A stretch of DNA of 64,000 nucleotides from Bryum argenteum (lineage: Eukaryota > Streptophyta > Bryopsida > Bryales > Bryaceae), in contig CM073323.1 of NCBI GenBank assembly GCA_037043015.1, positions 22,100,758 through 22,164,757 of the forward strand, in the 5' to 3' direction. The position numbers and the translations under genes are program-made. Shown here piece after piece: positions 1 through 64,000 of this stretch. Below the pieces are notes generated by a model that saw only the letters and a program-made list of their open reading frames with translations, had not been told where the DNA came from and did no database searches. Position 1 is the first letter of the stretch. Every line of letters begins with the position of its first letter.

Positions 1-160
1 ATTTCATTAAAACACTACGCAGTTTACAACATGACATACTACATCCATTTCCAACCATGACATGCACATTACAACATGACATACAACACTCATTCCCACT
101 CATTCCCAACCATGACATGCACTTTAGAACACGACATTGAGCATCCATTTCCAACCAATT
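1..160. repeat. imperfect tandem repeat of about 50 bp
   Basis: Phrases such as CAACCATGACATGCAC and TTACAACATGACATAC recur three to four times with small changes, giving a degenerate tandem array that runs off the left edge of the window. No coding potential is visible. Confidence 0.6.
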
Positions 161-299
161 GGCAGTAAAGCATGCTTTAATGTACACCCATTACCGTCCC
201 TTTTTCACAACAGTTAGCTATGGGTCTAAAAAGGTCAGCAATAGGTACACTTAGGGACAGGGATGCTTATGGGTGTCGCTACCTTAGTAAGATATTGCA

Positions 300-600
300 T
301 GAAGTTATTAGAGTGGTATATCTAGTTTGCATTCAAATTTTAAGCGACCTATAGGAGAGCGCATGGTTGATTGTATGCATATATGACTTTGAGGCTTATT
401 ATGATCCCCTTGGCATTGTGGGAGCTATGGACAACACCCATTTTCAAATTTGCAAGGCCTTTCAGAATCCTAAAGAATATTTCTATAGATTAAAATTTAT
501 AAAATGTATAAAAAATTCAGACCTAGGTATACAAAAAATACGAAGTTGGAGGTTTTTGGTGATGTTGAAATTATGGGATATGTAAAATCCAAAAAACATA
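300..600 (+). pseudogene. PIF/Harbinger-like transposase fragment
   Basis: The + strand translation around 367-500 contains GIVGAMDNTHFQI followed about ten residues later by PKEYFYR. This resembles the first catalytic Asp block of PIF/Harbinger DDE transposases (typically G-x-[IM]-D-G-T-H, then a position near NRKGYYS). The Asp is kept but the usual DGTH reads DNTH. Only about 50 residues are readable before frames break, and no second or third catalytic block is found nearby. It is best described as a small relic. The family assignment rests on this single motif. Confidence 0.4.
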
Positions 601-605
601 AAGAA

Positions 606-640
606 GGTAGGTAGGTAGGTAGGTAGGTAGGTAGGTAGGT
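606..640. repeat. (GGTA)n microsatellite
   Basis: About nine uninterrupted copies of the tetranucleotide GTAG/GGTA, followed by degenerate copies to about 665. Confidence 0.9.
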
Positions 641-689
641 TTGTAGGTTGGTACGTTGGTGGGTAGGAAGGATCGCCGTACACTATTTT

Positions 690-2553
690 ATTATTGAAGT
701 AGATGTAACTTTTATCCTTTTAATGTTATAAATAATTTCAATGTTGTTGGTTTGTTAACAACTGCTCTACATGTACATCTCATAATGATAGTGTACACTA
801 TTTATTTTTCATTTATTGGAGAAGCGAGACTAAAACCCTAAGTAAATCCTCTTCACGTTAGACAATGCCATTGATGTCAATATTCAAAACGATTGTAGAT
901 ACAAGGGAGATCTCAGTGATGTCATCTCAAGGCCCTTTCTTTGGTAGGATTCAGAAGGTTGAACATGATCAAACATGTTGATTGAGGTGGACGTTGCCAC
1001 CACCATCGTGTTAAGAAAACTAGTTAGAGTTGTTTAAGCCAAATATGCCATTGTCACCCCCGCCGTATTGAGAAAACTAAAAAGAGTTGTTTAAGCCAAA
1101 TATGCCATTGTTCAGTCCATCCTCTGCGCTTTTATGCTAAAATTTGTCGTCGCTCGGGAAGAGAAGATTTCTAGCATAAACAAGGTTGATCATCGGTCTA
1201 AAAATCAAGTCATCATGGACACTTTGATACGCTTCTTGGAAGAAAGAACAAGGCAAGTTGAGTTCCAAGCTTACAATTAGCGAATCCCGACTGCAAGTTG
1301 TTTTTTACCATTTATGCTTGTGTCATTGTGGGAATCTAATATTTCTTTGTAGACTGACATAATTGACTACCATTTGTGCTTGCAAGTTGGTTACACACCG
1401 ATTACCTTCCTTCCAATGGTATTATTGACCATAAGTGGGATGCATGTTCACTTGGAGACATCAGTGACCATGAGGTCTCTAGTGTCACAATGTCGTGTTA
1501 TTCCATGCCCTCCTTCCACTTAGCTACTACCAGCACTAAAAACTTTCTCTAGACCAATATGCATCTCTTTCTTATTGCTTTTCAAAAGTACCTCGATCTT
1601 CTATGATGTGTACGGCTCCCGCATGAGGATCGCCTCCTTGCATGGGTTTGGTGCCTAATATGCATTTGGCATGATCCAAGCTTTATCTTTCTATTGTAGT
1701 AGCTTGACTTACTCATATCAATGGTTGTGGATTGCTTGCACTAGTAGGAATGGACCAAAAGTATTTTGAGAAGTGCCTGAAATGACACGATGTAATTTTG
1801 ATATCCAAAATGACGACGTTTGTGACAGGAGCTGAAAAGGCAAGGCTGAAACCACCTCTTACATATAGGTTGCTAGAGTTAGATCAACAGTTGGCACAAA
1901 CGACATGACATGGTAATAACATGACGTTAAAGATATAGAGCTCTTTTGTGATTCGAGACACTTTCTGTGCACCCTCTAAGAAGTTGTGGTAATTTTTGTT
2001 GTCATTTTCTTGCCATTTTCTCCTTATGTTGGTGGTCGGAAAACCTTGGGTGGTAGTGGAAGCTAATAGGGAGGGTTGTTTGATCTGTTAAAATGGTGGT
2101 GCACGCAAAGTAATGCTTGTTGTGAAATACATACAACGTTAATTGTTTTCATGAAAACACTAACTTTTTTCAGTAGAAGAGTGCATAGGTTGGATATGCA
2201 AGTCTAATATGAAAGTTAGGTGATTTGGACATGAACAAAGTGAGTAGAACTAAGCAAGAAGTAATGCGAACAATTTAGGTGCAACAAATGTTAAAGGGAA
2301 TACAACAATCAAGAACAAGCCAACATTAGCAAGAACTTAAGGTGTGCACTTCCTAAACAACATCATAGTTTCTTATGATTTACTAATTGAAACTTGAAAT
2401 GGAAAATAGATCTTCTTTTGAACTTGCATCTATACTATAAGAATTTAAGCTAGGCCTAAGAGTCGTTACTCTAGTAGCCTTCAACCAGCCTTAGAATCTT
2501 GGGGATGTTCACGGGACATATTTAGTTGTGTGAAAAGCTTTTACATGTTTTAC
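690..2553. other. gene-free AT-rich stretch with one tandem duplication
   Basis: No open frame longer than background and no recognisable domain. At 998-1112 a unit of about 57 bp containing AGAGTTGTTTAAGCCAAATA occurs twice in tandem with several substitutions. The rest looks like decayed repeat sequence. Confidence 0.6.
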
Positions 2554-3543
2554 TTAACCCCTAAACGCCCGAGCCTATTTTTAGTTGAAAAGCACATTTC
2601 CATAGAAATCGTCATATATGAAAATCAAGAGAAGCTATTAAGATCTCAACCGTACAAACTTGTAATAGACTTATCCAAGATCATGTGGACCAAAGTTTGA
2701 GTCATGAGGCCTTATAGATTGGGAGATCATAACATATTAATATCAAAAACAAACTGCAAAATTTCATCATTTTCACTTTGAGGTGGAAATGCTACCAATA
2801 TACCTATTGCAATGAAAAAATCACCAACTAGAAAGATGTTCACCTTCATCTTAATAAGTCCTTTACCCAACAAAAATTTATCAAAAAAATTTCTTGGCTC
2901 AAATAAAAGCCATGCGATGGTAAAAAGTACCGAACATTTTACAAAGGAAAAATAGTCCAAAACTAGACCCTTTGCATTCAATTTCATGCCTTATCTTCAA
3001 AACAACTTCGATCTTGTTAAGGTTTCTACCACTTAGACTAGACTCTAATTGGAGGCCATCCCAAAAAATTAAGTTGAAATCCAACGGTGGATGAGGGAGA
3101 TATAGCTCCTCAAATATCATCCATTTTCTCACTTTTTTTGTTGACAAGACATCATTGCAAATCCAATAGCAAAATCATTTGGATCAAAAAACTTCTCACT
3201 ACAAAGTTGTTAAGAATCACCTTAAGATCATGACCATGAAAAAAAAAAAAAAAAAAACCATGAAAAACTATTTCTAACTTCACATAATTGGCTTGCAATG
3301 GTAATACATGCCCCATGCTTGGAAACCCAAAAACAAGAGTTGTCTTCACTAAAGTGCATTCCATTAATTCATACTTTATTGTATGGGCTTGGAAATTTTA
3401 CAACACAAACTAGACTTGATTTGGAACCTAATCCAAGTGATTTCATCCGAAACGGACCTCGGATGAAGAAGATATGGCTCTTCAAAGTTTTTGATGTACA
3501 TTCAAAATGTCGTTTTTCGACATCGTGGGCGTTTACGGGTTAA
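2554..3543. mobile_element. TTAA-flanked non-autonomous DNA transposon, family A copy 1 (990 bp)
   Basis: The left end reads TTAACCCCTAAACGCCC (2554-2570). The right end reads GGGCGTTTACGGGTTAA (3527-3543), its inverted copy with one mismatch. Between them there is no transposase frame. The interior is AT-rich, includes an A run at 3240-3257, and is clearly homologous to 60432-61399, where phrases such as GATCTCAACCGTACAAACTT and CAACTAGAAAG are shared. TTAA immediately outside a CCC... terminus is the arrangement of piggyBac elements. A TA target duplication (Tc1/mariner-type) cannot be excluded because TTAA contains TA. Confidence 0.7.
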
Positions 3544-4568
3544 AGTCTACTAGTTTTTAAAACCTATTCAGAAATTTCTCCAAGCCAAAATCAAACAAGA
3601 AGCATATTACTGACGACACAAGTATGCACTCAAGGATCCCAAAAACAACTCTAGAAGGTATTTAAAATTTTCAATTAAAACATCGTAAACAAGCAAAACG
3701 AAAGAATAGTCAATGGTAAATGGTGTGTAAAGTAATCGTCATATGGCAAAAGGAGTTCATATTTTATCACAATATTGTTGTAGGCTTTATATAAAGCTCA
3801 TCCATCCATTCGGAAAATTCATGGAATTGGTTTTTAAGCACTCTATGGCTAAACTACAGAGGTTGGTTTTTCGAGCAAGTTACCATAATCGGTACAAGAA
3901 AAACTTTGCAAAATGTTGAATTTCAAAATCATGCAACTATTCCAAAACAACCGATTTGAAGGAACTAAAATTTGTTGTGCTCATGTATTAGGACATCTGA
4001 AAGTTTAAGTACCCATGACCAATAAGAGACAATGTCCTAACACGACTTAAATGAACATATTTCTTAGGCCATAAATGTAAGAATGAGTCACATGCCCTAA
4101 GTTTTTGGCCCTGAAACAAACACACATTAACACACATTAGAAAATATATATGTGCTTTGATACTTTTCAGATAAGCTCTCTCCTCTTAAAAATTCCCCCA
4201 CAAAACTGTGGAAGGAGACATATCTACCTAATTTCAACAAGTCACAAGAGAAAGGACTGCTCCCAACTCATTGTGAGCAGCACACATTAGAATTTATGAT
4301 TTCAATACTGGTCTCTTAAATTTCTAGCAATATTTAACCTAATCCTGATATCAACCAACTGAGCAACACTACTGCGCTTATGCTTCTCAGCAAGACAGCA
4401 GGAGAAATGTCTTGAAAATAGGATAACATCAAATTGCAGGAGGTTGTCTTCAACAAATCGGTGATTCAAGTCGTACATGCTACTGCACGGGGCCTCAAAC
4501 AAAACTCATAATTCTCACATCTTGCCTACAAGAGAATTAAGCGATATCACAATTCCTTTCGGGCTCCA
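3544..4568. other. intergenic region and 3' flank of the UXT gene
   Basis: No gene seen. The right part (about 4300-4568) is probably the 3' untranslated region of the minus-strand UXT gene. The left part is AT-rich with nothing recognisable. Confidence 0.5.
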
Positions 4569-7498
4569 TCATGCCCGCAAATCTTTTCCAAAACCGGCTT
4601 TGCCCCAAGGAGATTGACCAATATTCGTACCGTCCTCAAGAAGCGAATCCGTCTCGCTGCTCTCGTCCAAGTTCAACGGTTCAGATAACTCTTCTTCTTT
4701 TGGAATCTGAGCATCCATACACAAGTTTAGATTCCTGGGAACTAGTATTTCACCAATTCCCACATTTTATGTAAAGACGAAACGCACAGCACTTGACATC
4801 AGTCAAGGTTAATGAGGGCAATCATACAATATGCTATAAAGTGAAGAATCAGACCTGGGTAGATATTATGGGGATCTCTTCTGCTTTCTGCTGGCTTTCT
4901 GATATGCACGCGTAGGAATATGAAACCATCCCACACACCGCTATCAAAATTCCACAAACATTGCGCCAGCTGAAGGGGTTCTTGAGAAGAATATATCCGA
5001 AGGCCAAAACCAAGCATGTCTTGAGGTGTCCAAGCACTTGATACGTCACAGCTGATGTCTTTCCAATGACTAAGAATGTGCTGAAGTTGACTGAAACGGA
5101 TATCATACATGAAAGCACGATGAAAAACTGTCACATCCCACAAGCCACAGTAAGAAAATCTCAACACCATCTTTATCGCCGCTACTAGTGATCACCGAGT
5201 CTCTCTTTAGTAAGAAAGTACGAATCAAGATAATGAACTTCACGATACGTGGCATATACAGACGTGCCGGTAGTACGATAACGATTTGACAGAAAGAAAA
5301 TAGATTGCGAAGGACTATCGGGAAAAGCCTTAAAGAGAGGAAAAATTGCAAAGAAGAACCTTATAAGGAGATTCTCCTCAAGACGGGAACAATGGCAACG
5401 AGAATGCCCCTGCTTCTGCCTTAGAGGTCCCCAAGTTGTCTCTCACTATAGACAAAAACGCGATCTTCCCTACCCAAAAGATGGTGTAAACTCACCAGAA
5501 CAAACGGATTATAGTCGAAGCTGAACACGTTCTGATTCGTCAAGGCTGCATCAAGGAAAGGCCCCGTAATACACAAGGTGGCAGCTTGATAAAGAGCGGA
5601 CTGGTACAAAAGCTGCGTAGAAGATACCTTGAACCGCTTCTGAATGGTGTTGGTCATCTGGTACCTTGGAGCTCAAGAAACAGAACCTCCAAAATAATGA
5701 TATAGAATTTGTGAGACATCGACATGCAATTACAGAAGTCGGCTAGAACACTGAACTATTTCAGCAAGTCCATGAGTTACGTTAACCGTGCAACAACATT
5801 AATATATGTTCCTCAAGCTTGCGTAGAGAGGATACAATTTGTGCTACGCATGTAGTCACAATAGCGAAACAAGATATCACAGACCCAAGGAGATTGAGCT
5901 GCAAGTCTGTGACCGTCGCAATTCCCACGCCCAAGAGTAACAACGCAATTGAGCCCTGGATCCTCTGACTGCCATAAGCACAATGTTATACGCTTAGTCC
6001 GATTGTGATGTTCACAAGTCCTATATCAGCTGAAATTGTATGAAAAGTGGGAAAACTAAAACTTGTCTGAGAAAGTAATCATTATTTAGATACATGATGA
6101 TATGTGTTCTTGTGACAAGAGTATCATGGGCTTCCACAGTGAGTATCGGTCCCAACGACCCATGAAACAAGGCATGATCTGAATACAGAAAGGTGAGAGG
6201 AGATGTTCTTTGGGCAGAGACCTGAAGCGTTTCCTGTAGAAGACTGTTTCGAGTAACACTGTGCACGGGATGATTGCAAGCTTTGTCATCTGCGATGAAG
6301 TTGCACATATTACTCCTCGAATTCACCTCAAATGTTCGTGAGCATTGCAGCAGGTCTAAAGATCCTAAAAGCCCAAGACCAATAAGTTCGTAGTGAACGA
6401 TGATTGTTACCAAGATAGTCACGATTATATAAGAAGGAGAACTAATCACACTCAAAAACTCATAAGTTACAAATTACCTGATAAAAGCCAACCGAGTTGA
6501 AACCCAAGCTCAAATTCAACAGCCCGATAGAAATCCCATTGAGTATAGCAAAACCAATAACCGTACGTGAGTCGAACGGTTTGTGCTCAAATAGTTTCAA
6601 CCATCGAGCAACATGAAGGGAACAGTACGTCACTCCTAAATGCCAACTAGTCAACGTGGTAGCTGCACAAAAGATCAACGACAAATCAGAACCGTCATTT
6701 CAAAAGCACTAATGCCGGTCACCTCAGAGTGTACTACACCATTACTCAACTCACCGCACTGGTTGTTCACGCGTAATACTAAGCCAGCAAAACTGTCAAC
6801 ATCAAAACGGTGCTATCAAATGCAGTCTAAAGCTTAGTAAATGTATATCGACCATGGTAAACCTTGAACAACTCACTCCACAAAGCGACAAGAATACAAA
6901 TCTTTCCTTCAGATATATTCGATATAGATCGTCAATCTTCATACAAAAAGCACTACCTCTATATTTACGTCACGCTGGTTCTAGAAAATTGTACAGAAAG
7001 AAAGAAAATAGACATCCGAACCAAAATAAAGCAAACCGCTATTCGTTTCTGCACTGCAAAGGCTCCGCTACCAGACCTATTGAAAAACTCAAGAAACGCT
7101 CTAATCATGAAAAAAGAAAGAAACAATGACATACACACGCCTTTCTAAGTTACATTCTAAATGCCATCGATGATCGATCAAAGAAATTTCATAACCGGAG
7201 CTCCATCAACCCCGAGGTCATGTTGCAGCAATCGAGGAAATCTCAAAGTAGAATTTGCTAACACAATTGCGAATACTCCCGTTTCTTCCGACAGCATTTC
7301 GATTTTCAAAAGATTCCTCCATTTTAACTATTTACATTCGTGAAAAAATCAAGAGATCTGCTGAAAAAAATGCAAGAGCGTACCGAAACAGAAGCCGAGC
7401 GTGGTAATGAGCGTCTTGTTGCAGATGACGATAGCAACAGAGGAAATCACGGACAGGCTCAAAGCGCCAACAGTACCAAGCCCGCCCTTGTCCGCCAT
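4569..7498 (-). CDS. UXT: UDP-xylose transporter (UXT-type nucleotide-sugar transporter), 7 exons
   Basis: Golgi/ER antiporter of the NST/TPT (drug-metabolite transporter) superfamily, predicted to move UDP-xylose into the lumen in exchange for UMP. Exons on the minus strand: 7384-7498, 6478-6662, 6222-6289, 5836-5968, 5496-5657, 4855-5127, 4569-4706. All junctions are GT-AG and the frame is kept, giving 357 aa, which is the size I recall for Arabidopsis UXT3. Motifs seen: FATTLTSWHL-like block (residues 38-47), FEHKPFD, LNLSLGFNSVGFYQ (about 88-100), MTKLAIIPCTVLLET, TNTIQKRFKVSSTQLLYQS, and SVNFSTFLVIGKTS followed by TYQVLGHLKTCLVLAFGY. The order is typical of about ten membrane helices. 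The cytosolic tail (exon 7) is acidic and ends KDLRA, like the KDFQA end of UXT3. It holds an [DE]xxxLL motif, ETDSLL. The start is the first ATG in frame with the first helix. Substrate is inferred from family similarity. Confidence 0.93.
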
Positions 7499-9562
7499 TG
7501 CAAAGCCACACGAAGAAGATACTTCTCACAGTTTAAAAAAATTTCTCCCACCCGTCCGCATCTAGGTCTCCGCAATCACAGGGCATCATCGTCGGCATAC
7601 TCAAACCACGGCATCATTGTTGTTCGCGTAAAATGCTCGTGCGAAATTCAAACAAGGAAGTCAGTCAATCAAGGCACGGGAAGCGTGAGCGGGAAGAAGG
7701 AGGCAAGAAGGGAACGAAGCGAAGGCCATGAAACAGTGGCGATGGCGATGGCGATGGCGAGCAAGCGAGAGAGACAACAACATGCGGAAGGAAGGCTGAC
7801 TGGTTTCGTCGGTGATCTTGACCGGTCTAGCCTGTAACTAAGTGTAACAATAGAATAGGCGCCGGCTTGACCGGTCCGCGTAACCCTAACCGAGTTCCTG
7901 CTGTTCAATACACTCGTTTTCACTATTAGTAGCCTATACTATTTCGCACGTATCACTTTTTGGATGAAAGGAACTCTTTCTTTGGTACTCAATAAAATGT
8001 GATGTGCATAGCATTCTATATTTATTAGAATAATTTTTATCTATTGACCCTTCAAATTCCAGGGATATTCCAAATGAAGGGTGCCAAAATAGCCTCTCTT
8101 TCTATTCTTATAGTAAGGTGAATCTGTTACTCAAATACAATTATGTCTAACTTGTATGTTCCTACATTCACCAAATCTTATTTTTCATTGTATACATGGC
8201 ACTAATAACTAGGTTTGGCTTTGCTTGGTTTACCATTTAATGCATTGCGTTACAAATGTAGTATTAGTATGTGTATCAACCCATGTCATTGAAATCAAAA
8301 AAACAACTATTGCACAAACAATAGTGAAACATAACATGTTCAAAATTACACACCTTTTCTTCACCTAGAGTAATTACTTTCACTTATTCATGAATCAATC
8401 ATCCATACCAAATTAGAGTGAAGCTTTTCTGATGAACTATTCTTGACATATTTGTACATCACCACACATGACACTTGACACATCTCACAATACTCATAGC
8501 ATATTGTAAAGATCCCACAAGAGAATTGCTCGACCAAAAAATATGGTACGTATGTGTAGGTACCCAATAAGACAAGAGTCAACCCTATCAAATATTCAAA
8601 ACCTCACACTTTCCAGATCTACAAATTCATGAGTGAGATTGTCAGAAAATGGTAAAACAGAATGAGTATATCGCCTTTCTAAAATACGCCCAACACTTTT
8701 ATCCCAAGTTCCCAAAATCATGATTCCAAGTTCGTTCACCAACTGACTGCGGTGAGTTGCCAGTACGTTGCTAGTAAAATCTGTGGACAGAGTGCCATCT
8801 TTCCAATGCAGAATACAAAAAAGAACTCCACTGTGCAGAAAACCCGTGTGAAGCATTATGCACATTGTTGTGCAGAAGTAGACAACACTGTTGAAGTCAA
8901 AAGGTCGACTGTGTTGACATAAATGGGTGTCATACGAATGTAAATTCTGCCTGAAAGTGTGACGATTGAAGATAAGCATCAAGCTTCATGTGTGACAATT
9001 CCATAGGGACCACAGTGAAGACGACATTCAGAAAGAGAGAGAAAGAGAGTGTGTTCTACAGTATCCAGAAATCAATATATTACAGAACAGTAAAACCCTA
9101 AAAAACGAATCGAGATAGTAGTACCCCTGCGGAAGGTGTTGGATTCAGGAAATGGAAGATATAAAATTTAAGCTGCATTGGAGAATTGTGAATCCTGCAG
9201 TCATCGAGGTGGTGGCCTGTGACTTATTGAAAACCTAATGGAGGTAATCAGATTGAAGAAGAAGATGATGAAGAAAGAAGAAAGAAAAACAATCACCTGG
9301 AGAAGGCGGTAATCCCTATTGAATTGGCTGCTGCTACTACTTTTGTGTCATTATCCTTGCCATCACCATCTCCACAACGTGTGAATCCTGCGAAAGAATG
9401 CAGATCTTGCAATGAAACCCTAGCACACTAGCCTGCTCGCTCGCAATCTGTATTGATTCTCTCTTCTCTATAATCCTCTAGATCTGGCTGCCTGCGTGAG
9501 CGAAAAAAGCTGGTGATGAGCATGAGCAATTCGTAGATGGATCCATTGTCTTGTTGCTTCCT
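7499..9562. other. UXT leader/promoter and 3' flank of the next gene
   Basis: 7499-7900 is GC-rich and lies just upstream of the minus-strand UXT start. It includes a short (GCGATG)n run near 7739-7766 and a telobox. 7900-9000 is AT-rich with no gene seen. 9000-9562 is probably the 3' untranslated region of the minus-strand transporter that ends at 9563. Confidence 0.5.
7882..7889 (-). promoter_or_regulatory. telobox-like motif upstream of UXT
   Basis: AACCCTAA (TTAGGGTT on the gene strand) about 385 bp upstream of the UXT start codon. Telobox elements (AAACCCTA) are common in plant housekeeping promoters. Function here is inferred. Confidence 0.35.
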
Positions 9563-10495
9563 TCACTTGCAGCGCCTCTTGGCTTCGCTATAAAGTACAA
9601 CCCCGAAAACAGTGAGAGAGTAGCCAAGCATGCCCATGGCGGAGACGGGATTCCGGAAGAGGAGAATGGAAACCACGACCGCCACGGCGCCCTTGGCATT
9701 CCCGAGCACCTGCAGAGTCAATGCACTCGTATGCTTGGTAACGAGGAAGTTCGTCAGATTGACGAAATACGCCATAGCCGAGTTCACAATGAGAAGCAAC
9801 AAAATGTAGCTGTCTTGTCTCGCCAAGGCAATTGTGATCCCTAACACGTTAGGTTCCAAGATCAATGTGGCGGGAAGGAGGACAACGACGGCGACGGGAG
9901 CCATGTACAGAAGCAGGTTCATGGAGTTCAGCTTCTCCCCTTCGGACGACAGCAAAATCCCCTGTAACACAGATTTGAGCGCCCTCGCGGCAGTCGCCAG
10001 GACGCACATGATGAATCCGTACAAGTGGAAACTCGGCTCGCCGCCGCTGGCAATGACGACGCCCGTCACGACAGGGACGAGCGTGGCGTACACCATCCAA
10101 GCCTCCTGCCGGAAGGTCATGACGTAGGCGAAGACGGCCGTGAAGAAGGGCGTGGTGGCGCCGATTGCTTGGTTGAATGAGACGGGCAGGAAGCGGAGGG
10201 AGATGTTGCCGCTGACGACGGACGTGCAGAAGATGATGCTGAGCGCCACAATTTTGAGGAACTGCGTGCGCGATCGAATCGTTTGCATGGGCACCACCTT
10301 CATCCACGCGATGGCCACGTAACTGAAGAGCGCGCACGCCGTCATGTGGCACATGGTGAGGAAGATGGGGAATTTGAAGCCATAGTTGCTAAGCAGGTAC
10401 TTGTTGAGCAGCAGCACGCCAATGTTGGAGAAATACCAGGCGCCGATGAGCGCCACCGTGAACACCGACGTCGACATCTTGGGCGCTGCTCCCAT
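9563..10495 (-). CDS. UDP-uronic acid transporter-like NST/TPT protein, intronless
   Basis: Intronless frame of 310 aa, very close in sequence to the plant group containing Arabidopsis UUAT1 (At5g04160) and At3g11320, which I recall at about 308-309 aa. Members are Golgi antiporters for UDP-glucuronic/galacturonic acid or related nucleotide sugars. Landmarks: [18 protein letters not shown] (about 23-40), [81 protein letters not shown] (about 174-193), [20 protein letters not shown] and a C-terminal SEAKRRCK. The last is lysine/arginine-rich like the KKxx-type tails of the family. About ten membrane helices are expected. The start at Met1 adds six residues (MGAAPK) before a second Met that matches the usual start. 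The coding region is GC-rich and has no introns, unlike most genes in this window. Exact substrate is not determinable. Confidence 0.92.
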
Positions 10496-10850
10496 GGAGA
10501 GCAGAGCACCTCAACAAACAGGACGAGGGCTCTACTGGCAAGGCACAAACGCACAAGCCAAGAGAAAAAGAGGGACAACTAACAAAGGACAGACTCAAGG
10601 CCCAGCCCAGCCAGGCGAGATCTGAGAAACAGGGGATGCTAGCTTCCCCCTCCGAAAGCAAACACCAGATTGAGCGATCGGCTCCCTCGCTCGTCCGTCC
10701 GCTCGACGAAGAAGACGAAGAAGACGACGAGAAAACCACCAAAGGGGTTTCTCTCTTCACTACTGGCAATCATTAGCAAACCCCCCTGAGCTCTGGACAC
10801 TATAAGCAGACCAGGTTCTGTTCTGGATCTAAACCAACTTCTCATTATTA
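10496..10850. other. 5' leader/promoter of the intronless transporter
   Basis: GC-rich compared with the flanking DNA and directly upstream of the minus-strand start. It contains a (GAAGAC)n-like purine-rich stretch near 10706-10732. The open frames here are consequences of base composition. No core promoter element is certain. Confidence 0.4.
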
Positions 10851-11189
10851 TACTCTTGGATCAGAACATGTAAATATATGGTAGTTACATCAACTTAAGT
10901 TGATATATGGTAGTCCAACTTATGTCATTCCTTTAGGGTGTGTGTTATAAATAGCATGATCTATGAGATTTGACTTGACCACATTCTCATAGGCATATTC
11001 TTTGTGAGAATAATTTTTGAAGAACTTAGTCAACTTGACCATGTATGTTGTAGCCTATTTTAGCTAAAGACGAATTTCTTAAAAAGTGTTAGAGATGGAA
11101 ATGAGAGTAAGTTATTAAGTTCTTAATTATATAATCTTGGATTACATTTAGTTATACGGAATGTGGGGTCAAATTTTAAGCAGGAGATC

Positions 11190-11880
11190 TTAAAGATTAG
11201 GAGTTGACAACGCATGAGTATTCAAAACAGATCACAACATTTCATAACTTGAAGTGAAAATGCTACCAATAGACTTATTGCAATGAAGGCATCACGAACT
11301 TGAAAATTGCTCTCATTTATCTCAATAACAACCTTTGACCGGAAAAGAAAAGAAAAGATAAGAAAAGAAAAAAAAGAAAAAAGAAAAAAAAAAAAAGAGA
11401 AAACTTTCTTCTATAAATAATGGCCTTGTAAGGATAAACTACCCCAAATTTTACAAAGGAATAAATGTTTAGAACTAAACGTGCAGCACAGAGTGAATGT
11501 CAAAATCTCCTAAATCTTGGATGGAATTAAAGGGCTCTACCACAAATCTAGATTCAAACTGGAATCCAACTCAAGTAACAAAGTTGAAATGCAACAGTGA
11601 AGGAGAAAAAACTCCTCAAAAACCATGTATTTTGTTAGTTCTTACAATATATAAAACATCATAGCAAAACCAATACTCATATAATGAAATCAAAAAGTGT
11701 CCAACTACAAAGTTGTTCGACAACACCCTAAGATCATACTCATCCAAAATTCATTCAAAAAAATCTAAACTCGATTTCACACGATTGGCTTGCAATAGTA
11801 GAACATGCTATACGTCAAAACCCAAAAACAAGATTGTCTTCATTAAAATACATGTCATAAATTCATACTTGTTTGTTATT
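11190..11880. mobile_element. decayed relative of the family A element
   Basis: Patches match the two family A elements in the same order: GAAGTGAAAATGCTACCAATAG, ATTGCAATGAA, ACAAAGTTGTT, and the block near TTGGCTTGCAATAGTA followed by ACCCAAAAACAAGA. Terminal inverted repeats are no longer recognisable. It includes a purine-rich run at 11340-11400. Confidence 0.5.
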
Positions 11881-11899
11881 GATGGTTTATTTGGTTCGA

Positions 11900-14343
11900 A
11901 CAATTTTTGCACCTAGTTTGTATTTTAGAATATTCATATTGTTCTTATAAAGTGTTTGGTATAGATTTGTATGTATAATAGCGTATGATACTGCATTTAC
12001 TATAGATTGACCATTGTGATTTGGTTTTGAGGATTTATTTGCCTAAGTAGAGTTGTTTAAGTTGACTCAAATTGCATCATGTTGAATTGAAATCCTTGTT
12101 CCATTTAGTAATGCGTTGTTTGACATAGATATTATAAATTGAGTCTTCTAGCTAGTTAGTAGGTCGTAGAATTCTATTACGACTCCTACATTCACTTATG
12201 GCGTTGAAAGTCAAGTTCGTACTAACATGTCACTAGGGATGCAAAGTGCCTATTTTGATCGTGCTTCTAATGACATCAAATTAATAAATTCGTTACTTCT
12301 GATGACATTCACGATACTTTGCCTTTTGCCGTAGTGGCTAAGTAGCGAGGAGGTAATCACTGCTCGTCTTTTCTTTCTATGTAAGAGGGGTAATTATCAC
12401 CGCCCTTTTTGGATCACCCTCAACCTGCCCTTTACGAGCAGCGCCATGGCTGGCTACAATCGTTTTCTCAAAGGTTGGCGTAATTATGTTCTAAGTTTCT
12501 TGTCCCTGCTTTGCTTTTCTCCCGCATCTCACATTGTAGCTCTTTAGGCTTGTCGACATCCTCGCAATTGTTCTTCAATCTTACTCAAGCAAAATTTTCT
12601 CCACCAACGTGCTTGTCATCTCCAACCATTGCTTTTCTTTTTGTGTCATTGATCGTGTCACCGTCAATATAGGCGTAGTAGGTTTTGGTGGCGTCACCTC
12701 TGCAGAACTAGCTACCTGCGACAACAAGGAGGTAAGTGTTGAGCGATTTCAGTAAAAGTCTTTGCGGCGGCGCATGAGTAGGTGATTATTGTCATGACAC
12801 CTATGACATTGTACAAATGTTAGAGGCTCTCGCAAATGATCATTGTAGTTGTTTCTATTAACATCATTGTCTATGTCTTGTGCTAGTCCGCTTTCTAATG
12901 TACACGAATCTCGTTCCTTGTAAGCACATTTGGTACAAGACTTTGTATCCAATTTTAGAACTTCCTTCACTCCATTCTATTTGTCACTTTCAATTACCCC
13001 ACTGTCACTATCATCTTTTATTCAAAGTATCACTATAACTTTACAAACATAAAGGGTGATAGGGTCCCTAGATCCAAAAGACACTACAATTTTTTTATTA
13101 AATTTGTTTTTTTCTATGCATCAATTCGTTGCAAATTCTAATTTGTATTTCAGTAAATGATTGTCTTCATCTTTGTCTCGGTGTTTAGATGCAACACAAG
13201 AATTCAAAACTTCTATGAGCAATGAGTATCGTGGTCAAACCTATCAACACCCACACCTCGAGCTTCGACATTATTTCTTGTGGTTGAGGTTTGTTATTGG
13301 TGTTAAAGTAATCAAGGCTGATCTCGTACCCTACCTTCAATCCTTTGTCGCACTTATGGCGAGCGGTGGCCGTAGCTCCTCGCGAAACAAAGACAAGTGG
13401 TCGCTGCAGTAGGATGCCAACGGGTTGGAAGGGGCGCCAACAACGAGGCAATGAACCTCAATGATCCCAAGTGTTGGAAGAGCAACAAACCCACGTGTTG
13501 GAGTTGCGGCCGACGTAGTTACTGAAGGCTCAGAGGCAACAAAACTACGTTGAGATCCAACAACATGTCTCTGATCCTACACCATCTTATTCATCACTAT
13601 TCGTAAAATAACTCCATAGACACAATGTTGGCGGCGACTGTGTTGGCTTTTACACTTGCGACCTCCATTCTTCTACAAAGCTAGATTGTCCTCAATCGCT
13701 TCTCTAATTGCGTGGATGCAGATCTTGTGCCTATCCTGCAATGTCAAGTTTGCAAATTGTTTCAATGTACCAATTGAGCATCGATACTTACTATTTTGAC
13801 TCCCCTTTCAAAGATTACTCTTGCACAATGTTGTTTGTTTTGTAGTTTTACTTCATTAATTCAACATGTACTGCAACATTTCTTTGTTTGCTGATTGATG
13901 GAGGGTACAAGATTTTTAGAATAGAAGGGAGGACCATGGCTGCATTGTTGACTTGCCTTGATTGTGTTTGAAGCATCGTAAGAAAAAAAACTATCAATCC
14001 AATGAAGTTTTGTAAATTGTACTTGAATCTTAACTCACAAAACTCTTAGAAAGTAAATTTGTTTTTCTAATACTAAGTTATTAGAGCCCTTTAAAACTCA
14101 AGATTGACCAACACATGGTTCATTGGGCTCTTAGGGGTTAGATTCCAATGTCTAAAAATTAAGTTTTAGATAAAATCCAAAGTGCACCTAGAACACTTTT
14201 TCCTAATTTTCATAACTACTTCAAGATAAGTTTGAGGATAATGAATCCAAATAGTACAATCTCCCACGATCTTTGTACATCCTCCACACAGTTACATTCT
14301 CCTCAACAATCATATTACAATGAGATTTGCTCGGATATAGTGC
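11900..14343. other. gene-free stretch, decayed repeats
   Basis: Several short frames occur (for example at 12749-12970 and 13161-13412), but none shows a domain, splice structure or conserved motif. I see no supportable gene in this 2.4 kb. Confidence 0.5.
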
Positions 14344-14545
14344 ATGTTACCATGCATATCATCAAGAGTAGGTCGAACGGACACTATATTCACGCCAACC
14401 CATAGGGGTCTGATGTTGTTGTTCTTCTTCTCCTATACCAATGTTGTTAGGTCTTGTGGGCATGTCATCAAGGGTAGGTTGATCGGACACTTTATTCACG
14501 CCAACTCTTATGGGTCTGGTGTTCTTCTTCTTCTTGAGATCTCAA
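14344..14545 (+). mobile_element. two tandem SINE 3' tails
   Basis: Two consecutive segments (about 14350-14440 and 14455-14545) each carry CATC-AAG-GTAGGT-GA-CGGACACT, ATTCACGCCAAC and a pyrimidine-rich TTCTTCTT end. These match the 3' part of the SINE at 45197-45531. The tRNA-like heads are missing. Confidence 0.55.
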
Positions 14546-14776
14546 GTTTTGAAGAGATTTGCATAATCCTTATTTTGAATTTTTAAAATGTCCACATTGT
14601 GAGCAATATATTCCTCCCGCCGTGTGAGTGCCGTCGTCATCACCAGTGACGCAAGCAATAATACGGGAATGAGGCTCCGTCTTGCTCCGTCCGTCTGTTT
14701 CTAGGCTCGTCTACTGTTTCCTGTTGTTTGCCCGCACTGGAGTTCTGAAGCGAAAGCTCCCCTTGCAGAGCATGGC

Positions 14777-14784
14777 TTAGGGTT
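14777..14784 (+). promoter_or_regulatory. telobox-like motif in the VPS54 leader
   Basis: TTAGGGTT 66 nt upstream of the VPS54 start codon. Sequence seen directly; regulatory role inferred from the telobox class. Confidence 0.35.
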
Positions 14785-14849
14785 CCCATTGCCCTCTCCC
14801 ATTCCTTGCCGATCGTTCATGTCGGGCGTCTGCCCTTGTTCTCTCGCCC

Positions 14850-17800
14850 ATGGAGACTGCGCCTTCCACCAGTCGGCCTCCGCAGTCGGACTCTTCCTCC
14901 GCGGCTCGATCGCATCGCTCCTCCGACTTTAACCGGACCCCGTCTCATCACTATGGCCAAAGCCTGGCCTCCGTGCTCAACAATCCCCGGCTCGGCAAGT
15001 CGGGAATTTACAATCACGACGCCTCCTGGGGAACCTGGTTGCTCCCTGCCTCCTCAGACCCGAATGCGGACGCTCTGCCCCCTCCCTTAGCTCCCGGCAT
15101 CCTGCCCGACATTTCCCGCGCTAGTTTCCAGCCCTACCTCGATTCCGTCTCGGAATCCTACTCCCGCTTCTCGGACGTCCGGCGACACGAGACGCGGGAG
15201 CAGAGTGATCATGATCAAGCTGTAGCTGTATTGGAAAATGGCGATAGTCAGCAGGCAGGTGATAGTCGGCAAGCTTCCCTCAGGGAGATTCCGTTTCTAT
15301 ACTTCGCGGAAGATTTTGCCCTGGAGAAAGGCTCAACGTTTCAGGCCGCTTGTCCATTCTCCACAATTCCGCAGAATATGATGTTGCAGGAGAAGTTGTC
15401 TCACTTCTTGGATCTTGTGGAAGTGCATTTGGTGCGAGAAATTTCCGCCCGGTCTGATTCCTTTTTTGAGGCCCTGGACCAGCTGGAAGATCTGAATAGT
15501 AGAATTGTAGGTGCGTGCGACCAGATCGGAGAGCTGCAGGGAACTGTTCGCTTGTTGGATAGTGATATTGTAAATTCCGCAAAACGTCTGCAAAGCTTAG
15601 AGACGCGGAGAGACGATATGCTGGAATTGCATCAGAAATTGAAGCTTCTGACTTATGTTAATCAAGCTATGTCTACGTTACGCTTGGTACGTTTGACTGC
15701 TCTGAGTCTGCAATTTTTTTACAGGCCGTCTTGAGAAAAATCTTCAAGTAGGAACCATGAAGTTATACCTGGTGGACTTTGTAATAAGTATTAGGTCTTG
15801 AACATAAATTTGGAGAGTTCGTCAATGAGGTCTTTTCAAGACAGGGAACTTTGGGAGAGACGAATGTTGTATCTTTACACTAGCTAGACAGCTGCCGTTT
15901 CTCTTCGACTGCATATTTTGTAGCAGAAAGACCTGAAACTGAAGTGTTTCTTTGCACAGCTTTTAGCATCTGGAGATTGCTCAGGCACTTTGGACGTGAT
16001 CGATGATTTGCAGCTCTTGCTGGTGAGCGTCACAATCCTTCAACATTCAACTTGATAGATGAGAATGTCACCCTTAATATGACTCAGGAACTTTCAAGCA
16101 GGAAACTTCTAAAAAGGTCTTTTTATTCACAGGCTGGGGATGAACTTGTGGGATTGCATTGCTTTAGACACCTGAGCGCACAGCTGAATACTGCCATGGA
16201 GTCGGTGAACAGGTACTTCTCAATTCTGGACCTTTTGCCAATAACCAATGGTCTGTCTTTAGAAGTAATTAGTGCAGCAGGATACTCTCGACGTACAAGT
16301 TTGTATTTCCGTCATAATTTTGATCAGGATTTAAGGAAACCACCGGTCTGTCTGCATGAGTTGACGTATACTCTGTTCATAGGTTTTGTAGTGTAGTGGC
16401 TATGCTTGTATATCAATTACGAGGCTATAGTAATTAGTTCGAATTTACATTATGGAGATTTTTATAAGCCGGTTAAAAATCGGCGTCCCGGATCAACTTA
16501 AGTCTTGTGAATGCCGTTTACGTAGTGGACGAGCTTGTCGGTTCTATATATTATGCAGTAGGTTTGTTCCTCAGCATTTTTTTTCAGTTACTCGTAAAGC
16601 AAGAGGCTCAATGTCTCTGAGATTGCTTGTATCTATTTTGTGTTCTCAGAAGAGATGTGCCTATGCAGCGTGCTAGCGGAGGATTTTGTACGACTGGTTA
16701 TCCACTCCTCGTCAGATCTTGAAACTACTGCCCTTCTGACTAGATTCACTGCAAGAGAGAAAGGTCTAGTTTCATTGGCGACAGAGTTCGAGTCTTTTGA
16801 GGTCAGTGTTCCTTGAAGTCGACAGTTTATCAAGAGGCAGAACTTGATTGCGATGCTGATAGAGGAGTACTTGGTTCTACGGACTTTATTCTTCATGAGC
16901 TCTCCTGGGTGATGAACAATCGTGGGTGATGTATTGGAATGCCACTTGTGAATTTGCAGTGTTCATCAGTCTGTAGTGTTCAGGTCAACTGCCCAATATT
17001 GTCAATAGAGTTGTTGAGGTTGTTGGTGGTATTGTTTGGCCTTGTGCAGACATCTTTGGCTGCAGATGAAGAAGGCGGCTTACGTGACCAGCTTTTGCCT
17101 ATCGTTATAGGCTTGCTCAGAACTGTAAGCTTACTAAGGAAGATATGTGAGGAATTGCCTTCAGGTGTCTGATGTTGCACGATTATTTCTTCTTAGTTTG
17201 GATTGTTTCTTCTTGGTTTGAATCGAATTTTCTTCTCACGGCTGTTGCTTGGGTCAGTCCAAGCTTTCTGCAGTATTAAGGACATACAAAGATGCGTTGA
17301 TAAGCAATATAAAGACTACCATCAAGACGGTGGTGGCCGAACTTCTCCCTGTTTTGTTCACGAAAAGCCCTGATGCTGGAGAGGTTCCTTCTGTTGATCG
17401 ACAAGCAGATACGGATGGTTAGTGCCTGGTTACTGTGCTCAGTCCTAGGCATTTTCCAGCTGGCTTTGATGTGCTCAATCTTTCCCTACTTCAGAACCCT
17501 ACAATTGACATGGATGTAGTAATTTGTGTGGAGCTGGGCTCAAAGTTGAAATACCATGCCGAGGAACGTTATTTACCTTCAAAATGGAGTTGGCAAAGGT
17601 TTACAGATCATTTTAGAACGCCAACCCACTATTTGTGTGTTTTATTGTCTAGTGGGAGGTGTATCACTTGCATTCAAACTGCGGGGACTGTCCGCTGAAA
17701 ACTTTGGACGGTTACTTGCCGCTGTATTTTCTGCCGTTCAGGTATGTCTTATCTTGCATGTCCATTTTCAGTTGAATCGTGTCTTTCTAATATGTGATGA

Positions 17801-20800
17801 TTATGCGTTGTGTAACTCCCATTACTGATAGTTTATGGTGGATGCAGTCCCGATTGATGCGTGCTGCAAGAATTCGGGTCATCATTGAGGAAATTATTGG
17901 AGGGTTGCAAGGGGGATATGCAGCAGAAGTTGTGGCAGCAGCATTTGCATCTGGAGCTGCAGCAGCAGCTGCTGCTGAGACTGCACAGGAAGGGGCTGGG
18001 GCTTCATTTGCCACCCTGTCCAGAGACCCAGCTATAAGCAACAATGCACTTGCAAGGACGAACTCTGTACAAGTGTCGAATATGTCAAAGCAATTCCGGT
18101 ACAGTTGCCAGCATCAGGCTGTTCTGTTGCATATGTTGCTGTGATATTTGATAGACATTACAGTCTCTCAGTTTGTTAAGTATTTCTGATTACTCTTCCT
18201 CTCTTATATGTTTATTAGCACTTTATTATTTATCAGATGCACTAATATCATCTGCATGTTCCTTCCTTTCGATTTCATCGGTTTATAAAATCTTCTGTTC
18301 TAATTTGACAAATGCATCACACGGTTATCAGAGCGGATGTGCTGCTAGAGAATACCGAAGCAGTTTGCGCAGCATGTGATGCTGCTCATGGGAGATGGGC
18401 CAAACTGCTAGGGGTGCGGGCGCTTATACATCCTAAACTGCGATTAGAAGAGTTTGTTTTCATCTACGACATTACCCAAGAATTCATATCTGCAACCGAA
18501 AAGGTAAGTTTAGTTTTAGTTTTCTCTCATGATGATGGTAACATCGACGAGCAAGTCTGATACCTTTTTAAGGGCTACTGATTTTCATAATGCTTTCTTT
18601 GACATCAGGTTGGAGGGCGACTGGGCTATAGCATTCGCGGCACGTTGCAGTCTCAGTCCAAGTCGTTTGTCGATAGTCAACACACCATTCGGGTACGATT
18701 ATACAATCAATTAGTGGTGGTTTCTCATACCTAAATAGTTCTCGACATAAGTGACCTGTATTTGACCGACGCCACTGTTTTTTAAACTAAATAAGCTAGA
18801 TATAGTCCGCACTCTAATCGTAAGGAATACCAGTGAAGAGTTAGAACGTTCTGAGCAGAGTTGTGACCTTTGAAATGCTTTCTGAGATATTTACGTTCAC
18901 TGAGCTAGTTCAGGTTAATCGCTCCGATGCTCTGGATTGCAGTACAGAATCTCATTTTTACCCTGATTCCATGCTGAATCTCCATTTTCCCGCAGGTAGC
19001 GAAACTTACAGCAGTGCTGGAGCAAGAATCTTGGGTTGCTGTTGATGCACCTGATGAATTCCAAGCAATTGTCGACAGATTCACAGAGTTCGAAACGTCT
19101 GGTAATGGCTTTACTACTTCTTCGGACACTGTCGTGCGACCTGATTTGATTGGTCAAGCAGTTCATCAAGATCCTCAAGCTACCACTCCGGAGACAACAG
19201 GGTCAGACGAAATCAATCGTGCTCAGCAGGGAGATGAAACTGCTAGCGTAGTCAAAGAGAAGGTAAGTTCTTTGTACCGAGATTTGGTTTGCCTTCCAAC
19301 TGGTTACGTTGCTTCTGGAATTAGGTGTAACAATCATTACTGGTTTATAAATTGTATTGTAAAGAGTATAATCAACAAGCCAACGTAGGTAATGTTTGCG
19401 AAACCATGAGAGTGTATTCTTCTTGGGAACGGCGTGAGTAGACGAAGACTCCCCAGGACCAAGTTTTCTGGTTGCACTGGATATAAGATTGATTACAAGG
19501 TCCACTTTTGTATAGGAAGCATTTTTGTAGCTACCACTAATAACACGAATGTGAATGCTTTCCCACGTGAAAGTCTCGACTTTGTCCTCCTGTCGTCTCA
19601 TGGAAGTTTATTGCTGATTGGCTTGATATGGCTCACTAACCCGCACTGTTTTGTTATCAGTCTAGTCAAGAAGTCGGTGACATGAAGGGCACATCTGAGC
19701 AAGTCCACGTAGAAGGTGGAGAACCAAACGGCACTGTACAAAAGCCCACACCTTCAATCAACCCTCCAGTAGATGTTTCTGTGACCGATCCCAGCGCTGG
19801 TCGGAGTAAGAAGATACGTGAAAGGCCTACGATGAAAAGTATCCACGCACGAGGACAAAGTTACCATTGTGTTAATTGGTAATTTTCTGTGCATCGTTTA
19901 TCTTCTTGTTCATCTCTGCTGGATATGTTGATTGATAGTTTTTCCCTTGCTACCGCAGTTTCTGATCTGGTCCGAATGTTTTGGTGCTACAGTGGGCTTA
20001 TACTGTTGAAGATGATTTCGGAATACATCAATATTAGCAACGCTCTTCCTGCTCTAGCCACGGAAATTGTTCACCGTGTTGCTGAGATTCTAAAATTGTT
20101 CAACTCGCGGTCCTGTCAACTCGTTCTGGGTGCTGGAGCGATGCAGGTATATGATTACTGCCTATGATACAAGGTTTGAAGTAATCGTAGCTGGACATGC
20201 CTCATCGATGGAAGATTACAGTGTGTCGTTTAATTGTCTTCTCTTTTATCCTGACGTTTAATTCCATACAGGTGGCTGGTTTAAAATCCATCACAGCAAA
20301 GCATTTGGCCTTAGCAAGTCAAACTATCAGCCTCTTTTATGCTCTTATTCCAGGTACTTTTCGTATGGGACCCTTAACCTTTCCTGTATTTGTACCAATT
20401 AGTTGAACTCATTCGAATGCAAGTTCTGTTGGTCACCAACGTTTGTTATTCTGAATGCCTTTTATGCTCCTACAGATATACGAAAGATGTTGGCTGTGCA
20501 TATCCCTGATTCTCGCAAGAGTTTGTTACTAACAGAAGTCGACCGTGTAAGGCAGGTATGTTAGAATTAGGCCTATCCTGTTCTTTACGGTCCGAAGCTT
20601 CCAAAACCTGTTGGTTACTTTTTAGGTTGTGCTTGTATCCTATTTCGATTTCAGAGTTTACGGTGCTGTGATCATGGAATGTGTCGAATATCAGAGTAAT
20701 TTATTGTGTGTAACGCAGGATTATCGAGTTCACAAAGACGAGATACACTCTAAGTTGGTGGCTATCATGAAAGATCGTTTATTGACCGTGCACCTTCCTA

Positions 20801-21515
20801 CATTGTTACAAGCTGTTGAGACCTGGAATCGACCAGATGAAGGTGACAATCAAGCGAGCCCATTTGCAAAGGGGCTGACGAAGGTACTAAATTCAACTCG
20901 GTCTAAAAATAGACTTCGCATTATTGACGTTTCCATTGCACAGCTTGTCTACGATCAACAGACTTCCCATTCAAGTTGCCCGTTTGTGAAAATGTTGCAG
21001 GAAGTTGGTGTTCTTCATAGAGTTTTGGCTCCACTTCTGCTAGAACAAGATGTGCGCTCTATATTCACGTAAGTTCGATCAGATTTAAAGGTGCTGCTAT
21101 ACCTTTGCTTTGTAGCTTCAGATATGCACTAGTGCTAATCATCATTTTTCTTATCTGCAGGCGAATAGTTTTACTCTTCCATTCTGTACTTGCTGATGCA
21201 TACGCCAAGGTGGACGTAAGCACTCCTCAAGCAAGGAGCAGGTACTTTTCTTATTTTATCAACTTCAAGTTGCACACTGCTAGTATCAAAACCATAAAGT
21301 TTCTACCACGCTGTTGGACTACTGATGCAATTGAGAGTTTAAGCATTCGTATTGATACTTGGACCTTTTGAAACAGATTGTACAGGGACGTTCAAGCTAT
21401 TTTGGTTGCTGTAAGAGCACTACCGTCAGATAATGTTGGATCGACTGGAGATCAAAAACCAGGAGAGCTCGATGAGCTTCTGGTCCAAAGATTTGGAGCG
21501 GAACCACCACACTAG
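14850..21515 (+). CDS. VPS54: VPS54, GARP/EARP tethering-complex subunit, 19 exons
   Basis: Subunit of the GARP complex that tethers endosome-derived vesicles at the trans-Golgi network. Exons: 14850-15686, 15960-16022, 16133-16212, 16669-16801, 17050-17124, 17258-17417, 17653-17741, 17848-18098, 18332-18503, 18609-18692, 18996-19262, 19661-19878, 19993-20146, 20272-20353, 20476-20555, 20719-20883, 21001-21068, 21161-21241, 21377-21515. All have GT-AG borders and phases agree, giving 1,065 aa (Arabidopsis is about 1,030). N-terminal landmarks: SLASVLNNPRLGKSG and YFAEDFALEKGSTFQAACPF, then a coiled-coil-rich block ending LTYVNQAMSTLRL (about 190-280). The middle holds KQFRADVLLENTEAV and HGRWAKLLGVRALIHPKL. 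The C-terminal Vps54 domain contains SYHCVNCGLILLKMISEYI and CQLVLGAGAMQVAGLKSIT (about 800-870), and the protein ends DELLVQRFGAEPPH. Exon 8 carries a seven-alanine run (residues 516-522). The start gives the expected Ser-rich N terminus. Splice sites are my manual calls. Confidence 0.93.
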
Positions 21516-24273
21516 GAGGCTAGATTGACCATGTTTGTGCAGCTAGAACGCTAGATAGTTAGATTACCTGTCTAAGTGAGTGTCTTTCATGCTCACAAAG
21601 TGGCAGAATGTGAAATTCATTGAACAATAATGTAGGTTGATTCTTTGCACGCCAGCTACTGTTAGAGATAAATCGAACATCTGAAACAGATTCGCCCACT
21701 CGTTGGCTTAAGGTACATTGTTTATACCTCAAACTCACTTCCAGATCTTCTTTACCAATTTGATTAACGAATCAAGGGTATGACCTCTTGCAATGCGCAG
21801 TTGGATTGAAAACCATACTCTGTATGATGAGTTGATTATCATAGAAAAATTCTGACCGTGGTGGGTTATATCACAATCTAGAAAACAGTACTTGTTATGC
21901 AGTTCAAGTACTTGAACGAGAATGATATGAAGCTATGCACAATTATTAACCCTTAAGGTGAACAAATGATCATCTACTTGATCCTCAAGGCAGGGACAGT
22001 TGGAAGTTTTGAGGTTTTCAGTGTATTTTGTCTACCCATATTGAGACAAACAAGTTTCAAGTTGAAATGATCAACTACTTGATCCTCAAGGCAGGGACAG
22101 TTGGAAGTTTTTATCTTTTCAGGGTATTTTGTCTGCCCAAAATGAGACTACCGTAACAAGTTTGAAGTTGTATATGGACCTTGCCTAGAGAGTTAAATAG
22201 TTTCTTTGTGTGCAGTTCTTTAATTGATGATCATCCAGAAGCTTTCATATTGCGTAAGATGACTCTTACACTTGCTTGCTGAAAGATAACATAGTATGGT
22301 TTATGTTTTAGGGCTTCATATTGCAAGCACAGCCATTGTGTCCAAAAGTGGTAGAGATCATCATTATTGTCATCACAAATGGCAAATAACCTCAAAAGTG
22401 CATCTCTTGTAAGGTACAAAGAGCAAACTTCAACAAACTTCTTACCATATTTACTTGAATTGAAATGAGTATGGACCTTGACACAACAATATTATCACAC
22501 TTGGTCACCTACATGTAATTCTTGACCCCGCATATTATATTGCTCCTTAAAGTAGAATAAACATTAAGATTCTTTGGTCATTAAAGCTTTGCCTCAAATG
22601 TCATTTGATGCTTTGGCAAGTAGACCAAAATTTTGTAAAGAGATTACGTTGGGCATTGGTAGGGTGAATTCTGGAGGCTCTAGCCGCCCTCGAGAGTCTT
22701 TTAGTTATATGCAGTGTTCGTAACTTCATTGACAATACGTACATTTGTCTCTATGAAATCCTTACATGAATCACATTACTCTTAAGCACACAATTGAGCT
22801 CCAATTGTGAGCTCTACTCAGGTATTGAGTCGGTCCCTACTGCATGTCGCGGGCAGCAATGCCCTCTGATTTTTTCTTCTTGTATCGGCTAAAGCTACGA
22901 TGTTTCAGTTTCATGCAGGGGCCTTCAGGCTGCTTTGCGGCCAAACCAAGAAACAAAAACATCATAGTGTTAAGCCACCTTTAATTTTGCTAGTTTTCCT
23001 TAATGATACACACAATGGCTATCTATATATTGGCCTATGTAGCTTAAATGGTAAAGGATTCCCACGGTAAGGGAAAGTCTTAAACACACACTTAAGCTCC
23101 AATCGTCACCTATATGACACCCTGTATCATACAAGCCTAAGCAAATCTCAAAAATTTGAGTGTAGCAATGGTAATAAGTAAGATTATGTAGGAATCCAAC
23201 CCCTTAGGTTGAACTTGTTCTTTGATGGTTAAGATAGTGAACACACATTAATTGTTAACAAGTTAGCATAGCTTCAATCAACTCATAAGTATACAAAGCC
23301 CATAGCCTTGTGACAAGATTGAACAACATACTAAAAATAAACTACAATCAAATGGAAGAAAATAAAAAAATTGCTAGGGGTATGGCATTTGTAAACTTTT
23401 GCATAGAATATCCAAATAATACCTTCTTAGAAATCCTCTTGCACTCTACTATAAGAATATCTTAAGAGATTATGCATATGAACATGAGTTACAATTTTAA
23501 TTGCTTCTACCTTTTGTAAACCTATTGTTTGTCCTAAGCTTATTTTCCTGAAAATTGAAAAATTAGATTTCGAAAAGTTAAGCTCCATAGCAAGATTGTA
23601 AGGTTTGACTACCCCAATTTTGCAACGATTGTAACGAGCGAAGAGGATTTTAAACTTTGAGGCACATGATCAATGCCTCAAGTGTATTCACTTATAAACC
23701 TATAAGATGAACCTATAAATTATCGAAGTTGATATAAGGTGTGTATTGATTGCATTTCCCATACTTTGATTATGACCAATAAAATGCCTATGAATTTGTA
23801 CATCTAAGTATTTCAAGGATTGTTGTGCAACCAAAAATAAAAACTTTGAAGTTGAATGGGCACCACAAAGTAATGAAAGCTTGGTAAAGAGTGCCCACTT
23901 TCTCAAAAATATAATCATTTCTAGTTTCCAACAAGCCAACTTCCAATAACAATTGTTTTCCATCACAAAATTGAAATTGAACTCAAGTCATTGCATACAC
24001 TCATATTCAAAAACCTATTTCACATATTGTTTTGGTAAATAAAAAGCAGAAGAATAAAACTATACATTGTCTCAAAAATAACATAGGAACATTAAGGGGT
24101 CAAGAAAAAAAATAAAATCTATTACCTATAGATAAACATGTCTTTTAAAACATTATAACAAAGGACTTGACGTTGGGCACAAGGAATTTGTCGGCCACAC
24201 TAATTACAATAGAGAGGCTCAAATAGAAAAGAACCAAGCCCCTCCCAGCCCATTGTTCTATTGACCCAAAAAA
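21516..24273. other. intergenic region between VPS54 and eIF2 gamma
   Basis: No gene seen. The first few hundred bases are probably the VPS54 3' untranslated region; the rest is AT-rich without domains. A tandem duplication at 21962-22175 is listed separately. Confidence 0.5.
21962..22175. repeat. tandem duplication of about 107 bp
   Basis: ACTTGATCCTCAAGGCAGGG and the following CAGTTGGAAGTTTT occur twice, about 107 bp apart, followed in both copies by a TATTTTGTCT-CCCA block and AACAAGTTT-AAGTTG. Confidence 0.7.
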
Positions 24274-24281
24274 TTAGGGTT
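24274..24281 (+). promoter_or_regulatory. telobox-like motif upstream of eIF2 gamma
   Basis: TTAGGGTT 113 nt upstream of the start codon, followed closely by AGCAACCC. Teloboxes are typical of plant translation-apparatus promoters. Role inferred. Confidence 0.4.
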
Positions 24282-24393
24282 AGCAACCCGTCGTCGCTCT
24301 TTCTCAAGCTCGCTCCTCCCATAGCCTTCCTTTGCCTTCCCCTCCCGTCTACCCCGTCGCTCGCCGGAGCAGCGTCGCAGCCGATTCGCAGCC

Positions 24394-26657
24394 ATGGCGA
24401 AGCGCGGTTTGATGGAGCAGGATCTCAGTAAGCTGGACGTCGCCACGCTGCATCCGCTGTCTCCCGAGGTCATTTCTCGGCAAGCCACCATCAATATCGG
24501 TAAGGAGCCTCACAATCCTGTTTTATCCCCCCTGAAGCTCCCGCCTCTCCCTAATCCCTTGCTGCTGCCTCCGTTTTTCTCCAGGTACAATTGGTCACGT
24601 CGCTCACGGAAAGTCCACCGTCGTCAAGGCCATTTCCGGCGTCCAGGTATGCCAACTTTAGGGATCCGATTTCGGTGTCAACGGACAGCCTCTCAATTTC
24701 TTTCTTTGTGGAATTGATCTCGTTGTGAAAGCCATCGTGTTGCGGGTTTTAGGTTTTAAATTCAAGCTGGAGGAGCTTGGTTTCTGTTTTGTGTTCATTC
24801 GATTGGGAAATGCGTCTGTATGCGAGCTTTAGGGTTTAGTGAAAGGTGCTTAGGAATTTTGTGTTCTTGCGCAGACTGTCAGATTTAAGAATGAGTTGGA
24901 GAGGAACATTACTATTAAGCTTGGTTATGCCAACGCGAAAATCTACAAGTGTGAAGATGACCGCTGTCCTCGGCCCATGAGCTTCAAGTATGTGCATCTT
25001 CTTTTTTTGTAAGAGTTCGTGAATTCTGAAGTGTGTCTAATTTTGAGCTAACCGATATTTTTGGTTTGTTTAGAGCTTATGGAAGTGGCAAAGAAGACAG
25101 TCCATTCTGCGACGTTCCTGGATTTGAATCTGCTCGTATGAAGTTGTTGAGGCATGTTTCGTTCGTCGATTGCCCTGTAAGTCTTCCACTGTCGGTTTTT
25201 TCATAGTTGTAATTTTTCAAGGTTACAATTTCTGTATTAGTGGAGTTTTTTTCGTGTGTCTGACTGGTGATTCTGTTTCTTCAGGGTCACGATATTCTCA
25301 TGGCTACTATGCTTAATGGAGCTGCCATTATGGACGGCGCGTTGCTTTTGATTGCTAGCAACGAGAGTTGTCCACAACCCCAAACATCAGAGCATTTGGC
25401 TGCTGTTGAGATTATGCGGTTGAAGCACATTATCATTCTGCAGAACAAAATCGATCTTATCCAGGAAAGCGTGGCCATCAACCAGCACGAGGCTATCCAG
25501 AAGTTTATTCAGGTACTAATCAACCCAAAGAACGTGGATGCTGTCGATGTGTTCAGAATTATATCGATAGTATGTATGCACTATTACGACTATGAATTTG
25601 AATTCGCCGTTTCAACAGGATCGACTTTTCTTCTGCTTGCATGACATAGCCATTAATCTATCTGATCGTCTGTGTAATGAGTTGAGGCGAGGCTTACTTA
25701 GAGCTTTTGATTGTGGGGTAAGATTTGAGGGGGATTGAAGCTACTTTTCACAGTGAAACGCGGCTGATACCAGTTGTTTATGTTGTGAAGGGCACGATTG
25801 CCGATGGAGCACCAGTTGTGCCGATTTCGGCGCAGCTGAAGTACAATGTCGATGTGGTGTGCGAATACATTGTAAATAAGATCCCCATTCCAGAGCGGGA
25901 CTTCACGTCACCACCGAATATGATTGTGATTCGATCTTTCGACGTGAACAAGCCGGGTGCAGAAGTGGATGAAATCAAGGGTGGTGTGGCTGGAGGCAGT
26001 ATTCTCAGGGTAAGTTTGTTGTCTCCAATTCTTCCACTCCACTCTTCAACCCTTCTGCTCCATTCTTAACTGATGTCGTGCAACATTGATCAACAGGGAG
26101 TGCTACGAGTGGGACAAAGGGTGGAAGTGCGCCCAGGAATCGTAGCCAAGGACGAGAGCGGCGGAATCAAATGCACACCAATCTACTCGCGAATCATCTC
26201 GCTCTTCGCAGAGAAGAACGAGCTTCAGTTCGCTGTTCCCGGAGGCTTGATCGGAGTAGGAACCACCATTGATCCCACTCTTACTCGCGCAGATAGATTG
26301 GTAGGCCAGGTGCTCGGTGAGGTCGGTGAGCTTCCCGACGTGTTTGTGGAGTTGGAGGTCAACTTCTTCTTGCTCCGAAGGCTTTTGGGTGTGAGGACCA
26401 AGGGCTCAGAGAAGCAGAGCAAGGTGTCCAAGCTGAGCAAGAGTGAGGTGCTCATGCTCAACATCGGCTCCATGTCCACTGGCGCAAGAGTGATCGCCGT
26501 GAAGAACGATCTGGCGAAGCTGCAACTTACCACGCCCGTGTGCACCAGCAAGGGCGAGAAAGTGGCTCTCAGTAGGAGGGTGGAAAAGCATTGGCGTTTG
26601 ATAGGATGGGGTCAGATCCAAGCTGGTGTCGTTATTGATATCCCACAAACAGCGTAG
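24394..26657 (+). CDS. EIF2G: translation initiation factor eIF2 subunit gamma, 7 exons
   Basis: GTP-binding subunit of eIF2, which delivers initiator Met-tRNA to the 40S ribosome. Exons: 24394-24499, 24585-24646, 24875-24987, 25074-25176, 25285-25512, 25791-26009, 26097-26657. Junctions are GT-AG and phases agree, giving 463 aa (family about 460-470). Motifs: G1 GHVAHGKS (39-46); Cys-containing insert [11 protein letters not shown] and SPFCDVPG; G3 DCPGHD, split by intron 4 between Pro128 and Gly129; G4 NKID (182-185); G5 SAQ (217-219). These are followed by beta-barrel domains II and III, including [11 protein letters not shown] and NIGSMSTGA, and the protein ends VVIDIPQTA. The start is the only Met in frame before the conserved [17 protein letters not shown] block. 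Nothing looks broken. Expression is expected to be constitutive. Confidence 0.97.
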
Positions 26658-28117
26658 GATCCACCGTGACTTCTCTCATATTCTCTCCATCTGTCATATT
26701 TAGTATGTTTCCTGTAATGCAAATTTTGTGGCCTAATGAGGGTATCCGCGACTTTTTTTTCTTCTCTCCCGAGTCCTTTTCGTTCTAGTGGATATACACT
26801 TTTCTTTCGATGTTTCGTGTTTGGTTGAATGTGTTTTATTCAGATGGGTTTACGAGGTTCATTTATCCGTTTTTTATCTTATCATTTAGCTTGTTAATCA
26901 TCTCCAGGACACCACTCTGGCATTTCTGGTAATGATTCAGTCGAACGAAGTCTTATCAATATTCTTATTCGAATCAGGACTATGTTCATTCTCATAAGCA
27001 AATAACGGTTCTCTTGAATGCATTCGTCATTTTGTTGTTATGAATTTCAACCTTGAAGTTTCTTCGAAGCACTTTAATGCGGATTATGTATACCGCCTCT
27101 AAGTAATTTAGGATGACCTCCTCTGGACACTTTTAGTTATGAAGAAAATTACAAAGGCAGTTTTTGGATTTTACCTGTGTACTGAAAAACGATTGAAAAG
27201 GGTTTTCATAGTATCATTGCAAAAAATCACTTCTACAAGAATTTGAGCTTAACAATGAGCTCATGAAAGTTATCAACCTAAGTGCATCAAACCATCCTTT
27301 AAGACCTTGTATGACATTTGTAGTGCTTGGAGAAAAAGTGCTGAGAAATTGCTACAAGAAAGAGCTTGGAGGATATAGATGATTTAATGTTTGATAACAA
27401 CAAAGTGAAAGTATTGCGTTGTTCAATGTAGCACCAAGGTTTTGTAGTTGTTGAAATTTGGATTCAAAATGTTGCAATTAAATCAACTTCCTTTATTTTG
27501 CTATTCTTGTACATAATTTCTTGAGATATTTCACCTTTTGAGCTAGAGTTCTTTTGTCATTTCATGTGCCATAATCTACGAACCATCTTAAAGTTCCGCA
27601 ATGTTCAATTTTGGAAAATGAGCTATACTCCAAACTGAGTTAGAAATAACTAAGTTATCTACATGGGAAGATATATGAGCAAATTGTTTGGGGCAATAAT
27701 CATCAAGTCTCCTTTTGCTCTAGTAGACTATGTCTCCAAGACAATCCCTCCAAAAAGCTTCCCATCAACTTTAAATGCTATGTTCTCACAATTGGTGCAA
27801 CTTCAAGGGTTGGAAGTTGGCGTAGTTTTCTTTGAGCTATTACAATTGAATTTTTTTGAAACGGTACAAATTTTAGCTTTACCGTAATCTCTACAAGGTG
27901 GTGCAAACTCGCAATTTTTAAGTTTGGATATCCATTAAACACATGGACTTTTAGAAGTTAACAAGTAGACAATCAAGCACATTCTAATATGTTCACTGCA
28001 AATTTAGCCTACCATATACATTTGTTGACTTTGCTTTTGGTTATTTAGATTACATATTACTACATGTACCTTGAAACATTGTTCAAGTCTGAGTCTTTGT
28101 TAGTTTCACATCTACAT
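26658..28117. other. eIF2 gamma 3' flank and gene-free DNA
   Basis: About 26658-26900 is probably 3' untranslated region. Beyond it the DNA is AT-rich with no supported gene; the 74-codon frame at 27663-27887 has no recognisable feature. Confidence 0.5.
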
Positions 28118-28785
28118 AGGCCTTTGCTTGGTGGTTGGGTGGCATGGTCCTCAATAAAAAGGTTGTAGGCTCCATTCTCCATGCAATTGCAGTGTTCCCC
28201 TCAACTTTGGTGAAAGTACTAGGACCTCATTGTATGGGGACCCCAATGTTCTTTGGGAAACAACATGTTGATTTCCCCAAATGCACTAGTTGGTAACTAG
28301 GAACTAACATAGTCATCCTCCCAAGAGGGGTTAGTAGTCTCAGTATTTATGTTATGACCTCAGATATTTAACCCTTAAACGCCCGAGCAAGCCCGAGGGG
28401 CTTGATTCCAACAGAATCTTCCCTGTAGCTCTCATTGTACTCAACGTTTCACTTATATTTTGATGTCAAACTGGTCACCTTCTTCTGATGCATTCAAAAA
28501 GTGAATTTTCACAATTCAAATCACAATTTGTATGAATGATTTTGTGGTTTGAAAGGATTGTGGTAGGTAGGTTGGGGTGGTACATAACCTTGTAGGAGGT
28601 TGCAAGCTCATCATTGATTGGTCCATTCATGATGCCCAAGTTCAAAAAGTGCACTATTCATGATGCCCAAGTCCAAAAGATGCTGTGATCCAATTTTGGG
28701 CTGCCCGTTTTAGACCCCAAGGGCGTTTAAGGGTTAACACACAAGGATTGATTGGTTGAACAAACGGTTTATTTCATGGCAGCCT
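28118..28785 (+). mobile_element. SINE copy interrupted by a TTAA element
   Basis: The left part (28118-28367) begins CCTTTGCTTGGTGGTTGGGT, like the tRNA-related head of the SINE at 45197. It follows that copy through ACCTCATTGTATGG-GACC and GAGGGGTTAGTAGTC. The sequence then breaks at the TTAA element. After 28737 the SINE appears to resume with AAGGATTGATTGGTTGAACAAACG, matching GAGGATAGGTCGAACGAAC of the other copy. The insertion is therefore younger than the SINE. Confidence 0.6.
28368..28737. mobile_element. TTAA-flanked MITE, family B copy 1 (370 bp)
   Basis: Left terminus TTAACCCTTAAACGCCC (28368-28384), right terminus GGGCGTTTAAGGGTTAA (28721-28737), a perfect 17-bp inverted repeat. 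It is non-coding, and about 97% identical over its whole 370 bp to 63110-63479 (about 12 differences by eye). It is inserted in a SINE copy. Confidence 0.85.
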
Positions 28786-29030
28786 AAAATTGCTTCAAAG
28801 TTTTTATTTTTTCTAGATTCAATTCATTTAAATTTTTGTACTCTAGTGCTTGTGTGAGTTGACTTTAGAGAGATGCCAAAAGGCTGCAAAGTTCAAGTTT
28901 GCTTGGAAAGCAAGGGAATTTTTCATGTCAAGGGAATCCCCTCGCTTGGATGGCAAGGAAATTCTAGTTTATAAGGCCGGCACGTGCAGGCCCCACTTCA
29001 AGCTCTATCCACGCCATCAATGCGCGCCTT

Positions 29031-29039
29031 AAACCCTAA
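29031..29039 (+). promoter_or_regulatory. telobox in the dihydroxyacid dehydratase leader
   Basis: AAACCCTAA 64 nt upstream of the chosen start codon. Sequence seen; role inferred. Confidence 0.35.
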
Positions 29040-29102
29040 TCCTTAAACCCCTCGTGAATTTCACGAGTGCAGTTTGTGTTGAGGAGGGGATTTGTTGCAG
29101 CA

Positions 29103-30980
29103 ATGGCGACCACATTCTTACATTCCGCCATTGCAGGCACTCGCCTGCACGCCGCCATTGCCTCATCCTCTACTCCCTCGTCCTCGCATTCCCAGCGCAA
29201 GGCATCATGGCGCCCGATAGCAGCATCCGCAGCGTCGGAGGTCGCGGCCGTGACCGCCGCGCCCCCGCAGCAGTCCGTGGAGGCCCCGGCGGGGAGCTCC
29301 GCCACGCAGATGAACCGGTACTCGCGGCGCGTGACGCAGCCGAAATCGCAGGGCGCGTCGCAGGCCATTCTGTACGGCGTCGGGTTGAGCGAGGACGACA
29401 TGAACAAGCCCCAAGTGGGAATCTCGTCGGTCTGGTATGAGGGTAATACCTGCAACATGCATTTGCTTAAGCTTAGCGAGGCTGTGAAGGCCGGCGTGCA
29501 AGAGGCTGGCCTCGTCGGCTTCCGGTTCAACACCGTCGGCGTCAGCGACGCCATCTCCATGGGCACTGAAGGAATGTGCTACTCGCTCCAATCGCGTGAT
29601 TTGATCGCCGACAGTGTGGAAACTGTCATGGGTGGACAGTGGTACGACGCCAACATCTCTATTCCGGGGTGCGACAAGAACATGCCCGGGGTCGTCATGG
29701 CTATGGGGAGATTGAACCGTCCCAGTATCATGGTCTACGGTGGCACTATCAAGCCCGGCCATTCCAATGGCCAGACGTTCGACATTGTCTCCGCATTCCA
29801 ATCCTACGGTGAATTCGTTGGAGGTTCGATGTCCGAGGACGAGCGCATGGACGTGGTGCGAAACTCCTGTCCTGGCGCGGGCGCCTGTGGCGGCATGTAC
29901 ACGGCCAACACCATGGCGTCCGCCATTGAAGCTCTCGGCATGTCACTCCCCTACAGCTCCTCTATCCCCGCCGAAGACCCGCTCAAAATCGAGGAATGCA
30001 AGCTCGCAGGGAAGTACATTCTGGAGCTTCTGAGACGCGACCTGAAGCCGCGCGACATCATCACGCGAGCCTCCCTCACGAACGCCATGGTGATCATCAT
30101 GGCGCTCGGAGGCTCCACGAACGCTGTACTCCATTTGATCGCCATCGCGCGCTCCGTGGGCGTGGACCTCACCCTCGACGACTTCCAGGACGTCAGCGAC
30201 CGAACGCCATTCATCGCCGACCTCAAGCCGAGCGGCAAGTACGTCATGGAGGATCTCCACAAAGTTGGCGGCGTGCCCGCGGTACTCAAATACCTCCTCG
30301 AGAAGGGCCTGATCGACGGGAGCTGCATGACGGTAACAGGCAAGACGATCGCGGAGAATCTCGCAGGGTGCCCACCACTCTCGGAGGGGCAACAAGTGAT
30401 CATGCCACTCGAGAATCCGATCAAGAGCACGGGTCACTTGCAGATTCTGTGGGGTAATTTAGCGCCAGAAGGCTCAGTGGCGAAGATCACAGGGAAAGAG
30501 GGGCTATACTTCAAGGGTCCAGCGCGCGTGTTCGAGGGCGAGGAGGCGATGTTGGAGGCGATCACGGCCGATCCAGCGAGCTTGAAGGGGACTGTGATCG
30601 TGATCCGAGGTGAGGGACCCAAGGGCGGCCCAGGAATGCCCGAGATGCTCACGCCCACGAGTGCCGTGATCGGCGCGGGGCTGGGCAAGGAGGTCGCGCT
30701 CCTCACCGACGGCCGATTCTCTGGCGGCTCCCATGGCTTCGTGGTTGGGCATGTGTGCCCGGAAGCGCAGGTGGGTGGACCGATTGGACTCGTGCGCGAC
30801 GGCGACGTGATCACCATCGATGTTGAGAAGCGGAAGATCGATGTGGACTTGTCGAATCAGGAGCTCGCGGAGCGCAAGCTCATGTGGAGAGCGCCGGCTT
30901 ACAAGGCCACTCGTGGAACTTTGTACAAGTATATTAAGAATGTGAAGTCTGCTTCTGAAGGCTGCGTGACTGATGAGTGA
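29103..30980 (+). CDS. DHAD: dihydroxyacid dehydratase, plastid-targeted, intronless
   Basis: Dehydrates 2,3-dihydroxy-isovalerate and 2,3-dihydroxy-3-methylvalerate, the third common step of valine, leucine and isoleucine synthesis in plastids. The frame gives 625 aa from Met at 29103; an upstream in-frame Met at 29067 would add 12 residues. I prefer 29103 because MATTFLHSA begins a typical Ser/Ala/Thr-rich transit peptide of about 65 residues. Mature landmarks: NTCNMH (Cys117), PGCDKNMPG (Cys190) and [15 protein letters not shown] (Cys262), the three [2Fe-2S] cluster ligands of the family. Others are [21 protein letters not shown] and [13 protein letters not shown] with the active-site Ser. 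The C terminus follows the family to [11 protein letters not shown]. Length is normal (Arabidopsis about 608 aa). Angiosperm orthologues are multi-exon as I recall, so the single GC-rich exon is unusual, though the frame is intact and every key residue is present. Confidence 0.96.
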
Positions 30981-31478
30981 TGATGCGCGCTCCACTTCTC
31001 CCCTTCCCAGTTTTGCACGCTTCCCATGATTCTTTCGCTTTCTTAGCGGACTTCTGAGCCTGGGTCTCTCCCACAGAAACGAAAACTAGTCGATGCTAAC
31101 TTAGTATTGCATTTTGCGATGCCATTCTGGATCGAATGGTGCCGCTTTGTAGCTGCACTGGACGGTTCTCTTGTCTTTGTAAAACTGCACGGAAGGTATT
31201 CTCATCCGTCTGTAATAGCACGCTCACTTGGTTTGCTCATGAATCTACCGTTTCAATTGCAAAATCATGACACTTATTCATTCTTATATTTACTTTCTTC
31301 AGAAAGAACCAGTGTTTTCTGCACATCGTTTTAAGTTAGTGATCGCTTCTCGTGTTACCACTGCATTGGAGCTATTGGATTTGTTCGGCTCTCTTCTGAT
31401 TTGTTCGTAATACTCCCTCTCTGTTTCATGATGTGAGGTCAGTATAGCTCGGAATAGAAGGCCATTGTTTGCAGGTTA
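30981..31478. other. dehydratase 3' flank
   Basis: Probably 3' untranslated region for the first few hundred bases. No gene or clear repeat seen before the TA-flanked element. Confidence 0.45.
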
Positions 31479-31597
31479 CATTGGTGCTTGGATTAGATAA
31501 ACGTTTTCGGACAGACAAAAACGTTATAAAGGGACAGGGACAACGTTCTTAACTGAACGTTGATCTCAACGAGGTTGATCTTATTCAGGTACCACTG
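31479..31597 (+). mobile_element. TA-flanked pogo-like MITE, copy 1 (119 bp)
   Basis: The element begins CATTGGTGCTTGGATTAGAT and ends GTACCACTG. The inverted reading of the end, CAGTGGTACCTGAATAAGAT, matches the start. TA lies on both sides (31477-31478 and 31598-31599). CAGT termini with TA target duplications and a GTACCT block are typical of pogo/Tigger-type Tc1/mariner elements. A second copy lies inverted at 44406-44561. Confidence 0.65.
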
Positions 31598-31909
31598 TAT
31601 TATATGAAGTTACACTGACGTGAATAAACAGTACTTTAGATTCTGAATCTGAATATGTGAAATCGCTGACTATTAGGTGCGATCAAAAGGTTTACTTATC
31701 AAATAGTAGTGGTCTTAAATGGAGCTGGTTGGTCTAATAGTAATCTTCACTTAGAGGTACATGATAGCTTCCCCGTTCAACAACACCATGTACTCACTCA
31801 TTGCAGACATTATAGAGTGAGTGCTACCTCAGAGCACCATTTCCAAACACATATGTATCCAACTTCAAAATTTCATCATAACTCATTGTAGAAGAATTAA
31901 CCAAAAATC

Positions 31910-32068
31910 ATGGTTGTCATCACATTGGACAATTTATTATTCATCACATTGAACACTTTGGACAATTTTATATGATGGGGTCAATCTAAGGGTGGTAAAT
32001 AGAACTTTTCCAATGTGTACAATGTGATGAATACCATAATAACTTGTCCAATGTGACAACCAAAAATG
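31910..32068. mobile_element. foldback element with arms of about 55 bp
   Basis: GGTTGTCATCACATTGGACA and the following TTATTCATCACATTGAACAC on the left reappear inverted on the right as TCCAATGTG...CAATGTGATGAATA...TTGTCCAATGTGACAACC. A spacer of about 45 bp separates them. No coding capacity. It is either a degenerate MITE or a simple long inverted repeat. Confidence 0.6.
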
Positions 32069-32501
32069 ATAATGTTTCACTTGCTCTATCTTTCCACTAA
32101 TTTTTTTTTTCATGCACAACAATTACTTCCACGGGTAACTTCTCGATACATTTCCCATGTATGTCATTAAATTGGAAATTTAAACCATTATTTGAGCACC
32201 TTACACAAACAATCCTCGCACTTTTTGATATTTTGGTGTGGCCACCTAATCAAACGCCGCCCTGTTTCCACCGGCGGGGCAATCAATCAGGCCGCTCCCT
32301 CCCTCCCCAAGACGTCCCCAGTTCCGGATTGTAACTTAGACGACGATCAGCTTAACTCTACTCTTGCAGCAAATTCAGAAACGATTTGGGTTTTTGTAGC
32401 TTCAGTTCGAATTCGAAACACGTATTCGAAGAAGTATCGCCCAAATTGGGGGAGAAACCCACTCAAGATTGGAGGTGATTGAGAGTGAGAGAGAGGTTGG
32501 G

Positions 32502-32510
32502 TAGGGTTTT
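32502..32510 (+). promoter_or_regulatory. telobox-like motif in the ataxin-3 leader
   Basis: TAGGGTTTT ends 12 nt before the start codon, so it must lie in the transcribed leader. Sequence seen; role inferred. Confidence 0.3.
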
Positions 32511-32521
32511 TGTAAGTGGCG

Positions 32522-34584
32522 ATGGCGGGGGAAGGAGGAGGAGGACCGGGATCAACGATGAAGTTGTATCATGAAGTGCAAGAGTCGCGGCTGTGTGCGG
32601 TGCACTGCGTGAACGCCGTGTTACAGGGGCCTTACTTTTCCGAAGTGGACTTGGCGACTATGGCGCAGGAGTTGGATGCGCAGGAGCAGCAGGTCATGTT
32701 GGAGAGCGGCGCCTCCTCCTCGCACTACTTGAATTATATGGCGGAAGGCTCCTCTAATGTTGACGCTGACGGTAATTTCAGCATCCAGGTCCTTAATCGT
32801 GCGCTTCAGATCTGGAACTTGCAATGTGTTCCGCTGGAAGCCCCTGAGGCTAAAGACGCTCGTGCTGATCCTCAGAACCAGAGCGCCTTCATTTGCCACC
32901 TCCAGGTACTCCAATTGCGTTCAAATTCTATTGATCAGCTGTCCAGAACCTCGTTTGGTGGAATTTCACGTCAATTGTGATCAGTAGGACTCGTCTCCTG
33001 CAAGTTAACCACACTGAGAGTGGTCATAGCCGTCAAATTCTTAGTGGCGATTCCACTGCACCTCTGTATGCCTGATTAGGGTTGACAGTTTCGTCCTTTT
33101 TCCTCTTCAAATTCTGTATGAAATCTCGATTGGTATCAAGATTTTATATCTTACGTTGACAGGACTCTTGTGCTGTTTCCATCAGAAGGTAAAGCACTTA
33201 AATATAGTGCTCCATTCGTTAGGTAACTATATTTAGAAGCGGCAGTTTTTATTTTATTATCACACCAGCCAAATTCTTATTGGAATTTGCACTGCACCGA
33301 TCAGGTGTAAGAATTGGTGACTTGAAACAGTGGAGATTCTCAATACTGTTATGTGTGTTAGCTCCTATTTAGCTCTCCAGACCCTCGATTGATGAATCTC
33401 ACGGTTGATAGGACTCTTTTGCTGCTTTCATTCGGTAAGTCTACACACTTCGAAGCAGATCTTATCACAGCAGCCATGATCATACTGGACCGATTAGGGT
33501 TCGGAAGTGGTGATGACGATTTTAGGAACCGGTATTTGTGTAAGTGGTTGAGGTGCTGTAATGCTAAATAGGGTTAAGGGAATGCTTGATTGATGGATGT
33601 AGGCGCATTGGTTCTGCATCCGGAGAGTGGGCGACAGGTGGTACAATTTCAACAGTTTGTATCCAGCCCCGGAGTACCTCTCCAATTTCTATCTCTCAGC
33701 TTACCTGGACACCTTGAAGAACAGTGGCTGGAGTATCTTCGTCGTTCAAGGATCTCTTCCTAGCTCTGCTCATTGGGGAAACGACGACAGTGTCGGCAGG
33801 TGGCTCAGCTCTGAGGAGGCGGAGCGCATCACCAGGTGATACTCTTACCACTCTTGACATGGTTAGCAACCTTAAGGCTGCTTCCATCTTATTGCTGTGA
33901 GAATCCTTGCGGACCTCATTGTACTCTCGCAACCTTAAGAAACCGATCATGCGATTGACAGAATTCCCATGCAATTGGTGACTCTCTTAATCAGCCAGCC
34001 ACTCTTTTTAAGTAGAAGATGTTGTGATGGAATTGGGACACCCATGTTTTTGTTTGACTCATAAGTGATATAGTAAGTGGCACAAATAGGAAAGTGGGTG
34101 ATTTGGAAGCTAGCTTGGCTATGAGCGTTCTTTGTGAGGCCGTATCACTTGTGTTTCTCTTGAGAGCTTCCTGAAGTCAAGCCATCAAATGAACTTGACA
34201 ATGTATGGAAGCGTTGTACATGTACAGTTAAAATGGCTTTACTAGTTGATAATCGAGTCGGGTGGCTGTGGCAGGGCTGCAAAGGAAGCGCAGAAAGACA
34301 AGTCAAAAGCAAAGTCGTCAGAGAATGAAAGCAGCACCAGAATAGGATCAGCCAACTTGGCCGCAGCGCTCGCAGCAAGCCTGGGATCACAGAGCACTGC
34401 CTCCAGCAACGAGGATGCCGACTACGCGTCCGCCATAGCTGCCAGTCTAGCCAACATCCAGTGCCCTCCTACAGCTACTCCACAGTCACAACCACCCGAC
34501 GCCAGCGCCCTGGCCCAAGCACTGGCCTCTTCATTCTTCAGTGCCGGCGTGAACCTGCCTGGTCCTCCACCACCCAAAGAATAG
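32522..34584 (+). CDS. ATX3: ataxin-3 homologue (Josephin deubiquitinase), 3 exons
   Basis: Cysteine protease of the Josephin family that edits or removes ubiquitin chains. Exons: 32522-32905, 33603-33835, 34275-34584, all GT-AG and in phase, 308 aa. The Josephin domain spans about residues 13-205. The catalytic Cys25 lies in ESRLCAVHC, His130 in AHWF and Asn145 in WYNFNSL. The His-Asn spacing of 15 equals that of human ataxin-3 (119/134). The C-terminal third (exon 3) is low-complexity and carries helices resembling ubiquitin-interacting motifs: LAAALAASLGS, DYASAIAASLAN and LAQALASSFF. There is no polyglutamine tract. The ATG at 32522 is the first one; an in-frame GTG lies just before it. 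Intron 1 (697 bp) is made of about three degenerate repeats of about 220 bp, which are also found in the duplicated copy downstream. Confidence 0.93.
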
Positions 34585-35894
34585 GTCCTGGTCTTCTCCT
34601 CCATTGCTTTCCCCATCGCTCAGAGACTCGGCAGACAGTAGAATATAATACAGGATGGAGTTTATTGCATGGGTGAATTAGTGGTGTAAGCCTTCAGGAT
34701 TAATGGTGATGGACGAGAGCAATTTTAAAGCACGAGTTCTGTATGCGTGTCAAGGCTTCAATGAGACGATGCTGCTACTACTGCAGGTAGTCAGGTACTG
34801 TCCTGTTGTTTCATATGTGTGACTTACTTGATCTCTTGCATTATGGGTGTCCTGTGTGCGAGTGAGACTTCCTTGAATGGTGTTAAATTATAACCGATTG
34901 CGACTATCTTCTTAATGATGCGCCGTGGAGCTTGTCTGTAAAACTCCCTCGTACTTCTGCTGTTAATGCATCCGAGTGGAGGAGTTCTGTACAGTGAACG
35001 GCCATCACCTTGAGTACGAGTCACTAGTTTTCTCCATATAATGACCAACACGACTTGTGACATCTTAACGCGAATGTGCTACATTTACAATCTTTACTGT
35101 GGCATCTTAACTCGAATGTTATACTGAAGTTCTGGCTTTGCAGTGACAGTTTTATTGTTGCAAGGAAATTTCGATTTCACTCGTGAGAGCAATGTTACTT
35201 GAGGGAAGTCTGTTATAAAGTGCTCTTTCCAAGGCCCATTTGGAGAGCAGACGGCATGTGAAGCTTAATTTAATATAGCACCCTAACGATCAGATTGATG
35301 CCCAACCATTGGATTATCGTGTAATATCATAATTTAGATACAATCTATACCTGCGTCCGCATCAAGTGCTTTACATGAACAATTGGAGGTCCCTGAAGCT
35401 CTGAATACAGCCTCCTCCACTAGATACCCTGGCTCCATCCTAAATGGTTAGTCCAGATAGAGTTACCTGCGAAACATTTCCTGGAGGGAAGGTAATAAGG
35501 ATGGACGTAGCAACATCTTTGTCGCTGAATCAGTATTCACAAACAGGGAAGAATACGCAGTTCTTTCAAGCGCAGCATGCATATTCTTGCAGAAGTCACA
35601 CACTTGAGACCCATCACCTCATGACCCCCTTTTCAGTTGCTTTTGACCCGCGACGAGTGGATTATCGGGCATGATCCGTTCTTTACGTGCCGCTGTCCAA
35701 GCTCTGATTTCTGCTCGTTCAGCTTCCATCTCAAGCTGAAGTCATCATAGGTCTCAGGAACTTTAATTGCGATGTTTACAATTCTGATCATCAGTCTCAG
35801 GATTTTTGTTCCCTCAGGAAACGGTGGTGCTATTCTGAAGAACACTCCAACCCTCCAAATAATGCTGTCAGCGAAGACAAATCCTGGAACCTAT
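34585..35894. other. ataxin-3 3' flank and intergenic DNA
   Basis: 34690-35170 is the 3' flank that is duplicated at about 41740-42260, for example TTCCTTGAATGGTGTTAAAT and AATTATAACCGA. The rest up to the broken kinase shows no gene. Confidence 0.5.
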
Positions 35895-37149
35895 TCAGGG
35901 TATGGTACAATTGTGAGTATTGTTGAAGCCATATAGAGACTGGTATCGCTCCATGTCTGCAACCACCTCGCAACCAAAGACCAGAAATTCTGCGTGGATG
36001 GCTCCAATCCCGCTCCTTGAAATATCGAACATTTCATCCATTAATATGGAAGCATCTTCAGAGCCCCTGATCAGTTCTCTGTGAAGACCTCGCAACTCTT
36101 CAACAATTTCATCAAAACTTGGTCGCATTTGTGCATCCTGATGCCAACACCTCTTCATCTAGTCCTTCATTTTCGGATTTGGGTTTGAAGGCAGCTTCGG
36201 CCTCTCGCCATTCAAAACCATGTCATAATCTGAAGCCCTAAAATCAGGAAATGGAAATGGAATGTTCCCTGTCAAGATCTCACACGTCTGCTTGTGGTGT
36301 AAAAATAGGGTGTTTCTCGTCCTTCAAAGCTCGCAACACTTCCGGTGCTCGCCAAAACGCAGTTCCAACTACATTGGATGCCACATCGAAGTCTCCTATG
36401 CTGGAAGCAAATCGAGAACCGTCAGGTGTTAAAAGGACAAAGATGTTATCCGCCTTGAGACCGCGATGCAAGATACCATCAAAACGCAAGAATCGCATGC
36501 CTAAAGCAATCTGAATGATCAATCTTATAGCACACCCATCATCAAGCGGCCTTCTAGAGGAAGTCATCTTCCACTTCTTCTCCATCTCCATGTCGAGGGC
36601 ATAGCGAAGACTACAATCATACTTGCTCATCAGAAATATGAAACCGTCTTCGTCAATTCAATAAGCACGAAATCTGCAGATGTACCCGTGCAATACGTCG
36701 ACTCCGAAGACCTCTTCAGGCCACTGCCCGCTGTTTCTTCCCTTGTACACTTTAGCAACAAGGCCTTCATCAACAGGTTCAATTTCACGAGAGCCTGGAT
36801 TGCACTCGTACATTTCGGCTATGCAAATGTAGCCCTGGGCCCCCTCTCCGATCTTCTCGAGGAGCTTGATATCCTGTCTCTTGATCTCAGGAATCTGCCT
36901 TCCTGGAGACTTACGTACGAAGTTGTAGTCCTCCGGATTCTCGGTTTCATAATCAACTGAAGTCCAGAGATGGCTCGATGTGCCAGAGAGTGGCTCTTCA
37001 AGAGCAGAAGCATACCTACTGTCTGAGGTCACTGTCTCGGAAGTTTGCAAATCCTCTACAGTCGAACAGTACAAGCTGCTTGCTGATGATGAAGCGCCTG
37101 GAGCAGCACATTGTTCGTGCAGCTCCATCTCCAGAATCTCTCTCTGCAA
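35895..37149 (-). pseudogene. broken protein-kinase-like gene
   Basis: Read on the minus strand. An N-terminal leader is followed by EIKRQDIKLLEKIGEGAQGY (glycine-rich loop) and a VAKVYKG stretch at the usual VAIK Lys position. An in-frame TGA at 36658-36660 interrupts the frame. The same frame resumes with DEDGFIFLMSKYDCSLRYAL, LHRGLKADN, a degenerate DFD and FWRAPEVLRAL. A small deletion and frameshift follow near 36280. A second frame then carries CEILTGNIPF and PKLPSNPNPKMKD, a TAG (36159-36161), and MKRCWHQDAQMRPSFDEIVE. The catalytic Asp of HRD is Gly and the DFG Gly is Asp. The parent was therefore probably already a pseudokinase, or these sites decayed with the gene. The upstream limit is unclear. 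No intron signature explains the stops. Confidence 0.75.
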
Positions 37150-38890
37150 CCTTCAGCTCTGAGCCTGTCTCTCCTTTCCCCTGGTTTAAAAAGACTCTGA
37201 TCGCCCCAATGTTGTCTACATTCAAGCACTTTTGCGGGATTAGAATGATAATATGCATCACAACTACCTTGTCTTGTACGAACTAGAAGCTTGAGAGCTA
37301 GCGAGAGCGGCATCAAACCTAGTGCACAGCCTGTCTACTTGATGGAAGACGTCCAGGTTTGAAATACAAGTTTAAACGAACAGGAAAGTCTACACTTCGG
37401 ATCGATCGATCACCCGGGTTTCATCAACCCTGATTCTTGTCTGTTTCCGGACGCCGCCAATTCTCAAATGCAGTGAACCCTTCCCCAAATTGACCCACAA
37501 GGATTCTGATTCTAGAACGAACAATTGACGTGCTTCCAATCTGCGGTAATCACGGCATTCAAACCATCGTCTTCGTCAGCTTGGTTCCTCGAGTTCGGGG
37601 GTCTGGCTCAACCGATCTTGGCCGTCGATCGCCGATGTGCAGCATGCACCGTCGGATCCGCCCTTCGGTAAGGCGGGGAACGCGAGGGGAGGGAGGGGGC
37701 ATGTATAAGGGAAGGTAGTGTGCTCTATAACCGCTCAAATTTTAGATGGCCTCATTCTCATTGAAGGAAATGAATTTTGGTACTTGTGTATGGTACTTAG
37801 GAAATTGTACCATACAATTGGAATAATTGATTTTGAATATCTCTTGAAATGTTTATTTGATTATAGATTTATTTTGAACTTGTTATAAATTTTGGAAGTG
37901 GAAGTCGTAGAGGTACCAGAGTAGTTGAGTCTAAAATATAGACCATGAATATGTAAAAAAATGGAGGTGAAGGCTAGAATCTATTTAATGGTTGGGTTAA
38001 GGTTTTGAACGGTTCCTAGCATTTAAACGCATTTCGAGCACCCTGTTTTAGTAGATGGAGGGAGGAAGCTACAAATAATGGAGCAAGAAAGCTACAATAT
38101 ATGTATGCAAGGAAGGCATGGATGATGCGGCAAGGAAGCCACTAATGATGGAACAAGGAAACCGACAATGATGGAGTAAGTAAGCTATGGCTAATAGAGA
38201 AAGGGAAGCCACATATGAGGTTAGGGTCTCATTATATTGTACAAAGGAAACTTGGCATATAGGACAAAGTATTCAAGAAGCCACCTAATTGCATCCTTCT
38301 TTGTTGCAGAAATTTCTATAGAACATCTTCACCACTTAGGTGATTGGTTGGAAATTCTTGACCAAAATGCAGCCTTTTCAACTTTGTATAAATTGACCCG
38401 AAGTCAAGAATTGAAAATGCTTCAAGGTAGGAAGCTCAAAATCCCCATTGCATCAAAAATTACTCATTGGGGACCTCCTAGCAAGAATTACATCATAGTT
38501 TCCAATTATGAATTTCAATGTACCCATGGTATATATTTTGATTGATTGATATTGAGTCCTATAGGTTTCACTTTCAAATATTATCAATATCTAAAAATAA
38601 TCCCAAAACTTTTGATTTCAATTGGTCCAATCTCCTACATACTTTGAACTTTTTCAAAAATGAGTTCCTGTAATCACTCCCCAATGTGAAACTTTAGCAA
38701 GTTTTGAAGTAAAATCAGGGCCGCCTTACACTATGGACCATGAAGATTGACCACAACCTTCTAAATCTTGTGATCGAACGTAAAGTGCTCTTGGTCCCAT
38801 TTGACTTTACACTACCTTGAAAAAAGGGGAATGACCACTAACTTTGAGGTCCCCAAAGTATGCTAAATTCTCCGTAATGGATAATGTTTT
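37150..38890. other. gene-free stretch
   Basis: 37150-37700 lies upstream of the broken kinase and is moderately GC-rich; no exon is recognised. 38060-38220 contains loose repeats of an AAGGAAGC-A-(A/G)ATGATGGA phrase. A 102-codon frame at 38237-38545 has no recognisable domain. Confidence 0.45.
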
Positions 38891-38957
38891 CATGGTCTCT
38901 TTGATTATAGTTGGATGGAAGCAAATGCCTTCACTCAACTACAATCAAGGAGACCAT
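38891..38957 (+). other. near-perfect short hairpin, candidate small-RNA precursor
   Basis: CATGGTCTCTTTGATTATAG (38891-38910) extends into GTTGGATGGA. It pairs with TTCACTCAACTACAATCAAG and GAGACCATG (38930-38957) across a loop of about 10 nt, with roughly 28 paired positions and about five mismatches or G-U pairs. The size fits a compact plant miRNA fold or a tiny foldback repeat. I do not recognise a known miRNA in either arm. Confidence 0.4.
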
Positions 38958-39240
38958 GAGGCTCACAAATCACTGATTTGCTAGTGTTCAATCATTTAAA
39001 AAGAAAGGAGGAAAAAAGGGACGATGAAAGAGAGAATGACGAGGATTTATATTGGAGAATTGAGCTTCAACTTGTCCCAGTCCAAATCCACTTTACACTA
39101 CAAGAGCGACCAAGCCACTCAAAAATTCATTTGTGATTTATCATGGTCACGACTCTAGGTTCATAGTGCAAAGGAACCCTCAATTGTCCAAAACCTCAAT
39201 TGATTCTTAAGGAGCGCAAGGCTCAAGGCAGTAAGGCTCT

Positions 39241-40080
39241 TGCAGCAGAAAGGAACCTCGATTGGTGGAATCTCACGTGAAAATCAGTGGATAGGACTCT
39301 TTTGCTGGTTCCATTCGAAAAGCAACGATGTAATTTGTAGTCAAATTCCTGTAGAAAATTCCACTGCACCGATTACAGTAGCGCAACAATTACTGACTCC
39401 AAACAGTGTAGATTCTCGGAACTGAGATATGTTAGTCTTATTTGAATCCCATATTCAGCTTTGCAAAATCTGGATTGAAGTCTAATTCGTTAAATCTCGG
39501 TTGACAGGACGCTTCTGCTGTATGCAGTCATACGGTAGGCACGCTCAGAAGCGACTAGATGTAGTCTTTTATCTTATCCCACTTCTTGTTGGAGACTCAT
39601 TCCACCAATTAGGGTTAACAACTGATGGCTTGAAATAGTCTAGAGTTTCGAATCCGGTCAATTCTCTAATCAGCTGTCCAGAACCTCGACTGGTGGAATC
39701 TTACGACGGATTTGGTTGATAGGACTCTTTTGCTGCAAGAAGCGACTTAGATGTAATTTTTCATTCTTTTTGACATCAGTCAAATTCGTATTTGAGGGTT
39801 TCACTGCACCGATTCGGGTAAGCAATTTGATGTATCAAAACAGTGTAGAATTGGTACGTGCGTTAGTTTTGACGTGCTGTATTGTTGCAATTAGGGTTTA
39901 GGACTCTTATGCAACTTTCAATCTCACACGTCAAAGCGACTAGATGTGATTTTTCTTATCATCGCAGCCGAAGTTTTATCGAATATTCCAATGCATGGAT
40001 TACGGTTAGCAAGTGATGATGTTGAGTTTCCAATTTGATTCGTGTGTTAGCGGTTGATGTTGAAGTAGGTTTTAGGGCAA
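39241..40080 (+). repeat. about 220-bp intronic tandem repeats, about four copies
   Basis: Each unit carries ACCTCGATTGGTGGAATCT, then GATAGGACTCTTTTGCTG, a GCGACTAGATGTA block, TCCACTGCACCGATTA and an ACAGTGTAGA-T block. Copies begin near 39241, 39465, 39660 and 39885. The functional ataxin-3 intron 1 (32906-33602) holds about three related units. Confidence 0.7.
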
Positions 40081-40743
40081 ATGGGTGGGTTTAATGAATG
40101 TAGGCACACCGGTTTCGCATTTCGACAGATTGTAACTGACATCGGAGTACCTTTCCAATTTCTGTCGCTCAGCTTAACCTGGACACCTTGAAGAACAGTG
40201 GGTGAAGTATCTTCGTAGTTCGTGGACCTCTTCCTATTTCTGCTCATTGCTCATTGTGGCTCAGATCTGAAGAGGCGGAGCTTATCACCAGGTCATACTC
40301 TCACTACTCTTGAGATGATTCTCAATCCTAAGGTTGCTCTAATTTAATGTTGTGAGAATCTTTGCTTCGCACTCCATTGTACACTTCCTTGTGCTTTTGT
40401 AACCTCAAGAATTCGATTATGAGATTCATAGGATGTCAATGCAATTGGTGACTCTATGAATCGGTCAATCACTCTTTTGAGTACAAAATGTTGTGATGGA
40501 ATTGGGACAATCACATCTTTGTTATGAGGACGTTGCACAAAGTGGAAAATGGGTGAGTGGTAGTATGCTAGTGTATTGTTAGAGCGAAACCAGAATAAGA
40601 GCTATTGGAATCAAGCTTTTTCAAGAGGATCTCATTGTTGAGGAGTTGAGACCAACCCCATCTGGTTTACACTGCGAGGTAATGGGAGCTATGAAAATAG
40701 TCAGCCAAAATAACCATCTTGGGGCCATGTCAAGCCATTTATA

Positions 40744-40755
40744 CCCCCCCCCCCC
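40744..40755. repeat. C12 homopolymer
   Basis: Twelve consecutive C residues inside the DNA inserted in the ataxin-3 pseudogene. Confidence 0.95.
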
Positions 40756-42260
40756 ATGAATGAGGATGAGGGAGACTTGGAAACTCAGGTTGAGCTTTTG
40801 ATGGCCTTCCAAGCTCCATGGTCATCACCTTATTTGTAAACTTTGCCTTAAGCTTTAAGCTTAAGAATTGATTTGAGGCTATATCAATTGTAATTGTATT
40901 GAAAGGCAACCAGAAGTCAAGATATTCAGAAGCATGTAGAGTTCAAATAATCGAGCTCACAAGCCCTGAGTGACAGACTTGGACATTGAGGGTGGGTTTC
41001 ACGTGTGGAGGCTGAAGAGCCTGCCAGGACGTCTAAGGATGTTCTGCTGTTTTTCCTTTTGTTTTTTTCCGAATTAATTAATGTACTAATTAATTGGGCA
41101 TCAATACGTCATGAACCAGAGTGAGAGCATCAATACGTCATGAACCAGAATGCGAGTATCACTCGGCGGAGAAGGAAGTTTTGCTGTTTTTGGCTCTGAA
41201 TATTTGGTCATCTTCAATTCACTCACCTGCCATTAGTACTCTGATATACCATGATATGCCACTACTCTGATAGTAGTATATGTTTTTTTCTCCCCATTTT
41301 GGCAGTTTCAGTTTGCAAGTCATGCGACAATGAAAGAGGCTGTAAGAGCCCCATATCTTGCGAATAGAATACAAAGATCTTGTAAGGAGAATAACAATAT
41401 CTTACTCTTGCCTTGGCTCATATTGTAAACTCATTCAGTTGGCTCCATGTTCCATGCCACCCTCCCTGAGTGCTCGAAATATATGGAAACGTTATACCTG
41501 AACAGTCACTGCAGTACGTACAGCAGGCAGAAGTTAATACCCGAGTGTGGGTTGTGGCAGGAAGCACAGACAGAAAAGTTGTCGGAGAAGGGAAGCAGGT
41601 GAAGAGTAGGATCAACGAACTTGGTCGCAACGCTTGCAGCAAGTATGAAGTCACAGACCAATTCCTTCATCGACTATGCATCTTCCATTGTGCAGAGGCC
41701 CGGGCAGAGACTGAATAGGATATAATACAGGAAGGAGTGACTGGCATGGGTGTAAGATTAATGGTGATGGATCTGCAGTTACGAGATCTGCGGTCAGAGG
41801 TCACAGGCGAGGGCAATTTCAAAGCACGGGTTTCGTCTGTCCTGAGCGAGAGGATGCTGCAACTAAGTTACTACAGGTACTGTACTGCTGCTCCATGTGT
41901 GTGTGTGACTTCCTTGATCTCTTCCATCATGTCTGTGTCCTGTGTGTCTTCCTTGAATGGTGTTAAATTATAACCGACTACGACTCTCTCCCTAATGATG
42001 TGCCGTAGAACTTGTCTGTAAACATCCCTGGTACTTGTGCTGTTAATTGCAGTTGGAGTGGAGGAGTTATTCACAGGTGAGCGTCCATCACCTTGAGGTA
42101 CGAGTCACTAATTTTCTCCATTCAATTTTAAGACGACTGTGTTATGACTTGTGACATCTTAACACGAATGTGCTGGAGTGACAACCTAATACGAATGTAA
42201 GTTACTGCAGTGACAATATTTCGTGACTGTTACATCTTAACACTGCAGTACTGGATTCTG

Positions 42261-43012
42261 GGCAATGACAGTTTTATTGCAAAGGAATTTTGGATTCAGT
42301 TCAGAATCAAATTCTTCACACGAAAACTCCTGTCATAAGTATCTACGATTTTCCGATGAACTATGAAACTGCAATTGTTCAAAATTGCAACTCTTCATCC
42401 AAAGTGTCACAATTAAATCAACATTGAGAGTGATCGAGGGCTAAAGTTTTGCAAACTGAAGATCTTTTCTAAGTTTCAAAATAGTGTTTTCAGCATTCTA
42501 CCAACTCAATCTGATATTGTACACAGGCTTGATATTGTAAAACGTGGAAAAAACTTGTCAAGCATAGATATTTGCCTGCTTTGATTCAAAGGGTGCCACG
42601 CTCAGGCGGTTGTGTGCTTGGGGAAATGGGGACGGTTATCATGGCCTTGGCAATCATGAACTTCAAATCTATGTACTCACATGCCATGTACTCACAAGCG
42701 GTGACCACGACTTCCCCCCTTTGCCGCTTAGAAATAAATTGAAGCTTGAAAATATCAAGATAAGCGTTGCACTAGTACACAAGTGTCCACCAAGGCATCA
42801 ACGACCCACGATTACACCTCGGAGTACATTCCAAGCGTTGAGTACATCCGCGTGTACCAGGTACTGTATTGGGGCGAGTGTAAGACACCGCTTTGACAAA
42901 CACCCACTCTAATAAATACTCACTCTCCCAAACACCCACTCTAATAAATACTCACTCTCCCAAACACCCACTATGGCAAACACGGTAAGAAAAGGGACAT
43001 GTGGACAACGAG
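42261..43012. other. gene-free DNA with a 32-bp tandem repeat
   Basis: No gene recognised. At about 42898-42974 a 32-bp unit (AAACACCCACTCTAATAAAT then ACTCACTCTCCC) occurs twice plus a partial third copy. Confidence 0.55.
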
Positions 43013-43281
43013 TTAACCCCTAAAGATCCACGATGTTTTGGGAGCTTGAAATCCCAACACTGACCACTATGTACTAATGCGGGTACGTCCAATATTTTTG
43101 GAAATTTTTGATAACTTCAACCGTAGGATCTTAAAGTAGACTACCATAGGTAGTAGTGTGAAAATTTTCAACCGTTGGATCATCATTGAATGTGACATCA
43201 TAACATTTGAAGTTGACTGTAAATTTTTTTTGGCCTTGACCTCAAAAACCGAATCGGTGGCCGTGGTCGTTTAGGGGTTAA
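43013..43281. mobile_element. TTAA-flanked MITE, family C (269 bp)
   Basis: Left end TTAACCCCTAAAGATCCACG (43013-43032), right end CCGTGGTCGTTTAGGGGTTAA (about 43261-43281), inverted with some mismatches. Non-coding interior. Outside the element, an imperfect phrase of about 22 bp containing TGGACAACGAG occurs on both sides (ending 43012 and about 43305). Confidence 0.7.
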
Positions 43282-44405
43282 AAGCGACAATTGGACAACG
43301 AGAGAGTAGCAAGGGGGTCTCCGACCGGTGGGCTCAACAAATGAGTTTTTATGACTATTAGGAGCGGCTTATAGTGAAGAGAAGGAGGAGGAGAGTCCGG
43401 CAAGACTTGAACCTCAATGGCTCAATTACACCGATCACCGTACACATCACCAATTATACATTCCGCCACGTAGCAACGATCTCTGCACTTCCAACACTTG
43501 TCATCACCTAGTCTATCCCGACGCTCTAGAAAAACCTTCTCGGCTTCACTTGCTGGTTAGAGTGTGTAAGCTTCGATGCACTATCCTTGCATGAACCTTT
43601 CAGTATGAAATTTTTTGATTTTATTTTTGATTTTATTTTTTCTTTCTTGCAGAATTCCGACTACACCAGCTTCCCCCTCATGTATACTGGCTCCCTTTCC
43701 TAAGAACATTTTTCCTCTAGTGTTGGTTCACACTACTGTACAGTGGAGATACTCGTTGGTTACACCATGATGGAGAAGGCCACCACGCTCACTCAAGAAT
43801 TTCACTTTCAACACTTAATATTTCTCTCAATCAACGAACTTCGCCATCGCAAAAACCGGCCCCGAGTCTTCACATGCCCACATACATGTCCAATATATAT
43901 TTTGAAAGAATCCTCGAATATAAATTATTTTACAATATTCAACTCACCCTTGATAAAATGCCTAAAAAGAAACCTTAATTTTCTTATTATATTAGAAAAT
44001 TGCAAAAGAGGAAAAAAGACTACTCTCTATAGGAAAAAGGCAGTCTCTACCAATGTCCTCGTCCTCGGGCAATGGTTCGTGGCAGCTACCAAGGAGGTAC
44101 CCTAGAATCTGTGGGGACCTCCCAAGGCCGTTTTTGATAATTTTGAATTCAAATTTGAGGTCTGCGACCCCAAATTACTCTTCAAAGCCTACTCCTTGGC
44201 ATTTAATGTCTATACATCAAAAATCAGGGGGCTCATTACCCCTCCTCCATCCTCCTTGGTAGCTGCTACGAACGCCTACCCCTCGTCCTCAACAAAATTC
44301 TAACTTTAATTTTTTTTCCCCCATCCCTTCCACCTCGAGTCATGTGCAGTTTACTGTCTTCCTATCATGACAAACTCCTCCAGAGATCACCATAAATCAC
44401 TGCTA
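43282..44405. other. gene-free stretch
   Basis: Only short frames without recognisable motifs (for example 43743-44105). Nothing supportable. Confidence 0.45.
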
Positions 44406-44561
44406 AAGTGGTACCTGGATAAGATCAACCTTGTTAAGATCAAAGTCTAGTTAAGAACGTTGTCCCTGTCCTTGTTTGTCCTTGTTTTGTTATGGTCAAC
44501 GCTTGGATAAGATCAACGTTTTTGTTTGTCGGAAAACGTTTATCTAATCCAAGCACCACCG
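44406..44561 (-). mobile_element. TA-flanked pogo-like MITE, copy 2 (156 bp)
   Basis: Inverted relative of the element at 31479-31597. It begins AAGTGGTACCTGGATAAGAT and ends TTTATCTAATCCAAGCACCA plus CCG. It shares AGAACGTTGTCCCTGTCC and CGGAAAACGTTTATCTAATC with the reverse complement of copy 1. TA lies at both borders (44404-44405, 44562-44563). Confidence 0.65.
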
Positions 44562-45196
44562 TACGAGCGTTTCTCAAGGGCAAATGAGGGGTAAAGACTA
44601 AAGAGCCCCCTAAATTTTACATGTATAGGTATAAAATGTCAAAGAGTAAGTCTCTCGAGTATTTACGAGAGCCGCAAACCCCATTTACTGAAAACAACCA
44701 TCGGGGTTTCTCCAAATCGAAAATTCCAGGGATTCTGAAGAAAAATTCCCATTGGCTGATGAGGGCTCCTCCAGCACCATAGGCCATAGGACTTTCCCAA
44801 AGGGGCAAACCGTCACTCTAAACAAGAGTGACCCAAAAATAGAAAATAATATTAAATGACACAGAGTCAGTAACTGAATAATAATAATATTAATATTAAA
44901 CTGACTCAGATTCCTGCTATTCCAGTTTGTTGGAAAGGGGGCCCCACTTATGCCCATTCAGACATTCGGTGATTATTGCAGGTGGACAGACCCACGGATG
45001 CAGTGTGAGCACCCATATAGCCTGCTTTAATTTATTTTTTCTTTAAAAAATAAAGAATAGTTTATATAATATAGTATTTTCTTTCACACTTATAGGACAC
45101 TCTGAGCCCTCTTTATTTTTCTGCTTTTAATTCGAGGTATTGGCTTACACCTGACTTCATTTTATTGAAGTTTAGAATATATAGAAGTAGGAGTTA
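44562..45196. other. gene-free stretch
   Basis: AT-rich, no recognisable gene or clear repeat. Confidence 0.4.
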
Positions 45197-45531
45197 ATGG
45201 CTTCGCTTGGTGGTTAGGGTTCATGTACCCCAAACGAGGAGGTCGTGGATTCTATTCCTCATGCTGGTGTGGTGCTCACCACTGTAGTCCACCCAACTAT
45301 GATGAGAATTCTTGAACCTCGTTGTATGGATACCTCAAATTCCTTTGGGAGGATACCATGTTGGGTATCTCTGAGGCACTAGTGGTTAGGTAGGAACTAG
45401 CATAGTGTTCATCCTGAGAGAGGTTAGTAGTCCTGCCATTGGTGTGATGAAATCTGGGCATACATCCGAGGATAGGTCGAACGAACACTCTATTCACGCC
45501 GACCTCTAAATAGGTTGGAGTTTCTCTTTTA
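45197..45531 (+). mobile_element. tRNA-derived SINE, most complete copy (about 335 bp)
   Basis: The head reads ATGGCTTCGCTTGGTGGTTA (A-box-like) and then, after about 35 bp, GAGGTCGTGGATTCTATTCC (B-box-like, compare GGTTCGANTCC). This is the polymerase III promoter layout of tRNA-derived SINEs such as plant Au-type elements. The body includes AACCTCGTTGTATGGATACC and GAGAGAGGTTAGTAGTCC. The tail includes TATTCACGCCGACC and ends TTGGAGTTTCTCTTTTA. Related pieces lie at 14344-14545, 28118-28785 and 57125-57203. Confidence 0.7.
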
Positions 45532-47756
45532 AGAGCACCTATTGTTGGGCATTTATGGCATAGATGGAGCTATCAATGGATATCTTGTATTTTTTAATTT
45601 ATTTCTTGAATCAAACAATGTAGTCGAAAAATGCCTCATGAACAAAGGTAGAATCTTGAGCTATTTTGTTATAATTACGGCATTGCCAATAAAGAAGCAC
45701 TCTCAAAGGGGACTATTTTGTTAGGGGTCAAAAATTTCAAGCCCATGGTTGAGGAGATGAGACATCAAACTTCCTATGGGTGCAACAAGTAGGTCTTTGA
45801 TTGCGAAATTTTTGGAGCATGGTATCTATTAGTATATGAGCGAACATTGTTGCCTTTGGCTATTCCTCGGGCACCTTGCACTTTGGAGTAGAGCGTTTAT
45901 CGTATCATGAAGATCTACTAGTAATTGCTCAATTCTTGACACAAGAAAATTTATGTGTGTTGTGCTCTCCTTGCTTGGATTGGCTTGGTACAATAGTAAC
46001 TTCAGCTTTGGCACTTTTAGCAACAAAGCCTTGCACGCCAAAGTTGGCTTATCATCCCTATCTACCATGCGTAGACTAGACTCACTAGAGGTTTCCTTAG
46101 ATAAGTTTTCATATTTTGTGATATTTTTTAGCATTTATAAGAGTGTTAGTACTTCTTATATGTAACAAGTAAGGCCCAACCTACAACCATTAACTCTATT
46201 CCATGTTTATAGGAGGTACAATTTAAGGGTGGTAAACCTTATAAAGTAAGCAAGAATCTGGAGTCCTTGATACTTGGGGGGGGGGGGGGGTGTGGTTCTC
46301 TTTATAAGTGGTTCTAGCGTATGTACTATAGAGGTGATTTTTCCTTACTTTAACTCTTTGAGGAATTATACCTATAGTACCAACCAAGAAGTTTATGATT
46401 AGAGCGTTGAATTTATATAAACATCAAATATTCCTCTATTCTCAAATAATTTCTACATCACCAAGATGGTACAATTTGAAAATGATGAGGTTTGCTAGAA
46501 TGATAAGGGAGTTAGCTTTACTAAGGTTTTGAAAGGCGTCTATAACGGAGGATACGTAAAACTGTATATACACATAGGGAAAATTACAAATAAAAACTAA
46601 ATACAACCTTAAACTTCTATTGAAGTCAACCAAAGGTATGCTAAAAAGGAAAACTATGGTAATTTGAGATAATAGATATATGGTCAATAAAAGTGGCTAC
46701 ATTTTTAACAACGCTTTAATTAAGAGTTTGAAAGTCCAAATTTATACTTCTTGGTGGGTATTGTACGTTAGTCGACAATTTCTATAATAATTTAAAGATG
46801 GCACCTTCAAATGGTTGGAAAAGTCCATATAAAATTTAAAGAGTTGGTGCTAAAGGGGTGCACATGAACATTTTTATAATTTTATAAGGACAAAAATAAT
46901 TGTTGTGATGACCGCACTCAACTTGGCTGCACAAAGGTTAATGTTGTTGGAATCTATTTCTTTGAGAGTTATTCAAAACATTTTCACAAATACTCAATTT
47001 TTTATTAGTTATGATTCAAACCAACAATTGATGATCCTTATTTTAAGGGATTCATTTTCTAACTAAATCAAAGTGAAGATTATTAGTATTTGTGAACTTT
47101 CAAACCAAGAGTAGAATGAGATACCAAGTAGTTTGAATATAACAAAAAGTGTGTAGGAGAGAACTAAGTTGTTACATTCACACTGAACTCTACTAGAAAA
47201 CACTTTTCCATCAAAAGGAGGCATGTGTACGTAAAGTCTTAGGACAACTTAATATGTTTAAGCTATTTATGGGGTCTAAACCCTAAAGAGGGGAAATTCC
47301 TCTCATATACTCCCACTGTGGCTTTGTCCCATAATGCCACATCCATAGGTTCTCTTGAATTTACCCCATGGGATAGATTTGAGATAAGCTATCAATCTGA
47401 CATTATGGGACATAGAGAGTAGTTGCTTTGTTCCTTGAATTTGGCTCGAAAGGCCTAACATGGGAAGTGAAGGCCAGTTCTTTGAAAATATATTGTGATA
47501 AGTGGGAGACAAGCAATGTCATGCCCAACGCTTCAAAATTTCAGAGCTACAAGTAGGGGAGGCTAATCCAAGGGCCTTGAGAAAGTTGCTTAATTTTATC
47601 ACAAAAGTATTATATCAAGAAAAAGTCTATCACAAACAAATTAAAAGCTTGGAATAAAGCTAATGTCATAAATTGTCCACATGGCCTTGTTTTCCTTTTA
47701 CAAAAGGCACCCAAAGGACTTTGCATATGGAGGAGTTGGCCCACATTACATGAGTT
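45532..47756. other. gene-free stretch with a G15 run
   Basis: AT-rich. A run of 15 G lies at 46276-46290. Frames at 45829-46134 and 46442-46687 have no recognised motif. It may be a decayed transposon but I cannot assign a family. Confidence 0.4.
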
Positions 47757-48192
47757 TTATGATGTGTTCTCCAAGCAACCCATTGAATTATATAGGCTCA
47801 CGACCCATAGAACGACATTATAACTCAAGTGAAACAACATGAAACTTTTAGTGCAACTACATGAATATTTGAGTACTACCACATTAACAGAATTTAAGTT
47901 TGATGATGTGTTCTCCAAGCATCCCATTGAGTTATATAAGCTCATAACCCATAGAACGACATGATAATTTAAGTGAAATGACATGAAACCTTTGAGTGCA
48001 ACTACATGAATATTTGAGTGCAACTACATGAAACCTTTGAGTGCAACTACATGAATATTTGAGTGCAACTACATGAATATTTGAGTGCAACTACATGAAT
48101 ATTTGAGTGCAACTACATGAATATTTGAGTGCAACTACATGAATATTTGAGTGCAACTACATGAATATTTGAGTGCAACTACATGAATATGT
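47757..48192. repeat. 22-bp minisatellite and larger duplication
   Basis: From 47994 to 48192 the unit GAGTGCAACTACATGAATAT plus TT (22 bp) repeats nine times, one copy with a one-base insertion. Upstream, a block of about 130 bp (GATGTGTTCTCCAAGCA-CCC then CCCATAGAACGACAT) is duplicated at 47760-47880 and about 47905-48010. Its last part seeds the minisatellite. Confidence 0.85.
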
Positions 48193-48840
48193 TTGAGTAC
48201 ATTCAACCACATGAAACAAAAATTTGATTGAAATAACATGGGGAAATGGTGGCCTTGTCTCATCCATGTAAAGCGGACCTTTTCTTCTTCATTCCCCTAA
48301 AGGACACTGCATATAACCACTAAAAAGGTCAATAGTTACTCATCAAAACAGGGTAGTACATGATCAAAAGTACATTGAATCTGCCTCTAAACTGCCCAAA
48401 ATATCTCACATGCAACTCTTTTCACCAGGTCTGTAAGTACATGCATCCCCGAAAAAACAGTTTTTTAACTTTTAGCGGTCAGATTCGTGTGAAAATTCAG
48501 GTTCTGCTGCACATGGCAAGTGGCATCCATTTGTTTGTTTGTTTGTCGCACATTGTCTCATGCATTACAGTTTTAGCAAAATTGGTTTCGGGCATAATGG
48601 CAAGTATGGCATTCATGATGCCCCCTGATGCTTCCAGCCAGCCCGTACTACCATATTTTCAATTTCCAGGTACTTGGTTGCAGTCATCCCCTTTTGGATA
48701 CCAATTATGCAACGAATTCCTTAATGTCACCTTTTGACTATTGATTGAGATGCATATCGACCCAGCTTTCATTTCACGTGCATTGTGGCATGTGGGTGAG
48801 CGTCCCGGGTGTGACATTAGAGAGCGAACCCGGGCAGCCC
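48193..48840. other. gene-free stretch
   Basis: A 125-codon frame at 48360-48737 has no recognised motif. It contains a (TTTG)n run near 48529-48546. Confidence 0.4.
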
Positions 48841-49255
48841 GCGGCACCCTGCGACACCCTGCGGCACCACCTGATCCACAGTTCGATCGATCGATCGCTC
48901 TCGGAGTCTTCTATTTCTGACTTCCAGACCTGGCCACAATTGAGATGCAGGAAGAAGCTAACTTACTGAAGCCATTAGATCGATGTGGAAGTAAGCCGAT
49001 CGAGAAGCTGCTATATATCAGCTCTCTCGTAGTACTCGCGATAATCTACGGGACCCTGCGGCACCCTGCGGCACACCTGATCTACAGTCCGATCGATCGA
49101 TCACTCTCGGAGTCTTCTGTTTCTGACATCCAGACCTGGCCACGATTGAGATGCAGGAAGAAGCGAACTTACTGAGGCTATTAGATCGATGTGGAAGTAA
49201 GCCGATCGAGAAGCTGCTGTATGTCAGCTCTCTCATAGCACTCGCGTCCGACTGA
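48841..49255. repeat. 207-bp tandem duplication upstream of CER3
   Basis: Two consecutive copies start near 48841 and 49048. Each runs through CCCTGCGGCAC, a (GATC)n stretch (GATCGATCGATC), CTCTCGGAGTCTTCT, CAGACCTGGCCAC, GAGATGCAGGAAGAAGC, TTAGATCGATGTGGAAGTAA and CGATCGAGAAGCTGCT. They are about 90% identical by eye and lie about 1-1.4 kb upstream of the CER3 start codon. Confidence 0.85.
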
Positions 49256-49864
49256 GTGTTTAAAGAATGAAAGTAGCTCAACATATTTGGCGCTATCTGA
49301 TTGATAGTATTAGGATCGGCTGGGTAATTCGCAGATTAGCGGCCTTGGAGCATCATCGTGTCACCATAATCCAAGGAGCTTGGAGGTGCTGATACTGTAA
49401 GTAGCTAGCATACAGTACGAAAGCGGGGTCCTGCCCGTGGCGTGGGGGGCAGGGGTGCTGGTTGGAAATGGCTAAGTCCGCGCGCGGAGGTTGGGTTTGT
49501 CATCAAGCCAGCCACCAACCCCGGCAATCAGCGCTGTCCAATTGTGGCAGAGCAGCAGGACCAGCAATAACCCCACCTCGGAGATGGAGCCAAACACGCT
49601 GCCAAATTATGATCTCGCTCATTATACGATCGATCACTATGTCACCTGAACGACATCAATAAATGATACCCTCACTTACTACTCCGCACCTACAACAACT
49701 CCCCTCCTGGAATTATAAGTTAGCTAGGCTCTCACTTATAGCAACGCTGTGACTCTAGCTAGCTAGCTATTCGGTGAAAAGGGCAAGCGCTCCGTGATTC
49801 CAGGTGGTTCAGGGCATGCATCTCTCTAAGTATCTATCTGCCTGTGGAGCTAGCTACCCTTTCC

Positions 49865-50137
49865 ATGCAATATCTTACACGCTACATTGAGCGTCTTGAG
49901 GACTTGATCTTGTGTTCGCGTTCTGAATATTTCTGCCATCTCTTACCTACACTTCCCATGCAATATCTTACACGCTATATTGAGCATTTTGAGGAATTGA
50001 TCTTGTGCTCGCGTTCTGAATATTTCTGCCACCTCTTACCTACACTTCCCATGCAATATCTTACGCGCTATGTTGAGCATTTTGAGGAATTGATCTTGTG
50101 CTCGCGTTCTGAATATTTCTGCCATCTCTTACCTACA
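49865..50137 (+). repeat. 93-bp tandem repeat, three copies, just upstream of CER3
   Basis: Units start at 49865, 49958 and 50051 with ATGCAATATCTTAC and share TTGATCTTGTG-TCGCGTTCT and ATATTTCTGCCA. Because 93 is a multiple of three, one frame stays open across all copies (49844-50176). It would encode three 31-residue repeats of the type MQYLTRYIE...LILCSRSEYF. Translation is unproven; the array ends about 100 bp before the CER3 start codon. Confidence 0.85.
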
Positions 50138-50238
50138 GCAGCATCACGCTTTAAAAGTGTGATGAGCATTTCGTAGAGTGTTCGCGTTCTGGGTGGTTCT
50201 TCTTCTTGCATGTTTGTTGCTGTTGATTAGTCCGAGCT

Positions 50239-53200
50239 ATGGTGGCCACCAGGGAGGCTAGCAGCTTCCTGGCGGAATGGCCCTGGGAACGACTCCACCA
50301 CTTTAAGGTCAGGATCCATACAATGCTCGCTTTTTAACTACAGGTCCGAGGTTCATGGCTGTTGTTGTGTCGATCTGATGGAATGTGAAGTGTTCGTTTT
50401 GGTAATTGAAAGAGTGCGAGATGTTTGACTCTGGAGCAATGTCGTTTCGGAAAATTGAAAGGGTGAGAGATGGTGTGCAGTATTTGGTGTACGCGCCGTT
50501 CGTGTGGCGCCTCCTGCAGACGTTCAAGTATGGGCTATGTATAGAAGCCGATAACTGGTGCTTGCACATGTTCTTTTTTATGTTCATACGATACTTTCAC
50601 CAACAGTTATGGGGCACCCTCTCTCGTATGCATCGAATCTCTCACAAAACCAAATGTCGAGAATCTGACTCTGGCTACGAACAGATCGACCGGGAGTTTC
50701 ACTCGTAAGCAGCAGCTGCCCTCCCTCCCCAACCCCATTTCTCTCTCTATGCAAGTCTCTCTCTATGCACAGTAATGGCTGTAGTTAACGCCAGTTCTTG
50801 AAGCTCAGTCTGACTTCGACGATGTGTGATTTGCTTTCAGAGACAATCCTTTTATGCTGCAGTTGGTGCTCATCTCTGTAGCCCACACGTGGTTTCCAGG
50901 ATTCAGCGATATGCCGGGGTTCAACCTCAAAGGCTTGTTCCTTGCCGTTTTCTTCCACGCCACCTTTGTTGAGTTTCTCTATTACTGGATGCACCGAGCT
51001 TTTCATACTGAGCCTCTGTTCAGCAAGTACCACCATGTCCACCATCAATCGATCGTCCCCGAGCCCGCAACTGGTAACTATGCAAGCTGCATGTGGATCT
51101 GTAATTCTTACAATGCCAGATCGTAGATTGTTCGCATTCTTACAATAGTATGCCATCGCTACAGGGTGCATAACGACGATGCTGGAGCAGATACTGCAGT
51201 CGACGTTGCTGCTGATTCCTCTACTCGGCGCAACAGCCATGGGGGGTGCCTCCATCGCCTTGATCTACCTCTACTTCTTCGCCTTCGACTTCCTCAAGTG
51301 CATGGGTCACTGCAACTTTGAGTTTGTTCGGGAAGGATTCCGAAATTTCCCCGGTGTCAAGTACCTGCTCTACACGCCGTCGTCAGTAACAAACCCTTCC
51401 TTCTCACATTCAATAGAGCACATCAAATATCAACCATGACGCTAACAAACAGATCATTGTCCACAGCTACCACTCGCTTCACCATTCAGAGCAAAACTCC
51501 AACTTCTGCCTGTTCATGCCGTTGTATGATTACCTCGGTGGCACTGTGGACCCGAAGACGGACCTCTTTTATCAGCAGCTAAGAAAAGGTATGAAAAATC
51601 AAACAGTGCTGTGATCGTGACCATAGCGGTTGAACCTTGACGAGAGATGCCATGTTCATCTAAATTCCGACTCATTCAGGAAATCTCGACGAGAACAATT
51701 CTAAATTTTTCAGTTTTTGTGAGTGGTTACTAAACGACTGAAAATCATCAATAGAAGTTTGTACATTCTTGCAAAAGCCTCTACAGATTTTCCGATTTAG
51801 CTTATATCTTGTTTAGATGGAGCTCCGATCCGGGAATGTTTTTTGCGTCTCCGGGTTGTGGGTATTGAAACGATTACGGTTTTGATGATTGTATCAGGGA
51901 GAGAGGAGGTGATACCGGATTTCGTGTTTCTGGCGCACTGCATCGACGTGTTGTCGTCGTTGCACGTGAGCTTCTGTTCGCGCACACTGGCGGCGTTCCC
52001 GTACGAGTGCCACTGGTTCACGTGGTGGATGTGGCCCTTCGAAGTGCCTGTGCTCCTCGCTTTATGGCGCTGGGGAAACACCTTCGCGTCAGACACTTAT
52101 CGCCTCAGGCAGCTCAAGTGCATGACCTGGGTCATCCCTCGCCACGGCTTCCATGTAACGCTCTCCTCCGATTGCCCGCACTGATAACTGATTACTAGAA
52201 TGAATGCTTCCCTGCAGTCAGCCATTGAATCAGCCATACTCAGCTCCGATCCACTAGAATCTCAAATTAACCGCTGCAGTAATGTTTGGCCAACTCGATC
52301 TGTATACCCAGCACTCAAACAGATGGTTTTTTGCTACCACTTGGGTTGGGTCGCATCAGTAGTCACGTTGAAAGAGAGTGTTCTATTCTCTGAGCAGCAC
52401 AATCAATGTAAGTACTGATTATTAAATGGTTGAATTTTCTGCAGTATTTTCTGCCATTCGGGTTGGATAGCATCAACGCGCACATCGAGAAAGCCATTCT
52501 GAGCGCGGATGCAGCAGGAGTGAAGGTTCTCAGCCTTGCTGCTTTGAACAAGGTGCACTTCTCACCATAAAATCTAGTGTATACACTACGAAGTTAACTT
52601 GGTGTAACATCGATCTGAGCAAGTGGGAGTTCTGTTCTTGTTGCAGAATGAGGCGTTGAATGGAGGAGGCTTGCTGTTCGTGATGAAGCATCCCAACTTG
52701 CGAGTACGAGTGGTGCATGGAAACACGTTGACAGCGGCTGTGATCATCAAGACGTTGCCGGAAGGCGTGACGGAAGTGTTCATGAATGGTGCTACTTCCA
52801 AACTGGGCCGTGCCATTGCTCTTTACCTCTGCAGCCGCGGCATTCGAGTACTGGTCAGTCCCCGACTCTAAAATCTTTGTGCAAGTTTGTTGGATTGAAT
52901 TTGTTTGTTGACGAGAGAAGAATGCGTTTTGTTGCAGATGCTGACGAATTCTAAGGAGCGCTTCGATGCCATTCAACGAGAGGCTCCTAGTGAGCACAGG
53001 AACAACCTCGTCCAAGTCACCAAGTACCAAGCCGGCAAGAATTGCAAGGTAACCACCCTCATCAATCAATTGCTGCTGAATAATTATTACCTTCTCTATC
53101 ATGCAAGTCCAGTTTCTCTTTTCTTGCACTAAAAACCTCAATTAGTGTATTACTGCCATTGATCCAAAAGGCAAAAGAAACCTTTTCTTTCAACTAATGT

Positions 53201-54360
53201 TGCTATATGGTGGTATGAAATGAGCAGACATGGATTGTGGGGAAGTGGACATGGGCAAAAGAGCAACAATTTGCGCCTCCGGGCACCTTCTTCCACCAAT
53301 TTGTGGTGCCTGTCATTCCCGAGTCTCGAAAGGATTGCAAATATGGCCAATTAGCAGGCATGGTGCTACCCAAGGATGTCATTGGCCTACGAACTTGCGA
53401 GGTAATAAAACTTCTCTTCAAACAATCACTAGTAGAAAATGGTGTTCAAAATGGTGTTCAAAAAAATAGAGTTCAAAAGTTGTTTGTAAATTACATGTCC
53501 AAAATTATGCAGAACGTACCATCGCTTGTTTTTTTCTACAACTTCGTATTCTCAAATCACGCAGAACTGCTTGTTTTTTTTCTATAACTTCGTGTTCTCT
53601 GATCAATCAACACAACTATATCACTTCCAACTAATTTTGATGCACATATTTCAGCATCACATCTTGAGTTTAGATATTTTCAAGTGTAATGTAAGGTGGA
53701 TTATTCAATAATGTTGCGAATATAAGTTTGAAAAATCCATTGTAAAGCCAACAATCTGAGGAATTTTATGCATAAGGGTAAAGTATGTGAAAGACCATAG
53801 CAACTATACCCAATTCTTTTTGGACTCCTCTACAAATTGTTGCGAATTTTTGAAGCTAGGATTGTCCAGAATGATACCTTAGAGTGTTCACTATGGATAT
53901 GTTAAGAATTGGACCTTAGTGGGTAAATCCTGATAAGTCATTGTTAGACTTCCATTAGTTTTGAGCACTTCACCTCAAATTATAACTCAATAAGCGCACA
54001 AATTTTAGGTTAGCAAGTTCATCATGGAATGTAAAAGTAAGTCACTTAAAAAATATTTGCCAACTCTACATTTGTTTTGAATTTTTTCTTAGATAGTAGC
54101 ACACTAGTGAACAACTTTGGTGCTTTCAGAGCTGTGCTTTCAATCTCACATCAATTATTTCTCTAATTATTTTTTTGCATTTCATGTAGTTTACGATGGG
54201 ACGAGGGGCAGTACACGCATGCCACGCCGGGGGCCTTGTACACACACTAGAAGGTTGGAAACACCACGAAGTTGGCTCCATAGACGTCGACCGCATCGAC
54301 GTAGTCTGGGAAGCCGCAATGCGCCATGGCTTCACATTGGTCCCTAATCCCCACCAATGA
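50239..54360 (+). CDS. CER3: CER3/WAX2-like cuticular wax protein, 11 exons
   Basis: ER membrane protein that acts with CER1 in turning very-long-chain acyl-CoAs into alkanes for cuticular wax. Exons: 50239-50307, 50481-50704, 50841-51073, 51165-51381, 51467-51588, 51898-52154, 52445-52552, 52647-52853, 52938-53048, 53228-53401, 54190-54360. All are GT-AG and in phase, 630 aa (Arabidopsis CER3 about 632). It starts [17 protein letters not shown]. The N-terminal half has membrane segments and a fatty-acid-hydroxylase-like His set: FFHAT (His138), YWMHRAFH (150, 154), HHVHH (163-167), GHCNFE (225), YHSLHH (251-255). The C-terminal WAX2 domain contains [45 protein letters not shown] and TWIVGKW. 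It ends with [21 protein letters not shown] and [13 protein letters not shown]. Sequence is nearer CER3 than CER1, notably the [12 protein letters not shown] and [10 protein letters not shown]-type blocks. The last intron (788 bp) is AT-rich and holds small repeats. Confidence 0.95.
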
Positions 54361-54810
54361 TCCCAAACCATTTTCTATTCCATAACATTCTTGAACCAAC
54401 CAACCAACAACAACAATATTATCATTCTTTCATCAGAAGAATACTAGTACTTTTCTAAACACAGAAACCCCAAATACTTTCTAAAACAAATATTCAGGGT
54501 TCAAAAATGTTATGTGTTACTTTATTTTTTATTTTTTATTTTTTTTCCATTTTGAATTTATATAGGAACATGTCTGATCGACATGACAGACTAATTGGAA
54601 TAACGTTCCGAGACTCTGCTTTGATCTCTTTTACTACACTGGATCAATTTATCCAATGAAGCTGACAATTTTATACAACTTGGTTTTGTATTATTCATGT
54701 TTTTATGCAGTGAGACTTAAGGTAGAGGCACCTAAAATTGTGGTTATCTTGGTGATTTCTATGTTATATTAGTTTTGTTGGGAAGGCTACAAATCAGATT
54801 ATGTGCCTCT
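54361..54810. other. CER3 3' flank
   Basis: AT-rich, probably including the CER3 3' untranslated region. No other feature seen. Confidence 0.45.
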
Positions 54811-54890
54811 CACTATTAGAATTTGACCCCATTTGCTACTTTTGTGTTTTCATGAAAGTCACGTTAGGGGAGTAGCTTAAACTAGTAGTG
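54811..54890. mobile_element. truncated CACTACTAG foldback element (80 bp)
   Basis: Begins CACTATTAGAATTTGACCCC and ends ACTAGTAGTG. It matches the left arm of the 215-bp element at 61758-61972 and then jumps to the right tip, so the middle and most of the right arm are deleted. Confidence 0.6.
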
Positions 54891-55452
54891 TATCTCTATC
54901 AGATTTACTATGAGGATTGTTTTTTGGCCATTGTGGTGTACCATACAAGAACCCATTCTTTCATGAATGGAGCACGTTTTACCATTGCAAGCCAAGTATG
55001 TGAACATTAAACCCTTTAACCATGGTGTCTACTTAGTGCCCTCCTTAGTAAACTGTAAGAGTGTAAGTAGAGCAATACGTGAGAGAAATCATTATATGAT
55101 AGAATGTTGTACAATACAAGCATGTCGAGGGCCTCTACGAGTCTTGATCCACAGACTGATTATCTGAGAAGGTCGACTCTTGATATCTGGTATAAGATAA
55201 GCAAGCACCAGCTCTCCATGCTTGCAAGTCGTCTCTCTCTCTGTCTAAATGTGATTCAAAAGTTTGCAATTCCACAAGGGAGAGCTCTACCCTAAGCCAT
55301 AAACATTAATATACTATTCTCAAGGTTACTGTTGATTCTACAAAGTAACAATGTATCCCTTACTACTTTGTATTCACATAAAACAGGCCCTTCCCGTTCT
55401 CCAAGACTCGCCGGGGTTATGATGCAAAAGAAACACATCCACAGCTCCTTTC

Positions 55453-55747
55453 TTATTCATTTGCTGATCCTTTGACGACAACAGGCATGGGCCATTTGCG
55501 CACTTCCTCAGACATTATCACTCGATGCCACTCTGCAAATGCACGAACCCAATTAAAGAACCATGTTCTCCTTGAATGGAGCTGATTGATTAAAGAACCA
55601 TGTTCTCCTTGAATGGAGCTGATTGATTAAAGAACCATGTTCTACTTGATTACCTTGGCATTCTCGAACGAAGAAGCCTTGGTTTGGCTTCACACTACCG
55701 GCGTCTACGGCTAGATTCAACAACTGCAAGCCTTGTTGAACCACCTG
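55453..55747 (-). CDS. two terminal exons of an unrecognised gene
   Basis: On the minus strand, exon 55654-55747 joins exon 55453-55532 across an intron (55533-55653) with GTAATC and TTTGCAG borders. The phase fits exactly. The spliced C terminus reads VVQQGLQLLNLAVDAGSVKP and continues to GFFVRECQEWHRVIMSEEV and RKWPMPVVVKG before a stop. This is smooth, protein-like composition with conserved-looking Trp/Pro. The upstream acceptor is TAGCAG, so two sites three bases apart are possible. I could not find earlier exons or a start, so it may be a truncated copy. I do not recognise the family. The 37-bp tandem repeat lies inside this small intron. Confidence 0.4.
55555..55650. repeat. 37-bp tandem repeat, about 2.6 copies
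   Basis: AAAGAACCATGTTCTCCTTG followed by AATGGAGCTGATTGATT repeats at 55555 and 55592, with a partial third copy from 55629. Confidence 0.85.
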
Positions 55748-56819
55748 CTAAATCACACTCGATCTGGAGGCTATTGACGTCCACGCCCGCGAGCGGCGTA
55801 TCCAGAAGCTCGCTTGGGGCATGCATCCGTCCACTACACAGATAGCAGCCAGTTCCAGTCCTTGGACCAAGTATAACAACAGTGCAAATTAGAGGCCAGT
55901 TGTACACCGACTTGGATCTATCTAACAGTCTTTCCGTTGTTGCGGTGCTCGAGTCTACTACATTCGAGCAGCCAGTCCCACTAGCTGGTGCCTACGCCCA
56001 GCATTGCATCGTCCGAGCTCCTGGCTCCTCCTCGAGCTAGCTAGTGATAGGGCACCCAATCTTGTCAATATGTAGGCCGGCTTACACACGTACCGTCTTT
56101 TCTCCGACGCGGAACCTGCCTCTGCTGCCACAGGAAATACCCCTCTTAGCCATCAGCATTATTATCCTTCAGTATGTACCACTAGTACGTTGGCTGATCA
56201 AGTACTGAAAGGTGAGGAGGGGTGGGTACGTAACTGATTACTAATATAAGGAACAAGTGTGAGAGGACGGTACCAAGATCATTTTGCAGAGGGTCTCCAC
56301 CCGCCTTCCCACAAGTGATTGTTTGCTTGCAGTATTGACGGTCGTGGAGGTAATACCGCTATTGTTGCGCTGCCCACTGCAGTCTTCCAAAGTCCAGTCA
56401 TTTAGCCAATATTGGATTGCGGAACACAAGTTAGAAGACACGTCAACCATGGTTAAAAGTATTCTAAGCAGTATCCGAAACAGGGCACACAACATATACA
56501 ACCTACAGGAAAAAGTGATGGTGGGGTGAGGCTACTCGTATTCTTATATCAACAGAAGTCGAATGAAAGCGGAGAAATTCCATTCACCGTGCATGGTCCT
56601 TGCTTGCTTTGGTTCAGATGGCAGAGACAACTCTTTACAAACTTTGACGAGATTCTTTCGAAATTCACTCATGTTCAACAGCCTTAGCCAGGATGTAGTT
56701 GGAAGCACTTAAACCTCCCTACGTGCTGCTGCTGATGAGCGCGACACTCCACCCATTTCCACAACGCGGTTGTCTTATGGGACTCTGTCGAACGTCGTAC
56801 AGACACTACAATCAGAGAG
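55748..56819. other. moderately GC-rich stretch without a supported gene
   Basis: May contain earlier exons of the minus-strand gene ending at 55453, but I cannot chain any with confidence. Frames at 55695-55907 and 56241-56529 have no recognised motif. Confidence 0.4.
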
Positions 56820-57023
56820 ACATTTGCCCTCGGAGGAGGAGGTCGTCAGATAGACACCACAAACACCACAATCATACAGACATTTGCCCTCGGAGGAGGT
56901 CGTACATTTGCCCTCGGAGGAGGTCGTACATTTGCCCTCGGAGGAGGTCGTACATTTGCCCTCGGAGGAGGTCGTACATTTGCCCTCAGAGGAGGTCGTA
57001 CATTTGCCCTCGGAGGAGGTAGA
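56820..57023. repeat. 24-bp minisatellite, six perfect-phase copies plus one diverged
   Basis: The unit ACATTTGCCCTCGGAGGAGG plus TCGT starts at 56880, 56904, 56928, 56952, 56976 and 57000. A diverged copy lies at 56820. The 24-bp period keeps reading frames open: + frames give PSEEVVHL or RSYICPRR repeats, the minus frame gives TTSSEGKC repeats. Confidence 0.9.
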
Positions 57024-57124
57024 CGACATCAAAGAGGCAAATGTTCATGTTTTTACTATGCATTTTCTAATATGGTCATACATTCCCATTGAACTTGAAG
57101 TCACAGTCACAAACATGTATTTGT

Positions 57125-57221
57125 CCTATGGCCATTGAGGTAAAGACATTACGAATAGACGCTCTATTCACGCCAATCTCTTATTGAAGATTGGAGTTCT
57201 TTTATATATATATATATATAT
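57125..57221 (+). mobile_element. SINE 3' tail followed by (TA)n
   Basis: GACGCTCTATTCACGCCAAT and TTGGAGTTCTTTT match the end of the SINE at 45197-45531. A (TA)n run of about 19 bp follows at 57203-57221. Confidence 0.55.
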
Positions 57222-57989
57222 CACAAACATGTTGAACACGACAATTTAGACATATATTAGCGAAAGTGTGTCATGTAAGTCAACCCTGATCGACAAGTGT
57301 GAATTCCCTACCCTGCTATTGTTTGGGCCGAGACATGAGTTGCTGTGACAGGAATCTGTTGCTGGAATCACGAACAAAAGTATAGCATCATTGTGCTTAG
57401 CAAGATTGTGGGCCTGCACAAAATAGTAGTTAATAGTCATGATCACCATGGCTAGAACTGCATTAAATAAGCCATCTAGAAGATGATTGTTTACGAATGT
57501 AGACCACAAACTTACAATCAACGTTAAAGAGATATACATAATTATGTATCAATCAATAAGTTTCCGTACTTTATCAATAATTTCTCAAGTTTGTGATCAA
57601 GCTCAAACAAGTTACATAAGAAATTATACTAGAAGGAGGTTTATAAATCGTTGCAACCGTATACTTGGAAAAGTAAATATAGATATTTAAAGTTTAGAAT
57701 TCATGGCACTTATGCATGATGGAAATGGTTGAAGTGATGGAGCAAAATCATCAAAGAAGAGCACGTGGAATAACTTACATGGAATAACTTAGGTGTGTTG
57801 AATTAAAGGCAAAAACGGGAGCACTTTTTGTAAATTAGGTATTTGATTCTTCACTTTGTTACATATGCTTTTAAGTAATTTGTTGAAGTTTACTTTTATA
57901 TTCATATATTGTATAAATCATAGTAACTGAAAGAGCTACCACTTCATAAGCTCAACCTAAACAATAAGCAACCACAATAACTACAACAA
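57222..57989. other. gene-free stretch
   Basis: AT-rich; short frames only and no motif recognised. Confidence 0.4.
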
Positions 57990-59140
57990 GTTTTCACATT
58001 GGCAGTGCAAACAAATGTGATTTCTTGGATGATTGAGGATGAGGCCCTCCATGGCGTTAATGAATTGGTATCTCAAACTATCCAAGCATTCCCCCAACAT
58101 TTTAGAGGTTCACTTCATGCTAATTGTATCGAGGCTTATTTTTGGTGAGCTCGCAGAAAGGGAGCGATTTGTTGGGGATACTCAAGAAAGTGTGACCATT
58201 TCAAATAGATGTAGTAGGTATGGATTGTGAGAACGACTCCTTTCCTAAGACACATTTGGGTGTGGTCAAAAACGCTCAACTTGGTTCTAATACCTCTATC
58301 CTCGGTTGCTTCTTCCTGTTTGAATAGGAAGGAGTCAAATTTTCTCCTAAACTGCTCATTGAACTCCATATACTTTGTCTACAATATTTTGCTTGCTCTT
58401 TACTCTAAATATAATAGAGAATATGCTTTCTCCTCACTCTAAATATAATAGACAATATGTTGACCTTGAAGATGAAAGTCTCTTTACTGAGAAGATTACT
58501 TATTGATGGATGCAACAGGTTATGGATGCTGATAATATAGTCTCATTAACATGACCTAGCGCAATGCTTTGTATTCTTAAAAAAGAGAATTAATGGAATG
58601 AAAGTAACATACCAAGTAGGGATTGAAAATCAGGTGAAAACTTGATAGAAAACATTGATGAGTCAACATTTTCTAGTTAACTTAGACCAGGGAAAACTTT
58701 GGGATTCACTAGAGATACTGTAATAAAAAATGTAGATGTAGTTTTGGAGGGAGGGATGCTATGACTATGGTGATTAGAATGTCTTGTAGTTGTAGGACAA
58801 TGATAGAGAGTCCATGTTGATTTTCACCAATCCTATTTAGAATTATCCTATTAGAGGATTGAAAGATAAATTTCTAAGAGTGACCTATAGAACAAGGCCT
58901 AGAGGTTGGATTGATGATCCTATCTTTCTTGAATTACTAAATGATCCTCGTTAATTTCAACCTGACGCCCATAAGAGAATGAGAAAAATTTGGCTAGACA
59001 ACTATAGTAGTCATAATCTCATATTCAGACTAACTAAAGTTTTGAAATCGAATGAGATGATCTTTGAAATATCTTCCCCCTCAAGTAACTAGCTGACACT
59101 TTTATTATGTCAAGAAATTTAAGATGCATGGACTATACAG
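57990..59140 (+). pseudogene. pogo-like (Tc1/mariner superfamily) transposase relic
   Basis: Pieced across frames on the + strand: ISWMIEDEALHGVNELVSQT, a QHFRGSLHANCIEAYFW block, ITY-WMQQVMDADNIVS (about 58490-58550), and LIENIDES near 58650. Then come KTLGFTRDTVIKNVDVV, YPIRGL-type residues near 58850, TYRTRPRGWIDDPIFLELL (about 58880-58935) and KIWLDNYSSHNLIFRL (about 58990-59035). The order resembles DDE_1 transposases of pogo/Fot1/jerky type: first Asp in NxDES/TH, a GWxxxxxFxEWL segment, then LDNxxxH. Many stops and frameshifts are present. Terminal repeats were not found. Assignment comes from motif order I recognise, not from a database search. Confidence 0.5.
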
Positions 59141-59608
59141 TGGGATGCAAAAAAATCTAGTCTAATAGAACAAAATCCTTGGCAAAATGATCATTGCTTT
59201 ACATGCAATGATCACGGAAATTCACTAATCAAGCAAAAATGAATCCTTGCAATTGGTGCTAGATGCAGTAGAAGATGTGAACAACTTGATTGGATGCTAC
59301 CAATATGTTACATGCAAGAAAGTCTATAATTAGATGTGGATTAGCATGTGATGTCGATTGAACATGGAAAGTTGAACAATTATTTGAACACTAGCAAGAG
59401 ATTGTTTATAAACATGAAATTAATTATAGAAGAGCTAAAGTAACCCTTTATGCTAGGGACACTTACATGTTATAAAATGTGTTATATAAAATATTGACTA
59501 TGTATAGTATTTTATAGTATTTCTCATTTCAAATTTTCACCAATGCATCTTGCATGTTTTATCGGTTGTCTTTTATTATCAATTTATCATGGCTTTTATT
59601 TCAACAAA

Positions 59609-59768
59609 ACACGTAATTTGTTATAATGGGAATATTCATATTATCAAATTGATGACACTTGAGCTTGAGTTGAGCCAAATGTACTGTATGGGTACATTGA
59701 GCTCAACTCAAGCTAGACCCACATTTCTCAAAATCAGTGAATAATACCATTATAACGAATTACGTATT
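59609..59768. mobile_element. foldback element with arms of about 75 bp
   Basis: The centre AGCTTGAGTTGAGCC...GTAC pairs with GTAC...GAGCTCAACTCAAGCT around a 7-nt loop near 59690. The outer arms ACGTAATTTGTTATAATGGG and CCATTATAACGAATTACGTA pair with several mismatches. No coding potential. It could be a MITE or a small-RNA hairpin locus. Confidence 0.55.
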
Positions 59769-60431
59769 ACAACTTATGATTCTCTTCAAATTATTCTATT
59801 TATATCTTTGGTTCTCATTATTTTTAGGTGTGCCTTTGTATGTGACCACTTTGTAATGTTTGCTAGGAATTTCTATGTTTTTTTATTGAACATTTTGGTT
59901 TTTTAAGACTTTTTGATGTATGCCTCAATCTTTATGTTCCCATAAGTGAGTCTTATGTCTTATGCAAGTCAAATGTTTCATTGCATCTACCTTTATTTCC
60001 ATATTTTTCTCATGCTTACTCTCTTCTTTTAGGAATTTTCAACCCTCATCATGCTTTTCCTTCATTATTTTGGTATATTCTCAAAATGGATTTTGGCTTT
60101 CTAGATGTATGAAGCATTTATGAGCATTTAGTCAAATGTTACACTAATTGTAACATAATAAATTCTTCTTCTTTCTTATAATTTCCATGCTCTCACATTT
60201 AGTGTTATGGTTTGAAAATAAGTGTTACAACACTGTCTAAGGTGACATATGACATGTAGTCTTATGATTCACAATTAACGTGTGTAAAAATAATCGACAA
60301 CTTTTGTGTAGTGAAATATTTAAGGACAAGTGAGACTCCCTCTAACTTCACACCAAAACATCCAAGCCTATATTTTGCTACAAAACACATTTTTAACAAA
60401 ACTGTCATAGATAGAATTGGAAAATGAGTTA
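59769..60431. other. gene-free stretch
   Basis: Very AT-rich, no feature recognised. Confidence 0.4.
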
Positions 60432-61399
60432 TTATCCCCTAAATGTCCTTGGGGTATTTTTAGCCAAAAACTCATTTTCAAAAAAAGTGATATAAATGAA
60501 AATAAAGATAAGCTATTCAGATCTCAACCGTACAAACTTATAATAGACTTGTAGTAGATCATGTGAACCAAAACTTGACTCATGGGACCTCATAGATTGC
60601 GAGATCATAACCAATTAGTGCACAAAACAGGCTACAAAATTTACCATCATTTCCACTTTGAAGTGAAAATACTACCAACATGAAATTTGCAATTAAAAAA
60701 TCAGCAACTAGAAAGTTGTTCATCTTCATCTCAAAGACACTCTTGTACCAAAAAAAATCTTGGCTCAAATAGTAGCCTTGTAGTCGTGAAAACTGCCAAA
60801 AATTTTACAAAGGAAAAATAGTCCAAAACAAGACCCCTCGCACTCAAATCCATGCCTTTTCTTCAATATATACTCGATTGAGCCAAGGTTTCTACCACTA
60901 AAAATAGACTATAATTGGAATCCATCCCAAAAAATAAAGTCAAAATCTAACGGTGGATGAAGGAGATCTAGCTCTTCAAAAATCATCCATTTTTTCACTT
61001 TTTTCATCGTAGAAACATCATTGCAAAGCCAATACCAAAGTTATCTAGATCAAAAAACTTCCAACTACAAAGTTGTTGGGATGCATCTAAATATCAAACT
61101 TATGAAAAAAAATTCATGAAAAACTATTTTAGATTTCACATAATTGGCTTGCAGTGGTAAAACATGTCAAATGTTTGAAAACCCCAAAACAAAAGCTGCC
61201 TTCACTAAAATCCACGCCATTTATTCATACTTTATTTTATGAGTCTGCAATTTATACCACATAAATTAGACTTGATTTTTGACCTAACTCAAGTGATTTT
61301 GTCAAAAACGAAGTTTGGATGAAGAAGTTATGGCTCTTCAAAGTTTCTGCCCTTCATCCAAAATGTCGTTTTTCGACACTAGGGACGTTTAGGGGTTAA
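60432..61399. mobile_element. TTAA-type non-autonomous DNA transposon, family A copy 2 (968 bp)
   Basis: Left end TTATCCCCTAAATGTCC (one change from TTAA), right end GGACGTTTAGGGGTTAA (61383-61399). The interior is collinear with 2554-3543: GATCTCAACCGTACAAACTT, TCATAGATTG-GAGATCATAA, CAACTACAAAGTTGTT, TGGCTTGCA-TGGTAA and a final ATGTCGTTTTTCGACA. No transposase frame. Confidence 0.7.
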
Positions 61400-61757
61400 G
61401 GTATTGATCGTACAAACTTGTAGTAGATATATTGTGGGTCATATGAACCAAACTTTGTGTCATGATGCCTCATAGATTGCAAGATCCAAACATATCAATC
61501 CTAGAAAAAAATCAAAAAACTCATCGTTTTTACTTTGAATGAAAAATTCTACTAACAAAGGTACTAGTTCATCGTGAAAACACCCTTGACCAAGAGATAT
61601 GTCAAAAGAAGTTCATTGCTAATATAATAGCCTTGCAATGGTGAAGATTGCAAAAAAAATTTCAAAGAAAAAATTGTCCAAAAGTTGACCCTTTGAACTC
61701 AAATCCATGCCTTAACACCTTATCATTGTCAATTGGGTCAAGGTGTTTACTACTCAC
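61400..61757. mobile_element. truncated further copy of family A
   Basis: Directly after the complete element the sequence restarts with GATCGTACAAACTTGTAGTA, then GCCTCATAGATTGCAAGATC and ACTTTGAATGAAAAATTCTAC, in the order of family A, fading by about 61750. The left terminus is absent. Confidence 0.5.
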
Positions 61758-61972
61758 ACTACTAGAATTTGACCCTGTTTGCTCCGTTTGTGTTTTCATA
61801 AAAGCCACGTTTGGGGAGTAGCTTCAACTACATTTCAATACGCTTCTTCTACAACGTACTTTCAAAAGCTACATTTCAATGAAAATATGTTCGAACATAG
61901 TTCAAGCTACTCCTATAACAAAGCTTTTATGAAAACACAAAGGTAGCAAATCGGGTCAAATTCTAGTAGTGC
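61758..61972. mobile_element. foldback MITE with CACTACTAG termini (215 bp)
   Basis: Begins CACTACTAGAATTTGACCCT and ends AATTCTAGTAGTG. The arms pair over about 70 bp, e.g. GTGTTTTCATAAAAGC with GCTTTTATGAAAACAC. The CACTA start resembles CACTA-type tips, but I see no clear 3-bp target duplication, so the family is uncertain. Confidence 0.6.
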
Positions 61973-62074
61973 AAATCTATACTTTAATTGCAATACATGT
62001 CAAAATGTAAAGTTGGAATCCAACTGTACATGACAAACATATAGCACCTAAAAATCATCCAACTTGACAACACC

Positions 62075-62266
62075 CATGAGTCTCTAACTTATACTTTCAA
62101 ATCGGGCCCAAGGGCTTCATACTTGGGCCCGACCGAAACTTCAAATTATCCTATGTGGCATCCTAACACCTATGAGTCTTTAACTTATTCTTTCAAATCG
62201 GGCCCAAGGGCTTCATACTTGAACCCGACCGAAACTTCACATTATCCTATGTGGCATCCTATGTGG
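62075..62266. repeat. 96-bp tandem duplication
   Basis: Two copies starting near 62075 and 62171 share TTTCAAATCGGGCCCAAGGG, CTTCATACTTG, CCCGACCGAAACTTCA and ATTATCCTATGTGGCATCCT. The last phrase is partly repeated again at the end. Confidence 0.8.
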
Positions 62267-62440
62267 CACTGTTTTAGCGCCAAAATGTTCGGGCCCAAGT
62301 GATGCAATTGGGACAAGGTTTACCCCGGCATGAACTTCCCAACTTGGGCCCGAACTCTAGGAGTTGAATCCGGCCCGCTCTCATGCGGGCCCCACCTGTG
62401 TATAATGTGGGCCGTAGGCCTACTTGGTACTCTTGACTCG

Positions 62441-63991
62441 TCAGAAAGAGAGCACACTCCCGAGAACCATCGCCTCTGGTCGCTTCTGGAATCGATGATT
62501 TTCTCGTCTATACCAGTAACTCCCAGGTTTACTATCTGTAAAGTACTGGTTCCTGAAAAGCAAACCATTGCAGAAGCAGAGCCATTATGCCCGCAACCTA
62601 CCCAGCATGTACATGAACACATATAGAAAGAGGAATGCAGAAATGAACCTGCAGAATGAGCAACACCCAACTTGTCAACGAAGTAATCAAGTCTGGAAAC
62701 GTCCCTCCTCGTTCCTGACCGCTACAAATGAATCACAGCTTTTCATAAAAGAATACGTACGTCGCCTGCTGCAACTGGCACGCTGATATACGTACACGGA
62801 CATGCAAGCGCAGGTCACGGAACCACTGTCAGTAAGCAAGCACAGATCCATTTTCAGAAGCGAAAACAGCTTGGGAATGGATACTTGTTACAGTAAAAAC
62901 ATTGGGGAATCATCACCGAAAGAGTACTAAGCTTTTCTTAACCCTAGTACTACTTACTGACGCCATTCTCTGCAGAGACGTACATGCTGGTGCTTACCGA
63001 CAGCCTTCGATGAACGACGCGTAGCAAGGTGCATGCCCGCAGCTTGTTCAAAGCATGTGAAAGAGAACAAGGAAACATGCATGAAGATAGATAGAAACTC
63101 CAGTCCTTTTTAACCCTTAAACGCCCAAGCAAGCCCGAGGGGCATGATTCCAATAGAATCTTCCCTGTAGCTCTCACTGTACTCAACATTTCACTCATAT
63201 TTTGATGTCAAACTGGTCACCTTCTTCTGATGCATTCAATAAGTGAAATTTCACAATTCAAATCACAATTTGTATGAATGATTTTGTGCTTTGAAAGGAT
63301 TGTGGTAGGTAGGTTGGGGTGGTACATAACCTTGTAGGAGGTTGCAAGCTCATCATTGATTGGCCTATTCATGATGCCCAAGTTCAAAAAGTGCACTATT
63401 CATGATGCCCAAGTCCAAAAGATGCTGTGATCCAATTTTGGGCTGCCCGTTTTAGACCCCATGGGCGTTTAAGGGTTAAGTGAATGAAGTATCCGTTTGT
63501 AATGCTAATATCCTGATGGCCATTGGACAAGGGGAAATCAGAACAATACTATTTCCCCCTCTCGAGGGTGTACACTATAACTACGCTAGTTTCTAGCCTA
63601 GTTACTAGTGCCTTGAAGATACTTGACATGGGATAACATGCATGAACAAATTACTCGACAGCATGAACATAGAATGACCTGAATGAGCAACGCCCCAATT
63701 GTCAATGGAGTAATCTTTGGCGCATATGAGTAATTAAGTCCCGTTACGGAAAGAACGTTCAGCATTCAGCATCGAAACAGTACTGCGACTCCTTTTACCC
63801 TAGTACTACTCACGCCTCTCTACTCGCGGACCGAAGTCTGTGGATGTTAAGGATTTTCGGAAGACTTACCCCAATGGCGGCGTGGCGGCGTGGACAGGAA
63901 TCACATGATATCCCCCAAGCTGGGACTTACCACGCCGCTTGCGTGGATGAATGCCGTCGAAGTTCACATCCAACGGCGAAGTGTCGCTCAT
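62441..63991 (-). CDS. possible small unrecognised gene, two exons
   Basis: A minus-strand ATG at 63989-63991 opens a frame reading MSDTSPLDVNFDGIHPRK and on to GGYHVIPVHAATPPLG, ending at a GTAAGT donor (exon 63870-63991). A second exon beginning at 62552 after TTTTCAG keeps the phase and reads NQYFTDSKPGSYWYRRENH then RFQKRPEAMVLGS before a stop near 62441. Spliced, this gives roughly 77 residues. The intron of about 1.3 kb contains the family B TTAA element. Alternative GTAAGT at 63930 would cut exon 1 short. I do not recognise the protein. More exons may exist, and the phase match could be chance. Confidence 0.3.
63110..63479. mobile_element. TTAA-flanked MITE, family B copy 2 (370 bp)
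   Basis: Perfect 17-bp inverted ends TTAACCCTTAAACGCCC and GGGCGTTTAAGGGTTAA. Same length as, and about 97% identical to, the copy at 28368-28737. Non-coding. Confidence 0.85.
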
Positions 63992-64000
63992 GTTGCAATA

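Follow-up and report, generated by a model that had tools for sequence, protein, structure and literature searches.

The piggyBac element of the moth Trichoplusia ni uses TTAA sites, carries terminal inverted repeats and encodes a DDD transposase (6x67; PMC7351741), for which D268, D346 and D447 are given as the catalytic aspartates (PMC7351741). The elements and genes that we describe here from the moss Bryum argenteum share these characters and the protein domain family, but they differ from the moth element, which encodes a protein of 594 aa, in their plant host and in their stop-to-stop frames of 831, 897 and 1,008 codons (L030, L032 and L033, respectively). They are also unlike piggyBat from Myotis lucifugus (9c0f), which has a bat host and a chain of 578 residues. 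Among miniature elements, CMITE from Acropora corals is likewise tied to piggyBac-like transposons and its copies can form tandem arrays, but in the account of CMITE the interiors are more conserved than the ends, whereas in the moss the ends are common and the interiors differ (PMC2872659). Miniature elements assigned to piggyBac are also described in land plants, namely in angiosperms, where the passage on them gives the superfamily name only (PMC10004981), whereas here same-ended transposase-coding elements are present in the same genome. Further plant records are a fern repeat table with 1,230 piggyBac elements (PMC6890710), a grass repeat table with one (PMC8319324), a statement that piggyBac was isolated from plants as well (PMC10813416) and the naming of PiggyBac among plant superfamilies (PMC10794571). 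Our literature search found no account of piggyBac in a bryophyte, which is weak evidence given its mostly open-access coverage; a report on the moss Physcomitrium describes Tc1-like elements that are close to those of fungi (PMC7466625).

The window, meaning the whole stretch of 64,000 bases that was analysed, is located on contig C3 of the 258.8-Mb assembly (25 contigs) that was used for the genome searches, and it contains five short elements (Table 1) jointly occupying 2,967 bases. These are almost certainly miniature, non-coding members of piggyBac that would be moved by the transposases of full-length piggyBac elements elsewhere in the genome. The superfamily itself is known; the host and the youth of the burst described below, not the kind of element, make the case unusual.

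Table 1: Elements and remnants in the window (window positions) and full-length elements elsewhere in the genome (locus numbers).
Position or locus	Strand	Feature	Ends or basis
2554..3543	+	non-autonomous piggyBac element, about 980-bp family, 990 bp here	tips TTAACCCCTAAACGCCC / TTAACCCGTAAACGCCC
28368..28737	+	non-autonomous piggyBac element, 370-bp family, very recently amplified	perfect 17-bp terminal inverted repeat TTAACCCTTAAACGCCC
43013..43281	+	non-autonomous piggyBac element, 269-bp family, resembles a deletion derivative	tips TTAACCCCTAAAGATCC / TTAACCCCTAAACGACC
60347..60431	+	left remnant of the older 980-bp-family copy hosting 60432-61399	boundary approximate; joined-flank alignments
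60432..61399	+	non-autonomous piggyBac element, about 980-bp family, 968 bp here, one end TTAT, nested	tips TTATCCCCTAAATGTCC / TTAACCCCTAAACGTCC
61400..61761	+	right remnant of the same older 980-bp-family copy	boundary approximate; same alignments, up to query position 666
63110..63479	+	non-autonomous piggyBac element, 370-bp family, second window copy	TTAACCCTTAAACGCCC at both ends
L029		full-length element, 5,701 bp	tips TTAACCCCTAAAGGCCC
L030		full-length element, 5,705 bp	tips TTAACCCCTAAAGGCCC
L031		full-length element, 4,950 bp, coding region split over two frames	TTAACCCTTAAACGCCC at both ends
L032		full-length element, 5,199 bp, one 897-codon frame	TTAACCCTTAAACGCCC at both ends

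Scanning the window with TTAACCCYTAAACG, a search pattern derived from the element tips themselves, and allowing up to three mismatches gave 17 places, which are the ten tips (seven with no mismatch, one with one and two with two) and seven others, all with three mismatches. Twenty first-order Markov windows contained in total no place at zero or one mismatch, 13 at two and 153 at three, and the seven other places are about what is expected from these simulated windows. Pairing of the ten tips yields five elements, which lie at the coordinates given by an earlier reading of the letters alone (the sequence-only reading), and the layout that it described, TTAA outside and CCC tips inside, was borne out with tips of the form CCC(C/T/G)TAAA. 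The TTAT end that it had pointed out is present as well, at 60432, as one of the ten window ends. The terminal inverted repeats comprise 17 bp including the TTAA and start with CCC; they are perfect in both 370-bp copies and mismatched in the other three elements. No protein of note is encoded in any of the five (the longest stop-to-stop frame has 105 codons), and they are therefore non-autonomous. Elsewhere in the window, positions 29067-30980 hold an uninterrupted 637-codon frame for a dihydroxy-acid dehydratase whose best matches are chloroplastic enzymes. Contig C12 has two PsaA/PsaB matches, and its PsaB protein comes closest to the PDB chains 8htu, 6l35/7xqp and 7ksq/7kux with 1,700-1,704 bits, ahead of 1,664.5 and 1,633.5 bits for the next ones. 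These entries are photosystem I structures of the moss Physcomitrium, and together with the dehydratase they make a moss the likely host on sequence grounds.

The interiors were compared after trimming 40 bp per end, using local alignment against 30 shuffles, and they fall into three groups: 2554 together with 60432, 28368 together with 63110, and 43013 alone. As whole elements, 2554 and 60432 are identical at 788 of 954 ungapped columns (1,004 columns in all), and 28368-28737 and 63110-63479 share 358 of 370 positions. Seven of the eight comparisons between groups stayed at or below the best shuffle score (one tie), the marginal exception being 43013 against 60432 with a score of 34 versus 30 for the shuffles. 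The interiors had been called unrelated, which is correct between the window groups but goes too far for 43013-43281, as this element is still similar to the first 240 bp of an autonomous family. A broader sample, the window plus 20 tip-bearing 10-kb stretches of contig C1 and thus a biased choice, contained 22 paired elements with interiors forming eight clusters and lengths from 80 to 990 bp. Four weak matches of 33-75 columns, three of them located at tips, were found across clusters, and the cluster of 60432-61399 includes 11 further copies. An 80-bp element with both tips (L026:4914-4993) is the shortest paired element.

Throughout the genome TTAACCCNTAAANG gave 7,863 + 7,978 matches (15,841), compared to 28 + 32 (60) for the reversed-pattern control, and TAACCCYTAAACGYCC tips were found 5,790 times with no match for the reversed pattern. 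TTAA is completed at 5,636 of the 5,790 tips (97.3%), with A, C or G before TAA in the remaining 154, and this is not what a TA-only transposase would give. A previous count of 55 T among 57 bases before TAA was replaced by these whole-genome numbers, because the sampled regions from the first 11 Mb of C1 had been picked for TTAA tips. A TA-duplicating transposase had been kept as an alternative in the sequence-only reading, and the count speaks against such a target. The wider form of this idea sees Tc1/mariner or PIF/Harbinger elements, with a duplication of TA or of TTA/TAA, that came to lie in TTAA-like sites by chance; TA, TTA and TAA are indeed all contained in TTAA and one window tip is TTAT, but given the T that completes TTAA at nearly all tips and a piggyBac transposase encoded in four full-length elements with such tips, we give it practically no chance. 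The TA-only and Harbinger readings were set aside on the base before TAACCC and on these autonomous elements.

The piggyBac transposase genes were found with the PF13843 profile, which resulted in 116 matches in the genome (775 first-look candidates, best E 7.4e-82) and in none in the 14 control genomes. Six rows have the identical score of 258.4 bits, and two of these six were fetched as L029 and L030. A piggyBac (DDE_Tnp_1_7) gene within the same tips, for which a genome search had been proposed, is present in four of the six transposase loci fetched with both sides (L029-L032), the tips being 4.95-5.7 kb apart. Between L029 and L030 the identity is 99.84% over 5.7 kb, with the homology starting exactly at TTAA; their left flanks differ, while the right flank of L029 consists of three fetched bases that are equal to L030. 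The 17-bp tips of L031 and L032 are identical to those of the 370-bp copies in the window. Regarding the remaining two loci, L034 has one tip only in the fetched stretch and a coding region in two frames, and L033 with its 1,008-codon frame showed no recognisable tips in the 6.5 kb fetched, where the best TTAA-bounded inverted repeat reached only 8 of 16 positions.

For twelve further transposase loci only the C-terminal side was read, with 2.1 kb each. A tip faces the gene in nine of them and a tip faces away in three; no gene-facing tip was seen in the one-sided stretch of L036, L042 and L046 (three of 12). In L038 the gene-facing tip is part of a 370-bp pair, which leaves eight of the nine as fair candidates. 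The two-sided elements carry the tip variants AAACGCCC and AAAGGCCC, and the one-sided loci show, beyond the core, the variants AAAAATCC, CAAGGCCC, AAGTGCCC, AAATGTTT, AAACGTTT and AAACGTCC as well as TTAATTGACATCC in L045. In the transposase loci L043 and L044 the tip is doubled (TTAACCCTTAACCCCTAAACG). Large repeats with outward-facing tips about 1.2 kb apart occur in L013-L016, with inverted-repeat structures in L014, L015 and L016; L015 and L016 are 97% alike over 4.1 kb, and L015:7213-8163 is a 316-codon stop-to-stop frame.

Four translated frames matched PF13843 with E values from 1e-75 to 3e-83. Compared to PDB entries, L030 matched piggyBat (9c0f) with 3.2e-28 and piggyBac (6x67) with 3.8e-25, and L032 matched them with 7.7e-24 and 2e-29, respectively, the similarity of both to T. 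ni piggyBac amounting to only 91-105 bits. In the printed alignments, judged by eye, the aspartates of the catalytic DDD in L030 and L032 align with those of 6x67. The catalytic domain also aligns with that of piggyBat, and for L032 this alignment passes through the C-terminal Cys-rich region, whereas the L030 match ends before it. Viral contigs searched for relatives of the L032 transposase, close ones only, gave no match. TTAA by itself is not specific to piggyBac. It is the target habit of Sola3 elements as well. A Kolobok paper, too, names TTAA 23 times (PMC6004289). That another TTAA-duplicating superfamily, Kolobok or Sola3, serves as mobiliser is nevertheless barely conceivable, as the tip-enclosed genes give matches to PF13843 and to the piggyBac structures from moth and bat.

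Empty sites were analyzed by aligning joined flanks to other copies of the same surroundings, that is to paralogous sites. From 11 spanning comparisons the five closest relatives, which are 85-95% alike, have one TTAA and no insert (L032/L020, L013/L034, L013/L023, L023/L034 and L023/L013). The comparison of filled and empty sites, also proposed beforehand, does not extend this result to the six more distant cases (73-83% alike), in which an intact TTAA is absent (L032/L026, L019/window 38934-39147 with TTCA, L017/L028 twice, 63110/L028 and L031/window 47671-47786). From the letters alone, a TTAA duplication looks the same as a TA duplication made by an A-starting element that prefers TTAA, and it is the identity of the transposase that decides. 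The assignment to piggyBac made by the sequence-only reading is upheld by the tip-bounded piggyBac genes, by the single TTAA in the closest empty sites and by the TTAA frequency at the tips. According to this model, full-length piggyBac elements elsewhere in the genome would encode transposases recognising the common ends (TTAA-CCCYTAAASG...), and the element would be cut out and then joined into another TTAA. By analogy to moth piggyBac, the encoded proteins would do the cutting in a hairpin cut-and-paste reaction.

From the shared tips it had also been concluded that one transposase cross-mobilises all families. A single piggyBac transposase mobilising every window family would agree with the outer TTAACCCYTAAA core common to the families and with the one domain shared by the four scanned transposase frames. 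We consider it unlikely, however, since tip variants differ from one transposase locus to another, and the window families, judged by their extended ends, are not all similar to the same locus. In the 370-bp copies, one end agrees with L031/L032 over 34-36 bp (92-94%) and the opposite end over 40-43 bp (81-85%); for 28368-28737 the two values are 34 bp (94%) and 40-43 bp (84-85%). The 269-bp element resembles the 5' part of L029/L030, with 71% over 134 columns for its positions 104-229 (E 1.7e-8) and 64% over 240 columns for its positions 1-222 (E 0.016); 43013-43281 has the look of a deletion derivative. Among the 980-bp copies, the end of the 60432 type (CGTCCTTGGGG) is similar to L044, with the first 23 bp of the L019 end identical to it by eye. 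Instead of a single transposase lineage, there are probably several, each with its own satellites. The 980-bp family does not appear cleanly assignable to one transposase lineage, because the left end of the 2554 copy matches one L031/L032 end over 21 bp (95%).

The element at 60432-61399 is nested within an older copy of its own family. When joined, its flanks can be aligned to copies of the 980-bp family, starting at their tip, with 66-69% in the longer matches, and the insertion point is an internal TTAA at family positions 85-88. This TTAA is present in the window copy 2554-3543 and, among the 11 other relatives shown, is kept in five and lost in six. As the older host copy is only 66-72% like its relatives, it is much older than the inserted element. 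The TTAT end of the latter would be a later point change. On contig C8 (G000:C8:9189775-9191106), a full 269-bp-family match ends by coordinates at 9190043 and a full 980-bp-family match begins at 9190040, with four bases in common; the last four bases of this 980-bp match are common with another 980-bp-copy fragment ending at family position 88, which is the internal TTAA also used at the nested window site.

The families also appear to differ in age. Of 2,814 candidates for 28368-28737, 40 places were scored, and at least 19, itself included, reach the full 668 bits; the rest of the 40 are 12 places at 664 and nine at 659 bits. Ten of the 18 other full-score copies were checked along with the window copy, and TTAA is present on both sides in 11 of 11, while the likeness of their flanks does not exceed 38% on the left and 42% on the right. 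These copies are therefore separate insertions and not duplicated segments, and the 370-bp family represents a very young burst. The relatives of 2554-3543 (40 places scored of 6,111 candidates) and of 43013-43281 (40 of 1,155) are 95-97% identical at each of the 39 non-self places, and with best scored relatives at 97% the window copies of the 980-bp and 269-bp families look older. Outside the window, G000:C3:23626759-23628350 contains a row of four adjacent 370-bp-family matches, two of which, next to each other, have four bases in common, as though one TTAA served both, although the second of the two stops seven bases before the family end.

In summary, it seems to us an evenly balanced question whether this moss harbours a living native piggyBac system, with several transposase lineages, at least one of them with near-identical full-length copies, with 370-bp satellites still jumping and with thousands of insertions. 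In animals, piggyBac is favoured as a seamless gene tool, and the moth element has been imported into plants for use as a gene tool (PMC10905368). A native and young moss piggyBac population would offer plant-adapted relatives, would give a natural case of satellites sharing ends and would test bryophyte descent against horizontal transfer.
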